DNA of 64,000 nt, taken from Brevibacillus laterosporus LMG 15441. GTDB taxonomy: Bacteria > Bacillota > Bacilli > Brevibacillales > Brevibacillaceae. Within the stretch, counting starts at the first letter, position 1, and each line of letters starts with the position of its first letter. The position numbers and the translations under genes are program-made. A model generated the notes under the pieces. That model worked only from the letters and a program-made list of their open reading frames with translations. It ran no database searches and was not told the origin of the DNA. The stretch lies in contig NZ_CP007806.1 of the NCBI RefSeq assembly GCF_000219535.2, positions 4,066,501-4,130,500 on the forward strand, read 5' to 3'. Of the stretch, positions 1-64,000 are shown piece by piece.

Positions 1-634
1 CTTTATCACGGATGTTTGCCGTCGCAATGATATTAAAGCCTGGTTTTGCAAACAAAATCCCATCTTCAATTTCAGGTATGTTCATCACCTTGTCGCTTAA
101 AATGCTAATTAATACATCCTGGACTTCAAACGGGCATCGTGTAATCTCTTCAAAACGGGTAATGATGCCTTTTTTCATCCCTGTATATAAAGGAGAAGGA
201 ACTAAAGCCTCAAAACTAGGACCTTTATCTAATAGCATGGCATAATTCCAGGAATACTTAATCATGTCCTCCGTCGTCCCAGCAGTACCTTGAATCGTAT
301 TGGTACTTATTCCTGATATCGCCGCTGATAATAGTTCACTTAGCATTGTTTTTGCCGTCCCTGGTTCACCCACTAGCATTAGCCCTCGATTACCAGCTAA
401 TGAGACAATGGCTCTTTCAATTAGCACGTCATCGCCGTAAAATTTCTTCGTGATGGTGATTTCTTCCTCACCTAGCTTTAGCGGAGCCTCTGCACCCAGA
501 ATAAAATCTCTGACAGATTTCGGGGACAATAGCCAATTTGGAGGTTTAGAACCTTTGTCATTAGCTACTAGGGCTTTTAGCTCGGTTTCATACAACGTTT
601 CCATCGTGGGCTTCATGGTCATCATAGGCTCCAT
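1..634 (-). CDS. MoxR/YehL-type AAA ATPase, C-terminus cut by window edge
   Basis: Only the N-terminal ~211 residues are in the window. The reverse strand reads without a stop from ATG at 634, preceded by AAGAAAGGA with suitable spacing. Visible motifs are a Walker A of the MoxR type (VGEPGTAKT), the stretch QGTAGTTED, and FNIIATANIRDK at the edge, which is the AAA_5 Walker B/sensor-1 neighbourhood. This pattern is known from the MoxR-like ATPases that sit beside VWA-domain (CoxE-like) and SWIM-zinc-finger proteins; those partners would lie to the left of the window. These ATPases are thought to act as chaperone-like remodelling enzymes. The specific role here cannot be told. The family call is firm; the operon partners are inference. 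Confidence 0.85.
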   Translation of the reverse strand, partial: MEPMMTMKPTMETLYETELKALVANDKGSKPPNWLLSPKSVRDFILGAEAPLKLGEEEITITKKFYGDDVLIERAIVSLAGNRGLMLVGEPGTAKTMLSELLSAAISGISTNTIQGTAGTTEDMIKYSWNYAMLLDKGPSFEALVPSPLYTGMKKGIITRFEEITRCPFEVQDVLISILSDKVMNIPEIEDGILFAKPGFNIIATANIRDK

Positions 635-684
635 AGCACATCCTTTCTTCTAGCATTCCTTCCCGGATTGGAAAGGTATTCCTT

Positions 685-858
685 TTAATAAGGAAGAACT
701 ATACATGGTATAACAAAATATGAATTACTACCACAAGGGCAGAAAGTCTCAATGTAGGGTATACGGGCATTAACAGCAATATTATTGGGTAAAAATTGGG
801 ATTGTTGGATGAAATTTTGACATAACTTTCTGGTTTTACGTTTTTTTATGCATGGCAC
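685..858 (-). CDS. possible small Cys-rich ORF (57 aa, GTG start)
   Basis: The minus strand is open from a GTG at 858 to TAA at 685, and the frame stays open even further upstream. The product would contain a basic start (KKRKTRK) and a CPCG motif near the C-terminus, suggestive of a metal-binding small protein. No convincing ribosome-binding site precedes the GTG, so this may equally be a remnant or chance ORF. It lies about 50 bases upstream of the AAA ATPase start in the same orientation. Apart from this and the hairpin at 907-932, the interval 635-972 shows nothing else. Confidence 0.25.
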   Translation of the reverse strand: MPCIKKRKTRKLCQNFIQQSQFLPNNIAVNARIPYIETFCPCGSNSYFVIPCIVLPY

Positions 859-906
859 TACAGTGACTTGTCGTAGAATCTCAGATTTTTTTTTGCTATA
901 ACAACA

Positions 907-932
907 TAAAAAGACGCTAGAAGCGCCTTTTT
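907..932 (-). terminator. Rho-independent terminator
   Basis: GGCGCT/AGCGTC stem with a 3-base loop flanked by A- and T-runs, so it can act in both directions. It lies 40 bases downstream of the small secreted protein gene on the minus strand. Confidence 0.7.
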
Positions 933-972
933 ATAAACAGCGATATATAGAAAAGAATTTATATCTTTTAGT

Positions 973-1269
973 TTATTCATCAACTTTTTTATACGTAACT
1001 AGCCAATTATCACCCTCATCTTCGACCTTCTCTAAAACATACTTAGTAAGGGCATAACAACCTCCGCTCATTTTTTCAGTCGGAATACTTTCAATAGTAG
1101 GGAAATCTTCTTTTGGTAGTATCCCTTGTAAATAATCACTTGCGGGAGCAATAGAGTACTTACTGTGATCTATTGAGATAGGTGCAGCACTAACTACGGA
1201 CCCTACTGACAGAACAGCAAAACTCAACATTCCAACAGCCATAACTCTTCTCATTTGGTTTTTAAACAC
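973..1269 (-). CDS. small secreted protein of unknown function
   Basis: 98 aa, GTG start with GGGAGG eight bases upstream. The N-terminus has basic residues (FKNQMRR) then a hydrophobic stretch ending VVSAAP, a typical Sec signal peptide with cleavage near residue 29. The mature part is about 70 residues, with one cysteine and a lysine/aspartate-rich end. I do not recognise a family. It is flanked by its own terminator and an upstream AT-rich promoter region, so it is probably monocistronic. Confidence 0.7.
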   Translation of the reverse strand: MFKNQMRRVMAVGMLSFAVLSVGSVVSAAPISIDHSKYSIAPASDYLQGILPKEDFPTIESIPTEKMSGGCYALTKYVLEKVEDEGDNWLVTYKKVDE

Positions 1270-1407
1270 AATTGTTTCCTCCCAAGTAATATATTTGTTT
1301 TACCTGTATATAATTTACCATTAAATCAATAAAAATGGATAAACCTGGGATAAAATTAAATAATAATTATATGAATATTTCTAATGTAGAAATAGACATA
1401 AAAAAAT

Positions 1408-1454
1408 AGAAAGCAAACCTCTCTAGTTGTACTGCTAGAGAAGCTTGCTTCTAT
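1408..1454 (-). terminator. strong terminator of the monooxygenase operon
   Basis: Long inverted repeat (arms about 18 bases, few mismatches) directly after the FAD monooxygenase stop, followed on the minus strand by a run of T (complement of 1400-1406). Confidence 0.85.
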
Positions 1455-1462
1455 CGGCTTGC

Positions 1463-2605
1463 TTAAAATTCTACATGAAATAGATTGCTTACTTGTTTAT
1501 TTTGTAGAGAAGCTGGCGTGAGTCTCATGACACTATTTCGCAACCCGCAAAGAAGTGGGTTATCTAATTGGGCAATTTTACCTACTTTAAGAGATAGCTG
1601 AGAGATTGCTCTTACTCTTTCTATTCGTCGCATCTCGAATGCTCGATAGGCTAACTCGACAGTTGAATGCTGTATGAAACAACGTGCAAGCTCTAAGGCA
1701 TCCTCGATTGCCTGGCAAGCCCCTTGTCCCAAATTCGGCGTTATCGCATGTCCCGCATCACCGAGGAGGAGCGAGCGACCGGAAATAAATTGCTCAGGAG
1801 TCTCTAAATCAAATATATCGTTATGAATCATCTTATCATCAGGGGTTCTTGATAATACCTGCGCAACTGGAGAATGATATCCCTCAAATATTTGGATAAT
1901 ATCCTTAATCCGATACTCTGCATACCGCTTATCCCCAGATGGTCCATTGACCAAGGCATACCAATAGGTTCGTTCATTTGTTAATGGTATGACGCCAAAA
2001 CGTCCCTGTGCAGCCCACGTTTCAGTAAATTGCGAATTTTCCCCGGAATCTGGCCAGCATGGAGCAACACCACGCCAGCAAGTATAGCCCGAGTATCGAA
2101 GCTTAATGGAAGGAAACAGCTTCTTCCTTACAACCGAATGGATACCGTCTGCCGCAAGTAAATAATCTCCCGAAACCTCAGTCTGATCTGCAAAGGTAAC
2201 GGTTACACCATCCTCATCCTGGTTAGTATCAGAGCATGCCTTTCCAAAAATAACAGTGCCTGGTCGTAGCGCTGAGAGTAGGATTTGATGCAATTCCGCT
2301 CGATGAATGGATACCGTAGAATACTGCTGTGAGCTTGTAGAAATTTCAGATAATACAGAACCTTGTTTGTTTAGAATAGCAATGCCTCTAGGACTTACAT
2401 AGCCTTGCTTTTGCACTGCTTTGTCTAAGCCTAAGCGTGCTAGGGCTCTTAAAGCATTAGGAGCGATCATTATTCCAGCTCCAGCAGGGCGAATCTCTGG
2501 AAAGCGTTCATACACTTTTACATCAAGTCCTAATTGCTGTAGCGCAATAGCAGCTGTCAGGCCAGCAATGCCTCCACCTATAATCAGAAAAGATTTATTT
2601 TTCAT
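1463..2605 (-). CDS. FAD-dependent monooxygenase
   Basis: 380 aa. ATG at 2605 is chosen because AGGAGGAG lies just upstream and the Rossmann fold starts at once (LIIGGGIAGL); an upstream in-frame start would add 19 unsupported residues. Domains: N-terminal dinucleotide-binding GxGxxG (residues ~8-13), the DG motif (AADGIHSVVR, ~160) and the FAD-ribose GD motif (LLGDAGHAITPNLGQG, ~280). This is the layout of class A flavoprotein aromatic hydroxylases (PHBH/salicylate hydroxylase-like), which use NAD(P)H and O2 to hydroxylate aromatic or polyketide substrates. It is the last gene of an operon with a TetR repressor and a DUF3995 membrane protein, so it is probably induced by a small hydrophobic molecule; the substrate is unknown. 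Confidence 0.9.
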   Translation of the reverse strand: MKNKSFLIIGGGIAGLTAAIALQQLGLDVKVYERFPEIRPAGAGIMIAPNALRALARLGLDKAVQKQGYVSPRGIAILNKQGSVLSEISTSSQQYSTVSIHRAELHQILLSALRPGTVIFGKACSDTNQDEDGVTVTFADQTEVSGDYLLAADGIHSVVRKKLFPSIKLRYSGYTCWRGVAPCWPDSGENSQFTETWAAQGRFGVIPLTNERTYWYALVNGPSGDKRYAEYRIKDIIQIFEGYHSPVAQVLSRTPDDKMIHNDIFDLETPEQFISGRSLLLGDAGHAITPNLGQGACQAIEDALELARCFIQHSTVELAYRAFEMRRIERVRAISQLSLKVGKIAQLDNPLLCGLRNSVMRLTPASLQNKQVSNLFHVEF

Positions 2606-2616
2606 CTCTTCTCCTC

Positions 2617-3036
2617 CTATCGACTGATTGCATATAAAAAGCTGAAACATAGCCATAAACAAATCGGTGTAAACAGATAAGTATCATACGCAGAAAAACG
2701 TGTATGCTTCATCCTCTTAAATAACCCCACGTATCTACCATCGCCCACGCTTCTAAGTCCAAATACGGCCATACAAATCCAGCATCCCCACTTTACAATT
2801 GGATGAGAGGAAATGGATAAGAAACTCCCAGCACGTGCCATCAGAAGCAGTGCCGCTCCAAGCAACAGGAAAGCAACAAGCAAGGTAGCTAAGGTGCCTG
2901 GGACAAATGTAGGCTGTTGGGATTCATCGGTAGGTATAACAACACTTCCTCCCCACTTTCCGCCAAACGCCCAATATACGTGCATGCAGCTAATACTCAC
3001 CAAAAGTAGGACAGACATCCCAAGAAGAATATCCAT
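2617..3036 (-). CDS. DUF3995 family membrane protein
   Basis: 139 aa with four predicted membrane segments (about residues 3-23, 48-68, 80-98 and 122-137). The conserved features YWAFGGKWG and QPTFVPGT after the first helix, and a Gly-Asp-rich GDGRYVGLFKR loop, match DUF3995. It lies 7 bases after the TetR gene and 11 bases before the monooxygenase start, so the three are cotranscribed. Its function is unknown; the context suggests a detoxification or export role beside the oxygenase. Confidence 0.8.
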   Translation of the reverse strand: MDILLGMSVLLLVSISCMHVYWAFGGKWGGSVVIPTDESQQPTFVPGTLATLLVAFLLLGAALLLMARAGSFLSISSHPIVKWGCWICMAVFGLRSVGDGRYVGLFKRMKHTRFSAYDTYLFTPICLWLCFSFLYAISR

Positions 3037-3043
3037 TTATTCC

Positions 3044-3655
3044 TCAATCCTCCAAATGACAAATACCTTGCCAGACAATCTCAAATTGGCGCTGAAAAAT
3101 GTTTTCTATCTCCGCAACGTCCGCTTCTTGAGATAACCAAACCATCAGCGAATTAAAATAAATGCCCATAAGCACAGCAGCAACATCCTCCGTATTCATG
3201 TGCTCGGAAAGCTGACCGCTTTTTTTGGCATCATCAAGTATGGACATAATGGCTTCTAGAAATTTTTGTACGACACCCATTTCCTCTTGAATATGTAAGG
3301 TAGAACGCATCAATTCTAAAATAACGAGTCGAATCAAATCGGAATGCTCTCTATAACGTGCAAACAAATTGTGAAAGAGCAGCGTGAGCTTTTTCTTTAA
3401 ATCTGGCTCATCAGCGTAGCGTATTACCCCTTGATAAAATGATTCCAGTTGTGTTTTGCCTAGATGAAGTAGAATGGCTTCTTTTTTGGGAAAATAATTA
3501 TAAAACGTGCCTTTCGCGATGCCGCATGCCTTTGTAATTTCCTCAACCGTCACATTCTCGAAGCCTTTTTCTTTAAATAATTGTAATGCCTGCATGAAAA
3601 TGTGTTCCTTAAGCTCTTGTTTCCTTACATCCCTTAACAAGGTAACCATCACCAT
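3044..3655 (-). CDS. TetR/AcrR family transcriptional regulator
   Basis: About 203 aa. The N-terminal helix-turn-helix is clear (ITKACGIAKGTFYNYFPKKEAILLHL, split over residues ~41-68), with a ligand-binding helical C-terminal half. It heads the operon with DUF3995 and the FAD monooxygenase and is preceded by two 14-bp palindromes that are very probably its own operator. The exact start is uncertain: ATGs at 3655 and 3649 are both possible and neither has a strong Shine-Dalgarno. As with other TetR proteins, it likely represses its own operon until an effector binds. Confidence 0.9.
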   Translation of the reverse strand: MVMVTLLRDVRKQELKEHIFMQALQLFKEKGFENVTVEEITKACGIAKGTFYNYFPKKEAILLHLGKTQLESFYQGVIRYADEPDLKKKLTLLFHNLFARYREHSDLIRLVILELMRSTLHIQEEMGVVQKFLEAIMSILDDAKKSGQLSEHMNTEDVAAVLMGIYFNSLMVWLSQEADVAEIENIFQRQFEIVWQGICHLED

Positions 3656-3668
3656 CCATTCTGATTAA

Positions 3669-3699
3669 ATGACTACAGTCATTTTATGACTACAGTCAT
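3669..3699. promoter_or_regulatory. double TetR operator
   Basis: Two identical copies of ATGACTACAGTCAT (6-bp inverted arms around two bases) at 3669-3682 and 3686-3699, 17 bases centre to centre. They lie immediately upstream of the TetR start, so binding would block the operon promoter. The arrangement suggests two dimers binding on nearly overlapping faces. Confidence 0.8.
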
Positions 3700-3788
3700 C
3701 ATTATAGACAGAAAAGGAATTTTTTTCAATATTTATTTATTGTTGGATGTGCTTTCAGATTAAAGCTACTCTTCTATGTAAAAGAGCA

Positions 3789-3835
3789 AAAAAACTCCAC
3801 AAAAGCGAAAATGTCAGAGCTTTTGTGAGTTTTTA
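3789..3835. terminator. bidirectional terminator between NRPS operon and TetR operon
   Basis: Inverted repeat with about 16-base arms (one bulged C), an A-run on one side and a T-run on the other. On the minus strand it is the distal terminator of the NRPS transcript. The interval 3700-4025 holds only this and the hairpin at 3927-3985; the overlapping short ORFs there look spurious. Confidence 0.75.
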
Positions 3836-3926
3836 TTTAGAGAGATGGATTCTGCAAGGGTATTTAGCTTGGATAACTTGGATGGCTTCAGTCCCAAGGC
3901 TGTTTTTTCGTATGGCAAGGCAAAAG

Positions 3927-3985
3927 AAGAGGGATGCCCTCACTGGTGAACCCGCTTTAATAGGTACACCTAAGACATCCCTCTT
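3927..3985 (-). ncRNA. structured 3' UTR / proximal terminator after the NRPS operon
   Basis: A perfect 10-bp outer stem (AAGAGGGATG with CATCCCTCTT) encloses a second 8-bp hairpin with one mismatch (GGTGTACC/GGTTCACC on the minus strand). On the minus strand the outer stem is followed by a weak U-tract. It starts about 40 bases after the NRPS stop codon. It could be an unusual terminator or a stable 3' RNA; I know of no family that it matches. Confidence 0.4.
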
Positions 3986-4025
3986 ATACTTTCTTCCCCT
4001 ATTTAGTTCCTCGGAGTGCTTATTT

Positions 4026-7000
4026 TTAACCAAGTGGTACTGCTAACAGACGTGCCAGATCCCTTACGTTCGGTTCCGCTATGCAACTAAAATGGTTCCC
4101 GCCGATTGCTATTACTTCTAGTTCACCCAGACAAATGTCTGTCCAGAAATCAACGGTCGTCTCATTGGTGCGCGGTAAAAATAGAAACGGCTCGTTTGCC
4201 AACAACAAACGGATGTCCCCCATGTACGGTGGAGGTGTGAAGCGGGCAGCCTTAAAGCTTTGATGAAAGACCTTGCACAAGCCTTCCGCCATTTCAACAG
4301 GCATTTGCTCTCCAGTAGCTTTGGCAATTGCTTCAACATAAGCCGTAAAGCGTTCTCTCCTGTCGAGTGTAGACAATCGTTGGAATAGCTCACCCACCTT
4401 GTCAAGTCCGTCATCCCCGCCGATAGTGCATCCAGAGCCTTGTGGAATAAAATGTCCGTGCTTCTCAATAAGCTGCATGATACCTCGGGCCAAATCATCC
4501 TGTTGAACTCCGCCAAAACCAGCTTGTTCAAGCGTGATATTCAGATTTGGGACGAAGAGTGTTTCAACCAGCAGATCATCATCGAATTCCGTGATAATCG
4601 GCGGAATGTCAATTAGAACTAGGTCTGCGAGATGAATTCCCCGTTCAACAAGGCGTCTGGCTACTTCGATTGCAATTAAACCGCCTAGGGAATAACCAAT
4701 GAGCTGCATCTGCTTTTGACCGCTTTGTAGCAGGCACTCCGCATAATCGTCCGCAACTGCCTCGATGAGTTCGGACGGATCAAGCGCGCAATATCGCTCG
4801 ATATCCGCGATGGCGATTCCCACTACGTTCCCCAAATTCTGTTCTTTTAGTTGTTCCAGAAGTGGACGGAAACTGTCCATTGTACCCAAGACAGCGTGGA
4901 ACACAACTCTCAGTGGGCCTGTCTCCTTGCCCCCAAATGGAATAATGACTGCATTGCTTGAATTTCCCTGATTTTTTAGCCAAGACACTTCCTGATTATG
5001 ACTTTGTTTTCCTTCTGAACTGCGTGAGCGTATGAATTCCGCCAATGCAGCCACGGTCGGATAGTTCAGCATTTGTCTGAGCAGGGCATCAAAAGGAATT
5101 TCCCCGTGTGTTGGGTCCTCAGCCAATTTGTCACGTAGCTTTCCTGCGACTTGCGCCATGATGAGTGAATCAGCACCGTGTTTGTAAAAGCTTTGCGTTC
5201 TGCCGATTCTAGAAATACCCAATGCTTCCGCCCAGACTTGAGCAAGCTGTTCTTCCAGCATGTCCAGACCAGCCTCTTCTGTTTCTGCTATGGTGTTTTG
5301 TACATTCGATGCAGGCCGCCATTTTGCCAATTCACGCCGATCTATCTTGCCGTTTCCGGTAAGTGGAAGTGCATCTACAATTTGCAGATGGGAAGGAAGC
5401 ATATAGGCGGGAAGATGCAAGGAAAGGAAGCTTTCCAACTCATCCGCTCTCACTGGCAATCTGTCCTGTTTAAAACGTTTGGCAAACAGATGGAAGCCTA
5501 GAGAAGAGAGCTTGTTATTTTCTTCAGGTAACGATAGAACATTTTCGTCCCCTTCCTCCTGTAGCAGTTGCATCCATCCTTCATGGTCCAGATAAGAAGT
5601 CTCGGCTCGTAACAGATCGCCCGGCTCCATCATCATAAACGCCTGCGAAGCTAGTATCCATAAGTGCTCCACAGTTGGTTCCGTGAATACGAGCCAGCCT
5701 CCAGGGCAAATGAGTTCTTTCAGCCTGTTCATGCTTGCCGGAATGTCACGTGCGTTTTCCAATACCCCAGCAGCCAGCACCACATCAAAGCTGTTAGGAG
5801 CCAACCCCTGTGCTCGATAATCCTTGTCTACATCAAAAACTCCAAAGCGGACATTTGGGTATTGTCCAAAACGGGCTTTAGCTCCCGGAATGAAAAAGGC
5901 AGCAACATCTGTAAATACATATTCGACATTAAAGCCTTCTAGCGCTTTTAAGACGTTCTCTGTTGTTGCACCGGTACCCGCTCCGACTTCCAAAACCCGC
6001 AAGGTCTTGCCGGTCTGCTGTTGGGCGATGCGTTGTAAAAGTGCGCACATGCACTGATTGAGATAGGTAGCCATGACATGCTCAACATACAAGGAGCGTA
6101 CGTGGTCGAGCTTACCCTCGGGGAATAGCAAGGAAACCGCATCCTGCTGACCACTTAGTAGCTCCGGCAGCTTTTCTGCATTTTTTCGCACATAGGCGGT
6201 AAAGCCCGCTGTTTGAAGCATATTTGTCCACGCTGTCTCTGCCTGTGTCCAATACTCATCTACCGTCTTAGCGTTTTGCAGTATTGAGCAACTGAATTGT
6301 TTTTCAGGGTGCTCAAGCAGCATGCCAGCTTCTGTCAGCTTTGCGATCCAGCGTCGCACAATCCACTGATAACGGGGAAGGATTCCGTCAGATTGCAGAA
6401 TGTCTTCCATTGAATATTTTTCATTATTGGTAAAGAACCCTAGCTTTTGCAGCGCGGCTAGCATGGAATGGAGCACGGCCTGATCAAGGTCAGCCATCGC
6501 CGACTCGATTTCTGCTTTACTCAGTCGATCTGCTACAGCGCTGGCTTGCTCGCCGATCCCGTTTACCAGCATTGTAAATTCGGCATTTTCTGCTTCAGGA
6601 TTCCGGTCTTTTTGGCGATCGGCTTCCACAACACCCAGCAATACTTGTTCATCGCTCGTACTATCTAGCACAACGCCAGCTACGGCGACGGCAGGATGCT
6701 TAAGTAGAGCGGACTCAATTTCACCTAGCTCAATCCGATGTCCTCTGATTTTGACTTGGTTATCCTCGCGGCCCAGAAACTCGATTTCACCGCCGGGGGT
6801 GTAGCGCCCTAAATCTCCGGTACGATAAAGCCGCTCTCCATCTGCATGGTGTAGCAAAAATCGCTCCTGAGTAAGTGCCGGATCACCCGCATAGCCCTCG
6901 GCCAAGCCATGTCCAGTAATATACAGCTCTCCCGTCACCCACACCGGGCAATCACGCATTTGTGAATCTAACACACGGAATCCCTGATTTGCGAGCGGCA

Positions 7001-9542
7001 GACCGTAAGGAATACTGCTCCAGTCAGCTTCAAGACCTTTATATATATGGTAATTGGACCAAATGGAGGCCTCTGTAGCCCCACCCAGACTGACGATTTG
7101 TACAGAAGGCATTCGTTTTTGCATCATGTCAGGTAGCGTCAGAGGAATCCAGTCACCGGAAAGCAGGGCCAGACGCAATGCTGGTACATGTATGCTAGGT
7201 TCAGAATCTAAATAAGTGACCAGCATTTGCATTAAGGCTGGTACCGAATTCCACACGGTAATCCCATGCTCAACCATTAGCTCGGCCCAATGAGATGGGT
7301 CGGTCTGTCGATCGGCATTCGGATAAACTAATGCACCACCAACGGACAGCGGGCCAAAGATATCATAGACGGACAGATCAAAGCTTAGTTGAGCAAGACC
7401 CAGCACGCGATCTTCATTGTTGACAGTAAAGCGGCGATTGATGTCCGCAATGGTATTGGCTGCTGCGCGGTGACTAATGACAACCCCTTTCGGCTGACCA
7501 GTGGAACCAGAGGTGTAGATGATATAAGCTGGTAAGTCTGGATTTGCTGGTGAGTGGATCAGCTTATCCTGAGATGGCTCAACGTTATCCACTTCAATTG
7601 TTTGCAGGTTGCTTGGCAATGGCAGTTGTATTGTGGACATCGTTAAGACAAAGCGGACATTCGCTTGCTCCAGCATAGCCTGACGACGTAATTCTGGCTG
7701 CTTTATGTCAAATGGAACGTAAACAGCCCCAGCTAGTAAAGCACCCAGCACAGCTGTAACCTGATGCGCGCATTTGTCCATCACGATAGCAACGCGATCC
7801 TGATCTTTGCAGCCAAGCTCTTTTAATTTGTTGGCCACAGCATAAGCACGTTTCACCAGCTCTTCGTATGTCATGTGACCTTCGCTATCAAACACGGCAG
7901 GACGGTCTGGATTTGCCAATGCTTGCTTTACTATTTGCTCGTGCAGGCAATAGTCCGGCAAGGGAGCCGCTGTTGCGTTGACACTGTTGCGTTCTGCAAT
8001 CTGCCAGACAGGCAACGTAATCACATCCCCTGTCTCCCAGACTTGCTCGGTTCTAGCCAGCGCATGGAGCAATTCTGCAAACGCATCAAACATGTCGTCA
8101 ATCATTTGATCTGGGAAGACACCCTCTCGCACGTCCCAGTTGACCTGTAGCCCTGCTGAGCTATCCATAGCCTGACAATCGATGAAAACCTGCGGCGTTT
8201 GGCTGATACCGTACCCTGAGATTTTACCTGTTAGCTGGCTGCCTTCCGAGGGTTCAACAAGCCCGATCGCACTTGTAAACACTACAGGCATCAAAGCAGC
8301 TTCACGTCCGTGTCTGCGTGCCATTTCTCGCATAACCTCTACACCAGAAAACAAGCGATGATCCAAATCTTCAAATAGTTGTTTTTGAATGGTACGCGCT
8401 CGTTCTTGGAAGGAGAGCTCCGCATCCAAATCTACGGCAAGCAAATTGACCGATGTAAAATCGCCGACAATATCATGGACTTGCTCATGTAAGGGCTGCC
8501 GGTTTAATAACGTCAGATTCAGACAAAAAGCACTGTTTCGACTCCATCGCTCAATCACAGCGGCATAGGCAGTCATCACAGCAGTTGTTGGTGTCAATCC
8601 ACGTTTTTGAGCTCGTTGCTTGAACGTGTCCCAGGCCGTTTTGTCCAATCGGATGAATCGGCGTTGGAAGCGGGCCTCTCCTGCGTTTTCGTGCTGTCTA
8701 GTTAAAGGTAGGTCTGGAGCTTGGGGCAAAGTATCCATTCGTTGCTGCCAATATTCTTTATCCCTGACGTACGCCGTTGTTTCCTTTAAGCTGCGCTCGG
8801 CGAGTAGATAATCACGGAATGTAAGGGATAGCTCAGGCAACGTTCGTTCTGACTCTTTGTAGAGCATCTCAAATTCCGCCAATAGTAGCCAGATACTTGC
8901 CCAATCGGCGATGAGAAATTCCATGGATACATGAAGCACGGTATTATCACTCATTTTGGTCACGCCAATATCAAACAAGGGCCAACGAGCTGTATCGTAA
9001 ATACGATGCCCCATTTTTTCACGAATGTCCCCAAGTCTGGCTGCTGCCTCCTGTTCAGTCAAGCCGCTGGTGTCGGTATAAGCCACTTCGAAGTGCGGTA
9101 CACTCTCCAGAACGCGCTGCTCTCCATTTTGATCGATCGTTGCCCGTAGCATATCATGGCGAGCTATGAGCAGATTCCAAGCTTCCTGTGTTCGTTTATG
9201 ATCGAGCTTGGGATAGTCTAGTTCCAAATAGATGTGGCATGCCACACCTCCGTAACCAAACAGATCATGGCGTCCCAGCAAATAAGCTGACTGCACATCT
9301 GTCAGCGGGAAAGGTTCAAACCGGGCTTGAGGATCAGATATGACCGTCACTGGTCGTTTTTCGGCACGCAATAGAGCCAAAATATCTTCTTTATGCTCTT
9401 TTAGCGCTTGTAAATCGCCGGCTGCAAGCGTTCCTTTGGGTGCTCTGTAGCGCAGGCTTCCATTTTCTTCCCATAGAAAAATTCCTTCATTGCGAAGGCG
9501 CGTCAGCAACTCGGCACAATTCGTCTTGAGGTTTTGGGGCAT
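4026..9542 (-). CDS. NRPS: docking-Cy-A(MT)-PCP-TE, terminal module
   Basis: 1838 aa; ATG at 9542 with AGGAGTG upstream. Order: TubC-like N-terminal docking domain (1-60); heterocyclisation (Cy) domain (~70-500), whose DxxxxDxxS motif reads EFLIADWAS (Glu for the first Asp, ~212); A domain with YTSGSTGQPKG (~674) and A7/A8 RTGDLGRY/KIRGHRIELGEIE; a methyltransferase inserted between A8 and A9 with an intact SAM motif VLEVGAGTG (~1189); A10 NGKIDRREL; PCP with GADSL (~1458); C-terminal thioesterase with GYSLGG (~1617) and a late GGNHFS histidine. The specificity residues I read (D-L-Y-N-L-S-L-I-W) are the known cysteine code. The layout and length are those of PchF of the pyochelin pathway. 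It should condense and cyclise the last cysteine, possibly methylate, and release the product. Last gene of the Fur-controlled minus-strand operon. Confidence 0.93.
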   Translation of the reverse strand: MPQNLKTNCAELLTRLRNEGIFLWEENGSLRYRAPKGTLAAGDLQALKEHKEDILALLRAEKRPVTVISDPQARFEPFPLTDVQSAYLLGRHDLFGYGGVACHIYLELDYPKLDHKRTQEAWNLLIARHDMLRATIDQNGEQRVLESVPHFEVAYTDTSGLTEQEAAARLGDIREKMGHRIYDTARWPLFDIGVTKMSDNTVLHVSMEFLIADWASIWLLLAEFEMLYKESERTLPELSLTFRDYLLAERSLKETTAYVRDKEYWQQRMDTLPQAPDLPLTRQHENAGEARFQRRFIRLDKTAWDTFKQRAQKRGLTPTTAVMTAYAAVIERWSRNSAFCLNLTLLNRQPLHEQVHDIVGDFTSVNLLAVDLDAELSFQERARTIQKQLFEDLDHRLFSGVEVMREMARRHGREAALMPVVFTSAIGLVEPSEGSQLTGKISGYGISQTPQVFIDCQAMDSSAGLQVNWDVREGVFPDQMIDDMFDAFAELLHALARTEQVWETGDVITLPVWQIAERNSVNATAAPLPDYCLHEQIVKQALANPDRPAVFDSEGHMTYEELVKRAYAVANKLKELGCKDQDRVAIVMDKCAHQVTAVLGALLAGAVYVPFDIKQPELRRQAMLEQANVRFVLTMSTIQLPLPSNLQTIEVDNVEPSQDKLIHSPANPDLPAYIIYTSGSTGQPKGVVISHRAAANTIADINRRFTVNNEDRVLGLAQLSFDLSVYDIFGPLSVGGALVYPNADRQTDPSHWAELMVEHGITVWNSVPALMQMLVTYLDSEPSIHVPALRLALLSGDWIPLTLPDMMQKRMPSVQIVSLGGATEASIWSNYHIYKGLEADWSSIPYGLPLANQGFRVLDSQMRDCPVWVTGELYITGHGLAEGYAGDPALTQERFLLHHADGERLYRTGDLGRYTPGGEIEFLGREDNQVKIRGHRIELGEIESALLKHPAVAVAGVVLDSTSDEQVLLGVVEADRQKDRNPEAENAEFTMLVNGIGEQASAVADRLSKAEIESAMADLDQAVLHSMLAALQKLGFFTNNEKYSMEDILQSDGILPRYQWIVRRWIAKLTEAGMLLEHPEKQFSCSILQNAKTVDEYWTQAETAWTNMLQTAGFTAYVRKNAEKLPELLSGQQDAVSLLFPEGKLDHVRSLYVEHVMATYLNQCMCALLQRIAQQQTGKTLRVLEVGAGTGATTENVLKALEGFNVEYVFTDVAAFFIPGAKARFGQYPNVRFGVFDVDKDYRAQGLAPNSFDVVLAAGVLENARDIPASMNRLKELICPGGWLVFTEPTVEHLWILASQAFMMMEPGDLLRAETSYLDHEGWMQLLQEEGDENVLSLPEENNKLSSLGFHLFAKRFKQDRLPVRADELESFLSLHLPAYMLPSHLQIVDALPLTGNGKIDRRELAKWRPASNVQNTIAETEEAGLDMLEEQLAQVWAEALGISRIGRTQSFYKHGADSLIMAQVAGKLRDKLAEDPTHGEIPFDALLRQMLNYPTVAALAEFIRSRSSEGKQSHNQEVSWLKNQGNSSNAVIIPFGGKETGPLRVVFHAVLGTMDSFRPLLEQLKEQNLGNVVGIAIADIERYCALDPSELIEAVADDYAECLLQSGQKQMQLIGYSLGGLIAIEVARRLVERGIHLADLVLIDIPPIITEFDDDLLVETLFVPNLNITLEQAGFGGVQQDDLARGIMQLIEKHGHFIPQGSGCTIGGDDGLDKVGELFQRLSTLDRRERFTAYVEAIAKATGEQMPVEMAEGLCKVFHQSFKAARFTPPPYMGDIRLLLANEPFLFLPRTNETTVDFWTDICLGELEVIAIGGNHFSCIAEPNVRDLARLLAVPLG

Positions 9543-9609
9543 ATGTACACACTCCTATTTTTTGAGCTTGACCATTTCGGTATAGATGGATGACGCTACA
9601 GCAATGCTG

Positions 9610-11940
9610 CTATACGTCAGCATCCGCTTCCTTCCTGACAACAAATAGCTTTTGTCCCAGGGGAGCGAGCGGATGCTCTTCATTCGGCAGTATGACAAAC
9701 TCCTTGGCACCTGCGCCCTGTATAACATCAGTCCACTGCTGAACAGACATGAAGGTTGATTGCGTGTTTTTCCGATCGTCCTCAGGAGGAGTCATCATAA
9801 AGGCCTGTGAAATCAGCATCTCCACAAATTCCCGAGTAGGCTCTGTAATGACCAACCATCCTCCCGGAACAAGACTTTGCATGAGATTGCGGATGACCTG
9901 ATCCGTGTCGCGAGCATTGTTCAGCATGCCTGCCGCAATAACGATATCGATGCTTTCAGGTGTCAATCCCTGCTCAAACAGATCTTTGTCAATATCGACA
10001 GTCTGGAATCGCATCCAAGGGTAATCTTTGAAGCGTTCACGAGCTGTTGATAAGAAAAAGTGAGACACATCTGTATACAGATAATCCAGATTCAACTGTT
10101 TGGAAACAGATGCATTCAGCCGCTCCACAACTACATCCGTGGTTGCTCCCGTCCCTGCACCTACCTCCAGAATGCGTAGAGAAGCCTTAGAGGCAGTAGA
10201 CAAAGAAGAGGACGTAGACAAAGAAGAGGACGTAGCCTGTTTGATAGCAGCGATTCGCATCACCGCTTCTGCTACCGATTTATTTAAATACCGCGCTATA
10301 AGCGTATCCCGATACAGAGCATTAGCAACATTCATGCGTCCCTTGGGAAATAATAGCAATGCGGCCTGTTGACTATCATTCATCAGCTCCGGGAGTTTAT
10401 CGGCATTAGCCATGAGATAGTCGATGACCATCGGAGAGCCAAGTTTTCCGTTCCATGCTTCCTTAACTAACTCCCAACGATACTGCACCTCATCTGCTGT
10501 CATCTGAATCGAGCATTGATACTTTTTATCGGACTGCGTTATATAACCGCGATCCGTCAATATCTGTAACCAACGCATAATGACAGGCTGATGACGTGAT
10601 GCTACCTTTGCGACAGAGAAAATGTCTTCCATTCTATATTCCTGTTCGGCTGTTATAAGCGCTCCTTGCGATTGCAAGGCAAACAGCATGGAAGATAAAG
10701 CTGCTTCATCTAGTCGTTCAATGCAGATTCTCACTTGTTCAGCGTCAATCCCTCTCCATTCTTTCTCAGCATATGCTGTGCAAGAAAATACATCATTTTT
10801 AGTCAAAGGATCGACTGATGACTCGGTATGATCACCTGCATCTTCCGCAATACGAAAGGCAGCTTCCTGTAAAGACTCTATCGACAACGGTTGATGACTG
10901 CTGTTGGAGCGTAGCACTGGATATCCCAATGCCTGAGTCCAATCCTGCCACTGACGGGAGCATAAAAGCTCCTGTTGCGCCTGTGTATCCATTACAGACT
11001 TGTCAACCTGCCCGAAGATCATCTCCCGCATTGCTAATAAATCCCTACCGATGGCCCGGGGCCACTGCGTCAATAGAATGTCCTTATAGCTGATAGGCTC
11101 TGCTGGTCCCAATATTTGCGTGCTATTTCCAAGTAGGTGTGCGGGTGGTTCCGCTGACAGTTGCTCATGAATGTTCGGAAGATCCGGAACATGCAAACGC
11201 GGCTGCCACACAACAGGACCATGCGTATCTGTAAGTGACAAACTGCCACCTGCCACGCCAATTGTTACCCGATGCAGTAAATGAAGGTGGTTGTCCGGAT
11301 CATGCGGATCAACCTCATTATGGGCCCGCAGGGTAATCGGAATTTTTCCAAGCAGGCCGGTTAACACTTGAAACGGTCCCTCATCCTTGATGACATGACT
11401 GATTTTCCATGGACGAATGGTCGGCAATGCTTCTTGCAGGATGTGCATCAGCGGGAAAGAAACCTGAGTGGAACACACAGCATCAATGTATAGGGCTGGT
11501 TGTTGTTGTAGCATTGTCTGGGCGCATGCAATAAAACGGCGCACAGCAGGCAAATGTACATAGAGATCTCCTGTCTTGAAATGTACGCCATGCTGTCGCG
11601 CTACCTTGAGGCAAAGAGCTAAGTCTTTGTGATGGATCGGCTGTTCAGAAATGACGTGAATGTTGCGAGCAAGCAGTTTAAGCGACATTTCAGTGCCATT
11701 GCCGCCCATGACTGTGGAGCGTACTACGACGCAAGCAAGATCAATATCGTCAGGAAGTTGCTCAATATCTGTATATAACTCAATACCGTAACGTTCTGCG
11801 CAACTTCGGGAGCGCTCGCTGCCCTTTGCCAATAAACCTACCAATTCAAACTGTTCTGGCAATGCTTTAACAGCCTCCAGATAGAACTGTCCAAATCGGG
11901 AACCACATACCACGGTACGCAACCTACGATTCTCTATCAT
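9610..11940 (-). CDS. thiazolinyl imide reductase fused to an NRPS-type methyltransferase
   Basis: 776 aa, ATG at 11940 with AGAGGTGG upstream. Residues 1-~360 are a PchG/YbtU(Irp3)-like thiazolinyl imide reductase of the Gfo/Idh/MocA fold (start VVCGSRFGQFYLEA, then HVISEQPIHHKD and GDLYVHLPAVRRF), which reduces a carrier-bound thiazoline to thiazolidine with NADPH. Residues ~400-776 repeat the domain normally inserted in the A domains of these NRPSs: a helical/winged part (LDEAALSSMLFALQ, MEDIFSVAKV) and a SAM methyltransferase with an intact ILEVGAGTGATT (~590) and LVPGGWLVITEPTRE. PchG and YbtU are only about 350-370 aa, so the fusion is unusual. A linker just before the MT core carries a duplicated SSSLST segment. 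It lies 9 bases after the saccharopine-dehydrogenase-like gene and 67 bases before the terminal NRPS. Confidence 0.9.
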   Translation of the reverse strand: MIENRRLRTVVCGSRFGQFYLEAVKALPEQFELVGLLAKGSERSRSCAERYGIELYTDIEQLPDDIDLACVVVRSTVMGGNGTEMSLKLLARNIHVISEQPIHHKDLALCLKVARQHGVHFKTGDLYVHLPAVRRFIACAQTMLQQQPALYIDAVCSTQVSFPLMHILQEALPTIRPWKISHVIKDEGPFQVLTGLLGKIPITLRAHNEVDPHDPDNHLHLLHRVTIGVAGGSLSLTDTHGPVVWQPRLHVPDLPNIHEQLSAEPPAHLLGNSTQILGPAEPISYKDILLTQWPRAIGRDLLAMREMIFGQVDKSVMDTQAQQELLCSRQWQDWTQALGYPVLRSNSSHQPLSIESLQEAAFRIAEDAGDHTESSVDPLTKNDVFSCTAYAEKEWRGIDAEQVRICIERLDEAALSSMLFALQSQGALITAEQEYRMEDIFSVAKVASRHQPVIMRWLQILTDRGYITQSDKKYQCSIQMTADEVQYRWELVKEAWNGKLGSPMVIDYLMANADKLPELMNDSQQAALLLFPKGRMNVANALYRDTLIARYLNKSVAEAVMRIAAIKQATSSSLSTSSSLSTASKASLRILEVGAGTGATTDVVVERLNASVSKQLNLDYLYTDVSHFFLSTARERFKDYPWMRFQTVDIDKDLFEQGLTPESIDIVIAAGMLNNARDTDQVIRNLMQSLVPGGWLVITEPTREFVEMLISQAFMMTPPEDDRKNTQSTFMSVQQWTDVIQGAGAKEFVILPNEEHPLAPLGQKLFVVRKEADADV
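10196..10231. repeat. 18-bp in-frame tandem duplication
   Basis: The unit GTAGACAAAGAAGAGGAC occurs twice head to tail and encodes a repeated Ser/Leu/Thr linker just before the SAM-binding core of the fused methyltransferase. A recent slippage event in a flexible linker is likely. Confidence 0.9.
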
Positions 11941-11949
11941 ATGCCACCT

Positions 11950-13065
11950 CTACTTTATTTCGATTAATGAATGCGTAAGGTCAATCGTCTGCTCGCGTAA
12001 AGCATCGATCAGACTTGTCGCCGATACGCCTTCTGCCACAAAGAAGCAACCTGAGTTGGCACTCTTATCTTTTGCAATCAAACGAGCTACCGTTCCGGCA
12101 ATGATGCCCGATAACCGATTCCAATCTCCCGAATACAAAAGGGTTGAAACCAGCCGCATTTTTTTACCGCTACGGTTACCGGTGGCATTCAGATGAAACA
12201 TAGTGAAGTCCTCAACACCCTGTTTCTTTGTATTGAACTGCTCAACTAACAGTTGGGCTGAAGCCTTTTTCTGTTCTTCTGTTGTGTATTGCTGCAAAGC
12301 CTTGATCATCACAAATTGATTCAAGACAGAATTATTTTGAAAGCTATTGTAAAAATAGGCGGATGATATATTCTTTTGTTTAGCCATTTGGCTGAATTCC
12401 TGAGTTAAGATCGGATAAGTGTCACGTTTGCCTGCCGGGAGTGGCAATTCATAATTTCGATGAAACGAGCCATCTATTTTTTGCGCTTTTCCCTGCTTGC
12501 AATAGGTCATACCCAACCCGGTATCTTCCTCAATGCTACACACAATGTCGTAGGCCGCATTCAAGGAAAAATCGCCCTGACCCGCAAAAAACAATTCTAG
12601 AAAATCGACTTCTTCAAAATCGTTTTCAGCGATGTAGGCCGGGAAAATTTCTGATAACCCGGGGTAAACCCCTGCTGAAATGATAAACAGCAGTCCCTTC
12701 TCAGTGATCTCATTCTGTCTCTTTAGCAATTGACGATAGAGATGCTCATCTCCTGAAACATCTACATAATGGACGGCATGTTCTATGCACACAGAAGCGA
12801 CTGTATCGACAATTTGCTTGGAAGGCCCCGCACAATTGATGACGATATCGCATGGGCTACAAAAGCGATGAAGCTGTTCCTCGTTAAAAACATCTACTTG
12901 CAGGCATTCGATCCTCTCTTCCATCCCCTTAAAAAGCTCACCAAGCTTTGCAGGATTTCTGCCTCCTAACACAACATGATGGTTCGTAAAGGCAAGAATG
13001 GTCTGTACGGCTTCTTTGCCTACGGTTCCACTAGCTCCCAGGATGCCAATCGTTTTTTTATCCAA
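11950..13065 (-). CDS. saccharopine dehydrogenase-like NAD(P)-dependent reductase
   Basis: 371 aa from TTG at 13065, chosen because AAAGGGAG precedes it and the Rossmann fold starts directly (KKTIGILGASGTVGKEA); a longer frame to 13137 lacks a ribosome site. The N-terminal domain has GxxGxxG and an INCAGPSKQIVDTV segment typical of saccharopine dehydrogenase NADP-binding domains, then a mixed C-terminal catalytic domain (AGVYPGLSEIFPAYIA). Lying between two NRPS-pathway genes, it is very likely a tailoring enzyme. It may be a second thiazoline or carrier-bound thioester reductase rather than a lysine-pathway enzyme. Substrate unproven. Confidence 0.8.
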   Translation of the reverse strand: MDKKTIGILGASGTVGKEAVQTILAFTNHHVVLGGRNPAKLGELFKGMEERIECLQVDVFNEEQLHRFCSPCDIVINCAGPSKQIVDTVASVCIEHAVHYVDVSGDEHLYRQLLKRQNEITEKGLLFIISAGVYPGLSEIFPAYIAENDFEEVDFLELFFAGQGDFSLNAAYDIVCSIEEDTGLGMTYCKQGKAQKIDGSFHRNYELPLPAGKRDTYPILTQEFSQMAKQKNISSAYFYNSFQNNSVLNQFVMIKALQQYTTEEQKKASAQLLVEQFNTKKQGVEDFTMFHLNATGNRSGKKMRLVSTLLYSGDWNRLSGIIAGTVARLIAKDKSANSGCFFVAEGVSATSLIDALREQTIDLTHSLIEIK

Positions 13066-13195
13066 TGGTCTCTCTCCCTTTCCAGCCTGACTCTGTGCGC
13101 TAGCCTTCAAAGAGAAGACAAGGCTGACGATTGGCAAAAAGTCACTGTTTCCTTGTTCATTCTCCCTGAAGACAACGCAGGTCAGTTTTAGTTAA

Positions 13196-16100
13196 TCAAA
13201 TAGTTCCCTCGTCATAATTTGCCGCAAGCTGTTCCGTCGCTGAAGCACTTGTGTCAATGAACTTTGCAAGCATGCAAATCGTGGAATACTCAAAAAGAGT
13301 TTGCATCGACAATTCAATTTGATATCGCTCTTTTAGGAGATTGATGCATTGAATGGCACGTAACGAATCCCCGCCCCGTGCGAAGAAACTGTCGTGTATC
13401 CCAATCGGGCTACAATTCAACACCTCTTCCCAAACACTAGCTATGCTGATTTCTGTCTGTGTGGAAGGTGCAACATGTGCTTTTTTCGGCAAGCTTTCCT
13501 TCTTCCCGCCGAGCTTCGCAAGTGCTTTACGATCTACTTTTCCATTAGCTGAAAGGGGTAGCTTATCAAGCAGCACATACTCGGTTGGCACCATGTAGTC
13601 AGGTAACATCTTCTGCATCCAATCGGACAATTTTTCTGGTCTAAACACCTTAACTGTTTCAGGTGCCTGTGCCACGATGAGATGTCGATCGAATTTTGCT
13701 GCGACCTGATTGGTTTGCGGGAATGCCCGTACATGTGAAAAGCCCTGTCTCTCCAGTCTCGTGCACCATTGATCTGGCGCTAATAAAGGAAGATAATTCC
13801 CCTTACGCTCATCCTCTAGATGACTGAATCCATCTTCGAAGAACCCGACAGTGGTCAGCATAAGTCGGCTATTACGAGTGGACTCTACTAGGAGCAGAAC
13901 TCCACCCGGTGCCAGCATTCCTCTCAGGTACTCAAGTGTCAAATCCAGGTTTCGTGAGCGATGGAGAGTATTATCTGCGACAATGACATCGAAAGAATGC
14001 GGTTCATAGCCTTGCCATAGCGGCGCTGTATTCATGTCAAACAACCCGTATTCAAGTGGCGCCTGCTCTCCCCACTCCTGTTTTGCCCTATCTGTAAAAA
14101 AGGCAGACTCGTCAGCGTAGACATATCGAGTACGCTCCACAGGCAGAGCGGAAACAAGCGTTTGTGTCAAATCTCCGACCCGTGTACCGATTTCTAGCAT
14201 CCGTAGCTCTTTGTCAGCTGGGTAGCTGTTCAATATGGTGCAAAACACCTCTTTAGCAAGATTGCTGTAATACTCGCGCGTAAAGTCAAACCTCTTCAGG
14301 CCTGCTGGTGTCAACGAAGCATCTTCTGTAAAGAAAAGCTCAAGTGGATCAAGCTTGCCTGTTAAAAGATTCATAAACAAGGAAGAGTCTCGCGAAAAAT
14401 GATCTTCTAGAGCCTGTACTGCTTCCATACCTACAGGTGATACCGACAACGCGTTATCCTGAGTGAATGTAGCTAGCCCCTCGCGTAATGAACGGAGACT
14501 TTGGTATGTTCCGTCCTCATTTTTAACGAGTAGCCCTTCTTCCACAAGCACAGTAAGCCAGTGAAGCAGCAGGGTCTTGTAACGCGGATGAACCTTGCAT
14601 TGGCGCACCAGATCATCAATAAAATAACGCTCTCCTTGACTTCGGAACATCCCCATCTCATCTAGCGTGCGGCAGATGAAGGCAGAGCTTACACGGTCGG
14701 CCTCATGGAGGAACCGCGCGATTTCCTCAGCATCCATAGAATCAGGAACTTGGGCGGCCTGTAGCTTGCCAGCACTGCTGATTTCCTGCCAACGTGATTC
14801 ACAATCAGCCGAATCTGCCTGCTCGGTTTCCAACAACTCCGCTCCTCTTAGCTGATCAAGTACCACATACCCCACCAAGCGTTTCTCCTCGCCTGATTCG
14901 TCCGGTACTGCAACGATAGCGTTCTTCACTCCGTCATGACGGTTCAGAGCCGTTTCAATCTCTCCTAGTTCAATCCGATGACCGCGGATTTTCACCTGAA
15001 AGTCTTCCCGACCAAGAAACTCTAGATTGCCATCAGGTAAGTAACGACCCAAATCGCCTGTACGATAGAGACGTTCACCTGTATGCGGATGATTGATGAA
15101 CTTGTCATTCGTCTTGCTTTCATCCTGCCAATAGCCTTTTGCAAGGCCGACTCCACCGATATAGAGCTGTCCTGGCACCCATACCGGACAATTTTCCATC
15201 CATTCGTTAAGCACATAAAAGCGCTGATTGATCATCGGACGACCATAAGGAATACTCTTCCAGCTTGGGTCAATGTCTTTGATCGGATACAGATTCGACC
15301 AAATCGACGCCTCTGTGGCTCCACCCAAGCCGATCACCTGTACTTGTGGGAAATAAGCCTTAATCTTGTCTGGCAAATCTAATGGAATCCAGTCACCGCT
15401 CAACAGAACCAGACGCAGGGTTTGCGGCAGTTCTAAATTTCTTCCGGAAGCATACTCGATCAGCATCTGCATCAGTGCCGGAACCGTGTTCCAGACTGTC
15501 ACCTGCTCCTGCTTCATCCATTCAATCCAGTGGGCAGGATCTTTGGCCTTGTCTGCTTCTGGCATGATGATCGTTCCACCCGCTGCCAGCATGCCGAAAA
15601 TGTCGTACACCGATAGGTCAAAATTCAGATTGGAAAGGGCCAGTACTCGATCTTGTGGTCCTACAGAAAAACGTTGATTCACATCTTTAATCGTGTTAAC
15701 AACGCCTCGATGGTCGATCATAACCCCTTTTGGCAAACCTGTTGACCCTGAGGTGTAAATCACGTAGGCTAAATCCTCCGGCTGCCCTGCAAACGGCAGT
15801 AGGCTCATTGCCTCAACCCTTGCTGGCATCTGATCTACTAATAATCGTTCAACGTCCTCAGGCCAGCTCAATTGCTCATCCAGCCAAGACTGAGTAAGCA
15901 CAATGTGAACTTGTCCGTCACGCAATAGCTGTGAACGACGCTCGTCAGGATGCGCTGGATCGATAGGCAGATACGCCGCACCAGACTTCAGAATCCCAAG
16001 CGTTGCCACAACCTGCTCCCAGCCTTTCTCCATCACAACGGCAACCAGTGTGTTGGGCTTGGCTCCCTTTGCCTGCAACAAATTAGCAATTTTATCGGCA

Positions 16101-19100
16101 GAGAGGGATAACTCCTCATACGTCAAAGTCCGATTGGCAGAAATGACGGCTGGATGGTTCGATTGCTGAACCGCTTGTTTTGCAAATCGTCCAGTGAGTG
16201 TTTCTGAAGATACAGGCGCATCTGTATCGTTGGCCTCAACCCTTGCCTCTAAACGTGGAACAGAAATAAGACTAGACGTCTCTTTCTGCCAGATCGCCTC
16301 ATCGTCAGTCAGACGCTGTAGCAATTGGCAATAAGCACTGAACATATCAGCAAGCATTCCCTCAGGGAACAGCCCTTCTACCGCATCCCAAATCAGGAGC
16401 AGTTCCTCATCTTGCTCCACCACCTGATGGTCGAGCCATACCTGCGGTGTTTGCGTAATGTTATACATGAGCTTGCCCAGCCACTTTCCATCTGTCTCGC
16501 TACCGCTCCACTGGTTAACCCCAAGAGCACTTGTAAAGACTACCGGCATCGTGACACCATGATGCTCACCCGTTTGCTTTGCCAATTCGCGTTGTACCTG
16601 AACTCCTCCAACATACGGATGATCCAAATCGCTCCAAAGCTGCTGCTGCAAATTCCGTCCCCGCTCCAACAATGTCTTACCTTTGGAAAGCTCCACAGCC
16701 AGCAAGGTTAATGTAGTGAAATCTCCTACGATATCGTTAACCTGTGCGTGAAGCGGCAGTCGGTTGAATTGTGTCAGATTAATTGTAAAGCGGGAGCTCT
16801 TGCTCCAAGCCCCAAGCGTTTCAGCATAAGCTGTCAGTAGAATTCCTGACGGTGTAAGTCCAACCTCCGCCGTCCGTTTTTTAAGCTTTTGCCACGCTTG
16901 TTTAGACAGCTTTGCTTCCAAACGACTAAATCGTTGTTCAGTAAGAGATTCTGGACTTTGAGCCAAAGGTAGCTGAGGAGCAGGAGGCAAATCAGGCAAT
17001 CGAGCAATCCAATAATCGAGATCGCGTTGATACAGCTCAGATGCCTTAAGCTCTTCCAAGGCAAGAACATAATCCCTAAATGACAATTCTAATGTCGCCA
17101 ACGATGCATCCGGCTCATGATAGAGCCTAGTCCATTCGCTCAGAAGATGAAACATGCTCCACCCGTCAAAAATCAGGTTGTCAAAGCTGATATGCAAACG
17201 AACGCACTCTACTCCAAAGCGGGAAGCCCTTACGTCAAACAAAGGCCACACGTCTGTAGAAAGCACCTGATGCGACATTTCTTCCCGAATCTGCTCCAAT
17301 TCGGCTTCGACCTCTTCAGGGGCCTTGCCGCGTAAGTCATTGACATGAATCAGATAGGCTGGAACATCCTCTAAAATTCGTTGCTGCCAGCCATCCGGCA
17401 TGATAACAGCCCGCATCATTTCGTGGTGATCAATCAGTCTCTGCCAAGCACGATTAATCTGCTCAAGATCTAAATTTCGCCCTTCAATCTCAAAATAACA
17501 ATGAGTGGAAACATTGCCCAATGCGTAAAGACCGCTTCGCCCCACCCAATACGCCTGCTGGATATCGGTCAATGGGAAAGGCTGGTTCCGATCCTGTGGT
17601 ATCGGTACGATTTGTGGTAGGGCTTCCGCCGAATCGTCATGCAGCCCTCTCTGGTCCATAAGCGTCTGGACTTGCTCTGCCATCCCTGCAATCGTAGGCT
17701 TTTCAAAAATCCGCCCCAGTGACAGCTCTATCTCAAACCTACTGCGTACCAGAGCACTTAATTTGGTAGCCAAAAGAGAATCTCCACCTAATTCAAAATA
17801 GTTATCCGTAATACCAACACGATCCATATCAAAAAGCTGGCACCAGATCGCCGCAAGGTCTGTTTCAATTGGCGTCCTTGGAGCTGTATAAGTCTTTTCC
17901 GCCTTAGCCTTGATCAGCTTGTCAGGGGTCGGCAATGCTTGTCGATCCACCTTACCATTGGATGTTAGTGGCATTTCGCTCAATAATATGAAAGCTGATG
18001 GTACCATGTAATCAGGCAGCTTTTGGCTCAAAAAACCAGAAAGCTTAACCGGGCTGAATTGTGTAACATGAAGCGGTGCCTGCGCAACGATTACATGCTG
18101 GCCAAAGACACTTGCCGGATCATTCTGTTCTGGGAAGGAGGCAACCTGCGCGAAGGTTTGTTCCTGCAATAATTGTTGCCACTTTTCAACAGATAAAAGC
18201 GGTCGCTGTTCTGCGTGTCTTTCGTCTTCAAAATGGATAAATCCGTCCTCAAGGAACCCTGTACTTACTTGCTGTAAACGACTATTGCGCGTCATTTCCA
18301 GCAAAATCAGCAAGCCTCCAGGAGCAAGAAGGGATTGCATATGTAAAAGAGCCGTATCAATATTACGTGCACGATGCAGAGAATCCGAGGCAATAATGAC
18401 GTCATACTGATGCGCATCATAGCCCTGATCCAGTGGATTCTGATCGATATCCAACAACTGATAATGCACAAACGAATACTCCTTGAATCTGTTTTTAGCC
18501 GCACTTGTAAAGAAGGTCGAGTTGTCCGTGCATGTATAAAGAGCTGCATCAGAGCGCAGTAAAGCTAGTAACGATTCGGTTAACGCTCCGCTCCTTGCGC
18601 CAATTTCTAAAATACGCAGCGGTTCAGATCTGTTTTGCAGGCCATGTTGAATATCTTCCATGATTGATTGTGCAATGCTGTTTCTGTGCTTTGTGCCAGG
18701 AAGTGCTTGCATCAGATCATTTGGGGTCAAACCCAGCTCATCTGAAAAGAAATAAGCCAGCGGATCAAGCTCTCCTGTCAAAAGCGCAGCATTGGCGTTG
18801 TCCATTTGCTGAAGATAACGTAAAAGTGCTTGTGCATGCTGCTCCCATGCAGGAGGCAAATGGCTTTCCAATGTCTCCTCAAGCCGTTCTTCCGATATGG
18901 TCTGAACGATCACGAATGTGTCCGGTGCTTCTGTTCTGACAATGCCCTCGTCGGCCAATATCTGAAGCCACTGTCTGATCAACTCGCGGTAACGAGGCTG
19001 AATGCTACAATACTGCATCAGAGAATCGAGTGTGTAGCTTTGATTTGTCTGCAAATCTACCCCTGCTTGTTTCAGCGCGCGGCAAATATAGCGAACACCA

Positions 19101-22100
19101 AGACGCTCCATATCGGCCCAAAACACAGGAAAATCTGTTGGACTAATCTCATTGAGCCATTCTTGTTCGCATCCTGCCTTCATTACATTGTCCCAGAGTA
19201 CCTCGGTCTGTTTCAGATCAGCGCTTACACTGTCATACAAGGATGATTCATTTGCCTGTTCTGGAACCAAATAGCCGATCAGATGCTTGTTTTCCCTAGA
19301 ATCACCTACTGCTGTGACGACTGCATCGCGTACACCTGGATGCTGTTTCATGGCCGTTTCGATCTCACCCAGCTCAATGCGATGTCCTCTGATTTTGACC
19401 TGAAAATCCTGGCGTCCGAGAAATTCAATTGTTCCGTCAGGCCAATATCGTCCTAGATCACCGGTTCGATACCAACGGGAACCATTCCAATTAACAAAGC
19501 GTTCTTCGGTAAGCACCGAATCACCCCGATAGCCTAATGCGACACCGGTTCCTCCAATCCAGAGTTCGCCTGCTACCCAGTCGGGGCAATCTCTTCCTTT
19601 GATATCCACCACTCGATACGCCTGATTGGTCAGCGGACGCCCATAAGGAATCGATGTCCAATGTGCTGGCAGCGGCAATGTAACCTGGAAGAAATTAGAC
19701 CAGATGGATGCTTCTGTAGCTCCCCCCATCGCTACCAGCTCGCTATGCGGGGCTACACGTTTCAGACGCGGTGGCAAATCTAGGCCAATCCAGTCACCGG
19801 ACAGCATCGTTAAGCGAATCGGCAAGCTGTCGTACTGTCCGCTTTCCGCGGCGATTAATAGCATATCGAGTAGTACTGGGACCGAATTCCAGAGTGTAAT
19901 CTGATACTTGTCAACCAGCTTAGCCCAATGGCCAGCATCACGGCGTGTCTCCTCGGTAATCAGCACAAGAGAGCCGCCCACGCTCAATAGTCCAAATATG
20001 TCATAGACAGAAAGGTCAAAATCAAGAGCGGAAACCGCTAAGATACGATCAGTGGAACCAACCTGATAGCGCGTGTTAATGTCAGCAACCGTATTCCATG
20101 CTCCAAAATGACTGATTTCTACCCCTTTTGGCTCACCAGTAGAGCCTGAAGTAAAGATGATATAAGCTGGACTATCCCCAGAAATTGAGACAGGCTCACT
20201 CAAAGGAGCTATGCTCACCGCGTTCGTGATTGACAAGACAACGGCATCCTCTGGCCAATCCAAAGCTTGAGCCCATTCATCATCGGTTAGAACGTATCGA
20301 ATGTCTGCTTTTTTATGAATTCGCTCGCGACGAGTAGCCGGCTGTCCGGTGCCAATCGGAACATAGCAGCCACCAAGTGCCATAATGCCAAGCACCGCAG
20401 CGATTTGATTGATTCCCCTCGGCATGGTAACGGCAACAGGATCGCCCGATTTTATCCCCTGTTCCTTAAGAAAAGCCGCCACCTGCAACGCGTACCTAGA
20501 TAGTTCGCCATACGAAATATTTGTATCTGTATGACTATCAATCAGCGCCGTTTCTTGCGGATTCGTAGCAGCATGCGCAAAGAATGCACTGTGCAAGCAT
20601 TGACCCGGTTGTGCAAGTAACAATTCACTGTCCTGGTTCTGCCTTTGCTGCTCCAGATTAGGGAGAAGCTTTGGCCTAGCTTGCCAATCATTGTCATGGA
20701 CAACTAGCCAGTCCATAAGTTGGCCAAAAGCAGCAAACATTTGGTCAATCATGCCGTCCGGGAATAGCTGATCGACGGAATCCCACGCCAGCAATAAGCC
20801 CCCATCCATTTCATAGGACTGGAAATCAAGCCATACCTGCGGCGTTTGCGAAATCATATAGGAGAGCTGTCCTAAAGTCTGACGGCATTCCTCATTGATG
20901 AGCGGTGTACCTAAATTGCACGCGAAAACAACAGGAGCAAAATCCCGCTCTCCCGGGCGAACTCTCGCCAAATCACGTTGAAGCTGTACACCCGAATAAG
21001 CTGCGTGAGCGACATCCTGATGAAACTGTGCTTGCACCGCATGAACACGGTCCAAAAATGATTGACGGGTACGTAGGTCAACCGCAAGCAAAAGCAGGTT
21101 GGTAAAATCGGCAACAACCTCTTCAATGCCAGCGTCACCGGTTTGACGATCAAACAATGGTATATTAATGAGAAACTGCGAATGGGTGCTCCAGCGATCA
21201 AGAATTTCTGCATATGCCGTTAACAGTACCATCGCCGGTGTGACTCGTTTGGCTGCAGATCGTTTTTGTAAAAGCTTCCAGTCCTCAGCTTTCATGAAAT
21301 AGTTCCTTCTGGTAAAAACAGGTACCTTAATCATTTCCGGTTTTTCCTTCAGTGGTAAGCCCGGCGCCCCTGGTAGCGTGGACAGCCTCTCCTGCCAATA
21401 GTGGGCGGCTTGCTTTCTATCTGAAGTCCGGTGCTGTATTTCATGCTGAAGATAGCTGGCAAAGCTCCAATGAGCAGGTGCCGCTGGTTGGCAGCCACGT
21501 GCATATGCCGCTGCTAGATCACGTAACAGAATGTGCAGGCTTTGCACGTCAGCAACAAGCAAATCAATATCAAAATGCAGCCGGGTACGCCCCTCTGGCA
21601 ACAAACTCAGCTCTAGACCCGCTACCTCTCCCTTCTCCACCGCCAGACGACGATGTGACAGACGGCCACGTATACTCTCCAGTTTCAGAGCGAGCTCATC
21701 CTCGGCATATAAACGCAGGTCATGTACAGGCACTGTTGTTGTATAAGGAGTGTTCAGCACCTCTTGCAATCCATCAGCCAAAAATCTTACTCGAAGCATC
21801 GGATGATGCCTGAAAAGCTGTTCCCATGCGACTTGCAGACGTCCATGCTCTACGCCTGTGCCATCAATCTCAAGATAGGCATGGCATCCAACTCCGCCCA
21901 GCGGCTGATCATCTTGACGTCCAATCCAATAGGCATATTGCACATCCGTGAGCGCAAAAGGACTATTCGTCTCCTCTTGTGCTTGGACTGTTTGTTCTTG
22001 GACTGCTATATTATTGTCAATTAAGGAAGAAGGCGCTGGACTGTTTTTTTGCAGAAGCGCCCACCAATCACTCAGGTGAGGGGAAGCGATCAGCTCAGCA

Positions 22101-22303
22101 AACGTAACCTTCACGCCTTCCTTTCGCCATTTGTTGACCATTCTCATCATTTGTAACGAATCCAACCCTAGCTCGATCAGATTCTGATCATCATGAAACT
22201 CGACAGGCGCAGGCAGCATAGCCTGAATCTGCATCCGCACCTCCTCATAGCTTAATGAGGAGGCAGGGCTTGTGGATTGGCTGTCAATGCGCAGATGTTT
22301 CAT
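13196..22303 (-). CDS. NRPS: ArCP-Cy-A(MT-like)-PCP-Cy-A(MT-like)-PCP
   Basis: 3035 aa from ATG at 22303 (AAGGTGG upstream; a TTG at 22327 is less likely). Order with rough positions: aryl carrier protein with ELGLDSLQ (Ser ~49); Cy1 with DLLVADVQS (~249); A1 with FTSGSTGEPKG (~717); MT-like insert with LEIGARSGALTE (~1237); PCP1 ELGGDSLLA (~1506); Cy2 with DNLIFDGWS (~1711); A2 with YTSGSTGLPKG (~2187); MT-like insert with LEIGTRVGDLTQ (~2702); PCP2 ARGGDSLRA (~2979). No TE: the chain passes to the 1838-aa NRPS. A2 reads as the cysteine code D-L-Y-N-L-S-L-I-W; A1 appears to have Met at two of these positions. Both MT-like inserts have the SAM glycine motif changed to GxRxG, so they may be inactive or act as epimerases, as the related domain of PchE does. 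It resembles PchE plus one extra module. Confidence 0.93.
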   Translation of the reverse strand: MKHLRIDSQSTSPASSLSYEEVRMQIQAMLPAPVEFHDDQNLIELGLDSLQMMRMVNKWRKEGVKVTFAELIASPHLSDWWALLQKNSPAPSSLIDNNIAVQEQTVQAQEETNSPFALTDVQYAYWIGRQDDQPLGGVGCHAYLEIDGTGVEHGRLQVAWEQLFRHHPMLRVRFLADGLQEVLNTPYTTTVPVHDLRLYAEDELALKLESIRGRLSHRRLAVEKGEVAGLELSLLPEGRTRLHFDIDLLVADVQSLHILLRDLAAAYARGCQPAAPAHWSFASYLQHEIQHRTSDRKQAAHYWQERLSTLPGAPGLPLKEKPEMIKVPVFTRRNYFMKAEDWKLLQKRSAAKRVTPAMVLLTAYAEILDRWSTHSQFLINIPLFDRQTGDAGIEEVVADFTNLLLLAVDLRTRQSFLDRVHAVQAQFHQDVAHAAYSGVQLQRDLARVRPGERDFAPVVFACNLGTPLINEECRQTLGQLSYMISQTPQVWLDFQSYEMDGGLLLAWDSVDQLFPDGMIDQMFAAFGQLMDWLVVHDNDWQARPKLLPNLEQQRQNQDSELLLAQPGQCLHSAFFAHAATNPQETALIDSHTDTNISYGELSRYALQVAAFLKEQGIKSGDPVAVTMPRGINQIAAVLGIMALGGCYVPIGTGQPATRRERIHKKADIRYVLTDDEWAQALDWPEDAVVLSITNAVSIAPLSEPVSISGDSPAYIIFTSGSTGEPKGVEISHFGAWNTVADINTRYQVGSTDRILAVSALDFDLSVYDIFGLLSVGGSLVLITEETRRDAGHWAKLVDKYQITLWNSVPVLLDMLLIAAESGQYDSLPIRLTMLSGDWIGLDLPPRLKRVAPHSELVAMGGATEASIWSNFFQVTLPLPAHWTSIPYGRPLTNQAYRVVDIKGRDCPDWVAGELWIGGTGVALGYRGDSVLTEERFVNWNGSRWYRTGDLGRYWPDGTIEFLGRQDFQVKIRGHRIELGEIETAMKQHPGVRDAVVTAVGDSRENKHLIGYLVPEQANESSLYDSVSADLKQTEVLWDNVMKAGCEQEWLNEISPTDFPVFWADMERLGVRYICRALKQAGVDLQTNQSYTLDSLMQYCSIQPRYRELIRQWLQILADEGIVRTEAPDTFVIVQTISEERLEETLESHLPPAWEQHAQALLRYLQQMDNANAALLTGELDPLAYFFSDELGLTPNDLMQALPGTKHRNSIAQSIMEDIQHGLQNRSEPLRILEIGARSGALTESLLALLRSDAALYTCTDNSTFFTSAAKNRFKEYSFVHYQLLDIDQNPLDQGYDAHQYDVIIASDSLHRARNIDTALLHMQSLLAPGGLLILLEMTRNSRLQQVSTGFLEDGFIHFEDERHAEQRPLLSVEKWQQLLQEQTFAQVASFPEQNDPASVFGQHVIVAQAPLHVTQFSPVKLSGFLSQKLPDYMVPSAFILLSEMPLTSNGKVDRQALPTPDKLIKAKAEKTYTAPRTPIETDLAAIWCQLFDMDRVGITDNYFELGGDSLLATKLSALVRSRFEIELSLGRIFEKPTIAGMAEQVQTLMDQRGLHDDSAEALPQIVPIPQDRNQPFPLTDIQQAYWVGRSGLYALGNVSTHCYFEIEGRNLDLEQINRAWQRLIDHHEMMRAVIMPDGWQQRILEDVPAYLIHVNDLRGKAPEEVEAELEQIREEMSHQVLSTDVWPLFDVRASRFGVECVRLHISFDNLIFDGWSMFHLLSEWTRLYHEPDASLATLELSFRDYVLALEELKASELYQRDLDYWIARLPDLPPAPQLPLAQSPESLTEQRFSRLEAKLSKQAWQKLKKRTAEVGLTPSGILLTAYAETLGAWSKSSRFTINLTQFNRLPLHAQVNDIVGDFTTLTLLAVELSKGKTLLERGRNLQQQLWSDLDHPYVGGVQVQRELAKQTGEHHGVTMPVVFTSALGVNQWSGSETDGKWLGKLMYNITQTPQVWLDHQVVEQDEELLLIWDAVEGLFPEGMLADMFSAYCQLLQRLTDDEAIWQKETSSLISVPRLEARVEANDTDAPVSSETLTGRFAKQAVQQSNHPAVISANRTLTYEELSLSADKIANLLQAKGAKPNTLVAVVMEKGWEQVVATLGILKSGAAYLPIDPAHPDERRSQLLRDGQVHIVLTQSWLDEQLSWPEDVERLLVDQMPARVEAMSLLPFAGQPEDLAYVIYTSGSTGLPKGVMIDHRGVVNTIKDVNQRFSVGPQDRVLALSNLNFDLSVYDIFGMLAAGGTIIMPEADKAKDPAHWIEWMKQEQVTVWNTVPALMQMLIEYASGRNLELPQTLRLVLLSGDWIPLDLPDKIKAYFPQVQVIGLGGATEASIWSNLYPIKDIDPSWKSIPYGRPMINQRFYVLNEWMENCPVWVPGQLYIGGVGLAKGYWQDESKTNDKFINHPHTGERLYRTGDLGRYLPDGNLEFLGREDFQVKIRGHRIELGEIETALNRHDGVKNAIVAVPDESGEEKRLVGYVVLDQLRGAELLETEQADSADCESRWQEISSAGKLQAAQVPDSMDAEEIARFLHEADRVSSAFICRTLDEMGMFRSQGERYFIDDLVRQCKVHPRYKTLLLHWLTVLVEEGLLVKNEDGTYQSLRSLREGLATFTQDNALSVSPVGMEAVQALEDHFSRDSSLFMNLLTGKLDPLELFFTEDASLTPAGLKRFDFTREYYSNLAKEVFCTILNSYPADKELRMLEIGTRVGDLTQTLVSALPVERTRYVYADESAFFTDRAKQEWGEQAPLEYGLFDMNTAPLWQGYEPHSFDVIVADNTLHRSRNLDLTLEYLRGMLAPGGVLLLVESTRNSRLMLTTVGFFEDGFSHLEDERKGNYLPLLAPDQWCTRLERQGFSHVRAFPQTNQVAAKFDRHLIVAQAPETVKVFRPEKLSDWMQKMLPDYMVPTEYVLLDKLPLSANGKVDRKALAKLGGKKESLPKKAHVAPSTQTEISIASVWEEVLNCSPIGIHDSFFARGGDSLRAIQCINLLKERYQIELSMQTLFEYSTICMLAKFIDTSASATEQLAANYDEGTI

Positions 22304-22330
22304 CAGAGTTACCACCTTCCCAGGCAATGC

Positions 22331-25324
22331 CTATACTGGTTTTACTTTTTCTGCTTCACGGCTGGATACAACTAGCTGCCTGGAAAAACTGCTCAATTTT
22401 TCACGTGTTTCTTCCAGCTCTCTGGTTGGTAAAGACATCTCTACCACGCCTGCTCCGGCATGCAGCCATGCACTGTTGTTTTGTTGATAGATTGTTCGTA
22501 GCACCAGCGCTGCGTCCATTGCACCATCGCTGTCAAAGGTCATGACGCAACCACTGTAGAGATTTCTCGGCTCAGACTCAAGTCTGCCTATGGCATCGAT
22601 CGATTCTTTTTTGGGAATACCAGAAGCAGTGACAGCAGGGAACAGGGCACGGAACGCATCCCATGAGTTAAACTCAGGCTTTATTTTCCCTTTCAATCTT
22701 GAAGCAATATGCTGAACGGTTCCCCGGCTGGCAACAGACATGAAATCACTTAAAAGGATCGTCGTAGAATCGCAGACGCTTTTTAGCTCTTCAAAGGCAA
22801 GTTTTACAGATACCGCATGCTCCGCGATTTCCTTAGGATCATTTAAAAGCTCATCTTTAAGCTTGTCTCCCTCGTCCTCGTTGCGTCCACGCGACCGCGT
22901 TCCTGCAAGCGGGAAGGTACTTACCCATCCATTGCTATCAACCTCAACCACCGTTTCTGGACTAAAGCCAGCCACGTGCAAACCATCGAGGCTGAGCAAA
23001 AAGGAACGAGCAGGAGTGTTGACTCTTCTGCCTGCGATATAGCTAGCCACCATATCAAGCTCTTGGTGGATCGGAATTTTTCTAGATAGGATCACCTTGT
23101 GGTATTTGTGCTCCTTAATCTCTCGAACAGCCTCCGCTACCCCTTGCATGTAGGCTTCAGCGCCATACGTATCCGCCTCAGGAACATCCAATTTTTGACT
23201 GGCCACTCTTTGTACAAGCGCATTTTTCTCGTCTTCGATTCCATTCTCTCGAAGCTTTCGCAGTAAATCAGCGAATTCATTTCGTTTTTCTTCACGTAGA
23301 GCTCTTAACAGAATAGAGCCTTTGGTAAAACGAATCTCCACCTCTGGAATAAACAGCTTAATAAGACGACCGGCTTCAGACAGTAATGGCAGATTCTGAT
23401 AATAACGGGCCATTCCAAAGTTAACCGTTCCATAAGCACGCCAGTTTTTTAGCGGTATAGAAGCAAATGCTTTGTCAATGGTTGCACTTAGCAAATTATT
23501 TTCAAAACGGATTGTTTGGTTGTCATAGGCTAGGGTTGTATGTTGCTCATCTACAGTTAGAAGAGCATGAATCCCCATCCCCAACGACAGCTCATCACCG
23601 TTTTCATAAAGCAGATAGTTTTCATAAAGACCTTGCTCAACAATTTGTGAAGCTGCCAAATGAACGTCTCCCTCAAAAGCAATCGTTTCCTCCAGATAGG
23701 AGACCTCGCACGTCGTTGCATGGCTCTTTGGTGCTGTCGCTAATTCTTTGAGTTTGGCTTTATTTACTTTACCGACGCTAGTAAGCGGCCAGTAATCGAT
23801 GAATTCGATTTGATCGGGCATCTTATAACGCGCCACTCCCTTTTCATGGAAAAAGGCATGAATGTCAGCAAGGGTGATGTCCTGATTGTCAGTAATGACA
23901 TAAGCGCAGCTTTTTTCACCAAGTGTTGGGTCTGGCAGAGTAATCAGAGCGGCATCCTTGATATCTGGATGCATACGCAGGTACGCCTCTACTTCAGCAG
24001 GCATAATTTTTTCCCCCGCTCGGTTGATTTGCTCCTTGATTCGTCCCCCGATCTGGAAATTTCCCTCCGGTGTGATCCTTGCCTTGTCTCCAGAACGATA
24101 AAAGCCATCAGGAGTGAAGCTCTCGCGGTTCTGCTCCGGGGCTCTGTAGTACCCGCTTATTGTATAGGGGCCTCGAACGATAAGTTCCCCATATGCACCT
24201 GCCTCAACGTCATTTCCATATTCATCAACGATTCGAACCTCATCCGCATCGGAGAGTGGACGTCCCTGACAACTGATGATGACAGACTCTGGATCATCAA
24301 GGGATGTGCAGCAGATGAGACCCTCTGCCATTCCAAACACCTGCTGGAGCTTACATTTCATTTCATGAATGACGCGTTTTGCGAGATTTTCATCTAACAT
24401 GGAGCCGCCTACCTGTAGAACTTCAAGGCTTGAGAGATCGTTGGAGGTATCCCATTCCAGCACTTCAAGCCATACATGGACAATAGAAGGTACAAGGGCA
24501 GTGATGGTCACCCGCTCTTTTTCAATAAGGGGAAAAGCTTCGTCGCCACTTGTTGTTTGACACAGCACGACTTTCCCTCCAGCAGACAGTGTGCCAAGAA
24601 TTCCGGGGCAGCAGAGAGGAAAGTTATGCGCAATCGGTAAAACAGCAAGATAGACGCTTTGCGGAGTCAGTTTGCAGCGCGTTGCGGCTGCTTTTGCATT
24701 GTATGCGTAATCGGCATGGGTTCTTGGGATGAGCTTTGGAGTACCGGTCGTTCCACCGGATAAGAGCAACAGAGCCGTGTCCTTGTATGATGGCACATCC
24801 AGCTCTGCTGGTGTCCCGCTGATATCAGCAAGATTGATGCCGATGTCACTTTCTCCATCAGTCATGACAAATTTGACGGACGGATGCTTTTTAACCAATT
24901 GTTGCGCCATTTTGGTGTAGTCAAAGCCAAGAAACGTAGTTGGTATTATATAAGCAACCGGTTTGGCGAGTGTAAAAATTCCGTCTAGTTCAGCCTCTCT
25001 ATGAGCAGGTAAGACCAATATCGGCAAAGCACCAATGCGAAAGAGAGCAAAGCATGTGAGTACGAAAGAAATCCGATTCGGAAGCTGTACAGCCACATTG
25101 TCCCCTTTCTTGATTCCCATCTGAATGAAACCAGAAGCTAGCTCATCAACCTGACTGTCAAGCTCTTTGTAGGTGAGTCTGCTATCTCCTTCCACTAGCG
25201 CTTCTCGATTCTGGTATTGTTGGGCCCACATGCGCAATTGCTGACCAAGCGTTTTTGGCTCCCAAAATCCGAGTTGTTCGTAATTTTTTGCAGTATCCTC
25301 AAACCATTCTGTAGTCGCTTTCAT
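22331..25324 (-). CDS. fused salicylate-AMP ligase / salicylate synthase
   Basis: 997 aa, ATG at 25324 with GAGGAGG upstream. Residues 1-~540 are an aryl-AMP ligase of the DhbE/EntE/YbtE family (LLLSGGTTGTPKLIPRTH near 195; C-terminal GKVNKAKLKELA). The pocket stretch AHNFPLCCPG carries Cys where dihydroxybenzoate enzymes have Ser, which favours salicylate. Residues ~550-997 are a chorismate-using salicylate synthase of the MbtI/Irp9/YbtS type (STFPLAGTRSRGR, DPKEIAEHA, TASGIPKKESIDAIGRLE, HAGAGVVEMS). One polypeptide would thus make salicylate from chorismate and load it on the ArCP of the next gene (27 bases downstream). In pyochelin and yersiniabactin loci these are separate proteins. First gene after the Fur-boxed promoter. 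Confidence 0.93.
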   Translation of the reverse strand: MKATTEWFEDTAKNYEQLGFWEPKTLGQQLRMWAQQYQNREALVEGDSRLTYKELDSQVDELASGFIQMGIKKGDNVAVQLPNRISFVLTCFALFRIGALPILVLPAHREAELDGIFTLAKPVAYIIPTTFLGFDYTKMAQQLVKKHPSVKFVMTDGESDIGINLADISGTPAELDVPSYKDTALLLLSGGTTGTPKLIPRTHADYAYNAKAAATRCKLTPQSVYLAVLPIAHNFPLCCPGILGTLSAGGKVVLCQTTSGDEAFPLIEKERVTITALVPSIVHVWLEVLEWDTSNDLSSLEVLQVGGSMLDENLAKRVIHEMKCKLQQVFGMAEGLICCTSLDDPESVIISCQGRPLSDADEVRIVDEYGNDVEAGAYGELIVRGPYTISGYYRAPEQNRESFTPDGFYRSGDKARITPEGNFQIGGRIKEQINRAGEKIMPAEVEAYLRMHPDIKDAALITLPDPTLGEKSCAYVITDNQDITLADIHAFFHEKGVARYKMPDQIEFIDYWPLTSVGKVNKAKLKELATAPKSHATTCEVSYLEETIAFEGDVHLAASQIVEQGLYENYLLYENGDELSLGMGIHALLTVDEQHTTLAYDNQTIRFENNLLSATIDKAFASIPLKNWRAYGTVNFGMARYYQNLPLLSEAGRLIKLFIPEVEIRFTKGSILLRALREEKRNEFADLLRKLRENGIEDEKNALVQRVASQKLDVPEADTYGAEAYMQGVAEAVREIKEHKYHKVILSRKIPIHQELDMVASYIAGRRVNTPARSFLLSLDGLHVAGFSPETVVEVDSNGWVSTFPLAGTRSRGRNEDEGDKLKDELLNDPKEIAEHAVSVKLAFEELKSVCDSTTILLSDFMSVASRGTVQHIASRLKGKIKPEFNSWDAFRALFPAVTASGIPKKESIDAIGRLESEPRNLYSGCVMTFDSDGAMDAALVLRTIYQQNNSAWLHAGAGVVEMSLPTRELEETREKLSSFSRQLVVSSREAEKVKPV

Positions 25325-25431
25325 TATGTCCTCCTCTTGAATACCTGCGGGTCAATCATTGTGCACCCAAAGCGGGATTATGCAGGGTACTGTCAATCTG
25401 GTTGCAAGATCGTGATGGTTTGTCTAACAAT

Positions 25432-25460
25432 ACGATATTGATAATGATAATCATTGTCAA
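25432..25460 (-). promoter_or_regulatory. Fur-regulated promoter of the biosynthetic operon
   Basis: The minus strand shows -35 TTGACA (25455-25460), a 17-base spacer and -10 TATCGT (25432-25437). The Fur box GATAATGATAATCATTGTC (25440-25458) fills the spacer and matches 18 of 19 positions of the consensus. Iron-loaded Fur would block RNA polymerase directly. The leader to the ATG at 25324 is about 100 bases. Confidence 0.9.
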
Positions 25461-25461
25461 T

Positions 25462-25864
25462 AGTTTTCAACCACAAATTTTCTTGATATTGGTAAAAAGG
25501 TGCTGAATTCCCTTCCAATTTCTCACTTTTTCCTTCGTTCATTCCACCAGGTTTTTGGCTTACATTTCATGTTCGTCGGGCATTTGTATTACCAGAGTAC
25601 TGAGAAGATTCCTTCAATGACATTTGAACACTCTCCAGTCGGGATGCATGTGATAGCGCTCTGGACAAAAAGGCACCACTATACCAACAAGATGCGCGAA
25701 AGTAGTCCGTACACACTCCCATATCCCGCTTTTATGGCTATTTGCCTTCCCGCCCATTCCCGATCTGTTGAAACAATGTTAGTTGTAATCCCTGCCATTT
25801 CGTTATTCCCAATGGCGAAAAAAGGCGCCTTATTTCTCTAGCTGGATCGATTGATCCCCATCCA
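25462..25864. other. intergenic region downstream of the thioesterase gene
   Basis: About 400 bases between the thioesterase stop and the biosynthetic promoter. I see a short palindrome AAGGCGCCTT (around 25823-25832) but no convincing terminator and no gene with a ribosome-binding site. A 113-codon plus-strand ORF (25500-25841) lacks a start signal and any recognisable motif. Confidence 0.5.
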
Positions 25865-26647
25865 TTAGCTGTCCCTTCTTGAAAGCGTTCGTTCTTTTTG
25901 CTGTGAAATGATTTTTGTAACGGATTGCATAAGCCTCTCCCTTTTTGCTGTCAAAAAGAAATGATCCCCTTCAATCATCTCAAGCGTAAAATCAGAGCTG
26001 GTATGACCCTCCCAAGCTTCCATCTCCTCTCGATTCGCCTCCGTATCCTCAGTCCCGCAAAATGCAGAAATCGGGCATTTGAGGAGTGCTTCCTCTGCAT
26101 ACACGTACGTTTCGTCTACAGCAAAATCCGCTCGCAATACCGGGAGAAACAGGTTCATGAGCTCCCTGTTTTGCAAAATTGCCTCGGGAGTACCGGAAAA
26201 ACGGCGCAGTTCACTGACAAATTCATCATCAGGCAAATGGTGCAAAGGATGTGGCTCTGGTATGTTTGGAGCTCGACTACCTGAAACAATCAGGCGGCAA
26301 GGCTGGAGCTTCCATTTTCTTCGAACAGCTCGTGCAAGCTCAAAAGCAATTCGCGCTCCTAAGCTATGACCAAAAAAGAGAAATGGGCGATCCAAATACG
26401 GATAAATTGCCTGAGAGATTGCTTCCACTAGCGCCTCCATGTCACATAGAGCCTGTTCCCCAATCCTGTTCTCCCTTCCTGGAAGCTGGATAGGGTACAC
26501 TCCAATATCCCGGGGCAGCGTATTTGCCCAGCCTCGGTAAGCTGATGCCCCTCCTCCTGCATAGGGCAAGCAGAAAAGACGAATAGTGTCTTTCGCTTCA
26601 GGATGAGAAATCAGCCATGGAGTGGCTGCTTGATCAGTTTCCAACAT
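25865..26647 (-). CDS. type II thioesterase (YbtT/GrsT-like)
   Basis: 260 aa alpha/beta hydrolase; ATG at 26647 preceded by GGGGGAG. Motifs: FCLPYAGGGASAYRGW (oxyanion region, ~30), nucleophile GHSLGARIAFELAR (Ser ~95), the acid region CGTEDTEANREEM and the histidine in IEGDHFFL. Enzymes of this type clear wrongly primed or stalled acyl groups from NRPS carrier proteins. The separate Fur box upstream (26781) shows it belongs to the same iron regulon, although 540 bases separate it from the next biosynthetic gene. Confidence 0.9.
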   Translation of the reverse strand: MLETDQAATPWLISHPEAKDTIRLFCLPYAGGGASAYRGWANTLPRDIGVYPIQLPGRENRIGEQALCDMEALVEAISQAIYPYLDRPFLFFGHSLGARIAFELARAVRRKWKLQPCRLIVSGSRAPNIPEPHPLHHLPDDEFVSELRRFSGTPEAILQNRELMNLFLPVLRADFAVDETYVYAEEALLKCPISAFCGTEDTEANREEMEAWEGHTSSDFTLEMIEGDHFFLTAKRERLMQSVTKIISQQKERTLSRRDS

Positions 26648-26780
26648 AACTCCCCCATTCTTTCCATCAGTCGAGTCGGGCGCTAAGCTCCACCATGTTT
26701 TTTAACAAGCTCTTTTAGGAGAGCGTCACTGGATCTGTGCTACTTCGACCTTCGACCATAGTGGATATGAATATTCATTT

Positions 26781-26799
26781 GATAATGATTATCATAATC
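26781..26799 (-). promoter_or_regulatory. Fur box upstream of the thioesterase gene
   Basis: GATAATGATTATCATAATC matches 17 of 19 positions of the Fur consensus and sits about 135 bases before the thioesterase ATG. I cannot place unambiguous -35/-10 elements here. Confidence 0.8.
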
Positions 26800-27139
26800 A
26801 TATTAACGCTAAATTTACAAAATCTGCATTTGATCTATTTTTTGTAAATTTACCTAGTTTTCCTCCATTATCTCGTCCTAGGTCCATCAGATTGACTTTT
26901 TTGCAGATTATGCCAGTTTCTTGAGTAACGACGTTGATTGTCGCCAAGCATGATCGGGTCAAAAGGGCGTCATTTCTTTGTCTTCTCGCTTCATGCTACT
27001 GGCTCGACTATCGTCTCCCTTTTTCTAAATTCCAGTTTCTGGAGTCCAAATTTTGGGGATTGATCAAGAAATACGAAGAAACATCGAGATATTTGGCGAA
27101 AATAGCAGGAATATCTGCCAAAATATAGGCTTTTCCACT
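26800..27139. other. AT-rich divergent intergenic region
   Basis: About 340 bases between the two transport/biosynthesis promoters. No gene, repeat or terminator can be supported. Small ORFs present lack ribosome-binding sites. Confidence 0.5.
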
Positions 27140-27168
27140 TTGACGATGATTCTCATTATCAATATTGT
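27140..27168 (+). promoter_or_regulatory. Fur-regulated promoter of the transport operon
   Basis: -35 TTGACG (27140-27145), 17-base spacer, -10 TATTGT (27163-27168). The spacer holds a Fur box GACGATGATTCTCATTATC (27142-27160), 15 of 19 matches, in the same register as at the biosynthetic promoter. The leader to the first ATG (27409) is about 235 bases. It contains an AGGAGG with no start codon after it (about 27311) and a CGGCA/TGCCG hairpin, so extra post-transcriptional control is possible. Confidence 0.75.
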
Positions 27169-27408
27169 AATTCTATACCAGTTTTATTACGTTTTACGTG
27201 AGACTGGCTACATAATTGTTTCACTTGCATTTCAAAAAAGGGAATAGAGGGGGCTTTTATTGATTTGAAGGGTACGATTTGAGTTGAAATAAAGGCTCAT
27301 GTCAACAGACAGGAGGCAAAAGAAAACAATTCGGCAGTACAGGAAATCCCGCCTAACAGCCTCAGCGGATGCCGATCGACTACATGTGAAAAAACAGGAG
27401 GATTTAAC

Positions 27409-28011
27409 ATGCAAACACAGACAGAAATCTCTCAAAACAGATGGAAAATGCGTGATTTCATTACACTTGCCATTTTCAATGTGGTGATGCTCATTATTAT
27501 GACGATTTGTCCAATCTTTACGGTTGTTTCTTATCTGGTTGTAGGAGGAGCCGCTGCACTGTTTAATGGGCCGATCTATATGGTTATGTCCAACAAAATT
27601 AACAAACGCGGTGTACTGTTCTTTACGTGCATCATTACAGGCTTGTATTTCGTAGCTTTTGGTTATGCTTATTATCTGCTTACACTAGCTGTGATCGGAA
27701 TTATCTGCGAATTAATTCTTTGGGGAGGCGCTGCCTATAAGAGCACTGCCCGCAATGCCATTGGATACGCTATTTTTTATGTTGGCTGGTCTCTTTGCGG
27801 CGTTGTACCGCTTATTTTCTTCCGCGAGCAATATTTAGCTATTTTGAAGAAAAGCTACTCTCCAGAACAGCTTGAAGCCATGCTTTATTATTTTGATACG
27901 CCAAGCATGATTCTGATCATGTGCACAATCTCTGCTATCGGTGGGCTAGTTGGTTGCTTTATCGGGAATTTGCTGATGAAAAAACATGTGAAAAAGGCAA
28001 AGCTGGTATGA
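27409..28011 (+). CDS. ECF transporter S component, MptD/Trep_Strep family
   Basis: 200 aa, ATG with AGGAGG upstream. About six hydrophobic segments with short loops (residues ~18-45, 52-65, 70-95, 98-115, 122-143, 165-187). The pattern, including the CPIFTVVSYLVVGGAAALFNGPIYM segment (split over ~40-65), fits the MptD/Trep_Strep putative substrate-binding subunits of energy-coupling factor importers. It is the first gene of the Fur-controlled plus-strand operon and overlaps the EcfT gene by ATGA. Its place in a metallophore locus suggests that it recognises the ferric or other metal complex; this is inference. Confidence 0.8.
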   Translation: MQTQTEISQNRWKMRDFITLAIFNVVMLIIMTICPIFTVVSYLVVGGAAALFNGPIYMVMSNKINKRGVLFFTCIITGLYFVAFGYAYYLLTLAVIGIICELILWGGAAYKSTARNAIGYAIFYVGWSLCGVVPLIFFREQYLAILKKSYSPEQLEAMLYYFDTPSMILIMCTISAIGGLVGCFIGNLLMKKHVKKAKLV

Positions 28012-28688
28012 GCATTCTTGGTCCCAAAACGCATTTATTGGTGCTGATTTTAACAAGTATCCTCTCCACGCTTGTGAGCAGTTCATTGCAGGCACATTTG
28101 ATGGTGCTTGCTTGCGCACTGTATTTGATTTGCAACAAACAGCCCAGAAAGGCGCTGTTTTTTGTGCTGTCATATATCGCTCTAATGACGATTTTAACAA
28201 TTCTGCCAGAAGGTGCAGGAACAATCATTATTATTCTCTATACGTTTGCCAGAACGGTTCCGATGGTCATGATCGGGACAATGCTGATGATTTCGACTCC
28301 AAGCAGTATCATGTGTGCCTTTGAACGGTTACGCATCCCAAAAGCTGTGCTTATCATGGTCTGCATTCTGAACCGCTTTTTTCCGGTTGTTTGGCTTGAA
28401 ATGAAAGCAATTCGAAATGGCATCAGGGCCAGAGGCATTTTTCCCCAGTGGTATAGCGCTCTCTTACATCCAGCCATGGCCTACGAGTGCTTTTTTATGC
28501 CGTTGATCGTCCGTTGCCTTAAGCTATCGACTGAATTAGCCTCGTCCGCAGAACTGCGGGGCATTGAGTGCGGCTGCGCCAGAACCTCTATCCATCCAGT
28601 AGGCTTTCGGGCCATAGACGGCATGGCGGTGGTGCTTTATACGCTGACCGGGACAGCGATTTATTGGACAGGAGGTCTGAACTTGTGA
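28008..28688 (+). CDS. EcfT-type transmembrane coupling protein (CbiQ family)
   Basis: 226 aa starting at the ATG that overlaps the stop of the S component (ATGA). Several N-terminal hydrophobic helices (LLVLILTSILSTLVSS, LMVLACALYLICN, ALFFVLSYIALMTIL), then a cytosolic coupling part with the IRNGIRARG and SAELRGIE motifs. These Ala-Arg-Gly-type helices are what EcfT proteins insert into the ATPase grooves. One more helix lies near the C-terminus. It should link the S component to the double ATPase that follows by another overlap. Confidence 0.85.
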   Translation: MSILGPKTHLLVLILTSILSTLVSSSLQAHLMVLACALYLICNKQPRKALFFVLSYIALMTILTILPEGAGTIIIILYTFARTVPMVMIGTMLMISTPSSIMCAFERLRIPKAVLIMVCILNRFFPVVWLEMKAIRNGIRARGIFPQWYSALLHPAMAYECFFMPLIVRCLKLSTELASSAELRGIECGCARTSIHPVGFRAIDGMAVVLYTLTGTAIYWTGGLNL

Positions 28689-30130
28689 TTGAGTTAAACA
28701 GCGTCACCTTCCGCTATGAACATGAAGGCGGAGAAGCCGAGAACGAAAACGGTGTAAAGCAAATCAATTTAGCTGTAAAGGCTGGGCAATGCGTTGTGCT
28801 TTGCGGCCGTTCAGGCTGCGGTAAAAGTACGATCATGCGCCTGATCAACGGACTTGCACCCAGCTTTTATGCTGGTAGCCTCACTGGACAGGTACATGTT
28901 GGCGGAAGAAGTCCTGCCTCTCTTAGTCCAGAGGAACGAACCAGACTCATGGGTGTTGTGTTTCAAGACCCCCGTAGCCAGTTTTTCATGGAAACCGTGC
29001 GGGACGAGCTGGCGTTTTCAGCCGAAAACCTCGGCGTTTCGCCACAAGAGATTATGAACCGAATAGAAAAACAAGCGAAAGAGCTAGATATCTTTCATTT
29101 GCTCGACCGTCCTCTTCATATGCTATCTAGTGGACAGAAACAACGGGTGGCCATTGCGGCAGTGTCTGTTCTTTCACCACCACTTCTGATGCTTGACGAG
29201 CCTACTGCCAATCTAGATCATCACTCTACGCAGAATCTGATTGAAATCCTGAGTAGGCTTAAGAAAAACGGCACTACCCTCTTCATCAGCGAGCATCGGT
29301 TACACCCATTCTTGCCTGTTGCCGATCTATTTGTCTGCATGGATAAAGGAAAGATCGCACGAACATGGACGAAAGAAAAATTTGCTCAGCTTTCCTATGA
29401 AGACGTACGTCCATATGGTCTGCGCCACCCTGATATGATTACATGCCTATCGGAACACAAATCAACTGAAGTGCCGAAGTCCCTCCCTGCTCTGGAGGGT
29501 CGGAAGCTTACCTATCGATACAAAAGAAAAGGTGATGGGATTACAGACGTTGACATCACGCTTTTGAAAGGAGAGGTTACCGCACTGACAGGGGAAAACG
29601 GAACGGGAAAAACCACCCTAAGCAAAGTTCTGTGCGGTCTTCTGCGCCAGCAAAAAGGGGTGATTTTCAGTCAAGGAAGCCGATTATCGGCAAGCCAACG
29701 ACGCGCCTCCAGCTATCTTGTCATGCAGGATGCCGACTATCAGCTCTATGCAGACAGTGTAGGCAATGAGATTGTTTTAGGCAGACGTGTGGATGATTCG
29801 CTTCGTTTGAAGGCCTATGAGGCATTGGATGCCTTTGGCTTAGGAGAGCTTCGAGATCGGCACCCTGCCTCCCTTTCCGGCGGAGAAAAGCAGCGAGTAA
29901 CCATGGCCGCGGCTTATTGTTCAGATGCGGAATTAATCATACTCGACGAGCCGACCAGCGGACTTGACGGCGACAGCGTACTCAAGGTTGTTGCATGGGT
30001 AAAAAAATTAGCGCAGGCTGGCAAAATCGTCCTCATCATTACGCACGACAACATCCTTTCCGAATTAGCCTGCGATCAAGTCATTGAACTGAAGAATCGG
30101 CAGAAAGAAGTGATAACTGTTGAAAGCTAA
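28685..30130 (+). CDS. double ATP-binding protein of the ECF importer (EcfA-EcfA' fusion)
   Basis: 481 aa from GTG at 28685, overlapping the EcfT stop by 4 bases. Two complete ABC ATPase domains in tandem: the first has Walker A GRSGCGKST (~42), signature LSSGQKQRV and Walker B LLMLDEPTANLD; the second has GENGTGKTT (~300), LSGGEKQRV and LIILDEPTSGLD. Fused EcfA pairs are known in this transporter class. It energises the S/EcfT pair encoded just upstream. The stop overlaps the next gene by 11 bases, so translation is coupled. Confidence 0.9.
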   Translation: MIELNSVTFRYEHEGGEAENENGVKQINLAVKAGQCVVLCGRSGCGKSTIMRLINGLAPSFYAGSLTGQVHVGGRSPASLSPEERTRLMGVVFQDPRSQFFMETVRDELAFSAENLGVSPQEIMNRIEKQAKELDIFHLLDRPLHMLSSGQKQRVAIAAVSVLSPPLLMLDEPTANLDHHSTQNLIEILSRLKKNGTTLFISEHRLHPFLPVADLFVCMDKGKIARTWTKEKFAQLSYEDVRPYGLRHPDMITCLSEHKSTEVPKSLPALEGRKLTYRYKRKGDGITDVDITLLKGEVTALTGENGTGKTTLSKVLCGLLRQQKGVIFSQGSRLSASQRRASSYLVMQDADYQLYADSVGNEIVLGRRVDDSLRLKAYEALDAFGLGELRDRHPASLSGGEKQRVTMAAAYCSDAELIILDEPTSGLDGDSVLKVVAWVKKLAQAGKIVLIITHDNILSELACDQVIELKNRQKEVITVES

Positions 30131-31931
30131 GGAAAAAAAGGGAATTTCAAGGCTAATCGAGCTTGCCGGTGAAAAAAAGTCACTTATGGTGTGGTCAGCA
30201 ATTCTGTCTACCGTAAGCGTGTTTTTGATGCTGGTTCCGTATCTCTCAGTCTACTATGTGATGACTGAGCTTTTAACACATGCTTCTGATATTTCCTCTG
30301 TGAACGCTGCGTACATCCTACAGTGGGCTATTTGGGGCATTGTAGGTATGCTACTGGGTTATTTCTTCATGTATGTCGGCGGAATGCTTTCGCACATTGC
30401 CGCTTTTCGCATCCTCTATGGCATTAGAGTCAAGCTGTCAGATCATATCGGGGCGCTCCCTCTTGGCTACTTTACTAAAAATGCTACAGGTAAAATCAAA
30501 AAAATCGTTGAGCTGGATGTAGAAAAAATCGAACTGTTCATCGCCCATCAGCTACCCGATTTGATTAACACGATCGTCATGATCATAGCAATTATTGTCA
30601 CGATGTTTTCACTTAATATTTGGCTTGCACTGGCTTGCATCATCCCCATGCTGATTGGATTTGCCGCCCAATTCTCCATGATGGCCGGCAAAAAAGCAAA
30701 GCAGGGATTGAAGGAGTATTTTGACGCGCTAGAAAACATTAATACTTCATCCATCCAGTACGTACGGGGGATGCCTTCTATCAAAATCTTTGGGCAAACC
30801 GTTCACTCTTTTCGAAAATTCCATGAAGACATGTTGCATTACCGTAATTTTAGTGTGACTTATACAGATAATTTTCAAAACGGCTATGTTTCCTTTAAAG
30901 TCATCCTTTTATCATTAGCAACTTTCTTTTTACCTGTCGGACTGTTTTTTATCAGCACAGATCCACATAACATCGCCTTTGCCGCAACATTGCTGTTTTT
31001 TCTCGTTTTGTCACCAGGTATTTCCACGCCGATTTTCAAATTAAACAGCTTTGCCTCCACCCTTAACACGATTGTTGAAGGGGTTAACCGCATTGACGGT
31101 ATGTTCAAGGAAACAACCATCAAAGAACCTGAAATCGGCAAAAAGCCATCGTCTTATGACATCGGCTTCCATGAGGTTTCCTTTTCATACGGAGATGAAG
31201 GCAGCCCAGAGGTTTTGCAGGGAATCAGCTTTATGGCGCCCCAGGGCAAAATCACTGCGCTGGTCGGCCCATCCGGTTCGGGAAAATCCACTGTCGCCCA
31301 GTTAATCCCACGGTTTTGGGACGTGCAAAAAGGAAGCATCACCATTGGCGGCGTGGATATCCGCGACATGAAAATGAATGAGCTAATGGACACCCTGTCC
31401 TTTGTCTTTCAGGATACGTTTCTGTTTTCCGATACACTCTACAATAATATTTTGGCGGGCAGGCCAACTGCAACGCAGGATGAGGTCTATGAAGCAGCGA
31501 GGGCAGCGCAATGTCATGAATTTATTGAGCGTTTGCCAAATGGTTACGATACGCTAATTGGCGAGGGCGGGGTTTATCTGTCAGGCGGCGAGGAACAGCG
31601 AGTATCTGTGGCAAGAGCCATCCTGAAGAATTCCCCTATTCTTGTACTCGATGAAGCTACCGCTTATGCAGATCCGGAAAATGAATACCAGATGCAGCTT
31701 GCGCTACGCGAGCTTATCAAGGACAAAACGGTATTGATCATTGCCCATCGTTTGACAACTATATGCGAAGCAGATCAGATCATTGTCCTAAAGGAAGGGC
31801 AAATCGACGATCTCGGAACCCATAGCGAGCTTCTTGCTCATAATGGTTTATATAAAAGCATGTGGGACGCCTATACATCCTCAGCAGAATGGAAAATCGA
31901 CATTTCGCAGAAGGAGGGGGAATTCGTGTGA
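30120..31931 (+). CDS. ABC half-transporter, YbtP/IrtA-like
   Basis: 603 aa, TTG start inside the end of the EcfA gene. Exporter-type fold: six-helix membrane domain (residues ~1-320), then an ATPase with GPSGSGKST, Q-loop FQDTFLFSDTLYNNI, signature LSGGEEQRVSVARA, LVLDEATAYADPENE and IIAHRL, all intact. YbtP/YbtQ and mycobacterial IrtA/IrtB have this exporter fold but import ferric siderophores. By position beside a second half-transporter and within a metallophore locus, uptake is the likely role; export of the metallophore is the alternative. No siderophore-interaction (SIP) domain is present. Confidence 0.88.
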   Translation: MKAKEKKGISRLIELAGEKKSLMVWSAILSTVSVFLMLVPYLSVYYVMTELLTHASDISSVNAAYILQWAIWGIVGMLLGYFFMYVGGMLSHIAAFRILYGIRVKLSDHIGALPLGYFTKNATGKIKKIVELDVEKIELFIAHQLPDLINTIVMIIAIIVTMFSLNIWLALACIIPMLIGFAAQFSMMAGKKAKQGLKEYFDALENINTSSIQYVRGMPSIKIFGQTVHSFRKFHEDMLHYRNFSVTYTDNFQNGYVSFKVILLSLATFFLPVGLFFISTDPHNIAFAATLLFFLVLSPGISTPIFKLNSFASTLNTIVEGVNRIDGMFKETTIKEPEIGKKPSSYDIGFHEVSFSYGDEGSPEVLQGISFMAPQGKITALVGPSGSGKSTVAQLIPRFWDVQKGSITIGGVDIRDMKMNELMDTLSFVFQDTFLFSDTLYNNILAGRPTATQDEVYEAARAAQCHEFIERLPNGYDTLIGEGGVYLSGGEEQRVSVARAILKNSPILVLDEATAYADPENEYQMQLALRELIKDKTVLIIAHRLTTICEADQIIVLKEGQIDDLGTHSELLAHNGLYKSMWDAYTSSAEWKIDISQKEGEFV

Positions 31932-33670
31932 TAAGGGAACAGCTTTACAACATTACTACGGGTGAACCAAAGAAAATATGGAAGCCCATCCTTTGGACTG
32001 TTTTGGCCAACTTAGTCAATATATTTCCATTCGGATGCCTGGCCGCAGCAGTAAGTATGATTTATGCCTACTATGCGACAGGACAATCCTCTTTGAACAT
32101 GCAAACTCTCTGGCTCATATGGGGAGGCATGCTATTTTTCCTTGTCCTTGTGTTTCTATGTGAGCGGATGTCTTACCGTTCTACCTACCGCAGTGCGTAC
32201 GAATCTTCTGCTGATGGACGGACACAGCTAGCAGAGCATATGCGCAAGCTCCCTTTAGGATTCCTCATGAAAAAGGACCCCGGAGAACTTGGCCATATGA
32301 TGATGAATGATTTTACTCATTTAGAAAATGCCGCGACAAATATTCTACCTCAGCTTGTAAGCGGTGCGATTATCCCCATTTTGACCTTCTTTGGTCTGCT
32401 GTTTATAGACTGGCGAATGGCTGTAGCTATGCTTGCAGGGTTACCCGTAGCTGTGCTGTTGCTATGGAGTATTTCCGGTTTAGAACGAAAACTTGGCAAG
32501 AGTCACTCCGCTGCCAAGATCGTTTTGGCAAATTGTTTGCAGGAATACCTGTTAGGGATGAAAGTAATCAAGGCATACAATCTGCGCGGTGAGAACTTTA
32601 CAAGATTAAAACAGTCTTTTTATCGTTATATGAAGGAAAGCATTAAGCTGGAGGGTGCGCTAGGGCCATTCTTTTTAGTTGCCATGGCCTTTATGCAAAC
32701 TGGCGTGTCTTTAATGACCATCGTGGGAGTTTATCTCATATTGGGCGGAGAAATTTCAGTTCCTCTGTTTGCTACATTCTTGTTAGTGGGTACTCGTGTT
32801 TTTGATCCACTATCGGTTGCTATCATGCGCCTGCCAGCGTTCAAATATGATGCCATGGCTGGAGAACGCATCGTTAGTCTATTAAATGAGCCTGTCATGA
32901 AGGGTGAAAACGAACCTCCCGAAGCTCATGATATCCGCTTTGACAGCGTGACCTTTAGCTACGACAAGAACATCGTACTAGACAATGTTTCTATGGAAAT
33001 GAAGGAAGGGACGCTTACCGCGATCGTTGGCCCTTCAGGAAGTGGAAAAAGCACACTGCTGCGCCTGATTGCACGATTTTACGACCCTCAACAAGGGAAA
33101 GTGCTGTTTGGCGGTAGCGATGTAAGTGAAATGGACCCAGAAAAGCTTATGAAAAAAATCTCCATGGTATTTCAGGACGTTTACTTGTTCCAGGACACAA
33201 TCGGCAACAATATCCGCTATGGACGCGAGAACGCTACGCAAGCAGAAATTGAGGAAGCTGCTAAAGAAGCTTGCTGCCATGATTTTATCATGAAGCTGCC
33301 TCAGGGTTATGACACCATGATCGGGGAAGGTGGTTCTACGCTCTCTGGTGGCGAACGTCAACGCATTTCCATCGCCAGAGCCATACTCAAAAATGCCCCC
33401 GTGATCCTGCTTGATGAGGCCACCTCCTCGCTCGATCCAGAAAACGAGGTGGAAATGCAAAGAGCAATCAATCGCCTGATTAAAAAACGTACCGTCATCA
33501 TGATCGCTCACCGATTGAAAACCGTGGTCAACGCAGACAAAATTATCGTGCTGGACAAAGGCAAAATCGTCGAAGAAGGGCAGCATGAGGAGCTTATCCA
33601 AAACGCGGGGTTATATGCGAAGCTGTGGGAGCTTCAGACCAAAACGAATGGCTGGAGAATTACGGCCTAA
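31928..33670 (+). CDS. ABC half-transporter, YbtQ/IrtB-like
   Basis: 580 aa from GTG at 31928, with AAGGAGGGGG upstream and a 4-base overlap with the preceding gene. Membrane domain of about six helices (~20-300), then an ATPase with GPSGSGKST, FQDVYLFQDTIGNNIRYG, LSGGERQRISIARAI, ILLDEATSSLDPENE and MIAHRL. All catalytic motifs look intact, so with the previous protein it should form a heterodimer with two working ATP sites. Last gene of the transport operon, followed by a strong terminator. Confidence 0.88.
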   Translation: MIREQLYNITTGEPKKIWKPILWTVLANLVNIFPFGCLAAAVSMIYAYYATGQSSLNMQTLWLIWGGMLFFLVLVFLCERMSYRSTYRSAYESSADGRTQLAEHMRKLPLGFLMKKDPGELGHMMMNDFTHLENAATNILPQLVSGAIIPILTFFGLLFIDWRMAVAMLAGLPVAVLLLWSISGLERKLGKSHSAAKIVLANCLQEYLLGMKVIKAYNLRGENFTRLKQSFYRYMKESIKLEGALGPFFLVAMAFMQTGVSLMTIVGVYLILGGEISVPLFATFLLVGTRVFDPLSVAIMRLPAFKYDAMAGERIVSLLNEPVMKGENEPPEAHDIRFDSVTFSYDKNIVLDNVSMEMKEGTLTAIVGPSGSGKSTLLRLIARFYDPQQGKVLFGGSDVSEMDPEKLMKKISMVFQDVYLFQDTIGNNIRYGRENATQAEIEEAAKEACCHDFIMKLPQGYDTMIGEGGSTLSGGERQRISIARAILKNAPVILLDEATSSLDPENEVEMQRAINRLIKKRTVIMIAHRLKTVVNADKIIVLDKGKIVEEGQHEELIQNAGLYAKLWELQTKTNGWRITA

Positions 33671-33706
33671 CAGATTACCCCTTGAGCCAGTGAGATCGCT
33701 TTATTG

Positions 33707-33757
33707 AAAAAGGCTTAGAGAAAGCACTCTCTTTGTTCACTTTCTCTGAGCCTTTTT
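33707..33757 (+). terminator. terminator of the transport operon
   Basis: 18-base arms (AAAAAGGCT-AGAGAAAG and its complement, one bulge) with a T-run, 36 bases after the last transporter stop. Confidence 0.9.
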
Positions 33758-33812
33758 AGCAAGATAGAGGCAATGTAGCACCCGCCAGCACATCAATCTG
33801 ATAACAAAATAA

Positions 33813-33867
33813 GCCGCCGAGGTTTCTCGGCAGCCCGACACCTCCACAACTGTGAAGGTGTTTTTTT
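33813..33867 (-). terminator. double hairpin terminator after the chemoreceptor gene
   Basis: Two adjacent hairpins: GCCGCCGAG/CTCGGCAGC at 33813-33834 and ACACCT/AGGTGT at 33838-33861 with runs of T/A on the outside. They lie just downstream of the minus-strand MCP gene. Confidence 0.75.
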
Positions 33868-33883
33868 ATTTTGAATACCTAGC

Positions 33884-35626
33884 TTAATACGTAAAAGTAC
33901 GCGTAAGCTTTTGCAGCTCTTCAGCCATGATAGACAGAGAGTTTGCCAATGCAGTTACCTCTTCCATCGAAGCAAGCTGTTCCTCTGCTGAAGAAGCAAT
34001 ATTTTGCGAATGATCCGTTGCCTGTTGGGCAATACGAGACACATTTTCTCCACTGGCTGAAATTTCGTGCAAGCTCGCTGATATCTGTTGACTAATGCTA
34101 GCTAATTCTTCGATCTGCTGAGAAATATAGCCCGTTGAAGAAAGAATGTTCTTAAACTTCTGATCCGTATCGTTTGCAATTTCAATCCCCGTCTGAACTT
34201 CCTCTTTGACCTTGCTCATAGTCTGAATGGATTGATTCATATCTTGCTGTATCTCTTCTAGTAGCTGCGTAATTTGGTTCGAGGACTGCGTGGACTGATC
34301 TGCCAGCTTTCTAACCTCTTCGGCAACTACTGCAAAGCCTCTACCATGTTCGCCAGCTCTTGCAGCCTCAATCGCAGCATTTAAGGCTAGTAGATTGGTT
34401 TGAGCAGATATATCTGTAATGACACTTAACATTCCGGAAATATCATTTGTACGCTTATCAAGAAGCTTAATCACAGCATCTGATTCATTAACCGATTTAT
34501 GGATGGAATTCATCTGCTGAACTGTTTTTTGTACGGCTAGTCCACCATCCTCTGCCGTTTCTCTCGTTTCTGTAGACGTTTCTGCAATAGAGGACGAGCT
34601 TTCTGCTATTCGTTGCATACCAACTGAGATTTCCTCAATGGAGCTTGTTGTTTTATAAAGAGCATTTTGTTGCTCCTCAGCACCACTCGCTGCTTCCTGA
34701 ATAGCAAGCGTAATTTGTTCATTTGCCTTGCTTGTCTCTTCTGCACTAGCTGTTAATTCCTTTGCGGAACCAGCTACTCGTTGTGCTGATAAGTCCACTT
34801 CACTAATCAGATGGCGTATATTATTGATCATGTAATTAAAATCTTTTGCCAAATTGCCTATTTCATCCTTGGAGGTAATCTTCAATTCTTCTATTGTAAG
34901 ATCACCATCGGCTACCCTGTTCAACTGCTGGGCCACCAAAACAATTGGTTTCGTAAATAGCCTTGAGAAAAAGTTAACCATAATTATCCCAACAACCGTA
35001 GAAACGGAACCAATCAGAGCTACCAAGGTCAAAATGTTATTAGCTCCTTTATTAAACTCGGTAAGATAGGCTCCTGACCCCACAATCCATCCCCAATGGG
35101 GCTCTAACTCGACATAAGACACTTTAGTCTCAACCTCATCAGAATTGGCGATCTGCCATTTGTACCTCACAAATCCGCCGCCGGAAGTTCCTTTTTCAAC
35201 TAACTCTTTCGCCAATAAAACACCGTCCTGTGTGATGACATCGGAAAGATCTTGACCTTCATTGGCTGGATTCATGACAGACACAGCTTTCTCATTGATT
35301 GCCCAGACATAGCCGGTTTCGCCTGTCGTGTACTCCTTTTTAGTCGGACGCTTGTTCTCAGAATTTTTTGTACCTAGTAGCTCCTGACGTACCTTTTCCT
35401 GAGCTTCTTCTAAGGTTAGCTGTCCTGCCTCAACTCGCTCATTCATTAGGTCAATCATACCAATTACCATTTTTACATTTTTTTGTAGGGCTGCCTGACC
35501 TGCCTGATCTAGCTCCTGCTTTGTAGACCCATAGGTAGTGATTCCAATAAGCAAGGTAGGTACTAGTAAGATGGTTAAGCATAAAATCGTAAGCTTGGCT
35601 CTTAAAGAAGCGATTTGAATTTTCAC
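33884..35626 (-). CDS. methyl-accepting chemotaxis protein
   Basis: 580 aa from GTG at 35626 (AAAGGAGGAGAG upstream; an upstream ATG would add 23 polar residues before the membrane helix). First helix ~8-30, extracellular single-Cache-type domain (~35-185, with [17 protein letters not shown] and [10 protein letters not shown]), second helix ~190-212, HAMP domain, then a long coiled signalling domain with the invariant hairpin tip [20 protein letters not shown] (~395-415). It senses a small extracellular ligand, probably an organic acid as for many single-Cache receptors, and signals to CheA/CheW. Upstream (35709-35736) there is a weak sigma-D-like element with an ATATCGTA complement. Confidence 0.93.
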
Positions 35627-35854
35627 AGTCTCTCCTCCTTTAGGGACTTTCTCATATGACAAAATGGATGTTTTTTTCCTACAATCGCCATTCACTCTAT
35701 CCTTATAAATATCGTAGAAACGGAGCTATCTAATTAGTGGAAAAAATTACCCCGTAGAAAAATCTGAAAACTAGCTTACTTGCTTCAGAGAAAAAGGAGA
35801 AGGCGAAATGGAAGATTGGGAAATGGGTCAGCAATTTTGTTTGGTAAGTAGCTG

Positions 35855-35881
35855 TTAATCTTTTCACAAAAATACCGATAT
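35855..35881 (+). promoter_or_regulatory. sigma-D-like (motility) promoter
   Basis: ACCGATAT at 35874-35881 matches 7 of 8 bases of the Bacillus sigma-D -10 element (GCCGATAT), with a TTAA/TAAT sequence 14-15 bases further upstream as a poor -35. It lies 40 bases before the CheX-like start, as expected for a chemotaxis gene. Confidence 0.6.
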
Positions 35882-35920
35882 ATAAAGGAAGAACTCACAA
35901 ACCGGAAAAGGATGAGAATT

Positions 35921-36394
35921 GTGGATGTAAAAATATTAAATGCGTATCTCAAAGGACTGACAACTGTACTAGGTTCATTAGGAATTAATATACAGCGCCA
36001 AGATGTGCAGCTACAAAAATCACCTTATACCTACAGTCAGTCCCATCGAGTTGTTTCCCAAATAACGGGTGATGTTACAGGGGACATTATTATTGGCATG
36101 GAAGAGGATGCTCTTCGTGTTTTACTTCAATCCTTCAGTATCCCGCTAGACATGGTTGATGACGAAATGAGAAGAAGTGTACTTGAAGAATTCGCAGATA
36201 TGGTACGAGGACATGCCATTACCAGCTATCAAGCAATCGATGCTCAAGTTGAGTTTACGAATGTTGGCCTACTTAAAAATATTTATTCGGGCGATACCTT
36301 ACCTCAGCAAGAGCAAAGCTTAAGTGTACATATTCTAGTCAATGATGAATTCCCAATCCATGTCGATTTTGTTTTGGAACAAATTCCAGCATAA
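35921..36394 (+). CDS. CheX-like chemotaxis phosphatase family protein
   Basis: 157 aa from GTG at 35921. This start is preferred to ATG 35912 because AAAAGG is then correctly spaced and the protein begins VDVKILNAYLKGL as CheX proteins do. CheX dephosphorylates CheY-P using a Glu-x-x-Asn motif on one helix. Here the matching helix reads LEEFADMVRGH, so the Asn is Asp. The rest (ITGDVTGDIIIGM, DEFPIHVDFVLEQ) fits the CheC/CheX/FliY fold. The change may mean weak or no phosphatase activity, or a scaffold role. Monocistronic, facing away from the MCP gene with a sigma-D-like promoter. Confidence 0.8.
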   Translation: MDVKILNAYLKGLTTVLGSLGINIQRQDVQLQKSPYTYSQSHRVVSQITGDVTGDIIIGMEEDALRVLLQSFSIPLDMVDDEMRRSVLEEFADMVRGHAITSYQAIDAQVEFTNVGLLKNIYSGDTLPQQEQSLSVHILVNDEFPIHVDFVLEQIPA

Positions 36395-36425
36395 GAAAAT
36401 GGAACATGCAGCAAATAAAAAACGA

Positions 36426-36452
36426 AACCCTCTAAATATCATTTAGAGGGTT
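36426..36452 (-). terminator. terminator between CheX-like gene and zinc-ribbon ORF
   Basis: Perfect 12-bp stem (AACCCTCTAAAT/ATTTAGAGGGTT) with a 3-base loop. On the minus strand it is followed by TTTCGTTTTTT, so it best serves the convergent minus-strand ORF. Confidence 0.8.
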
Positions 36453-36476
36453 ATAAACGCAACAATCTCTCTTTAT

Positions 36477-36755
36477 TTACGATTTTTCTGCGCTTATTTG
36501 GGACAATTGCTCCCTTTCCATTTCCATAAAGACATAAGATTTCCTTCGATATGAACACGCTCCTTGAACCTTATCCCATATCTTAGCCAGACAATTCGGG
36601 CATCTATATCGTTGACGCTTTACCTCTATTTTTCTTGGTTCACCGTCTATAATATCATCGAATATCTGTATGCGGGATTCTGTTTTGTGAAACTTTTGGT
36701 TTCTACATATGGAGCATCTTTTCGGAGGTTCGGTGTAAATGTTAATATGTACCAC
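36477..36755 (-). pseudogene. orphan zf-ISL3 zinc ribbon (ISL3-type transposase N-terminus)
   Basis: 92 codons. Pattern CSIC ... GEPRKIEVKRQRYRCPNC, two Cys pairs around a strand with Arg-rich RQRYRCPNC, is that of the N-terminal zinc ribbon of ISL3-family transposases. Full transposases are about 400 aa with a DDE domain; none follows here, and a terminator comes directly after. It is either a truncated insertion-sequence remnant or a small domesticated DNA-binding protein. No terminal inverted repeats could be recognised. Confidence 0.55.
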
Positions 36756-37081
36756 ACCCCTTATCGAAGTTTCTGATCGAAAGATATTATATAATAACCG
36801 TTCCCGATCTACTACAAAAAAGTTAACTAAACTGCAATTATGACTTAATTTTACATTATGTTAAAAATTTCAATCCTAACTAAATTAAAAGTGATGAAAT
36901 GCATACATCAGCCGTAATGAGCTACCCCCCTTGCAGATGTTCATGCTGACAAATTGCTGTCCTATCAGGCAGATTAACGTGAATGGGATATTGTCCTTCC
37001 GCATCTTCTTAGAGAGTCTATTTATTTAACAGCCCCCATAGGAATAGCTCCTATTAAGCTTCCAAACTGACCTAGCTGATT

Positions 37082-37687
37082 CTACAATTTTTTGGGAGGG
37101 TCTAATCTAACTGGATCAATCATCACAGTGATATCACTAGAATCTCTTTTTATCGAAATTTTCACTCCCCCAACCTTTATTTCTTCAAAAGCCTTAGCAG
37201 TGCTTCCACCTGTAAGCAATTGATCTAGCTGATTTGACCAGACGATGCCAGTGGCTTGAATCATCGCCTTGGTGGTATGTAAATCGGGAGTCCCCTGAAA
37301 CATCAACCCATCTATCGTTTTTCCATCACTCTGTAGCATTACACTTACCCATTTAGCTTCGTCCTTTGTGTACTTCTCTTGTTTGGGATAATAGAATCGA
37401 TAAAAATTCGTCTTCTTTTCTACTTCGAGAGTAAATGGCAAAATATCAATGTTTTGACTGGCTAACTCTGCTTTCAATTTGTTATAACGACTGAGGTACT
37501 CGTCTGTGGTCATATGTGTAAATGTACCCGCTTCTTTTCTTTCCTCTTGTTTCAAATTTGACTGCGGACTAGTAGAAAGCGACAGATTCTTTTTTTCAAT
37601 GGAAGCATTCGTCTCTTCGTTATTTCCGAAAACCGCTAGTCCAATTACGCCAAACAATACTGCCAACAAAGCTATATACTTTTTCAA
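37082..37687 (-). CDS. membrane-anchored or secreted protein, unknown function
   Basis: 201 aa from TTG at 37687 (AGGAGGGG upstream; the longer frame to 37771 lacks a signal). N-terminal KKYIALLAVLFGVIGLAVFG is a signal anchor or signal peptide, then a low-complexity Ser/Lys/Glu linker and a compact domain (MTTDEYLSRYNKLKAEL, WVSVMLQSDGKTIDG). The stop is TAG at 37082, but the same frame continues for 19 more codons with a hydrophobic Gly-rich tail (LGQFGSLIGAIPMGAVK) to TAA at 37022. This suggests that a recent nonsense change shortened the protein, or that readthrough occurs. I do not recognise the family. The stretch 36756-37021 shows nothing further. Confidence 0.7.
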   Translation of the reverse strand: MKKYIALLAVLFGVIGLAVFGNNEETNASIEKKNLSLSTSPQSNLKQEERKEAGTFTHMTTDEYLSRYNKLKAELASQNIDILPFTLEVEKKTNFYRFYYPKQEKYTKDEAKWVSVMLQSDGKTIDGLMFQGTPDLHTTKAMIQATGIVWSNQLDQLLTGGSTAKAFEEIKVGGVKISIKRDSSDITVMIDPVRLDPPKKL

Positions 37688-37774
37688 AAATACCCCTCCT
37701 AATATTTTACATGATTCGTCATATTGCATTGTTATCTTCATAAATAGTAGGGAAGTAGAGAAAGCGAACAATTT

Positions 37775-38695
37775 TTATGTCCGCTTTTCAATCCGCTGTT
37801 TAAAAAACGCTGGTTGCCAAGCTTGCATGATCGGAGTTCGGGACAGTGTGTATAGGATAAGCGCTACCCAAATGCAAACGAAGCTTAAAAGATGGCTATC
37901 TGTAAACGATTCTTTATACAAAAATACAGCGATCGCCAATTGTATCGTAGGAGCTAGGTATTGGATAAAGCCTAATGTAGAAAGAGAAATGCGTTGCGCT
38001 GCTGAAGCAAATGCAAGAAGCGGCATAGCGGTAGCTACTCCCGATCCAATCAGCAATAAATCTGTTCCCCAGTCCGCCGCTCCAAACGACCCAACACCTT
38101 GGCTTTGCAACCAGCAGATATAGACAAACGAAATCAAGGCAACCGGAACCGTCTCTAATGTTAATGAGGTAATCGAGTCTGTTTGAATCAGTTTTTTTAC
38201 AACCCCATAAATCCCAAATGACAAGGCTAAAGAAAGGGAAATCCACGGAAGTTGTCCAAAATTAATCGCCATCCAGCATACACCTACTGCCGCAAAAAGT
38301 AAGGAGATAAGTTGCCAGAAATCTAACCGTTCTCGAAAAAATAGCATACCTAACGCGACATTAAGCAGAGGATTAATATAATAGCCTAAACTCGTCTCTA
38401 CAATATGACCGGCGTTGACAGCCCATATGTAAATCATCCAGTTCGCACTAATTAAGACGGAAGCCAGTAAAAATAGCAATAGACTCTTGGGCTTTTTCAT
38501 AAATTCCAAAACTCGGCTCCACTTCTTACTTAATCCTACTAACACAATTGAAAAAATCAGTGACCACAAAATACGATGAGCTAAAATCTCTCCTGGTGGT
38601 ATAAAACTGACACTTTTCCAATAAATCGGCAGGAATCCCCACATGGCATACGCCACTATAGCATAAAGGATTCCTGCTCTCTGTTCTTTCTGCAT
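37775..38695 (-). CDS. rarD: EamA-family permease RarD
   Basis: 306 aa with ten predicted helices in two five-helix halves. The start QKEQRAGILYAIVAYAMWG, the PIYWKSVSFIPPGEILAHRILWS segment (split ~25-47) and the YYINPLLNVALGMLFFRERL segment are characteristic of RarD, a DMT-superfamily transporter of unknown substrate. It lies 87 bases upstream of the membrane-anchored protein gene in the same direction. Confidence 0.88.
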   Translation of the reverse strand: MQKEQRAGILYAIVAYAMWGFLPIYWKSVSFIPPGEILAHRILWSLIFSIVLVGLSKKWSRVLEFMKKPKSLLLFLLASVLISANWMIYIWAVNAGHIVETSLGYYINPLLNVALGMLFFRERLDFWQLISLLFAAVGVCWMAINFGQLPWISLSLALSFGIYGVVKKLIQTDSITSLTLETVPVALISFVYICWLQSQGVGSFGAADWGTDLLLIGSGVATAMPLLAFASAAQRISLSTLGFIQYLAPTIQLAIAVFLYKESFTDSHLLSFVCIWVALILYTLSRTPIMQAWQPAFFKQRIEKRT

Positions 38696-38882
38696 GTTTC
38701 TCCATCTCTTTCTTTCTCGAATTGTTCTTAATCATACAAGAATTCACATTTTATATCAAAGAAGTTTTGGAGGAAATTACACTTATTTGTTTGCGCTCTC
38801 AAAAGGTTGAAAGGTCTGTACGTGTATGTTTACCATTCTTACACAGTAAATCAAACCCCTAATTCGTTTTCACCCTTGACAC

Positions 38883-38931
38883 AAAAAAAGGCTTCCAACC
38901 GCGTTACATTTACCCCCGGTGGGAAACCTTT
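38883..38931 (-). terminator. terminator of the bicupin gene
   Basis: Stem AAAGGCTTCC/GGGAAACCTTT with a 24-base loop and a seven-T run on the minus strand, about 55 bases after the bicupin stop. The CTATTTAC-type tandem repeats at 38933-38967 lie between. Confidence 0.75.
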
Positions 38932-38987
38932 GCCTATTTACCTATTTACCTATCTATTTATCTATTTTACAATTTTGCATCAGGTTA

Positions 38988-40187
38988 TCATTTAGGATTA
39001 TAAGTAAAGCCCGGATACGAAACAACCGGCCATTTTTCCTTGCGTAATACATTCAATAGCTCAGAATCAGCCTGTACATTATCCTTCACCAGATCACGGG
39101 GAGTAAGTGCCATCCATTGATTTAAAGACATATCGGCAAATCGATCACTTTTAAACATTTCTAAGAACCACAATGTTTGGTCACCAGTATTCTGAACATA
39201 ATGTCCGTAGGCAAATGGCACGTAACCAACATCCCCAGCTCTGTAATCAAATGTACGTGCTGCACCGTCTCCTGCAAACACAGTCATTCTTCCTTCACCG
39301 GATAAATAATACTGCCACTCGTCATTATTCGGATGCCAATGCAATTCTCTCATTGCTCCCGGTTTAATTTCTACCAAAGCAGCAGCAACTGTTTTTGAAG
39401 CCGGAAAATTAGAGGAATCCACAATTCTAACGCTTCCCCCAGGTGTACGAATTGGCTTTTGAGCTAGCAACCGATATGTAAAGCTTTTAGGAACGGTCCC
39501 ATAAGGGGAGCGGACCTTTTGACTGTCTAGTGGACCTGGAACCTTATCCTGATAGATATAAACCTGATCAGAAGGAATGTTAGCAAAGGCATCCTCTGGT
39601 ACACCAAAATTGGCTGATAAAACATCCTTGGGAGTATGCGCAAACCAATCCGTGATGGATAAAGTATTCAGATCAGAGAAGCTTCCGTCATCAAATACAA
39701 GCAAAAACTCACAGCCCTCTTCTAGCCCCTGAATGGAATGAGGAATTCCTGGGGGAAAATACCAAAGATCACCCGGTCCAACATCGGCGATAAAGTTTCT
39801 TCCATCTTGATCGACTGAGGTTATCCGCGCTCTCCCTACTATCATATAAGACCATTCTGCCTGCTGATGCCAATGTAACTCACGCACTCCGCCAGGCGTT
39901 AACCGCATATTTACCCCAGCAAGTGTTGTTGCAATCGGGAGTTCCCTAACAGTCACCTCTCTCGACCAGCCACCATGATTTAATTGCATATGTGTATCGG
40001 AGAAAGAAAATTTTAAATTGGGAATTAATCCTGCATCTGTAATTGGCGGGACAAGCAAATCGGGATTTTCAATATCGCGCATAATGTCACGAGGACCGGG
40101 ATCAGTCGCTCCAGCACCATCTTTTCTGATGGGCTGCGGTATACCTTCACATGAGCCTTGATCCGCATCTAAATGTCTGTTTACCAT
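38988..40187 (-). CDS. oxalate decarboxylase-like bicupin with altered lid
   Basis: 399 aa from ATG at 40187 (GAGGAG nine bases upstream). Two cupin domains with complete Mn ligand sets: [10 protein letters not shown] ... IPHS in the first and [11 protein letters not shown] ... GHYVQN in the second. Close in sequence to B. subtilis OxdC/OxdD, which convert oxalate to formate and CO2. In OxdC the N-terminal site is closed by a lid SENST whose Glu is the proton donor; here the aligned segment is SDLNT, so Glu is replaced by Asp and the neighbours also differ. Lid changes in OxdC are known to turn decarboxylase into oxidase activity. Cytosolic, no signal peptide; monocistronic, divergent from the hydroxylase gene. 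Confidence 0.85.
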
Positions 40188-40478
40188 AAACACTCGCTCC
40201 TCTCACTTAGCTGCTACAAGCATGGGACTTTTTTCATCAAATAATGTATGACATAAATTTGCGCATTATGACTTCCCATCATTACTGTCATTCATGCCTT
40301 GATGTAACGAAATATCATTCCCCACAATCGGCGGTAAATTCCCACGCGATGGTTACCTTCGTTAGCCTTTTACAAACGAATGCATGTACAAACCACAAAT
40401 TAACTAAATTGCATGAATATTTCCAGCCATATTGACGATCTTATTTTCCAAGCATATACTTATCCCTATACTTTATCA

Positions 40479-40526
40479 CTTAAAAGCATAACAGTTTAAA
40501 AGCTTAAAAGCATAACAGCTTAAAAG
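40479..40526 (+). repeat. 24-bp tandem direct repeat upstream of the hydroxylase gene
   Basis: Two adjacent 24-base units (CTTAAAAGCATAACAG plus TTTAAAAG or CTTAAAAG), one mismatch, followed by a further partial copy to 40527. They sit 65 bases before the start codon, in the expected promoter/leader zone. No other feature is visible in the 40188-40590 intergenic region. Confidence 0.8.
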
Positions 40527-40590
40527 CAAAAAAGTGAAGCAACCCACTCTTAAGCTGACAAGAGCTAGGATGGGACAGGAGGACATTATT

Positions 40591-42015
40591 ATGCAAGCTA
40601 CTACTAAACCAAAATTCGTTATCCCCAAACATCTTCAACCCTACGTCGTTGAACAAAATTATGATAAATATACAGAAGTTGACCAACAAGTGTGGCGTCA
40701 TGTCTTGCACCGGAATTACAATTTTTTAAAGGATGTGGCTCATCCTGCATATGTAGATGGATTACGTAAAACAGGGATAAGCCTAGATCATATTCCTCGT
40801 GTGGAAGAAATGAACCAATGCTTACAGCCATCTGGCTGGGGGGCTGTTACGATAGACGGATTTATACCTGCCGTGGTTTTCTTTGATTTTCAATCGCGTG
40901 GGATTCTTCCGATCGCTACTGATATCCGTAAGCCTGAACATATCGACTACACTCCGGCACCTGACATTATCCATGAGGCGGCCGGTCATGCTCCTATCCT
41001 AAGCGATAAGTGGTATGCCGATTATGTTAAACGTTTTGGCCAAATTGGCGCTAAAGCATTTGCTACTAGAGAAGAGCATGAGGTTTTTGAAGCGATTCGT
41101 GCCTACTCCAAATTAATGGAGGACCCGCTGGCGACACAAGAAGAGGTTCAGCTAGCCAAAGAAATTCTCGATGCCAAGCAGAGCGCAGTAACAGGTGTAT
41201 CAGAAGCAGAAGAGATTGCTCGATTATACTGGTGGACTGTAGAATACGGATTATTCGGCAAACTAGAACAGCCATTGCTATACGGTGCTGGATTACTTTC
41301 TTCTATTGAGGAGAGCAGACACTGTTTAACCGATGCTGTAATCAAGCGGCCATTCTCTTTAGAGGAAACCATCCACACAGCATTTGACATAACCAAAATG
41401 CAGCCGCAGCTATTTGTTTGTGAAAGCTTTGACCAGTTGCTTGATTCTGTTGAACGTTTCAAGCATCGCATGGCCTTTCATACAGGTGGGAGGGTTGCTA
41501 TGGAAAAAGCCCTTCGTTCAGGTGCTACCTCCACAGTAGTGTACAGCTCTGGTTTACAGGTAACAGGAACCTTAGAGTCAATGGTATACGCTGAAAATAG
41601 TGAGATTGTTTTCTTCCGCATGGAGGGTCCGACTGCTCTTGCCTGGAATAATCAGGAATTGAACGGACATGGAAAATCTACACATGCTGATGGTTTTTCT
41701 TCTCCAATTGGCCGCCTGCAAGGTGTGTCACTTCCACTGGAGCTGTTTACAGATGGAGACTTAGAAGCACATGGCATCAGAATGAATGAACACGTGAAGC
41801 TGACGCTTGAAGGCGGAATCACAGTAGAAGGAAGATTGGAAGAAATCGTTCGTCAAGAAGGCAAGATATTGCTTCTGTCCTTTCATCAATGCAAGATTAG
41901 TCATCATGGACGTACCTTATTCCAATCTGATCAAGGCACATACGATATGGCTGTGGGCGAGCGAATTGTATCCGCATTCGCAGGTGCGGCCGATCCTGAA
42001 AGATTCTTCGAGTAA
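40591..42015 (+). CDS. aromatic amino acid hydroxylase (phenylalanine 4-monooxygenase type)
   Basis: 474 aa from ATG at 40591 (ACAGGAGGACATT upstream; an earlier in-frame ATG lacks a site). The catalytic domain holds the 2-His-1-carboxylate iron motif: APDIIHEAAGHAP (~130-142) and the downstream Glu in WWTVEYGLFG. It carries the SIEES/LSSIEESRH segment seen in Firmicutes members. After the catalytic domain (~1-310) a C-terminal region of ~160 residues follows (GGRVAMEKALRSGATSTVVYSSG ... split), typical of the long Firmicutes subtype. Uses tetrahydropterin and O2 to hydroxylate Phe to Tyr. Own terminator after the stop; divergent from the bicupin gene. Confidence 0.9.
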   Translation: MQATTKPKFVIPKHLQPYVVEQNYDKYTEVDQQVWRHVLHRNYNFLKDVAHPAYVDGLRKTGISLDHIPRVEEMNQCLQPSGWGAVTIDGFIPAVVFFDFQSRGILPIATDIRKPEHIDYTPAPDIIHEAAGHAPILSDKWYADYVKRFGQIGAKAFATREEHEVFEAIRAYSKLMEDPLATQEEVQLAKEILDAKQSAVTGVSEAEEIARLYWWTVEYGLFGKLEQPLLYGAGLLSSIEESRHCLTDAVIKRPFSLEETIHTAFDITKMQPQLFVCESFDQLLDSVERFKHRMAFHTGGRVAMEKALRSGATSTVVYSSGLQVTGTLESMVYAENSEIVFFRMEGPTALAWNNQELNGHGKSTHADGFSSPIGRLQGVSLPLELFTDGDLEAHGIRMNEHVKLTLEGGITVEGRLEEIVRQEGKILLLSFHQCKISHHGRTLFQSDQGTYDMAVGERIVSAFAGAADPERFFE

Positions 42016-42032
42016 AACCAGATTAGTACGCG

Positions 42033-42064
42033 AATGTCCCGACTGCTGTTGGGACATTTTTTTT
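42033..42064 (+). terminator. terminator of the hydroxylase gene
   Basis: AATGTCCC/GGGACATT stem, 10-base loop, eight-T run, 17 bases after the stop. Confidence 0.92.
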
Positions 42065-42104
42065 ATGACTTTCCACTCCCTATTTTGATATGTAATTTGG
42101 ACAA

Positions 42105-42131
42105 GAAAAAAAGCACCGCAAATAGGGTGCT
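42105..42131 (-). terminator. terminator after the DUF3006 gene
   Basis: AGCACC/GGGTGCT hairpin followed on the minus strand by seven T residues; it lies about 120 bases after the DUF3006 stop. Confidence 0.75.
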
Positions 42132-42249
42132 AAGGCTTCTAGGTTATAAACTATCCTCTGCTACATTTTTTTAAATTCAATCATTCTTGGTAAGGAATTT
42201 CTGAAATATAGCTCTATAGCCTAGTATTTCTTCATATTGCCTGTATATC

Positions 42250-42459
42250 TTATTCAAACAAATCATCCATCAAATCAGTAGCTTCTTTTTCTCTAGCCTC
42301 CGTTTCCGCTTGATCTACTTCAGTAGAAATATGTATCACTTGACCAACCTGCACATCGGCCTGAAAAATAGCTCTAGGAAGATCATACGTCTGACCATCA
42401 ATCTCCACAACAACCATGCTCTCTTCAAAGCGATCGATAATTCCTTTTGTTGTTTTCAT
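42250..42459 (-). CDS. DUF3006 family small protein
   Basis: 69 aa. The beta-rich start KTTKGIIDRFEESMVVVEIDG and the LPRAIFQADVQVGQVI segment are the DUF3006 pattern, followed by an acidic Glu-rich tail. DUF3006 genes are commonly found next to secreted ComEC-like metallo-hydrolases, and one lies about 240 bases upstream here in the same direction. The function is unknown. Confidence 0.8.
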   Translation of the reverse strand: MKTTKGIIDRFEESMVVVEIDGQTYDLPRAIFQADVQVGQVIHISTEVDQAETEAREKEATDLMDDLFE

Positions 42460-42652
42460 ACTCGCTACCTCTCAGTCTTTATATACTAGTCTTACTATGG
42501 GGTGTAACAGTAAGACTTTGCATTCATTATAAGTCAATAGTAGCAAAACCATAGAAACGTCGAATGTAATGATATGGATTTTTAAAAAGGGCGATTGGTG
42601 TAAGGTCTTTAACTCTAGCACTTGCAAAAAGCAATAGATAATCTCCTACAAT

Positions 42653-42690
42653 ATCGGCAGAACAATAGATTAGCATTCTGCCGATTTTTC
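42653..42690 (+). terminator. hairpin with plus-strand T-run
   Basis: Perfect 10-bp stem ATCGGCAGAA/TTCTGCCGAT followed by TTTTT on the plus strand. It sits immediately after the stop of the minus-strand hydrolase, where its T-run points the wrong way, and there is no plus-strand gene upstream. It may stop antisense transcription into the hydrolase gene or protect a 3' end. Confidence 0.55.
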
Positions 42691-42697
42691 CCCCTCT

Positions 42698-43738
42698 CTA
42701 CCTCGCCGTTTTACATGTGATCGTCTTTCCGTTACTGACAGCTAAAATTGTTCCTTTTTGATCTGTACGGTATGTAATGATTTTTGATTGTTGTAATTTT
42801 TGTAGCGTGCCTTGGGTTGGATGCCCGTATTTATTGTCCTTCCCGGAGCTGATCACTGCGTATTTAGGGGCTACGGCTTTCAGAAAAGCAGGTGATGTAG
42901 ATGAATTTGATCCATGATGACCAACCTTTAACACGTCTGCCTTGAGAACTTGCTTGCTCTTAAGCATATCTGCCTCTGATTTGTGCTCAGCATCGCCAGT
43001 AAATAAAAATGAGGTTGCTCCATAAGTAAGGTGTAAAACAGCACTCCATTCATTTAACTCCTTCTCGTATGTACCAACCGGAGCAACGAATTTAGCAGAA
43101 ACGCCCTGTAGGGGTATCGTTGTGCCTGCTGTTGCTGGTTTAATGGATAAGCCTTGTCCTTTTATTTGCTTCAACAGGGTTACGTATGTCTCGGTTGTAT
43201 GAGCTACTTTGGGTGCATATACAGATTTAACCTTAAAGTTCTGCATGACTTTGTGCAAGCCACCAATATGATCTGCATCTGGATGAGTCATGATGAGAAC
43301 CTCGATGTCATCGACCTTGAGGTCCTTTAAGTATTTGACCATTAAATCGCCCTTGTCCGTATTCCCACCATCAATTAGAATATCGTCACCTTTTGGTGTT
43401 TTTATGTAAGTAGCATCGCCTTGACCGACATCGAGGAAGTAGACTTTTAGATCATTTGTAGCTGATGATACTGGAACGATCGAAGCAGGTGCTTGCTTAC
43501 CAGCAGGGACAGCTTGTGTTTTGATTTGTGACACTGGAGCTTGCTTCGATTGATTTGGACGGATTACCTTACCATCCCGATGAATATGATACTCTCCATC
43601 CTTTAATCCCCATTTATTGCAGTTCGTTTTGCAAATATGCCCACCATTGGCATCTGTCTTACCAGGATGCGCTTCAGACAAGCCCATGGGTAGAATAAAC
43701 ATAGCCATGATAATGACTAGCAAGATGTTTCTTTTCAA
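42698..43738 (-). CDS. secreted ComEC/Rec2-like metallo-beta-lactamase hydrolase with YHYH-type domain
   Basis: 346 aa from TTG at 43738 (GGAGGT upstream). Signal peptide (KRNILLVIIMAMFILPMGLSEA), then a short Cys-containing domain HPGKTDANGGHICKTNCNKWG ... GEYHIH (split ~25-58), a Pro/Gln/Val-rich linker and the MBL domain (~95-340). The MBL domain has LDVGQGDATYI, THPDADHIGG, LFTGDAEH and KVGHHGSNSSTS, as in the C-terminal nuclease domain of ComEC. Such stand-alone proteins probably hydrolyse extracellular phosphodiesters, perhaps DNA. Forms a likely functional pair with the DUF3006 gene downstream. Confidence 0.88.
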   Translation of the reverse strand: MKRNILLVIIMAMFILPMGLSEAHPGKTDANGGHICKTNCNKWGLKDGEYHIHRDGKVIRPNQSKQAPVSQIKTQAVPAGKQAPASIVPVSSATNDLKVYFLDVGQGDATYIKTPKGDDILIDGGNTDKGDLMVKYLKDLKVDDIEVLIMTHPDADHIGGLHKVMQNFKVKSVYAPKVAHTTETYVTLLKQIKGQGLSIKPATAGTTIPLQGVSAKFVAPVGTYEKELNEWSAVLHLTYGATSFLFTGDAEHKSEADMLKSKQVLKADVLKVGHHGSNSSTSPAFLKAVAPKYAVISSGKDNKYGHPTQGTLQKLQQSKIITYRTDQKGTILAVSNGKTITCKTAR

Positions 43739-44279
43739 CACGTACACCTCCAAATGATTCGAAAAATACTAGCTAAAGCTTTACCTTGTATGCTGTCATA
43801 AAAAATACACCCTCTAAAGTTCATCGGCTAACCTCACGTTTTTTTCCAATGTCTATTCTTTGGTTTTTACAGCGTGTGTGCCAGGAGGTGAAAGATTTTT
43901 AGTTTTTTAGCAACAATTCTTAAACAACACGATCAAAAGGGTTTTATCTTAAAAGCGATAGCCTCATTGTCCCAAATAAATTCACAAAGAGAACAAAAAG
44001 CCCCCAACAGATGAACTGCTGAAGAACTTTTTGTTTTACAAATAAAGCCTGGCATTCTTTATTTGGCATAAGCAAAATCACGCCGATCTTTTTACATATC
44101 GACAGCACCATTGTTCATTCGCTTTATGCGTGGTTATCTTATTCCAAGTATTAAAAAAAGTTACTTAGACAATAAAAAAATCCATACATAACATCCTCCA
44201 TGCTCACTCCCCTGCCACATACCTCTGCCTCTACATAATAGAAATTTCTAGTGGCTATACTACTCACAGGAGGTGCACC
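43739..44279. other. intergenic region with two orphan hairpins
   Basis: 540 bases between divergent genes. It contains a stem AACAAAAAG/CTTTTTGTT at 43992-44035 with T-runs both ways, and a second hairpin AAATAAAG/CTTTATTT at about 44039-44063. An isolated strong ribosome-binding-like CCAGGAGGTGAAAG (about 43880) has no start codon after it. No gene can be supported. Confidence 0.5.
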
Positions 44280-45428
44280 ATGAACAAATTTCAGATCTTG
44301 AGTATAGGAATTAGTATCGCATTATTTGCAACAGCTTGTTCTAACAACGCAGGTACAAATCAAGGTGTAGGACGTAACCAGACAACCCAAAACAAAAAAA
44401 TAGTGAATCCCCACTCGAATGTACGTCAAATGAGCAAGGGAGCTACCAAGGCTACAACCATTAAGGAAGCTCCTTCAACAGTAAATGCACGGTACGTGGA
44501 GCCATCGGAAAAAAAAGTACTGCATTCTGGTGAGAAAATAAATCGGCTATATAATCGAAATTTAAAAGATAAATATATCTTGCAGCGGCTTACTTCTCGT
44601 ACCTATTGGGTTCAGAGTAATTTTTACAGTACAACCTTCTTTGTTGGTAAAAAGGGAGTATTACTGTTCGATCCATTAGAAGATCGTACAGATCAACTCT
44701 TAGCTGCTGTTCGCAAGGTGACCAAATTACCTATTACCAGCGTTGTTTATTCTCATGACCATGCGGATCACATAGGTGATGCTTCTAAGATGCTTGCTGC
44801 ATTAAAGAAATCAGGCGCAAAACCGCGCATTATTGCAAGTAAGGCTACATTCGACAAACAAGTCTATTTAAAGAGTAAGCTTCCTCGCCCGACAGAGGTC
44901 ATCTCTTGGCCACAGGGGTCATTTAAATTCGAGGATCTAACTGTTCAATTACATGGATTCCAGCGAGCAGGTCATTCGGATGATCATTCGGTTTGGCTGC
45001 TTAAAGACGAGGGTGTGCTTCACGCACCTGACCTAATAAACCCAGATCAACCTCCATTTTGGAGATTTGCAGGCTCAGATACCTTCCTTTACCATGAGCA
45101 AAATCTTCAAGATGCACGCAAGCTACCATGGAAATGGGTTAATGGGGGTCATGGAAACGTTGGAGAAAAGAAAGACTTTGACTTTGATCTAGCCTTTATC
45201 AAAGATCTTAAGAAAGCCGTAGGAGATGCTATACAAACCCAGAAATTTGGCGATTTTGTTGACCCGAAAAAAGGTGCTCATTCTGCCTTCTTACCAGCCT
45301 GGTTAAACGCTGTGTCTAAACAAGCCACCGACACCCTTCGACCAAAATACGGAAAATATTATGGCTTTGAATATTCTACACCGCCTAATGCTGAGATGGT
45401 AGCTGAATGGATGTTTTCGTATCGCTAG
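44280..45428 (+). CDS. MBL-fold hydrolase lipoprotein
   Basis: 382 aa, ATG with AGGAGGTGCACC upstream. The N-terminus ends in LFATACSNNAG, a signal peptide with a lipobox Cys at ~20, so the protein is probably anchored outside the membrane; an Asn/Gln/Lys-rich linker follows. The metallo-beta-lactamase domain shows SHDHADHIGD (~158), a GHSDDHS-type second histidine site (AGHSDDHSVW) and NGGHGNVGEK near the C-terminus, giving a full two-metal site. The substrate is unknown. Monocistronic with its own terminator. Confidence 0.85.
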   Translation: MNKFQILSIGISIALFATACSNNAGTNQGVGRNQTTQNKKIVNPHSNVRQMSKGATKATTIKEAPSTVNARYVEPSEKKVLHSGEKINRLYNRNLKDKYILQRLTSRTYWVQSNFYSTTFFVGKKGVLLFDPLEDRTDQLLAAVRKVTKLPITSVVYSHDHADHIGDASKMLAALKKSGAKPRIIASKATFDKQVYLKSKLPRPTEVISWPQGSFKFEDLTVQLHGFQRAGHSDDHSVWLLKDEGVLHAPDLINPDQPPFWRFAGSDTFLYHEQNLQDARKLPWKWVNGGHGNVGEKKDFDFDLAFIKDLKKAVGDAIQTQKFGDFVDPKKGAHSAFLPAWLNAVSKQATDTLRPKYGKYYGFEYSTPPNAEMVAEWMFSYR

Positions 45429-45457
45429 ACATTGAAACAAAATAAAGCAAAATCTAT

Positions 45458-45488
45458 GCCCGCTCTTCCTCACTGTGAGCGGGCTTTA
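45458..45488 (+). terminator. terminator of the MBL lipoprotein gene
   Basis: GCCCGCTC/GAGCGGGC perfect 8-bp stem with an 11-base loop and TTTAT after it. Confidence 0.8.
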
Positions 45489-45879
45489 TCCATTCGATTG
45501 CACATCTGTTCCTGGTAATCTTATGTAGCCTTTTATTTGTAAAAATTCTTTTTCTAGAACAGAAACAAATTAGACTCTACATAGTCCTCGAATTACCATA
45601 AGTTCTGATCGCAATTCTATCCGGCAAATAAAGTCCAAATCTTTGTTTGATACCAAAAATAATAATAATTTTTCCCCAGCAATTTTCATTATTCATTTTT
45701 ACTCCTTCAACTTACCACTCAGTTCACATTCATTCAGTGGATTCGTGCTTCTCTTGGTATGTAATTTTCGGGGAATCTTACAATACTGTAAGCTTTTTGT
45801 TAGGTAATGTGATACTAAGCACTGCATATTTTTTGTACGCTAATAAAGATCATTATGTACAAAGGAGAAAGACAGAGAA
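45489..45879. other. AT-rich intergenic region
   Basis: About 390 bases upstream of the DUF418 gene. It should hold that gene's promoter, but I cannot pick it out with confidence. A 78-codon ORF (45647-45883) has no ribosome-binding site or motif. Confidence 0.4.
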
Positions 45880-46932
45880 ATGAAGCAACTACAAAGCTAC
45901 AAGAGAATTGATACTTTAGATTATGTACGTGGGTTTGCTTTAGTAGGTATTTTGCTTATTAACATTATTGCTGTACTTACGATTGGCGATCCGATTGCAA
46001 ACACGAAAGATGCTTCCTACCAACGATTTCTATTCTTATTTGTAGAAGGTAGATTTTTTACCATCTTCTCATTTTTATTTGGTGTTGGCTTTTATCTGTT
46101 TATGACAAGGGCAAATGCTAAAGGTAACAATGGATATCTCTTATTTTTCCGACGACTTCTAGCCTTATTTGCTATTGGATATGTTCATGGACTGTTTCTA
46201 GGTGGAGAAGTATTAAGAGAATATGCCATCTACGGATTCATTTTATTATTTTGTTTCAAGGTAAAGAAACAGATAAACATCGTTATCGGGCTGATAGGAT
46301 TGGCTATTTCCTGTTTTTTTGCCATAAAGGCATTGATCACTCTGCCGCTTATGCTACTGGGTTTGGCAGCCGGTCAATACCGCTTTTTTGAACGCCTTAC
46401 AGAAAAAACGAAGCAAATCGCTATAGGTACAGGTATTTTGTTGCTTATAAGTATAGCTGGCATTCTGTATCAATACTCACAGGTACCTGCCCTCCCTTTT
46501 CCCCCTATAATTTTAGGTGGTACAGGAGATCCTGATATCGAACAAACAAATCATTTCTTACAGATAGGCATTATGATTGGACCAATTATCTCCAGTGTCT
46601 ATGTCGGTGTCCTGATCTTATCGCTGCAAAGTAAATTCGCTCAGGTTTTGCTTCATCCCCTGAAGCTTTATGGACGTATGGCATTAACAAACTATCTGGG
46701 GCAAACCTTTATACTTTTGGCTATTGGACATCTATGTCATTTATTTGCGCAGATTACCTATATACAAACCTTGTACCTCTGTGTCCTTGTCTATGTCATT
46801 CAAATTTTCTTTAGTGTAATTTGGATGAACTTTTTTACAATGGGACCGATGGAATGGGTATGGCGTATCGTTACGTATTGGCAAGTTCCCCAGCTTCGAA
46901 AAAATAAAAAAAGCTACCATGTCAGTTTATAA
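45880..46932 (+). CDS. DUF418 (YeiB-type) membrane protein
   Basis: 350 aa, ATG with AAAGGAGAAAG upstream. The N-terminal motif RIDTLDYVRGFALVGILLINI and FFTIFSFLFGVGFYLFM, followed by about eight to nine hydrophobic helices and a C-terminal DUF418 part (YGRMALTNYLGQT, GPMEWVWRIVTYW), are diagnostic. Proteins of this family are inner-membrane proteins of unknown transport or acyltransferase-like role. Single gene with its own terminator. Confidence 0.88.
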   Translation: MKQLQSYKRIDTLDYVRGFALVGILLINIIAVLTIGDPIANTKDASYQRFLFLFVEGRFFTIFSFLFGVGFYLFMTRANAKGNNGYLLFFRRLLALFAIGYVHGLFLGGEVLREYAIYGFILLFCFKVKKQINIVIGLIGLAISCFFAIKALITLPLMLLGLAAGQYRFFERLTEKTKQIAIGTGILLLISIAGILYQYSQVPALPFPPIILGGTGDPDIEQTNHFLQIGIMIGPIISSVYVGVLILSLQSKFAQVLLHPLKLYGRMALTNYLGQTFILLAIGHLCHLFAQITYIQTLYLCVLVYVIQIFFSVIWMNFFTMGPMEWVWRIVTYWQVPQLRKNKKSYHVSL

Positions 46933-47004
46933 TCTAATCAGACAGTGTTTAGCTAACAATTACACGTATCCTAGTAAGCTATCATTAGGTCAGATAAGAT
47001 AAAA

Positions 47005-47048
47005 TAAAACAAGTCTAACACTTACTTGCAGATGTTAGACTTGTTTCT
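47005..47048. terminator. bidirectional terminator between convergent genes
   Basis: 13-bp perfect stem (AACAAGTCTAACA and complement) with a 12-base loop and T-tracts on both sides. Serves the DUF418 gene and the convergent secreted-protein gene. Confidence 0.9.
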
Positions 47049-47064
47049 CTTTGCATTTATTTAA

Positions 47065-47508
47065 TTATTCAAAATAAATAGACCCTGAGATATCAACTGG
47101 GTTTCGAGAAGGGTCAAGAGGATGCAATTTAGCTGCGATGCTATACGTACCAGGTTGCAAAGTAATAGATCGTTGATGACTTCCATTACCGGATATCTCA
47201 AAAATCTTGTCTGGTGAAACCTGAGCGTTTATTTCGTAAAATCTATACTCAACAAGTGGCTCGTTTGAAGAATGGTTCGTTTGGTTGAGTACAATTCTGA
47301 CTGTTTGACCAGAACTGACTGAAAATTTTAAATAGTCCTCCAATCCTATAATACTCGTGAGTTTCTCAAATTTAAACCATCCGATATATCTCAAATCTTG
47401 TTGCTTTACTTGCTTCACAGGCTCTACTGGTGCTGCTTGTACAGAAGATGCAAGTGGAATTGTTAATACTGCTGCCATGAAAGCTTTGCATAATAGTGCT
47501 CTACTCAC
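47065..47508 (-). CDS. secreted beta-rich protein
   Basis: 147 aa from GTG at 47508 (AAAGGGG eight bases upstream). Signal peptide SRALLCKAFMAAVLTIPLASS ending VQA-AP. The mature part is beta-strand-rich with aromatic/Gly pattern GWFKFEKL and a closing ITLQPGTYSIAAKL, similar to small extracellular jelly-roll or pre-peptidase-like domains. The broken gene at 58383-58813 ends with the same type of motif (LQPGTYTVKY), so the two look like paralogues. Function unknown. Confidence 0.7.
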   Translation of the reverse strand: MSRALLCKAFMAAVLTIPLASSVQAAPVEPVKQVKQQDLRYIGWFKFEKLTSIIGLEDYLKFSVSSGQTVRIVLNQTNHSSNEPLVEYRFYEINAQVSPDKIFEISGNGSHQRSITLQPGTYSIAAKLHPLDPSRNPVDISGSIYFE

Positions 47509-47706
47509 GCTAACTACCCCTTTACCATTGTATGTGTAAGCTCTGAAAAGAAATATATAGTGTCTCATTATTCCTATACATAGCTTACAATTTGAATTAT
47601 ATAAATTTTTACATTTAAAGTAAATATTTTCCTCATCTAATCACTACCTATCATAAGTATCCGCATCTTGATGCCTTTCCGTGAAGATTTCTCTTATAGC
47701 TCTAAC

Positions 47707-47743
47707 AAAAAAGACCGTAAGATGCTACAGCATCCTTACGGTC
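47707..47743 (-). terminator. strong terminator of the small membrane protein gene
   Basis: Nearly perfect 14-base stem (GACCGTAAGATGC/GCATCCTTACGGTC) with six T on the minus strand. Confidence 0.9.
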
Positions 47744-47791
47744 AGACGATAGACGTAAACATTGAAAGGTTATTTGCAATAATGACCTGTT

Positions 47792-47998
47792 CTACTCTTG
47801 AACTTTACGATTTAAGTACACTCTTGTCCAATAAAATATGGCCGTTCCAATAAGTAAAATTGTAAATTGAATTCCAGTACTTCCAGTCTTAACAAGATCA
47901 TATAAAGACCATATTAATAAAGCTACCGTATAAAACATAAAGGTATTTCTTGCTGATTTCTCATTATGTGATTTTTCCATTTCATCTGCTTTTCTCAT
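47792..47998 (-). CDS. small two-helix membrane protein
   Basis: 68 aa, ATG with GAGGAGGAAAAAAT upstream. Charged N-terminus (MRKADEMEKSHNEKSARN), then two hydrophobic segments (TFMFYTVALLIWSLYDLV and GIQFTILLIGTAIFYWT) and a basic end. The strong ribosome site and strong terminator argue that it is a real gene. No family recognised with certainty. Confidence 0.7.
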   Translation of the reverse strand: MRKADEMEKSHNEKSARNTFMFYTVALLIWSLYDLVKTGSTGIQFTILLIGTAIFYWTRVYLNRKVQE

Positions 47999-48021
47999 AT
48001 TTTTTCCTCCTCATAAAAGGA

Positions 48022-48088
48022 AATAACCCAAGCGTGTAATAAATTCCTTCAACACTTATATACAACAGCTAGGTTATTACGCTTTTTT
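48022..48088. other. leader with mutually exclusive hairpins
   Basis: Upstream of the small membrane protein gene, AGCGTAATAA can pair with TTATTACACGCT, while the overlapping AATAACC can pair with GGTTATT, so two alternative folds compete. In the plus direction the first hairpin is followed by seven T, a terminator shape with no plus-strand gene behind it. The rest of 48089-48335 shows only two TTGACATTTA promoter-like -35 elements on the minus strand (near 48175 and 48215). Confidence 0.4.
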
Positions 48089-48335
48089 TCCTCTGCTTTT
48101 TTTCAGGAAAGCACCACTGTAGCTTTTCTTGTTATCGAGATTCATATTTTCCATGACTCTTTTTCTAAATGTCAAAAACCTTTTACATTATCATTGTAAT
48201 CCAGAAACAATAAATGTCAAATTGTTTTTACATTTTTAGTAGTATGGACAATGTGGGAATTTCCCTCTGGTTCTTCCAGCAAGCTGTACTGATCCAATTA
48301 GAATGACAATTCCTCTTCACCATGCCTAGTACCAT

Positions 48336-49715
48336 TTAAAGCAAAGGAATCTTGATTAAATTCTGTTCACGTATCTTTTGCTCTTCTTTGTTCATAATAT
48401 CTGTAGGAACGACTAGCTTCAAATTTTTTGAAGATGGAAAGGGTGGAAATTCTTCCATGAACGAATAGGTGTCAGTAAACTCTCTAATTTCAGTTGAACT
48501 GTAATATTCGTTATTCTTTTCATCCTTTATTTTTAAAAAACGGGATTGATTAAAGGGATTTTTAATCTCATAATGAATAACCGTTTTTGTTGAAAGAAAA
48601 TCTACCTTTTTTAGAATAAAGTCTCCTTGTTGTTCGGACAATACATAAGGTAATGGCTGTGATAGATCTATCTCTGCATCCTTTGGAGGATTTTCTTTTG
48701 TTTTTGACTTCTCCAGCTCTGTCTCTTTCTCTACTACACGGGGAATCATGTAAATAAATGGTTCTTCTCCATTTAGTTTAGAAAGTATAAGCTCGTATTC
48801 TTTGGTATTGTCATTTAAAAAGTGACCCGTGAAAGAACGTGGTCGTCTATTCATATATTGGTCATAGAAGGTGATATGAAGATTCTTCAGCTTCTCTCTA
48901 GGACCATTGACTATAATTCGTAAGGTTGTTCCTGTAGCATACCTCCTGATGTTTTCAACTGTGAATTGTAATCCGTTCCGATCCTTTTCAAAATGTGGAG
49001 GAGCTGTTCGTTGGAAGGCTTTTAGAGAATCGGGCATTTTAAATTCAAGATCCCACTGCCATTTCCCACTTCCTCCTACTAAACCTACTCGTTCTATCTG
49101 TGCGTGAAGTTTAAAATCATTGGGTGCCCCTGCTTTTAAATAAGTAGAGCTAATCCCTGCATACAAATGGTCCCCGATTCGTGTTACGTCTTCACCTCCA
49201 CCGTTAAGAAAAGATTCTCCATTTCCATTCAAAGTAAGTTCCTTAAAATCAGCAAGATAATCAGAAAACAAATCCCTATTGAGATCTTTCTCCGGCGGCA
49301 TTTGAACCAGATACCCAATGGTCAATAGGTGTCCGTCAAAGAACAAATCGGTTATTGTGACGGTCACTCCTTGATCGGTTTTGCTTACATGATAAGGAAC
49401 AGTCAACCCTTTTTCATGAAAGGCTTTCAGCTCTTCATCACCATATGCCACAAAGGCACTGATACGCGGAGTATTGGTAAGTGTGGGAAACAGATTTTTT
49501 ATGGTGTCCGCACTAGGCATTCCCGTTATTGCCAGCAGGATAATCAAGAATCCAGCAATGGAGGTCGTCCAGTACCAGATTCTACGCTTTGGTTTTGATG
49601 TCATGATCATTTTCTCCCGTACATGATTTTTCATTTCCTGGGTAAATGTTAACTCGGAAAGGATTGGACCTTTATCACTATATTGAAATTCCTTTAATTC
49701 TTGATCGATGTCCAT
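48336..49715 (-). CDS. DUF4179-type transmembrane anti-sigma factor
   Basis: 459 aa. The short cytosolic N-terminus (~1-45), one membrane helix (WYWTTSIAGFLIILLAITG, ~48-66) and a large extracytoplasmic DUF4179-like region with a further immunoglobulin-like part are typical of anti-sigma proteins paired with ECF sigma factors in Firmicutes. Its start overlaps the end of the sigma gene by 22 bases, so the two are translationally coupled. It probably holds the sigma factor at the membrane until an envelope signal arrives. Confidence 0.82.
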   Translation of the reverse strand: MDIDQELKEFQYSDKGPILSELTFTQEMKNHVREKMIMTSKPKRRIWYWTTSIAGFLIILLAITGMPSADTIKNLFPTLTNTPRISAFVAYGDEELKAFHEKGLTVPYHVSKTDQGVTVTITDLFFDGHLLTIGYLVQMPPEKDLNRDLFSDYLADFKELTLNGNGESFLNGGGEDVTRIGDHLYAGISSTYLKAGAPNDFKLHAQIERVGLVGGSGKWQWDLEFKMPDSLKAFQRTAPPHFEKDRNGLQFTVENIRRYATGTTLRIIVNGPREKLKNLHITFYDQYMNRRPRSFTGHFLNDNTKEYELILSKLNGEEPFIYMIPRVVEKETELEKSKTKENPPKDAEIDLSQPLPYVLSEQQGDFILKKVDFLSTKTVIHYEIKNPFNQSRFLKIKDEKNNEYYSSTEIREFTDTYSFMEEFPPFPSSKNLKLVVPTDIMNKEEQKIREQNLIKIPLL

Positions 49716-50245
49716 GACAATCCCTCCCGCTCAAGCATTTGTTTCAGTTTTTTTCGTCCTCGGTAAAGCTTGTTTCGCACTGCACCTTGAGAGGTTTCCA
49801 GAACATGGGATACTTCTTCAATGGATAAGTCCTGATAATAATGAAGAATGATGACTTGACGGTAGGAGAGCGGCAATTTCAGTACAAGCTGTACGAATTC
49901 CTTCCGTTCCACTTGCTTCATGACCAGTGGCTCTGTCTCATCCTGCTCTTTTTGTGTATGCAGATTTTCCCCAAACAAAGATGGGAAGATATTTCTAACG
50001 TACCAGGATCGGACATGCTTCTTGGCTTCGTTTATGGCGATTCGATAAATCCATGTTTGAATGCTTGATTCCCCTCGAAAAGAAGGCAGGTGACGATATA
50101 CTTTTACGAATACCTCCTGCGCAATATCCTCAGCAGATGTCCGATTTTTTACAATTAAATAAACAAGATGTACGACTCTCCTTCCATATTCGTTCATAAT
50201 TCTTTCCATGATGGCTTCGTTGGTTTCATGCAATTCCAATTCCAT
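49694..50245 (-). CDS. ECF-type RNA polymerase sigma factor (pair 1)
   Basis: 183 aa from ATG at 50245 (AAGGAG seven bases upstream; a longer frame to 50335 adds 30 residues without a site). Region 2 reads SAEDIAQEVFVKVYRHLPSFRG and region 4 LPLSYRQVIILHYYQDLSIEEV, with a C-terminal recognition helix (SQGAVRNKLYRGRKKLKQML). Forms an operon with the DUF4179 anti-sigma protein. Targets unknown. Confidence 0.92.
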   Translation of the reverse strand: MELELHETNEAIMERIMNEYGRRVVHLVYLIVKNRTSAEDIAQEVFVKVYRHLPSFRGESSIQTWIYRIAINEAKKHVRSWYVRNIFPSLFGENLHTQKEQDETEPLVMKQVERKEFVQLVLKLPLSYRQVIILHYYQDLSIEEVSHVLETSQGAVRNKLYRGRKKLKQMLEREGLSWTSIKN

Positions 50246-50341
50246 GGCGTTACTCCTTGTCCGCTCACCTATATTGATCCATGAGCTACGGTTCGTGTCA
50301 CACCTTTTTAAAAATTTTTTGGCAATAGCGAACAAAAAATG

Positions 50342-50369
50342 AAAAAATCCTCACTATGGAGGATTTTTT
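50342..50369. terminator. bidirectional terminator
   Basis: AAAAAATCCTC/GAGGATTTTTT stem with a 6-base loop, between the sigma factor promoter region and the SpoIIP-like gene end. Confidence 0.88.
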
Positions 50370-50511
50370 CTTGTGATTTCTCTGATATCTACGAGACAAT
50401 GAATACCTTTTCACAGGATACAGTCCCTTACTCCCTGTATATCATACCGCTGATCGGTACATATCTCATAAAACAGGCTTCTTTACCCATTGCCCTGTAA
50501 GCATTATTCTT

Positions 50512-52293
50512 TTACTTTACTGCCATTTGCGATTCAAACATATAATTCACAAGCACATTAGCAAATGCTTCTGCCGTATTGTAGCATTCCTCCAAGGTAT
50601 TGTTAGTGCCGCCAAATTCGAGCAACAGGCTTCCCTCAGAGATTGACTGATTATACACGCCATTCCCTTGGTTCTTACCTTTCAGGATAAGCCCCCGGGA
50701 TAAGCCAGGATACGCCGCTTCCAAACGGGCATGCAGATTTTCCGCGAACTTCTTGTTCTGCAAATAGTTCGGGTGAGCTGTGCCAATGACAAACAACATT
50801 CGTGAATACGACTTGTCATGTAAGGTCAAGGCTACCTTACTGCGAGGCTCGTTACTGTCCCGATGGATATCAAAAATATATTGTAGGTTTGGATTCATTG
50901 CTGCCGCTGCGCTTACTGCTTTGTATGATTCCGCATAGGAAAGCGAATAGCTTTTCTTTTGCTCCGCTAGCCTTTTGGCAAAGTCGTCCTGATTCACCAT
51001 CGCCTGAATACCTTGTGCTTGCAACAGCTCACCTAGCCGTTTTCCGACCAATGTAATATTGATTTCGGGATCATCTACTGAGCTACCGCTTGTGTTTCTG
51101 GCGACATTTCGCCACGACTCACGGTTATGCGTGTGATAGATATAGACTTTTTCATTCCCGACCATGCCAGTGTTATACTCTATTCCAGAAGTATTAGGTA
51201 CATTTACTGGCTGATTGGTGCCTGGCTGGACAAGATCTACTATCCAGCTAGCAATATAGGCAGTCGAGTTGTCTGCCAATCGAATGACATACCAGTCTCC
51301 TTCGTTCTGGACAACCGGGTAGATTTGCCCTGGCTGAATATTTCCGACAACCGCGTAATTGGTTCCAGGCCCAGATCGCAGATTAGTATCGGAATTTCGT
51401 ACACGTATCATTGCTTCAGTAGCTTGTGCTGTACTAGGAGTAGGCGCCCCCGGTATATCAGTTAGCTGTTGTACCTGAAACGGTATATCACTAGGCTGTA
51501 CCTGAACCGCCATCTCCTGTGAAGCTGGTTTAAAAATAAATCCGTCTGTGCCGTTGAAGCTGATCTTGTACCAATCATTTTCATATCCATAATGGGTAAT
51601 TGTTGTATTGACAGGTAACTGACCAATGACTGTGCTTAAAACATTTGGCTCAGCATAAACCTCATAGCTTTCCGATAACACAATTGTCCCTGCCACTCGT
51701 CCAACCTCTGCAACGGAAGGCTGTAAAGGAACAATCGGTTCAGAAGGTGCTAAGGATGAAGCTGGAGCTGAAACAGCTATCGGATTAGGGACTGGATCAG
51801 GAATCGTTTTGGCCGTTGGGGCAGCCGTTTCCGTCAAGAAACGTGCATTTACCCAGCCGCTAACCTGATTAGACAGCTTGATCTGAGTCCAATCCCCTTG
51901 TTTTTTCATTTGTAAAAATACACCGTTTTGATCGATGATCTGCAATATTTGGGCAGTCGCATTCGGCTCAGCCCGAACATTCAGCATATCTACATTACTT
52001 TTTACATATTTCACCTGCGGAATCTCAATCTTTTTCACATATTTATTTAGTACCCAGCCTGGTTTTCCATTGGCGAGCTTCACCTGTATCCAATCATTCT
52101 TCTGCGTAAGGATCGGTAGCCGTGCAGCTCTGTTGATGGTTCCGACTATCTGGTTAGTTGTACCTGGAGCACTGCGAATATTTAGTTTATCAACAGTTAC
52201 CTCCACATGAGTGGCCGCCTGAGCATGCGATTGAGGCATTAGTAAAAGCAGGAAACAAACAGCTATCAAGATGGTATGTACACGTAAAAACAA
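50512..52293 (-). CDS. SH3b-repeat protein with SpoIIP-type amidase domain
   Basis: 593 aa, TTG start. Signal peptide (FLRVHTILIAVCFLLLLMPQS ... AQAA), then four bacterial SH3 domains (about residues 30-85, 95-155, 205-260 and 295-355, each with a LNIRSAPG, LNVRAEPN, YEVYAEPN or TNLRSGPG start), a Pro/Ala/Val linker after the second, and a C-terminal SpoIIP-like amidase/endopeptidase (~375-590) with YIYHTHNRESW, FDIHRDS and SLLLEFGGTNNTLEE. SpoIIP of sporulation degrades septal peptidoglycan but has no SH3b domains; here secreted SH3b domains would target the wall. Role: peptidoglycan hydrolase in vegetative growth, germination or stress. Confidence 0.87.
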   Translation of the reverse strand: MFLRVHTILIAVCFLLLLMPQSHAQAATHVEVTVDKLNIRSAPGTTNQIVGTINRAARLPILTQKNDWIQVKLANGKPGWVLNKYVKKIEIPQVKYVKSNVDMLNVRAEPNATAQILQIIDQNGVFLQMKKQGDWTQIKLSNQVSGWVNARFLTETAAPTAKTIPDPVPNPIAVSAPASSLAPSEPIVPLQPSVAEVGRVAGTIVLSESYEVYAEPNVLSTVIGQLPVNTTITHYGYENDWYKISFNGTDGFIFKPASQEMAVQVQPSDIPFQVQQLTDIPGAPTPSTAQATEAMIRVRNSDTNLRSGPGTNYAVVGNIQPGQIYPVVQNEGDWYVIRLADNSTAYIASWIVDLVQPGTNQPVNVPNTSGIEYNTGMVGNEKVYIYHTHNRESWRNVARNTSGSSVDDPEINITLVGKRLGELLQAQGIQAMVNQDDFAKRLAEQKKSYSLSYAESYKAVSAAAAMNPNLQYIFDIHRDSNEPRSKVALTLHDKSYSRMLFVIGTAHPNYLQNKKFAENLHARLEAAYPGLSRGLILKGKNQGNGVYNQSISEGSLLLEFGGTNNTLEECYNTAEAFANVLVNYMFESQMAVK

Positions 52294-52410
52294 GAACCTC
52301 GTTCCTCTCTATTTGATTCATTATGACTGGTAAATTCAGCCTATGGAATAGAAGTTCTCGTTCCATCTACATATTCCTTCATCCTACGACATTTTTTGCT
52401 GACAAAATGA

Positions 52411-52443
52411 AAAGAAAAAAGACGAAACGACAAGTTTCGCCCT
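52411..52443 (-). terminator. terminator of sigma operon 2
   Basis: GACGAAAC/GTTTCGCC stem with T-rich tract on the minus strand, about 85 bases after the anti-sigma stop. Confidence 0.8.
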
Positions 52444-52528
52444 TTCTTCTACTTTTCTAATGTTGCAAACCCTGCATGGTAAGTAAGTCCCTCTGAGGAA
52501 AGCTAGATAATGATGAACTTTGCTCTTA

Positions 52529-53506
52529 TTACTTCGCCTGATTCACCTGTTTTGCCATTTTGAACAACTCTTCTTTCGTAACTAGATTCATCTTAGCTCT
52601 AAGAGAGTATTCCACCTTTGTTCCATTTTTTACCCAGTGTAGGCTGTGATTGCTGTCCCCATTTTTCGAGGAAAAGACGGAGTAAACCGCTTCATTATCC
52701 TCCACCTTTCCTTTTTCCAAAGTATTGGCAAAAGTTCCGACTTTAGATTTCCCTTCCTTTCTAATATCTACCTGTACATATACACTCCCTTTTTCTCCTT
52801 TATACTCCGCCTCTGCATTACGAAGCTTATCTGTTATTGGGATTTCTTGAGCGATATATTCTTTTTTCGTTTTCTCTTGTTCTGCTTTCATCCATGCTTG
52901 ATCATATTTATCGCTCGGATCATAGACTGCTTCCCCCTTTGTGAAAAGAAAACCATTACCTAGCTCGGAGGGTAGCTTGAACAGATTCCCTACTTTTTTT
53001 TCCATGTTCTCCCATGTGGTAAAGGTGAATGGTTTGGACTTCACGTCAATAAAAGGACGTGGGTTCAACTCGTTTTGCTTTTGAAGTTCTGTAATAGGCC
53101 AATAGATGGCAACAGCCGATCCAGGTTTCATTTTCGTGAGAATCTCGTTGCCAGTGTCAAGCTGTCTATATAACTCTTCAGATCTATTGTGGAGTTTTTC
53201 CTTAACCTCTGGTTGCAAATTTTTCATCATTTGTTCTTGCTGATATTCACTTCGTTTTGTGACTTGGGACACTACTTCACCCTTCTCGTTTTTCAGCTCA
53301 ATCGTCTGGATGCCCGCCCACACAGATGATGCTCCTACCAGCAATCCTACAGTCAATAATAGGCCTAATTTCTTTTTCACTTTCTTTTCCTCCTGTCTTT
53401 GATCTGCATATATCGCCTTCATTAGCTTCTTTTTAACATCAATTTTGGGGACTGGCTGCGATGTAAGCAGTTCCTGTATTTGCTCATATGGATCTCTGTC
53501 CTTCAT
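52529..53506 (-). CDS. putative transmembrane anti-sigma factor (pair 2)
   Basis: 325 aa from ATG at 53506 (AAAGGAGGG upstream). Cytosolic N-terminus (~1-45), one helix (KKLGLLLTVGLLVGASSVWAG), then an extracytoplasmic Lys/Glu-rich region of ~250 residues with WPITELQKQNELN and EYKGEKGSVYVQVDI. No domain family was recognised, but the 23-base overlap with the preceding ECF sigma gene and the topology make an anti-sigma role likely. Confidence 0.7.
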   Translation of the reverse strand: MKDRDPYEQIQELLTSQPVPKIDVKKKLMKAIYADQRQEEKKVKKKLGLLLTVGLLVGASSVWAGIQTIELKNEKGEVVSQVTKRSEYQQEQMMKNLQPEVKEKLHNRSEELYRQLDTGNEILTKMKPGSAVAIYWPITELQKQNELNPRPFIDVKSKPFTFTTWENMEKKVGNLFKLPSELGNGFLFTKGEAVYDPSDKYDQAWMKAEQEKTKKEYIAQEIPITDKLRNAEAEYKGEKGSVYVQVDIRKEGKSKVGTFANTLEKGKVEDNEAVYSVFSSKNGDSNHSLHWVKNGTKVEYSLRAKMNLVTKEELFKMAKQVNQAK

Positions 53507-54056
53507 CGAGCATCCCTCCTTTTTTGACAAAGTAATGCTTGCATTTCTTCAAAGCCCGCTCAAATTGCTTGCGTAAGGTTGCAGGATTCTTGTTCATCAA
53601 TTCCGCAATCTCCTTATAATCCTTTTCCTCCAACACCCTCAGAATCAGAAGGGTTCGCTCTTCCGTAGATAGCCTTCTCCAGATGCTAGATAATGGTTCG
53701 CCAAGGTAATGATGATCGATCTCTTCCTCCACATAGTTGCGGCCTTCCTGATCCCTGTTGTAGAAAAAAGGTAGCAAGCGAATTAGCTTCCTGCGCCTCA
53801 ATTGCTTCGCACAATAGTTATAGGCGATTTTGTACAGCCATGCCGAAAAGGACAAGGAGTATGTATACCGATCCAAATTCTTATATGCCCTGAACAAAAC
53901 ATCCTGTACAGCATCTTCTGCTTCCTGTTTGTGACCAAGCATATGATAGCAGTAAGTAAAAATGGGCTGTTGAAAATGATCAATGATGATTTCGAATTTA
54001 TCAAGAGAACCGTTTTTGATCTCTACGATCAGATTCTCTAGCTCTACTTTGTCCAC
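53484..54056 (-). CDS. ECF-type RNA polymerase sigma factor (pair 2)
   Basis: 190 aa from GTG at 54056 (GAGAGGAGG upstream; a longer frame to 54227 is unsupported). Region 2: QEAEDAVQDVLFRAYKNLDRY; region 4: LSTEERTLLILRVLEEKDYKEI with recognition helix NKNPATLRKQFERALKKC. The start of the downstream gene lies inside it, giving coupled translation with the putative anti-sigma factor. The second such pair within 6 kb. Confidence 0.92.
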   Translation of the reverse strand: MDKVELENLIVEIKNGSLDKFEIIIDHFQQPIFTYCYHMLGHKQEAEDAVQDVLFRAYKNLDRYTYSLSFSAWLYKIAYNYCAKQLRRRKLIRLLPFFYNRDQEGRNYVEEEIDHHYLGEPLSSIWRRLSTEERTLLILRVLEEKDYKEIAELMNKNPATLRKQFERALKKCKHYFVKKGGMLDEGQRSI

Positions 54057-54337
54057 TTGTTTGCCTCCTCTCACTATGTATAAACCCTGAGGCAGTCGAT
54101 TTGTGACACTACAATATAAAAAAATACCATAGACTGAAAATCTCAATAGGCCTACACTCAAAAAATTTAGACCTGTGCGTATCAATCGGTATAGATAGGT
54201 GTTTCTTCCGTACTGAGTTGGGAGCATTAGATATAAATACTTGTTGTCCTATAAAATAAGTAATGATATTATGTAGAGTAAAATAATGGTAAAAAATACA
54301 TCAATTTACCAATCGTTAGTGGGAGGGGAATTGCTAT

Positions 54338-55249
54338 ATGCGGAATTCAAAAAGATTTGTTAAGTCAAAGCTCGTTTTAAAAGTTTTCTTTTTGTTCGCT
54401 CTTATCTGCACGGTATTACCACATCAGGCTTCCTTTGCAGCCTCTGATTACAAATCGATATCCTTTTATTTACAAGCTCATCCTGATGACTGGCAGTTAT
54501 TCCGCGGTGATTATGCTTATAACGATTTGCATGCCTCACAAACCAAAGTAGTATTTATTTATACCACAGCAGGTGACGCTGGTTCTGTAAAAGGTTGGTG
54601 GGAAGCCCGTGAACGCGGGGCAGTCGCATCTATTAGAAAAGCACTTAAGCCAACTCCATTAACAATAGATATCGCCCAATTTAACGATCATCCTATCGTC
54701 CGCTATACATCCGGCAATTCCGTAAGCTACTTTTTACGAGTACCAGATGGAATGGATGGGTCTGGGTCTAAAGAATATAATAACGAATCGTTAAGTAAGC
54801 TACGAGACAGCAATAAATCAATAACAGCAGTGGATAAATCAACCACATACACTAGCTGGTCAGACTTTACCTCTACGTTAAAGGAAATCATGGACTATGA
54901 AACAAATGCAGTCGGAGCCAAGCATCCTTGGGTAAATGTGGCGGATAACGATAGTAAGTATAATCCTGGGGATCATATGGATCATAAAGCTACTTCAGAT
55001 GCAATAAGCACTTTTGCAAAAGGGAACTATAATCGAGTCTTATATGTTACGTATGATGTGAAAAATAAGAAGGCAAACATAGGCGGAGCGGCTCTAACGA
55101 ATAAGAAAAATCTTTTCTATGCGTATGCAAATGAGGTTTACAGTCAAACGGTTGCAAACGGTGATCCTGTTGATCAACAGTTGTTTGAGGATGAATGGTA
55201 CTGGTGGGGAAATAAGAGTTATTCCAGAAATATTAAGTATGATCAGTAG
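54338..55249 (+). CDS. secreted PIG-L family deacetylase-like protein
   Basis: 303 aa, ATG with GGGAGGGG upstream. Signal peptide (KSKLVLKVFFLFALICTVLP ... SFAA). The zinc motif AHPDDWQLF (~47-55) and a later HMDHKATSDA (~216) give the His/Asp/Asp/His set of PIG-L/LmbE deacetylases, which remove N-acetyl groups from amino-sugar substrates. The middle part (HPIVRYTSGNSVSYFLRVPDGM, split) is less typical. Export suggests action on a cell-wall or environmental glycan. Single gene with a terminator directly after it. Confidence 0.82.
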   Translation: MRNSKRFVKSKLVLKVFFLFALICTVLPHQASFAASDYKSISFYLQAHPDDWQLFRGDYAYNDLHASQTKVVFIYTTAGDAGSVKGWWEARERGAVASIRKALKPTPLTIDIAQFNDHPIVRYTSGNSVSYFLRVPDGMDGSGSKEYNNESLSKLRDSNKSITAVDKSTTYTSWSDFTSTLKEIMDYETNAVGAKHPWVNVADNDSKYNPGDHMDHKATSDAISTFAKGNYNRVLYVTYDVKNKKANIGGAALTNKKNLFYAYANEVYSQTVANGDPVDQQLFEDEWYWWGNKSYSRNIKYDQ

Positions 55250-55257
55250 TCAGATAG

Positions 55258-55295
55258 AAAAAGCTCTCTTACATGTAAAGAGAGCTTTCTTGTTT
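55258..55295 (+). terminator. terminator of the PIG-L gene
   Basis: AAGCTCTCTT/AAGAGAGCTT hairpin with a T-rich tail, 9 bases after the stop. Confidence 0.88.
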
Positions 55296-55547
55296 TCATC
55301 TATTATGATAAGAAGTAAAACTCCATTTCCCCCTCATGTAAGCGGTTGGATTTTTCACTTATAATGTGCCGTCTTTATTCCCCTATTAATTCAGCAAAAC
55401 AGATTTTGTTACACTCCAGCTTCAAAATTGGTTCTTTCGAAATAAAAAACGAAAAAACCACCTGCTACACCTCTCTTGATGACTTTTCAAAAACTAGAAC
55501 TTAACATCTTATTGCCGCTAAATAGTATGTATTAGAAGGAAGCTTTT

Positions 55548-55973
55548 TTATTCATTCCAATTCCACAATCCTTGTCTTCCTCTCACTGAGATTCGTTCTA
55601 TTTGCTTTACATTCGTTAATTTCCAAGCGAATCGCCCTAGTTCATACCATCCAAAAGCGTATTCATTTCCCTCTATCCGGTGCTTTGAATCTCCAGCTAA
55701 AGCATAAAAGCCGGTATGTTCTTTCACTTGCAAGCACTCTGTAAGCAGACATGTCCCAACAATTGCTCCAGTCGGTAGGTCATCCGCGGTTAATCCATAT
55801 TTGGCTAAAACAGATCGAAATGGCTCCTGCTTACATGCGTCCTTATCCACCTTCTTGCCAGCATGGATTGCTAATTCTCCTCGATAATTCGTGCGCCAGC
55901 CCCGGGTCTCGAATTCCTTTTCTCCTAGGGCAATAAGCGTGGCCCATGGCTGATGTATCGTAATTGCCTTCAC
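55548..55973 (-). CDS. ASCH domain protein
   Basis: 141 aa from GTG at 55973 (GAGGAGG eight bases upstream). The start KAITIHQPWATLIALGEKEFETRGW with RGELAIHAGK and the late FAWKLTNVKQIERI are the ASCH-domain hallmarks, a PUA-like fold that binds RNA or modified nucleosides (related small ASCH enzymes hydrolyse N4-acetylcytidine). Substrate not known. Single gene. Confidence 0.88.
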   Translation of the reverse strand: MKAITIHQPWATLIALGEKEFETRGWRTNYRGELAIHAGKKVDKDACKQEPFRSVLAKYGLTADDLPTGAIVGTCLLTECLQVKEHTGFYALAGDSKHRIEGNEYAFGWYELGRFAWKLTNVKQIERISVRGRQGLWNWNE

Positions 55974-56228
55974 TCTTCCTACCTCCTCAAAAACGATCAA
56001 TCTCAAATCTCACGTCACCAATCATGTCTCTCTTTGCCCGTCTCTCACACCCCATTGCACGACGGACAAAATTCTAATCCCTCTTGTATCATTATTACAC
56101 ACTGTTTGTCTATTTCTTGGCAAAAAATTTCATGACCCACTTGCTCATTCCATTTTCATTCTTATCTGAAAGCCCAGGCACGGACAATAACAATATCTTC
56201 GCTGACTCATCCTTCTTGTAAAAGGGGT

Positions 56229-56474
56229 AACCTCCGATTTACATATCCCGAAATGAATTTGGAAATTGCTTCAGTAGGGAACTTTTTATTACTTTCCGGA
56301 TCGGAGAAAGCCCTTGCTCCTTTTAAAGCTACAATAGCTACCTTTGTTGTAGATTCTCTGGATGAATTTGCAGCCGATTTTAAAGAAAACGGTCTTTCAT
56401 TTATTCCAGAGCCTAAACAGGTGCCTACAGGAAAAAGCATGACTGTCCAGCATCCTGATGGAGCTATTGTTTAA
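56229..56474 (+). pseudogene. decayed VOC (glyoxalase-fold) gene
   Basis: The frame reads FTYPEMNLEIASVGNFLLLSG ... TIATFVVDSLDEFAADF ... VPTGKSMTVQHPDG, the middle and end of a VOC-family protein of usually ~125 aa. The first ~40 residues are missing and no start signal is present. The end reads GAIV-stop-YVEHS: TAA replaces the expected Glu codon of the family's VEYVEH end. So it is both 5'-truncated and carries a nonsense change. Confidence 0.75.
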
Positions 56475-56552
56475 TACGTTGAACATAGTTGTTACCCCTG
56501 TCATTCGGAAGATTCAATAAAACAAGAAAGCCCCAAGCCTTTAAGAAGTTGA

Positions 56553-56595
56553 GAAAAAGCCCTCCGACGACTATCAACTGCCGAAAGAGGGCCTT
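56553..56595 (-). terminator. terminator of the DHFR-like gene
   Basis: AAGGCCCTC/GAGGGCTT stem (one bulge) followed by TTTTT on the minus strand, 40 bases after the stop. Confidence 0.75.
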
Positions 56596-56633
56596 GCTGG
56601 TATTTCATTTTCTTCCCAGATGCATCGTTTATT

Positions 56634-57167
56634 TTAGCTTTTTTTGTGTTTCACCTTATAATGGATCTGGACAAATTGCCCATAGCGTTTTGTTCCCTGT
56701 AAGAGTAAATCTATTTGTGGATTTTTTTCTGTAAATAAAGGAATGCCAGAGCCCAAAATATGAGGTGTAACTGTAATCATGTACTCGTCAATTAGATTTT
56801 CTTTCATAAAAGTATCAAGAATTGCAGCTCCACCGATCATCCATATGTTAGCCCCTTCCTGTTCCTTTAGCTTTTTAGTGAAATCAACTACATTTTCGTT
56901 TACAAATTCGACATACTCATTTGAACCTTGTTCTGAAGTTGAAAACACATAACACTTTTTATCCGAATATGGGAACACTTCCGTTATTTTTCTTACATAC
57001 TCATAGGTGTTTTTCCCCATAATCGTTGTATCAATCGATTGATACATTTCCAAATAACCATTGTCACCTTCTCCCTCTGTTTCGAATAACCATTGTAAAT
57101 CATCATCTTCCTTAGCAATAAACCCATCTAAGCTTGCTGCAATAAACAAAATAATGTCCCTTGGCAT
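56634..57167 (-). CDS. dihydrofolate reductase family protein (RibD C-terminal type)
   Basis: 177 aa, ATG with AAAAGGGG upstream. IILFIAASLDGFIAKEDDDLQWL, MGKNTYEYV, IWMIGGAAILDTFM and ITVTPHILGSGIPLF are the standard motifs of the YwjB/RibD-C group, an NADPH-binding fold related to DHFR but usually with unknown substrates. It is divergent from the WYL regulator gene at 57280 with ~110 bases between, so that regulator may control it. Confidence 0.88.
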   Translation of the reverse strand: MPRDIILFIAASLDGFIAKEDDDLQWLFETEGEGDNGYLEMYQSIDTTIMGKNTYEYVRKITEVFPYSDKKCYVFSTSEQGSNEYVEFVNENVVDFTKKLKEQEGANIWMIGGAAILDTFMKENLIDEYMITVTPHILGSGIPLFTEKNPQIDLLLQGTKRYGQFVQIHYKVKHKKS

Positions 57168-57279
57168 CGTTAGTCCCCTTTTTTCAAAATGTCCTTCCCC
57201 TTAAAACACGTAAGGCAGGTTTTATACTAACCTTAAAACATGACAATTTCTGACACGTAAAACAAGAAGGGTGAGATAT

Positions 57280-58221
57280 ATGTCAAAAGCCAAGCGTTTA
57301 TTAGATATCCTTATGTTTGTAACTACGAAAAGAAAATTTACAGCACAAGAATTAGCTGACGAATTTAACATATCAGTCCGAACCATTCATAGGTATTTGT
57401 TAGATTTAAGTGATATGGGGCTATCAATCTATGCAGAACAAGGACGAAACGGCGGATATACAGTATTAACGGATCGCATTCTCCCCCCTGTTTTATTTAC
57501 AGAGGAAGAAGCCGTCTCCATTTTTTTTGCCTTTCAATCTTTCCATTATTATCGTAACCTTCCATTTGATACTGAAATCAATTCGGTTGCACATAAGCTC
57601 TATCATTCGCTTTCCAGTGATTCGAAAGTAAAAGTAGATAAAATTCGCTCCTATATCACTTTTTGGAATCCCAAAAGAAGCATAGAGGCCCCCTATCTAA
57701 CCGATATGCTAGAAGCCTCTATTGCAAATAAAAATGTACATATTCAGTATGAATCGAAGTCGGGTACCACGACAAAATACATACACCCCATTGGAGTATA
57801 TGCTCATAATGGATTATGGTATCTCCCTGCTTATGATTACAACAAACAAAAAATATTATTATTTCGTATCGACCGTATTCTTTCTATTTTGTCCACAGAT
57901 GAAAATGAAGCAGATTTTATGAATTTAGAAGAATGGTTTATTTCTAATCAAGTAAAAAATCCGATTCGCTTACATGTTCTCCTTTCAAGAGAAGGAGTAC
58001 GTCAATGTAAAAGTGCCCCTGAGCTAGAAGGCTATGTAACAACACAGGAAGACGGAACTGGATATATTGATTCATTGATAGAGGAAAGTGAAATCTCTTA
58101 TATCGCTCCGCTATTTTATAGATTGGGGGGTCATGCACAAATAAAAGAACCAAGGGATTTAATAGACAAATTGCGATTGCAGGCACGGGAAATTTTACGT
58201 ATTTATGCGGGGGAAGAATAG
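57280..58221 (+). CDS. YafY-type HTH/WYL transcriptional regulator
   Basis: 313 aa from ATG at 57280 (AGAAGG upstream; GTG at 57271 would be too close to it). N-terminal winged helix of HTH_11 type (KRKFTAQELADEFNISVRTIHRYL, split ~14-40), then a WYL domain (~130-310: IHPIGVYAHNGLWYLPAYDYN) and a C-terminal WCX-like part. WYL domains bind small ligands or nucleic acid. Its orientation suggests control of the divergent DHFR-like gene. Confidence 0.9.
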   Translation: MSKAKRLLDILMFVTTKRKFTAQELADEFNISVRTIHRYLLDLSDMGLSIYAEQGRNGGYTVLTDRILPPVLFTEEEAVSIFFAFQSFHYYRNLPFDTEINSVAHKLYHSLSSDSKVKVDKIRSYITFWNPKRSIEAPYLTDMLEASIANKNVHIQYESKSGTTTKYIHPIGVYAHNGLWYLPAYDYNKQKILLFRIDRILSILSTDENEADFMNLEEWFISNQVKNPIRLHVLLSREGVRQCKSAPELEGYVTTQEDGTGYIDSLIEESEISYIAPLFYRLGGHAQIKEPRDLIDKLRLQAREILRIYAGEE

Positions 58222-58302
58222 AGCTTAGATAGAGAACATTTCAATTTGCTAGGAGAATAACCATTTTCTCTCCCAAGGATGAGGATCTAGCCTCGATACA
58301 AA

Positions 58303-58328
58303 GAAAAAGCCCTCAAAAAGGGACTTTC
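58303..58328 (+). terminator. weak terminator after the WYL regulator
   Basis: AAAGCCCT/AGGGACTTT hairpin with one mismatch and a short T-tract. Confidence 0.5.
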
Positions 58329-58382
58329 CTCATCATTGGAATCACTTTTTGAGATGCCTATCAGAGCCAAAAGATCAGATTC

Positions 58383-58813
58383 TCAATAGGTAAAATATCC
58401 AAGAAGATTGATTGAAAAACCTGCGTTATTTATATACTTTACAGTGTATGTTCCAGGTTGCAGACAAAATTGTTTTGAAGTGGTTCCCCTTGAATATATC
58501 CCATCAAAAAAATAAATCTGTCCATTGTCCCCTATTATATTAACAGAGGTGCTAAAAGAGCCTCTTCTTTGAGGATCGGATGTTGTTTGATTAACATTGA
58601 GCGTCCCACAAAAGTAGAACCAACTGTCGCCCTTATCGGTGCATCTTTACAATAGCTATTAGCAAAAATTAAACAAATAATTTTCATGTGGCTGCACTTT
58701 CTGTTGTTGACCAGCCTCAACTGATTTACTAGGCTCTGCTTGTGCAGAAGGAACTAATGCGAATACCATCATTGCGGCTATCAAGCCTTTGAACACTCTT
58801 TTTTCATTTTCAT
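58383..58813 (-). pseudogene. broken secreted-protein gene, paralogue of the 47065-47508 gene
   Basis: Starting at ATG 58807 or 58813 (AGGGGG upstream) the frame gives MKK and then runs to a stop. One extra A in the six-A run would restore a signal peptide (FKGLIAAMMVFALVPSAQA). A second frame change after LFNFC leads into KGDSWFYFCGTLNVNQTTS ... GTTSKQFCLQPGTYTVKY ... LLGYFTY, which ends in a proper stop at 58383. The C-terminal LQPGTYT motif matches the secreted protein at 47065-47508. At least two lesions make it a pseudogene unless these are base-calling errors. Confidence 0.75.
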
Positions 58814-58991
58814 GCCCCCTGTATATCGCATTTTATTACATTTATAAAACATAATACATCAAATTAGATAACAATATATTTTTTCAAAAAATCTAATGAA
58901 TGAAGCGATTGTAAATCATCATATATAAATGCATTCACTACTACATAAAAATGGAATCTTTAAAGAGCTCAAGCTTTCACTTTATAAACGT

Positions 58992-59025
58992 AAAAAGACG
59001 CTCTTAAATAAAAGGGCGTCTTTTT
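58992..59025. terminator. orphan bidirectional terminator
   Basis: AAAAAGACGC/GCGTCTTTTT stem with an ~11-base loop. It lies in the 58814-59349 intergenic region, in which I see no gene. It may have served the decayed gene at 59350-59660. Confidence 0.7.
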
Positions 59026-59349
59026 CTTTGGGCAAAGGATATGATGATTACATAAATATATGTTCTTGTTAGTAAGAGAGCTGTTTTAAAATTCCGGGCA
59101 TTTTTTATCCTAAGCTATCAGGATATTCCTATGTTTAAATTATACCTATTACTTAAGTAAAACAGACAATCCCTGAGATAGGATATCCGGCTTGTGTCTT
59201 TTTACAGAGATGAAAATGCCTTTAGTGAGAAAATCTTTTAAAAATATAATACTTTCCACATATATTTTACTGAAGAAAAAACTCAAATTTTTGGAAACAA
59301 AAAAAGAGAACAAAAAAATTTCGTCCCCAATCCATCTCTAAGTTAGTAT

Positions 59350-59660
59350 TTAAGAGCCTGTACTAGTAAATGAAACAGCCGTACATTTTATCCCCAAATA
59401 GGAATAATCAATCGTCACTGTAGTGATTGGTTCTTCTTGTTTCAGCATTAAAGCATACCTCGCACCTTGATACTTATTATCATATGAAATAAGTGTGTAT
59501 TTACTTATAATAGCGTTTTGAATATTGATTGAATCGAATTTTTTCTATCAAAACTTTCTGATTTCGAATAAAATTCTTTTTTATCCTTTTTTAGTTGAAT
59601 TTTTGCTTTTAAAGGTTGTTTCTGATTGGCCTCAACATTTTTGATTTTTATGTCTGCCAT
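59350..59660 (-). pseudogene. frameshifted small gene
   Basis: ATG at 59660 (GAGG upstream) reads ADIKIKNVEANQKQPLKAKI ... KSESFDRK, then breaks. Adding one A to the six-A run near 59535 joins it to a second open frame (KKFDSINIQNAIISKYTLIS ... ARYALMLKQEEPITTVTIDY ... AVSFTSTGS) ending at TAA 59350. Joined length is about 104 residues of beta-rich sequence, with no recognised family. Same type of lesion (single A loss) as the neighbouring pseudogene. Confidence 0.65.
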
Positions 59661-59756
59661 CCCATCCTCAATTAATCAAGTATAGGCGTTTCCCCATAAC
59701 ATGACATGTGCCTGTAGCAAAACTTTGGACGTGTATTTCTCATGCTGGGCACATAG

Positions 59757-59800
59757 AAAATTATCCGCTCAGAGAGACAAACTCTGAGCGGATAAACTTA
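59757..59800 (-). terminator. strong terminator of the repeat-protein gene
   Basis: Perfect 14-bp stem (TTATCCGCTCAGAG and complement) with a 7-base loop, then a T-rich tract on the minus strand; about 45 bases after the stop. Confidence 0.9.
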
Positions 59801-59841
59801 ATTCTTCTTTAATCTTTAATTACCAATTTTATCGCCATTGT

Positions 59842-61959
59842 CTACTTCGAAATATTCCCAGATTCCAACTTAATAGATACAAACTTCACAATGTTATTCG
59901 ACCCGTCTACTTCATAGAGACCAAGATATTGTCCTGCCGTTGCCTGGATGTCGTCACCAGAAGTGTAGCTAGTCCCTCCACTAAGAACATCACCTACATT
60001 TGGTTTCGTGAATTCATGATCTTCTAGTTTGTATTTCAAGCTGTTTTCTTCGCCTACAGTATAGGTTACTTTTGTTGTCCCAGTAGCACTACCTGCCTCT
60101 ACGTTATGACCACTAATAGCCGGAGCAACAATCGGAGCAACTTTGATATCCCCAGCTTGCAACTGAATAGATACAAACTTCACAATGTTATTCGACCCGT
60201 CTACTTCATAGAGACCAAGATATTGTCCTGCCGTTGCCTGGATGTCGTCACCAGAAGTGTAGCTAGTCCCTCCACTAAGAACATCACCTACATTTGGTTT
60301 CGTGAATTCATGATCTTCTAGTTTGTATTTCAAGCTGTTCTCTTCGCCTACAGTATAGGTTACTTTTGTTGTCCCAGTAGCACTACCTGCCTCTAGGTTA
60401 TGACCACTAATAGCCGTAACAGCAATCGGTGCAGCTTTGATATCCCCGGCTTGCAACTGAATAGATACAAACTTCACAATGTTATTCGACCCGTCTACTT
60501 CATAAAGACCAAGATATTGTCCTGCCGTTGCCTGGATGTCGTCACCAGAAGTGTAGCTAGTCCCTCCACTAAGAACATCACCTACATTTGGTTTCGTGAA
60601 TTCATGATCTTCTAGTTTGTATTTTAAGCTGTTTTTATTGCCTACAACATAAGTGACTTTTGTTGTCCCGGTAGCACTACCTACCTCTACGTTATGACCA
60701 CTAATAGTCGGAACAGCAATCGGTGCAGCTTTGATATCCCCAGCTTTCAACTGAATAGATACAAACTTCACAATGTTATTCGACCCATCTACTTCATAGA
60801 GACCAAGATATTGTCCTGCCGTTGCCTTGATGTCGTCACCAGAAGTGTAGCTAGTCCCTCCACTAAGAACATCACCTACATTTGGTTTCGTGAATTCATG
60901 ATCTTCTAGTTTGTATTTTAAGCTGTTTTTATTGCCTACAACATAAGTGACTTTTGTTGTCCCGGTAGCACTACCTACCTCTACGTTATGACCACTAATA
61001 GTCGGAACAGCAATCGGTGCAGCTTTGATATCCCCGGCTTCCAACTGAACAGATATGAACTTCACAATGTGATTCGATCCGTCTACTTCATACAGACCTA
61101 GATTTTTTCCTGCCGTAGCCTTGATGTCGTTACCAGAGATATAGTCTTGCTCGCCACCAGGAAGCGCTTCTCCTACTTTTGGTGTCGTGATTACACTATC
61201 TGCTAGTTTATATTTCAGGCTATTTCCGTTGCCTACAGTATAGGTTACTTTTGTGGTCTCAGATGCACTACCTGCCTCTACCTTATGACCACTAATAGCC
61301 GGAGCAACAATCGGAGCAACTTTGATATCCCCGGCTTCCAACTGAACAGATATGAACTTCACAATGTGATTCGATCCGTCTACTTCATAGACACCAATAT
61401 ATTCATTAGCTTGTGCATCTGTAATATCATTTCCAGAAATATAAGCTACTGCCTTATTAGGTGCCTTAGTACCTTTATTTGGTGTATCAAATACCTGATT
61501 TTGTTTTAAAATTTTATAGCTATTGCCACCGACATTTGGCAATTCTAATTTTACACTCCTAGCGACACTACCTTTAGCTTTGCTAGTGATCGTAATTTTT
61601 TCAACTTTACCGATTACAGGGGCTACTACATGATTAGTGATAGGAGGAGCTACTCGTTTTGCTTTAGCTTTCTGCTCTTTCGATAAACCACCTATTTTTT
61701 CTGTATCCACATACTCTCCTACTTGGATATTTGTAGTAGAAGGTAATCCTATGACCGTTACATCAGATGTATTAAATAGTATTTTAGAAACGTTAACTTT
61801 ATTATCAAACTCAATTTCGGTAGCTTTATTGACAACTACCTCATTAAATGTAGAATTCGTTACCGTCACCTTTGCAAATGAAGGTGTTACAATCATGCTA
61901 AATGCAGCAGTAGAAAGAACAGCTAATACCGATAATTTTTTGAAATTAAACTTACTCAT
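59842..61959 (-). CDS. exported surface protein with ~98-residue tandem repeats
   Basis: 705 aa. Signal peptide (SKFNFKKLSVLAVLSTAAFSM ... PSFA-KV), a unique N-terminal domain (~30-190, with VTNSTFNEVVVNKATEIEFD), then about five and a half repeats. Each repeat has the scheme APxISGHNVEAGSATGTTK ... NSLKYKLxDxxFTKPNVGD ... YTSGDDIxATAGQYLGLYE ... NNIVKFVSIQL-AGDIK. No LPXTG, SLH or membrane anchor is visible, so attachment to the cell or spore is unclear. The repeats resemble beta-sandwich modules of Bacillus-type surface proteins. Downstream of, and in the same direction as, the 210-aa exported protein (gap 91 bases), so perhaps cotranscribed. Confidence 0.8.
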   Translation of the reverse strand: MSKFNFKKLSVLAVLSTAAFSMIVTPSFAKVTVTNSTFNEVVVNKATEIEFDNKVNVSKILFNTSDVTVIGLPSTTNIQVGEYVDTEKIGGLSKEQKAKAKRVAPPITNHVVAPVIGKVEKITITSKAKGSVARSVKLELPNVGGNSYKILKQNQVFDTPNKGTKAPNKAVAYISGNDITDAQANEYIGVYEVDGSNHIVKFISVQLEAGDIKVAPIVAPAISGHKVEAGSASETTKVTYTVGNGNSLKYKLADSVITTPKVGEALPGGEQDYISGNDIKATAGKNLGLYEVDGSNHIVKFISVQLEAGDIKAAPIAVPTISGHNVEVGSATGTTKVTYVVGNKNSLKYKLEDHEFTKPNVGDVLSGGTSYTSGDDIKATAGQYLGLYEVDGSNNIVKFVSIQLKAGDIKAAPIAVPTISGHNVEVGSATGTTKVTYVVGNKNSLKYKLEDHEFTKPNVGDVLSGGTSYTSGDDIQATAGQYLGLYEVDGSNNIVKFVSIQLQAGDIKAAPIAVTAISGHNLEAGSATGTTKVTYTVGEENSLKYKLEDHEFTKPNVGDVLSGGTSYTSGDDIQATAGQYLGLYEVDGSNNIVKFVSIQLQAGDIKVAPIVAPAISGHNVEAGSATGTTKVTYTVGEENSLKYKLEDHEFTKPNVGDVLSGGTSYTSGDDIQATAGQYLGLYEVDGSNNIVKFVSIKLESGNISK
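59860..61480 (-). repeat. ~294-bp coding tandem repeats
   Basis: Period 294 bases, seen for example as recurring segments at 60106, 60400 and 60694 in identical register. The four copies nearest the 3' end of the gene are nearly identical in DNA, including silent positions; two copies nearer the 5' end are diverged (one is 297 bases). This indicates recent expansion or gene conversion at the 3' end. Confidence 0.9.
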
Positions 61960-62050
61960 TACTATTCACTCCCTCATATATGTAAGGAGAGGACGATAAA
62001 AGAATGTATCGATCTCCCTAATATTCCAAAAAAGCATTGTGGATCTATAC

Positions 62051-62683
62051 CTACCCTACAATTGTTTTTCCTTCAACAGTAACATCGCTTAACTCCACAT
62101 TATTTTTGTCCACATTCGTAATCTTCAGATCGCCAATAATCTTTTTGCCTAAACCTTTAATGATGATGCTACGAGCTACAGTAATATCTCCTTGAATATC
62201 TGTTCCCAAAATAATGGTTTTCACATTTGGATTTTGTAATGCGATATTAAACTCAGTAGCATTAGTAACAATAACTTCTGTGGTAAGTAATTTTTGCTCA
62301 GGTTGCATTTCTTTTACAGTAGAAACGTTACCTTTAGCATCTACAGCGTAGAAACCTTTTTCTCCACCGATTTTTTCGAAATCTTTGCTAGTTATTGTTT
62401 TGTATTCAACTTCTTTTCCCGCTAATTTAGCAACCATCAGTTCTTGTAAAGTAGCTACTTTCCCATCCCAATTTACATAAAGAACGTTGTTTTCAACATT
62501 CTCTAAACCAGAATCATATAAATCTGCTACAAATTTATGGGTTTGTTTAATTAGTGCTTTGTCAGAATAGTATCTGTCTACTTTTCCACCAATATATACA
62601 CCGCCATCTGCTGCATAAGCAGAAGTAGCCATACTAGTTACTAGTGCTGCAGATAGCACTGATAGGATTACTTTTTTATTCAC
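62051..62683 (-). CDS. exported protein, unknown function
   Basis: 210 aa, ATG with AGGGG upstream. Signal peptide (NKKVILSVLSAALVTSMATS ... AYA-AD). The mature part has GGKVDRYYSDKALIKQTHKF, a middle region ending in GFYAVDAKGNVSTVKEM, and a C-terminal part with repeating short Val/Ile strands (VTNATEFNIALQNP, IILGTDIQGDITVARSIIIKG, DLKITNVDKNNVELSDVTV) that looks like the rungs of a beta-helix. No family assigned. Its VTNAT segment resembles the start of the neighbouring repeat protein (VTNST), hinting at a shared architecture. Confidence 0.75.
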   Translation of the reverse strand: MNKKVILSVLSAALVTSMATSAYAADGGVYIGGKVDRYYSDKALIKQTHKFVADLYDSGLENVENNVLYVNWDGKVATLQELMVAKLAGKEVEYKTITSKDFEKIGGEKGFYAVDAKGNVSTVKEMQPEQKLLTTEVIVTNATEFNIALQNPNVKTIILGTDIQGDITVARSIIIKGLGKKIIGDLKITNVDKNNVELSDVTVEGKTIVG

Positions 62684-62786
62684 TTACAACCCCTCCAAAT
62701 ATCGTATATTGAAGTATTTCATTCCCTTGTTTACATAACATATATGTTTTAGAAAGATAAGAGACCTTAGGCCGCTAATCTAGCAT

Positions 62787-63020
62787 TTAACCATAAACAT
62801 CTGGAAGTACTTCTGAAGCTGTTTGTTTCTTGATGTCTAGCTCACCCAAGTAGATGCTTTCACATATGTTACTGTGTTGGTTGGACGAACTGTTTTGTCT
62901 GGCTCCCCTTTTTGCTAGGTCTTCACTAACTGCAATGCTACTCCGACCTTTACATCAGTACTAAGCTTCAGTAAAAGCTACGAATGATGACACATCAAAT
63001 TGATCACTTAACCCAAAAAT
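62787..63020 (-). pseudogene. degraded surface-protein reading frame
   Basis: On the minus strand successive frames read DQFDVSSFVAFTEA, LKLSTDVKVGVALQLVKT, QKGEPDKTVRPTNTVTYVKAS and GELDIKKQTASEVLPDVYG-stop, interrupted by stops and frame changes. The order and composition look like one decayed beta-rich exported protein. No start remains. Confidence 0.45.
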
Positions 63021-63040
63021 GAGATAAACTATTTGACATT

Positions 63041-63383
63041 TTAAACAATAAAAAATACCCCTGATCCACGTCCGGGTTTCAGCTTATAGACAAAGATCCA
63101 AATGTCTGCACCCTTGAGATGTTTCTCTCTTTCATAACTATAGAAGCTGTTATTTAAAGTGAGGTTCCCGGTTCTTGAGGGCAATTGAAATTGTATGATA
63201 GATTGTACAGAATAAAAATAGAAAAAATTACTGTTGTCAAAAGTATTTTTAGTACCTAATCCTTTTGTATCATATGGAAATAAGCCTCATTTTAAAAAAT
63301 ATTTGGGTTGTCACATGCACCGAGGAAGTAATCATCCTTACTTCACTCAAATTTAAACTCCCCTTTAGGCAAACCAGTTACAA
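63041..63383 (-). pseudogene. second degraded reading frame
   Basis: The minus strand has VTGLPKGEFKFE, then (after a stop) SKDDYFLGACDNPNIF, then a longer open stretch DTKGLGTKNTFDNSNFFYF ... IIQFQLPSRTGNLTLNNSFY ... GADIWIFVYKLKPGRGSG, ending at TAA 63041. Stops and a shift separate the parts and the N-terminus is missing. Likely the remains of an exported protein gene; no family recognised. Confidence 0.45.
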
Positions 63384-63518
63384 TCTATTTTTCAGTGAGT
63401 AGATAGTGTTTCACCTTTACCCTAGATTCTTCATTCTAGAGCTTTCTTGTCCACATGATAAAATTGTAAGAGCATGATTAAAGCTGGCTAGAGAATTTCC
63501 TTGTTTGAATCAGGTAGA

Positions 63519-64000
63519 CTTTCAGACGAAAATATTCAAAAGTTACATACAATTATCAATGAATCATTAAAGTTAGTTGGAAAATGCTCCCTAAGAATGT
63601 AGCTTCCGTCATGACGGAAAAGAGGTACAGATTGGAGCTAAAACTAATTCTGGAAATAGAACTATAGCTATTGATGCAGAAACAGTAAAAGAGATGAGGG
63701 AAGTTGAAAAAAGATACAAAGCTGAAAAATTAAAAGCTGATCCAGGTATGTATGAAGATAACGGACTAGTTATTTGCACTATTGTAGGAACTCCAGTAAC
63801 TCCAAGAAATTTAATGAGGTCATTTTACCGTTTGATTGAAAAAGCGCAGGTAAAAAAAATAAAAATTCATGATCTTCGACATTCACATGCCACCATGCTA
63901 TTAAAAGCAAACGTTAATCCAAAGGTTGTTGTTGAACGTATGGGGTGGTCTGATATGAAGATGATAGACCGCTATGCTCACGTTTTACCTAACATTCAAA
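63519..64000 (+). pseudogene. tyrosine recombinase (integrase) with internal deletion, open at right edge
   Basis: Three pieces in three frames. LSDENIQKLHTIINESLK is the end of the core-binding domain; KMLPKNVASVM follows; from 63616 a continuous frame runs off the window: EVQIGAKTNSGNRTIAIDAE ... IHDLRHSHATMLLKANV ... VVERMGWSDMKMIDRYAHV. Box II HxLRH and the final RYAH (tyrosine expected a few residues later in the family pattern DRYAHV) are present, but the segment with the first catalytic Arg is gone, so the enzyme should be inactive. Similar to phage/ICE integrases of Firmicutes. Marks an old mobile-element site. Confidence 0.8.

What the first reader, a model, noticed from the sequence alone, without database searches (positions are those of the whole stretch)
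4026..33670. Complete iron-regulated locus for a salicylate + three-cysteine metallophore without PKS
Domain order gives ArCP plus three Cy-A-PCP modules and a terminal TE, with salicylate made and activated in-locus. Pyochelin uses two cysteines and yersiniabactin needs a malonyl (PKS) module, so the product should be a tris-thiazoline/thiazolidine. Ulbactin-type polycyclic thiazolines are known from Brevibacillus and would fit, but the match is inference. The locus pairs synthesis with its own divergent uptake operon.
Basis: partly seen in the sequence, partly recalled or inferred. Interest (0 to 1): 0.85.

Follow-up and report, generated by a model that had tools for sequence, protein, structure and literature searches.

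The report
Three-cysteine salicylate metallophore gene cluster
A soil bacterium of the Brevibacillus laterosporus group carries a complete, apparently iron-controlled set of genes for making and moving a small metal-grabbing molecule built from salicylate and three cysteines; this kind of system is already known, but this version keeps a methylating part that several close relatives have lost.

Summary
Window 4026-33670 carries an intact salicylate-primed, three-cysteine NRPS cluster with no PKS found, plus a divergent transport operon. A Fur-type site lies before each of the three transcription units, so 'iron-regulated' is well supported. The kind is known: equibactin (2008) is salicylate plus three cysteines without PKS; mupirochelin and sorangibactin clusters share the reductase/methyltransferase set; two papers report ulbactin F/G-like clusters in B. 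laterosporus by antiSMASH. The fresh point: inserts 1 and 2 have a broken SAM motif but keep a His/Glu pair (epimerase-like), while insert 3 and the reductase-fused domain keep the SAM motif and lack that His; these letters fall into separate clades. Insert 3 is eroded in B. fortis, B. porteri and B. formosus but intact here, so the product is predicted to carry one methyl group more than theirs. New member of a known kind; no product was observed.

The parts
4026..9542 (-). NRPS2: TubC-type docking - Cy3 - A3 (Cys-type code DLYNLSLIW) - inserted M3 (SAM motif LEVGAGTGATT, Glu at the His position) - PCP3 - type I TE (GYSLGG)
9610..11940 (-). REDMT: thiazolinyl imine reductase (YbtU/Irp3-like) fused to a SAM methyltransferase (LEVGAGTGATT, Asn at the His position)
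11950..13137 (-). SDH: saccharopine-dehydrogenase-family protein; probable second ring C=N reductase (inferred)
   Evidence: family counterparts EqbM, SrbE, MchE in papers
13196..22327 (-). NRPS1: ArCP - Cy1 - A1 (Cys-like code DLYNMSMIW) - inserted M1 (LEIGARSGALT, His kept) - PCP1 - Cy2 - A2 (DLYNLSLIW) - inserted M2 (LEIGTRVGDLT, His kept) - PCP2
   Evidence: A2 position 278 and PCP1 read by eye
22331..25324 (-). SALSYN: salicyl-AMP ligase fused to salicylate synthase in one 997-aa protein; Cys and Ile at the two positions that separate salicylate from DHB ligases, as in PchD
25439..25459 (.). Fur-type site pair upstream of SALSYN, overlapping a promoter-like site
25865..26647 (-). TE2: type II thioesterase (GHSLG); proofreading role inferred
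26780..26800 (.). Fur-type site (perfect 7-1-7 plus an overlapping second) upstream of TE2, overlapping a promoter-like site
27141..27161 (.). Fur-type site (3 and 2 mismatches, overlapping) upstream of the divergent transport operon, overlapping a promoter-like site
27409..28011 (+). ECF transporter S component (Trep_Strep / MptD family)
27921..28688 (+). ECF transporter T component (CbiQ family); true start probably inside the listed ORF (inference)
28568..30130 (+). Double ATPase of the ECF set (two ABC_tran stretches)
30120..31931 (+). ABC transporter, membrane part and ATPase fused; YbtP/Q- or EqbK/L-like by anatomy (recalled), direction of transport not shown
31862..33670 (+). Second ABC transporter, membrane part and ATPase fused

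Best explanation
A complete, Fur-type-regulated locus for a metallophore of the ulbactin / equibactin / coelibactin class. Proposed path: chorismate to salicylate to salicyl-AMP on the fused ligase-synthase (domains shown, activity inferred); carrier domains activated by a PPTase encoded elsewhere in the genome (genes shown, link inferred); three rounds of cysteine condensation and cyclodehydration by Cy1-Cy3 (domains and codes shown); epimerisation at Cys1 and Cys2 by inserts M1 and M2 (inferred from a broken SAM motif with a kept His/Glu pair, as in PchE); reduction of rings 2 and 3 to thiazolidines by RED and SDH (RED by family, SDH inferred); methylation, probably on ring nitrogens, by the RED-fused MT and M3 (inferred); release by the terminal TE; re-uptake of the metal complex by the ECF set and/or the ABC pair (inferred). 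The salicyl-capped three-cysteine class is the firm part; number and place of methyl groups are the soft part.
For: Domains and cut-offs; catalytic motifs; Cys-type A codes (A2 position 278 by eye); salicylate-type ligase residues in the alignment to DhbE and PchD; PchE homology over ArCP-Cy-A, 779 bits; three Fur-type sites kept in G003 and G004; synteny and open frames in G003 and G004 and, for the biosynthetic genes, G406; four M-domain groups with distinct active-site letters; PPTase-family hits elsewhere in the genome, 3, two of them in 240-aa frames; published counterparts of SDH, two of them needed for product (EqbM, SrbE); published PKS-less three-Cys design; antiSMASH ulbactin F/G calls in B. 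laterosporus; a paper states that ulbactin biosynthesis in Pseudoalteromonas uses two novel thiazolinyl imine reductases (one sentence seen), which fits a two-reductase scheme but does not say which families.
Against: No product was seen, and the MIBiG ulbactin cluster could not be compared. Cy3 has Glu for the first Asp of DxxxxDxxS, though 11 of 16 selected relatives share it. The His/Glu reading of the inserts rests on alignment to CurJ and AprA; PchE's E domain was not aligned, its active His and Glu are 30 residues apart against 26 here (counted by eye), and the N-methylating domain of PchF was not tested. The promoter-like sites are only 7 against 4.1 (sd 1.8) in shuffles. SDH-like neighbours also occur in 3 of the 5 loci with a ketosynthase motif, so SDH does not mark PKS-less clusters. 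One PchG/YbtU-type reductase suffices in pyochelin and yersiniabactin (recalled). In G406 only the S component of the transport operon was found in the 9 kb on that side, so the full transport set is not fixed to this cluster.
Confidence: 0.8

Rival explanations
1. The product is ulbactin F/G itself; M3 is silent or serves another step.
For: antiSMASH reports ulbactin F/G-like clusters in B. laterosporus and 100% similarity in some B. brevis strains; the biosynthetic genes of G406, whose NRPS2 has the eroded M3, are otherwise the same at 62-80% identity.
Against: M3 here has an intact SAM motif and is 95% identical in L024, while it is eroded in B. fortis, B. porteri and B. formosus; being kept suggests use. 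Which state the MIBiG reference has is unknown.
Confidence: 0.3
2. The product mainly serves another metal (zinc, copper) or acts as a bioactive compound, iron being secondary.
For: Mupirochelin binds Zn and is a weak siderophore; equibactin gave no CAS signal; ulbactins F/G are reported for activity on tumour cells.
Against: Three Fur-type sites, one before each unit; the equibactin locus raises 55Fe uptake.
Confidence: 0.2
3. The line releases a shorter, pyochelin-like salicyl-di-cysteine product, module 3 being weak because of the Cy3 Asp-to-Glu change.
For: Cy3 motif is EFLIADWAS.
Against: 11 of 16 selected loci have the same Glu; docking, A3, PCP3 and TE of module 3 are present with their motifs.
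Confidence: 0.1

Closest known systems
Ulbactin F/G cluster (MIBiG BGC0002472)
   Same: Ulbactins F/G come from a Brevibacillus sp.; antiSMASH names this cluster in B. laterosporus (passages only)
   Different: Reference cluster not held, so no gene-by-gene comparison; if it is like B. formosus/porteri/fortis its M3 is eroded (inference)
Equibactin (eqbA-N, Streptococcus equi; PMC3672683, passages)
   Same: Salicylate plus three Cys, three Cy domains, no PKS, saccharopine-dehydrogenase-family EqbM, thiazoline reductase, type II TE, transporter genes
   Different: Equibactin has one A domain, no salicylate synthase, a TE with Ala for Ser, its own PPTase gene and a DtxR-like regulator; here three A domains, fused salicylate synthase, TE serine present, no PPTase gene found in the locus, Fur-type sites
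Mupirochelin / sorangibactin / coelibactin clusters
   Same: Saccharopine dehydrogenase (all three); NRPSs, thiazolinyl imine reductase and methyltransferases in the mupirochelin cluster, NRPSs and methyltransferases in sorangibactin (passages)
   Different: Those have a P450 and, in mupirochelin and sorangibactin, stand-alone methyltransferases; sorangibactin and coelibactin have a Cys-type TE; sorangibactin has an oxazole and mupirochelin a predicted oxazoline first ring. Here Cys-type codes in all three modules, Ser-type TE, MT fused to the reductase. Annotated plasmid clusters of this look (L022, L023) and L097 keep His in the M3-like domain
Yersiniabactin
   Same: Salicylate cap; YbtU-like reductase (33% identity); fused ABC transporter pair (recalled)
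   Different: Needs a malonyl PKS module; none found here
Pyochelin
   Same: PchE-like first module, PchD-like ligase
   Different: Two cysteines only; separate PchA/PchB salicylate route (recalled)

Membership tests
Salicyl-capped thiazoline NRPS metallophore | Salicylate synthase and salicyl-AMP ligase in the locus | tested here: met
   TIGR03494 437 bits over cut-off 325; ligase residues as PchD
Salicyl-capped thiazoline NRPS metallophore | Cy domains with DxxxxDxxS and Cys-type A domains | tested here: met
   Cy1, Cy2 exact, Cy3 with Glu for the first Asp; codes DLYNMSMIW, DLYNLSLIW, DLYNLSLIW (A2 position 278 by eye; cysteine code recalled)
Salicyl-capped thiazoline NRPS metallophore | Product binds metal | not testable with these tools
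   needs the compound
Equibactin-type (salicylate + 3 Cys, no PKS) | Three Cy modules and no PKS | tested here: met
Equibactin-type (salicylate + 3 Cys, no PKS) | Single A domain, TE lacking Ser, DtxR-like regulator in the locus | tested here: not met
   three A domains, TE GYSLGG, no DtxR-type family among the 26 scanned window proteins
Yersiniabactin | Malonyl PKS module | tested here: not met
   no KS/AT family in the 26 scanned proteins, which include every ORF over 320 aa
Pyochelin | Two-cysteine line | tested here: not met
   three Cy-A-PCP modules
Ulbactin F/G cluster | Gene-by-gene match to BGC0002472 | not testable with these tools
   MIBiG record not held; only passages naming it or the compounds
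Ulbactin F/G cluster | Produces ulbactin F/G | not testable with these tools
   needs LC-MS
Coelibactin/sorangibactin type | P450 and Cys-type TE | tested here: not met
   TE is GYSLGG; no P450 family among the 26 scanned window proteins
PchE-type inserted epimerase (M1, M2) | MT fold, SAM motif lost, catalytic His kept | tested here: inconclusive
   Arg in the SAM motif with His kept in 30 of 32 M1-type and 26 of 28 M2-type rows, window included; PchE itself not aligned over this domain

The most novel reading that the evidence does not exclude
The cluster makes an undescribed salicyl-thiazoline with two N-methylated thiazolidines, each reduced ring having its own reductase/N-methyltransferase pair (RED with its fused MT; SDH with M3). 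Part of the B. brevis group lost M3 by in-frame erosion, giving a natural methylation switch between sister species that could tune metal choice or keep rivals from taking up the compound.
Probability: 0.3. Interest if true: 0.5.

Novelty: new member of a known kind. Interest (0 to 1): 0.35.

Why it matters
It offers a complete Gram-positive version of the equibactin/coelibactin design, whose products have been hard to isolate, with its own salicylate supply. The split of inserted methyltransferase-like domains into epimerase-like and methyltransferase-like groups gives a simple sequence rule to test, and the eroded M3 in sister species gives a natural comparison of more and less methylated product.

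Tried and rejected
Considered and rejected: a PKS hidden in the window (no family found); SDH as a mark of PKS-less clusters (SDH-like neighbour in 63 of 80 loci, including 3 of 5 with a KS motif; flanks of 10 kb or less miss genes); C-methylation by M3 as in yersiniabactin (M3 has Glu where CurJ/AprA have His; the C-MT His/Glu rule is recalled); pseudogene decay (frames open in G003 and G004); phage carriage (no phage match for REDMT); viral-contig relatives (none); a PPTase relic between TE2 and SALSYN, where G406 has a PPTase gene (no match in the window, G003 or G004 gap). No tRNA and no Rfam match in the window.

Results that cut hits down: one search gave 5 of 398 phylum genomes with a REDMT hit at E 1e-20, but G350, G070 and G318 match only the methyltransferase part, so 2 of 398 (own and G321) match the reductase. 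In one search 4 of 5 genus genomes hit, but G001 is a 30% ligase match, so 3 of 5 carry the fused protein. Fur sites with at most 2 mismatches were looked for in G003, G004, G350, G321 and 8 loci: found in G003, G004, G321 (two weak), L040, L053, L062; none in G350, L024, L026, L028, L033, L034, whose fetched stretches may not reach the promoters; G406 has two weaker sites and G402 four. Scripts kept only hits over set E-values and lengths; one search printed only hits over 45% identity (lower ones).

Papers: PMC3672683, PMC10080011, PMC10127202, PMC8807600, PMC7344775, PMC12503217, PMC13308469, PMC12971057, PMC11083829, PMC12654256, PMC11316579, PMC12819058, PMC10077240 and PMC5367025 were seen as passages; Gu 2025 (J Agric Food Chem) and Igarashi 2016 (Org Lett) only as citations and in sentences of other papers; others only in search listings. 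In the listings of searches (25 of 72 shown), 83 and 84 I saw no paper that announces a product isolated from this B. laterosporus cluster; full texts were not read, so this is not proof that none exists.
Full report
The window lies in G000, a 5.15 Mb genome. G004's contig C4 has the same length, 140981 bases, as a contig of Brevibacillus laterosporus MSSRFCCT15 in genome contigs (L024), and G004 proteins of the locus are 93-98% identical to the window's. I therefore take the host as the B. laterosporus group (inference).

Anatomy. On the minus strand, in order of transcription: TE2, the fused ligase-synthase SALSYN, NRPS1, SDH, REDMT, NRPS2; on the plus strand an ECF-type S, T and double-ATPase set and two fused ABC transporters. 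SALSYN matches DhbE (1md9) over residues 2-529 and PchD (7tyb) over 6-528, and MbtI/Irp9 salicylate synthases over about 555-985; in the alignment to DhbE and PchD it has the Cys and the Ile that favour salicylate over 2,3-DHB (rule as given in PMC3672683). NRPS1 aligns to PchE over ArCP-Cy-A. The A-domain codes read DLYNMSMIW, DLYNLSLIW and DLYNLSLIW, the cysteine type (the Asn at position 278 of A2 was missed by the script's pattern and read by eye; the cysteine code is recalled). No PKS family was found in the 26 window proteins scanned, which include every ORF over 320 aa. PPTase-family genes lie elsewhere in the genome (3 hits).

Regulation. Fur-type sites lie at 25439-25459, 26780-26800 and 27141-27161, each overlapping a promoter-like site; promoter-like sites as such are barely above chance (7 against 4.1, sd 1.8). 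With at most one mismatch there are 4 Fur matches in 64 kb (25439, 25445, 26780, 59468) against a mean of 0.03 in 60 simulations; with at most two there are 7 against 0.58, maximum 3. All three locus sites recur in G003 and G004; G406 has two weaker ones. Equibactin differs: its locus has its own DtxR-like repressor.

The inserts. Each A domain holds an inserted methyltransferase-like domain, and the reductase is fused to another. Among 174 such domains from the window, the 80 genome-contig loci and 3 plasmid loci, 30 of 32 M1-type and 26 of 28 M2-type rows have Arg in the SAM motif and keep the His; 63 of 65 M3-type rows have the intact GxG, with Glu (34), His (19), Asp (5) or Ala (5) at the His position, and 2 have Arg; 45 of 49 reductase-fused-type rows have GxG with Asn, 2 with Asp, 2 with His (types are by best window query). 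The Glu of the pair is present in all four window domains. On a quick tree of 164 of these rows (the 10 under 250 aa left out) the letter pairs cluster: 10 changes in all against a shuffled mean of 93; the tree has long branches and 47 of 161 inner branches are weak. PchE's inserted epimerase has an MT-like fold with active-site His and Glu (PMC8807600 passages). So M1 and M2 look like epimerases, and M3 and the fused domain like working methyltransferases. That the missing His points to nitrogen rather than carbon methylation is inference from C-methyltransferases of the CurJ/AprA kind; PchF was not tested.

The eroded domain. In B. fortis, B. porteri and B. formosus (L026, L027, L031) NRPS2 frames are 1605-1627 aa; the alignment shows shared deletions through M3 and a degraded motif, with A, PCP and TE kept. 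In the family, 12 of 39 genomes have the NRPS2 TE at E 1e-40: 5 in frames of 1841-1843 aa, 6 in frames of 1605-1627 aa (judged by length; of these only G406 was read), and G402 in a 1182-aa frame that still holds an M3-like stretch, with no other biosynthetic gene of the cluster found in the 38 kb fetched. Aneurinibacillus, B. gelatini, B. parabrevis and several Paenibacillus keep M3, so loss is probably the derived state. G406 differs further: it has a PPTase gene between TE2 and SALSYN, and on the transport side only the S component was found in the 9 kb fetched.

Spread. The reductase profile found 115 loci in genome contigs, of which the best 80 were kept: Brevibacillus, Aneurinibacillus, Paenibacillus, Pelosinus, Sporomusa, Clostridium, Streptomyces, Fibrobacter and others. 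The reductase is fused to a methyltransferase in 41 of 80, an SDH-like neighbour lies in 63 of 80, and a ketosynthase motif lies within reach in 5 of 80. The ligase-synthase fusion recurs in G003, G004 and G406 and, as far as the stretch goes, in Sporomusa sp. KB1; in G350 ligase and synthase are separate.

Comparison with the known. Equibactin already is salicylate plus three cysteines without PKS, with a saccharopine-dehydrogenase-family gene needed for activity. The mupirochelin cluster has SDH, reductase and methyltransferases, the sorangibactin cluster SDH and methyltransferases, and sorangibactin has tandem N-methyl-thiazolidines. Two papers name ulbactin F/G-like clusters in B. laterosporus and one gives 100% similarity in some B. 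brevis strains. A sentence in PMC12819058 says that two novel thiazolinyl imine reductases are essential for thiazolidine formation in the ulbactin analogs of a Pseudoalteromonas. The finding is thus real and well read, but of a known kind. What is fresh is the insert classification and the M3 difference between sister species, which yields a testable prediction of one extra methyl group here.

Noticed in passing
L021 (CP032834.1 50986-87688): Klebsiella pneumoniae plasmid pINF237_01-VP carries a related cluster: a CDS annotated salicylate synthase whose N-terminal part matches the window ligase at 51%, a reductase-MT fusion (reductase 48%), two NRPSs, TonB receptors. Two papers mention strain INF237 and siderophores (search listing only).
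   Followed up: partly
L029, L033, L038, L069, L083: Terminal TE has Cys (GYCLGG, in L083 GYCMGG) in place of Ser, as reported for coelibactin/sorangibactin, whereas the Brevibacillus and Aneurinibacillus loci in the same table have Ser.
   Followed up: no
G402:C1:1792200-1795745 (in L120): Only a C-terminal NRPS2 remnant of the cluster was found in this Brevibacillus-family genome.
   Followed up: partly
L121:11039-11803: G406 has a PPTase-family gene between TE2 and SALSYN, as equibactin has one in its locus; the window has none there.
   Followed up: partly
window 8895-8921: Cy3 has Glu for the first Asp of DxxxxDxxS; 11 of 16 selected relatives share it.
   Followed up: partly
window 40534-42015: Biopterin-dependent aromatic amino acid hydroxylase family protein.
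   Followed up: no
window 59468-59482: Isolated Fur-type site (1 mismatch) with no clear large gene next to it; the nearest long ORF is an S-layer SbsC-type repeat protein at 59842-61959.
   Followed up: no
G321 contig C60 (L017, L071): Reductase fused to two methyltransferase domains in one 1228-aa frame.
   Followed up: no
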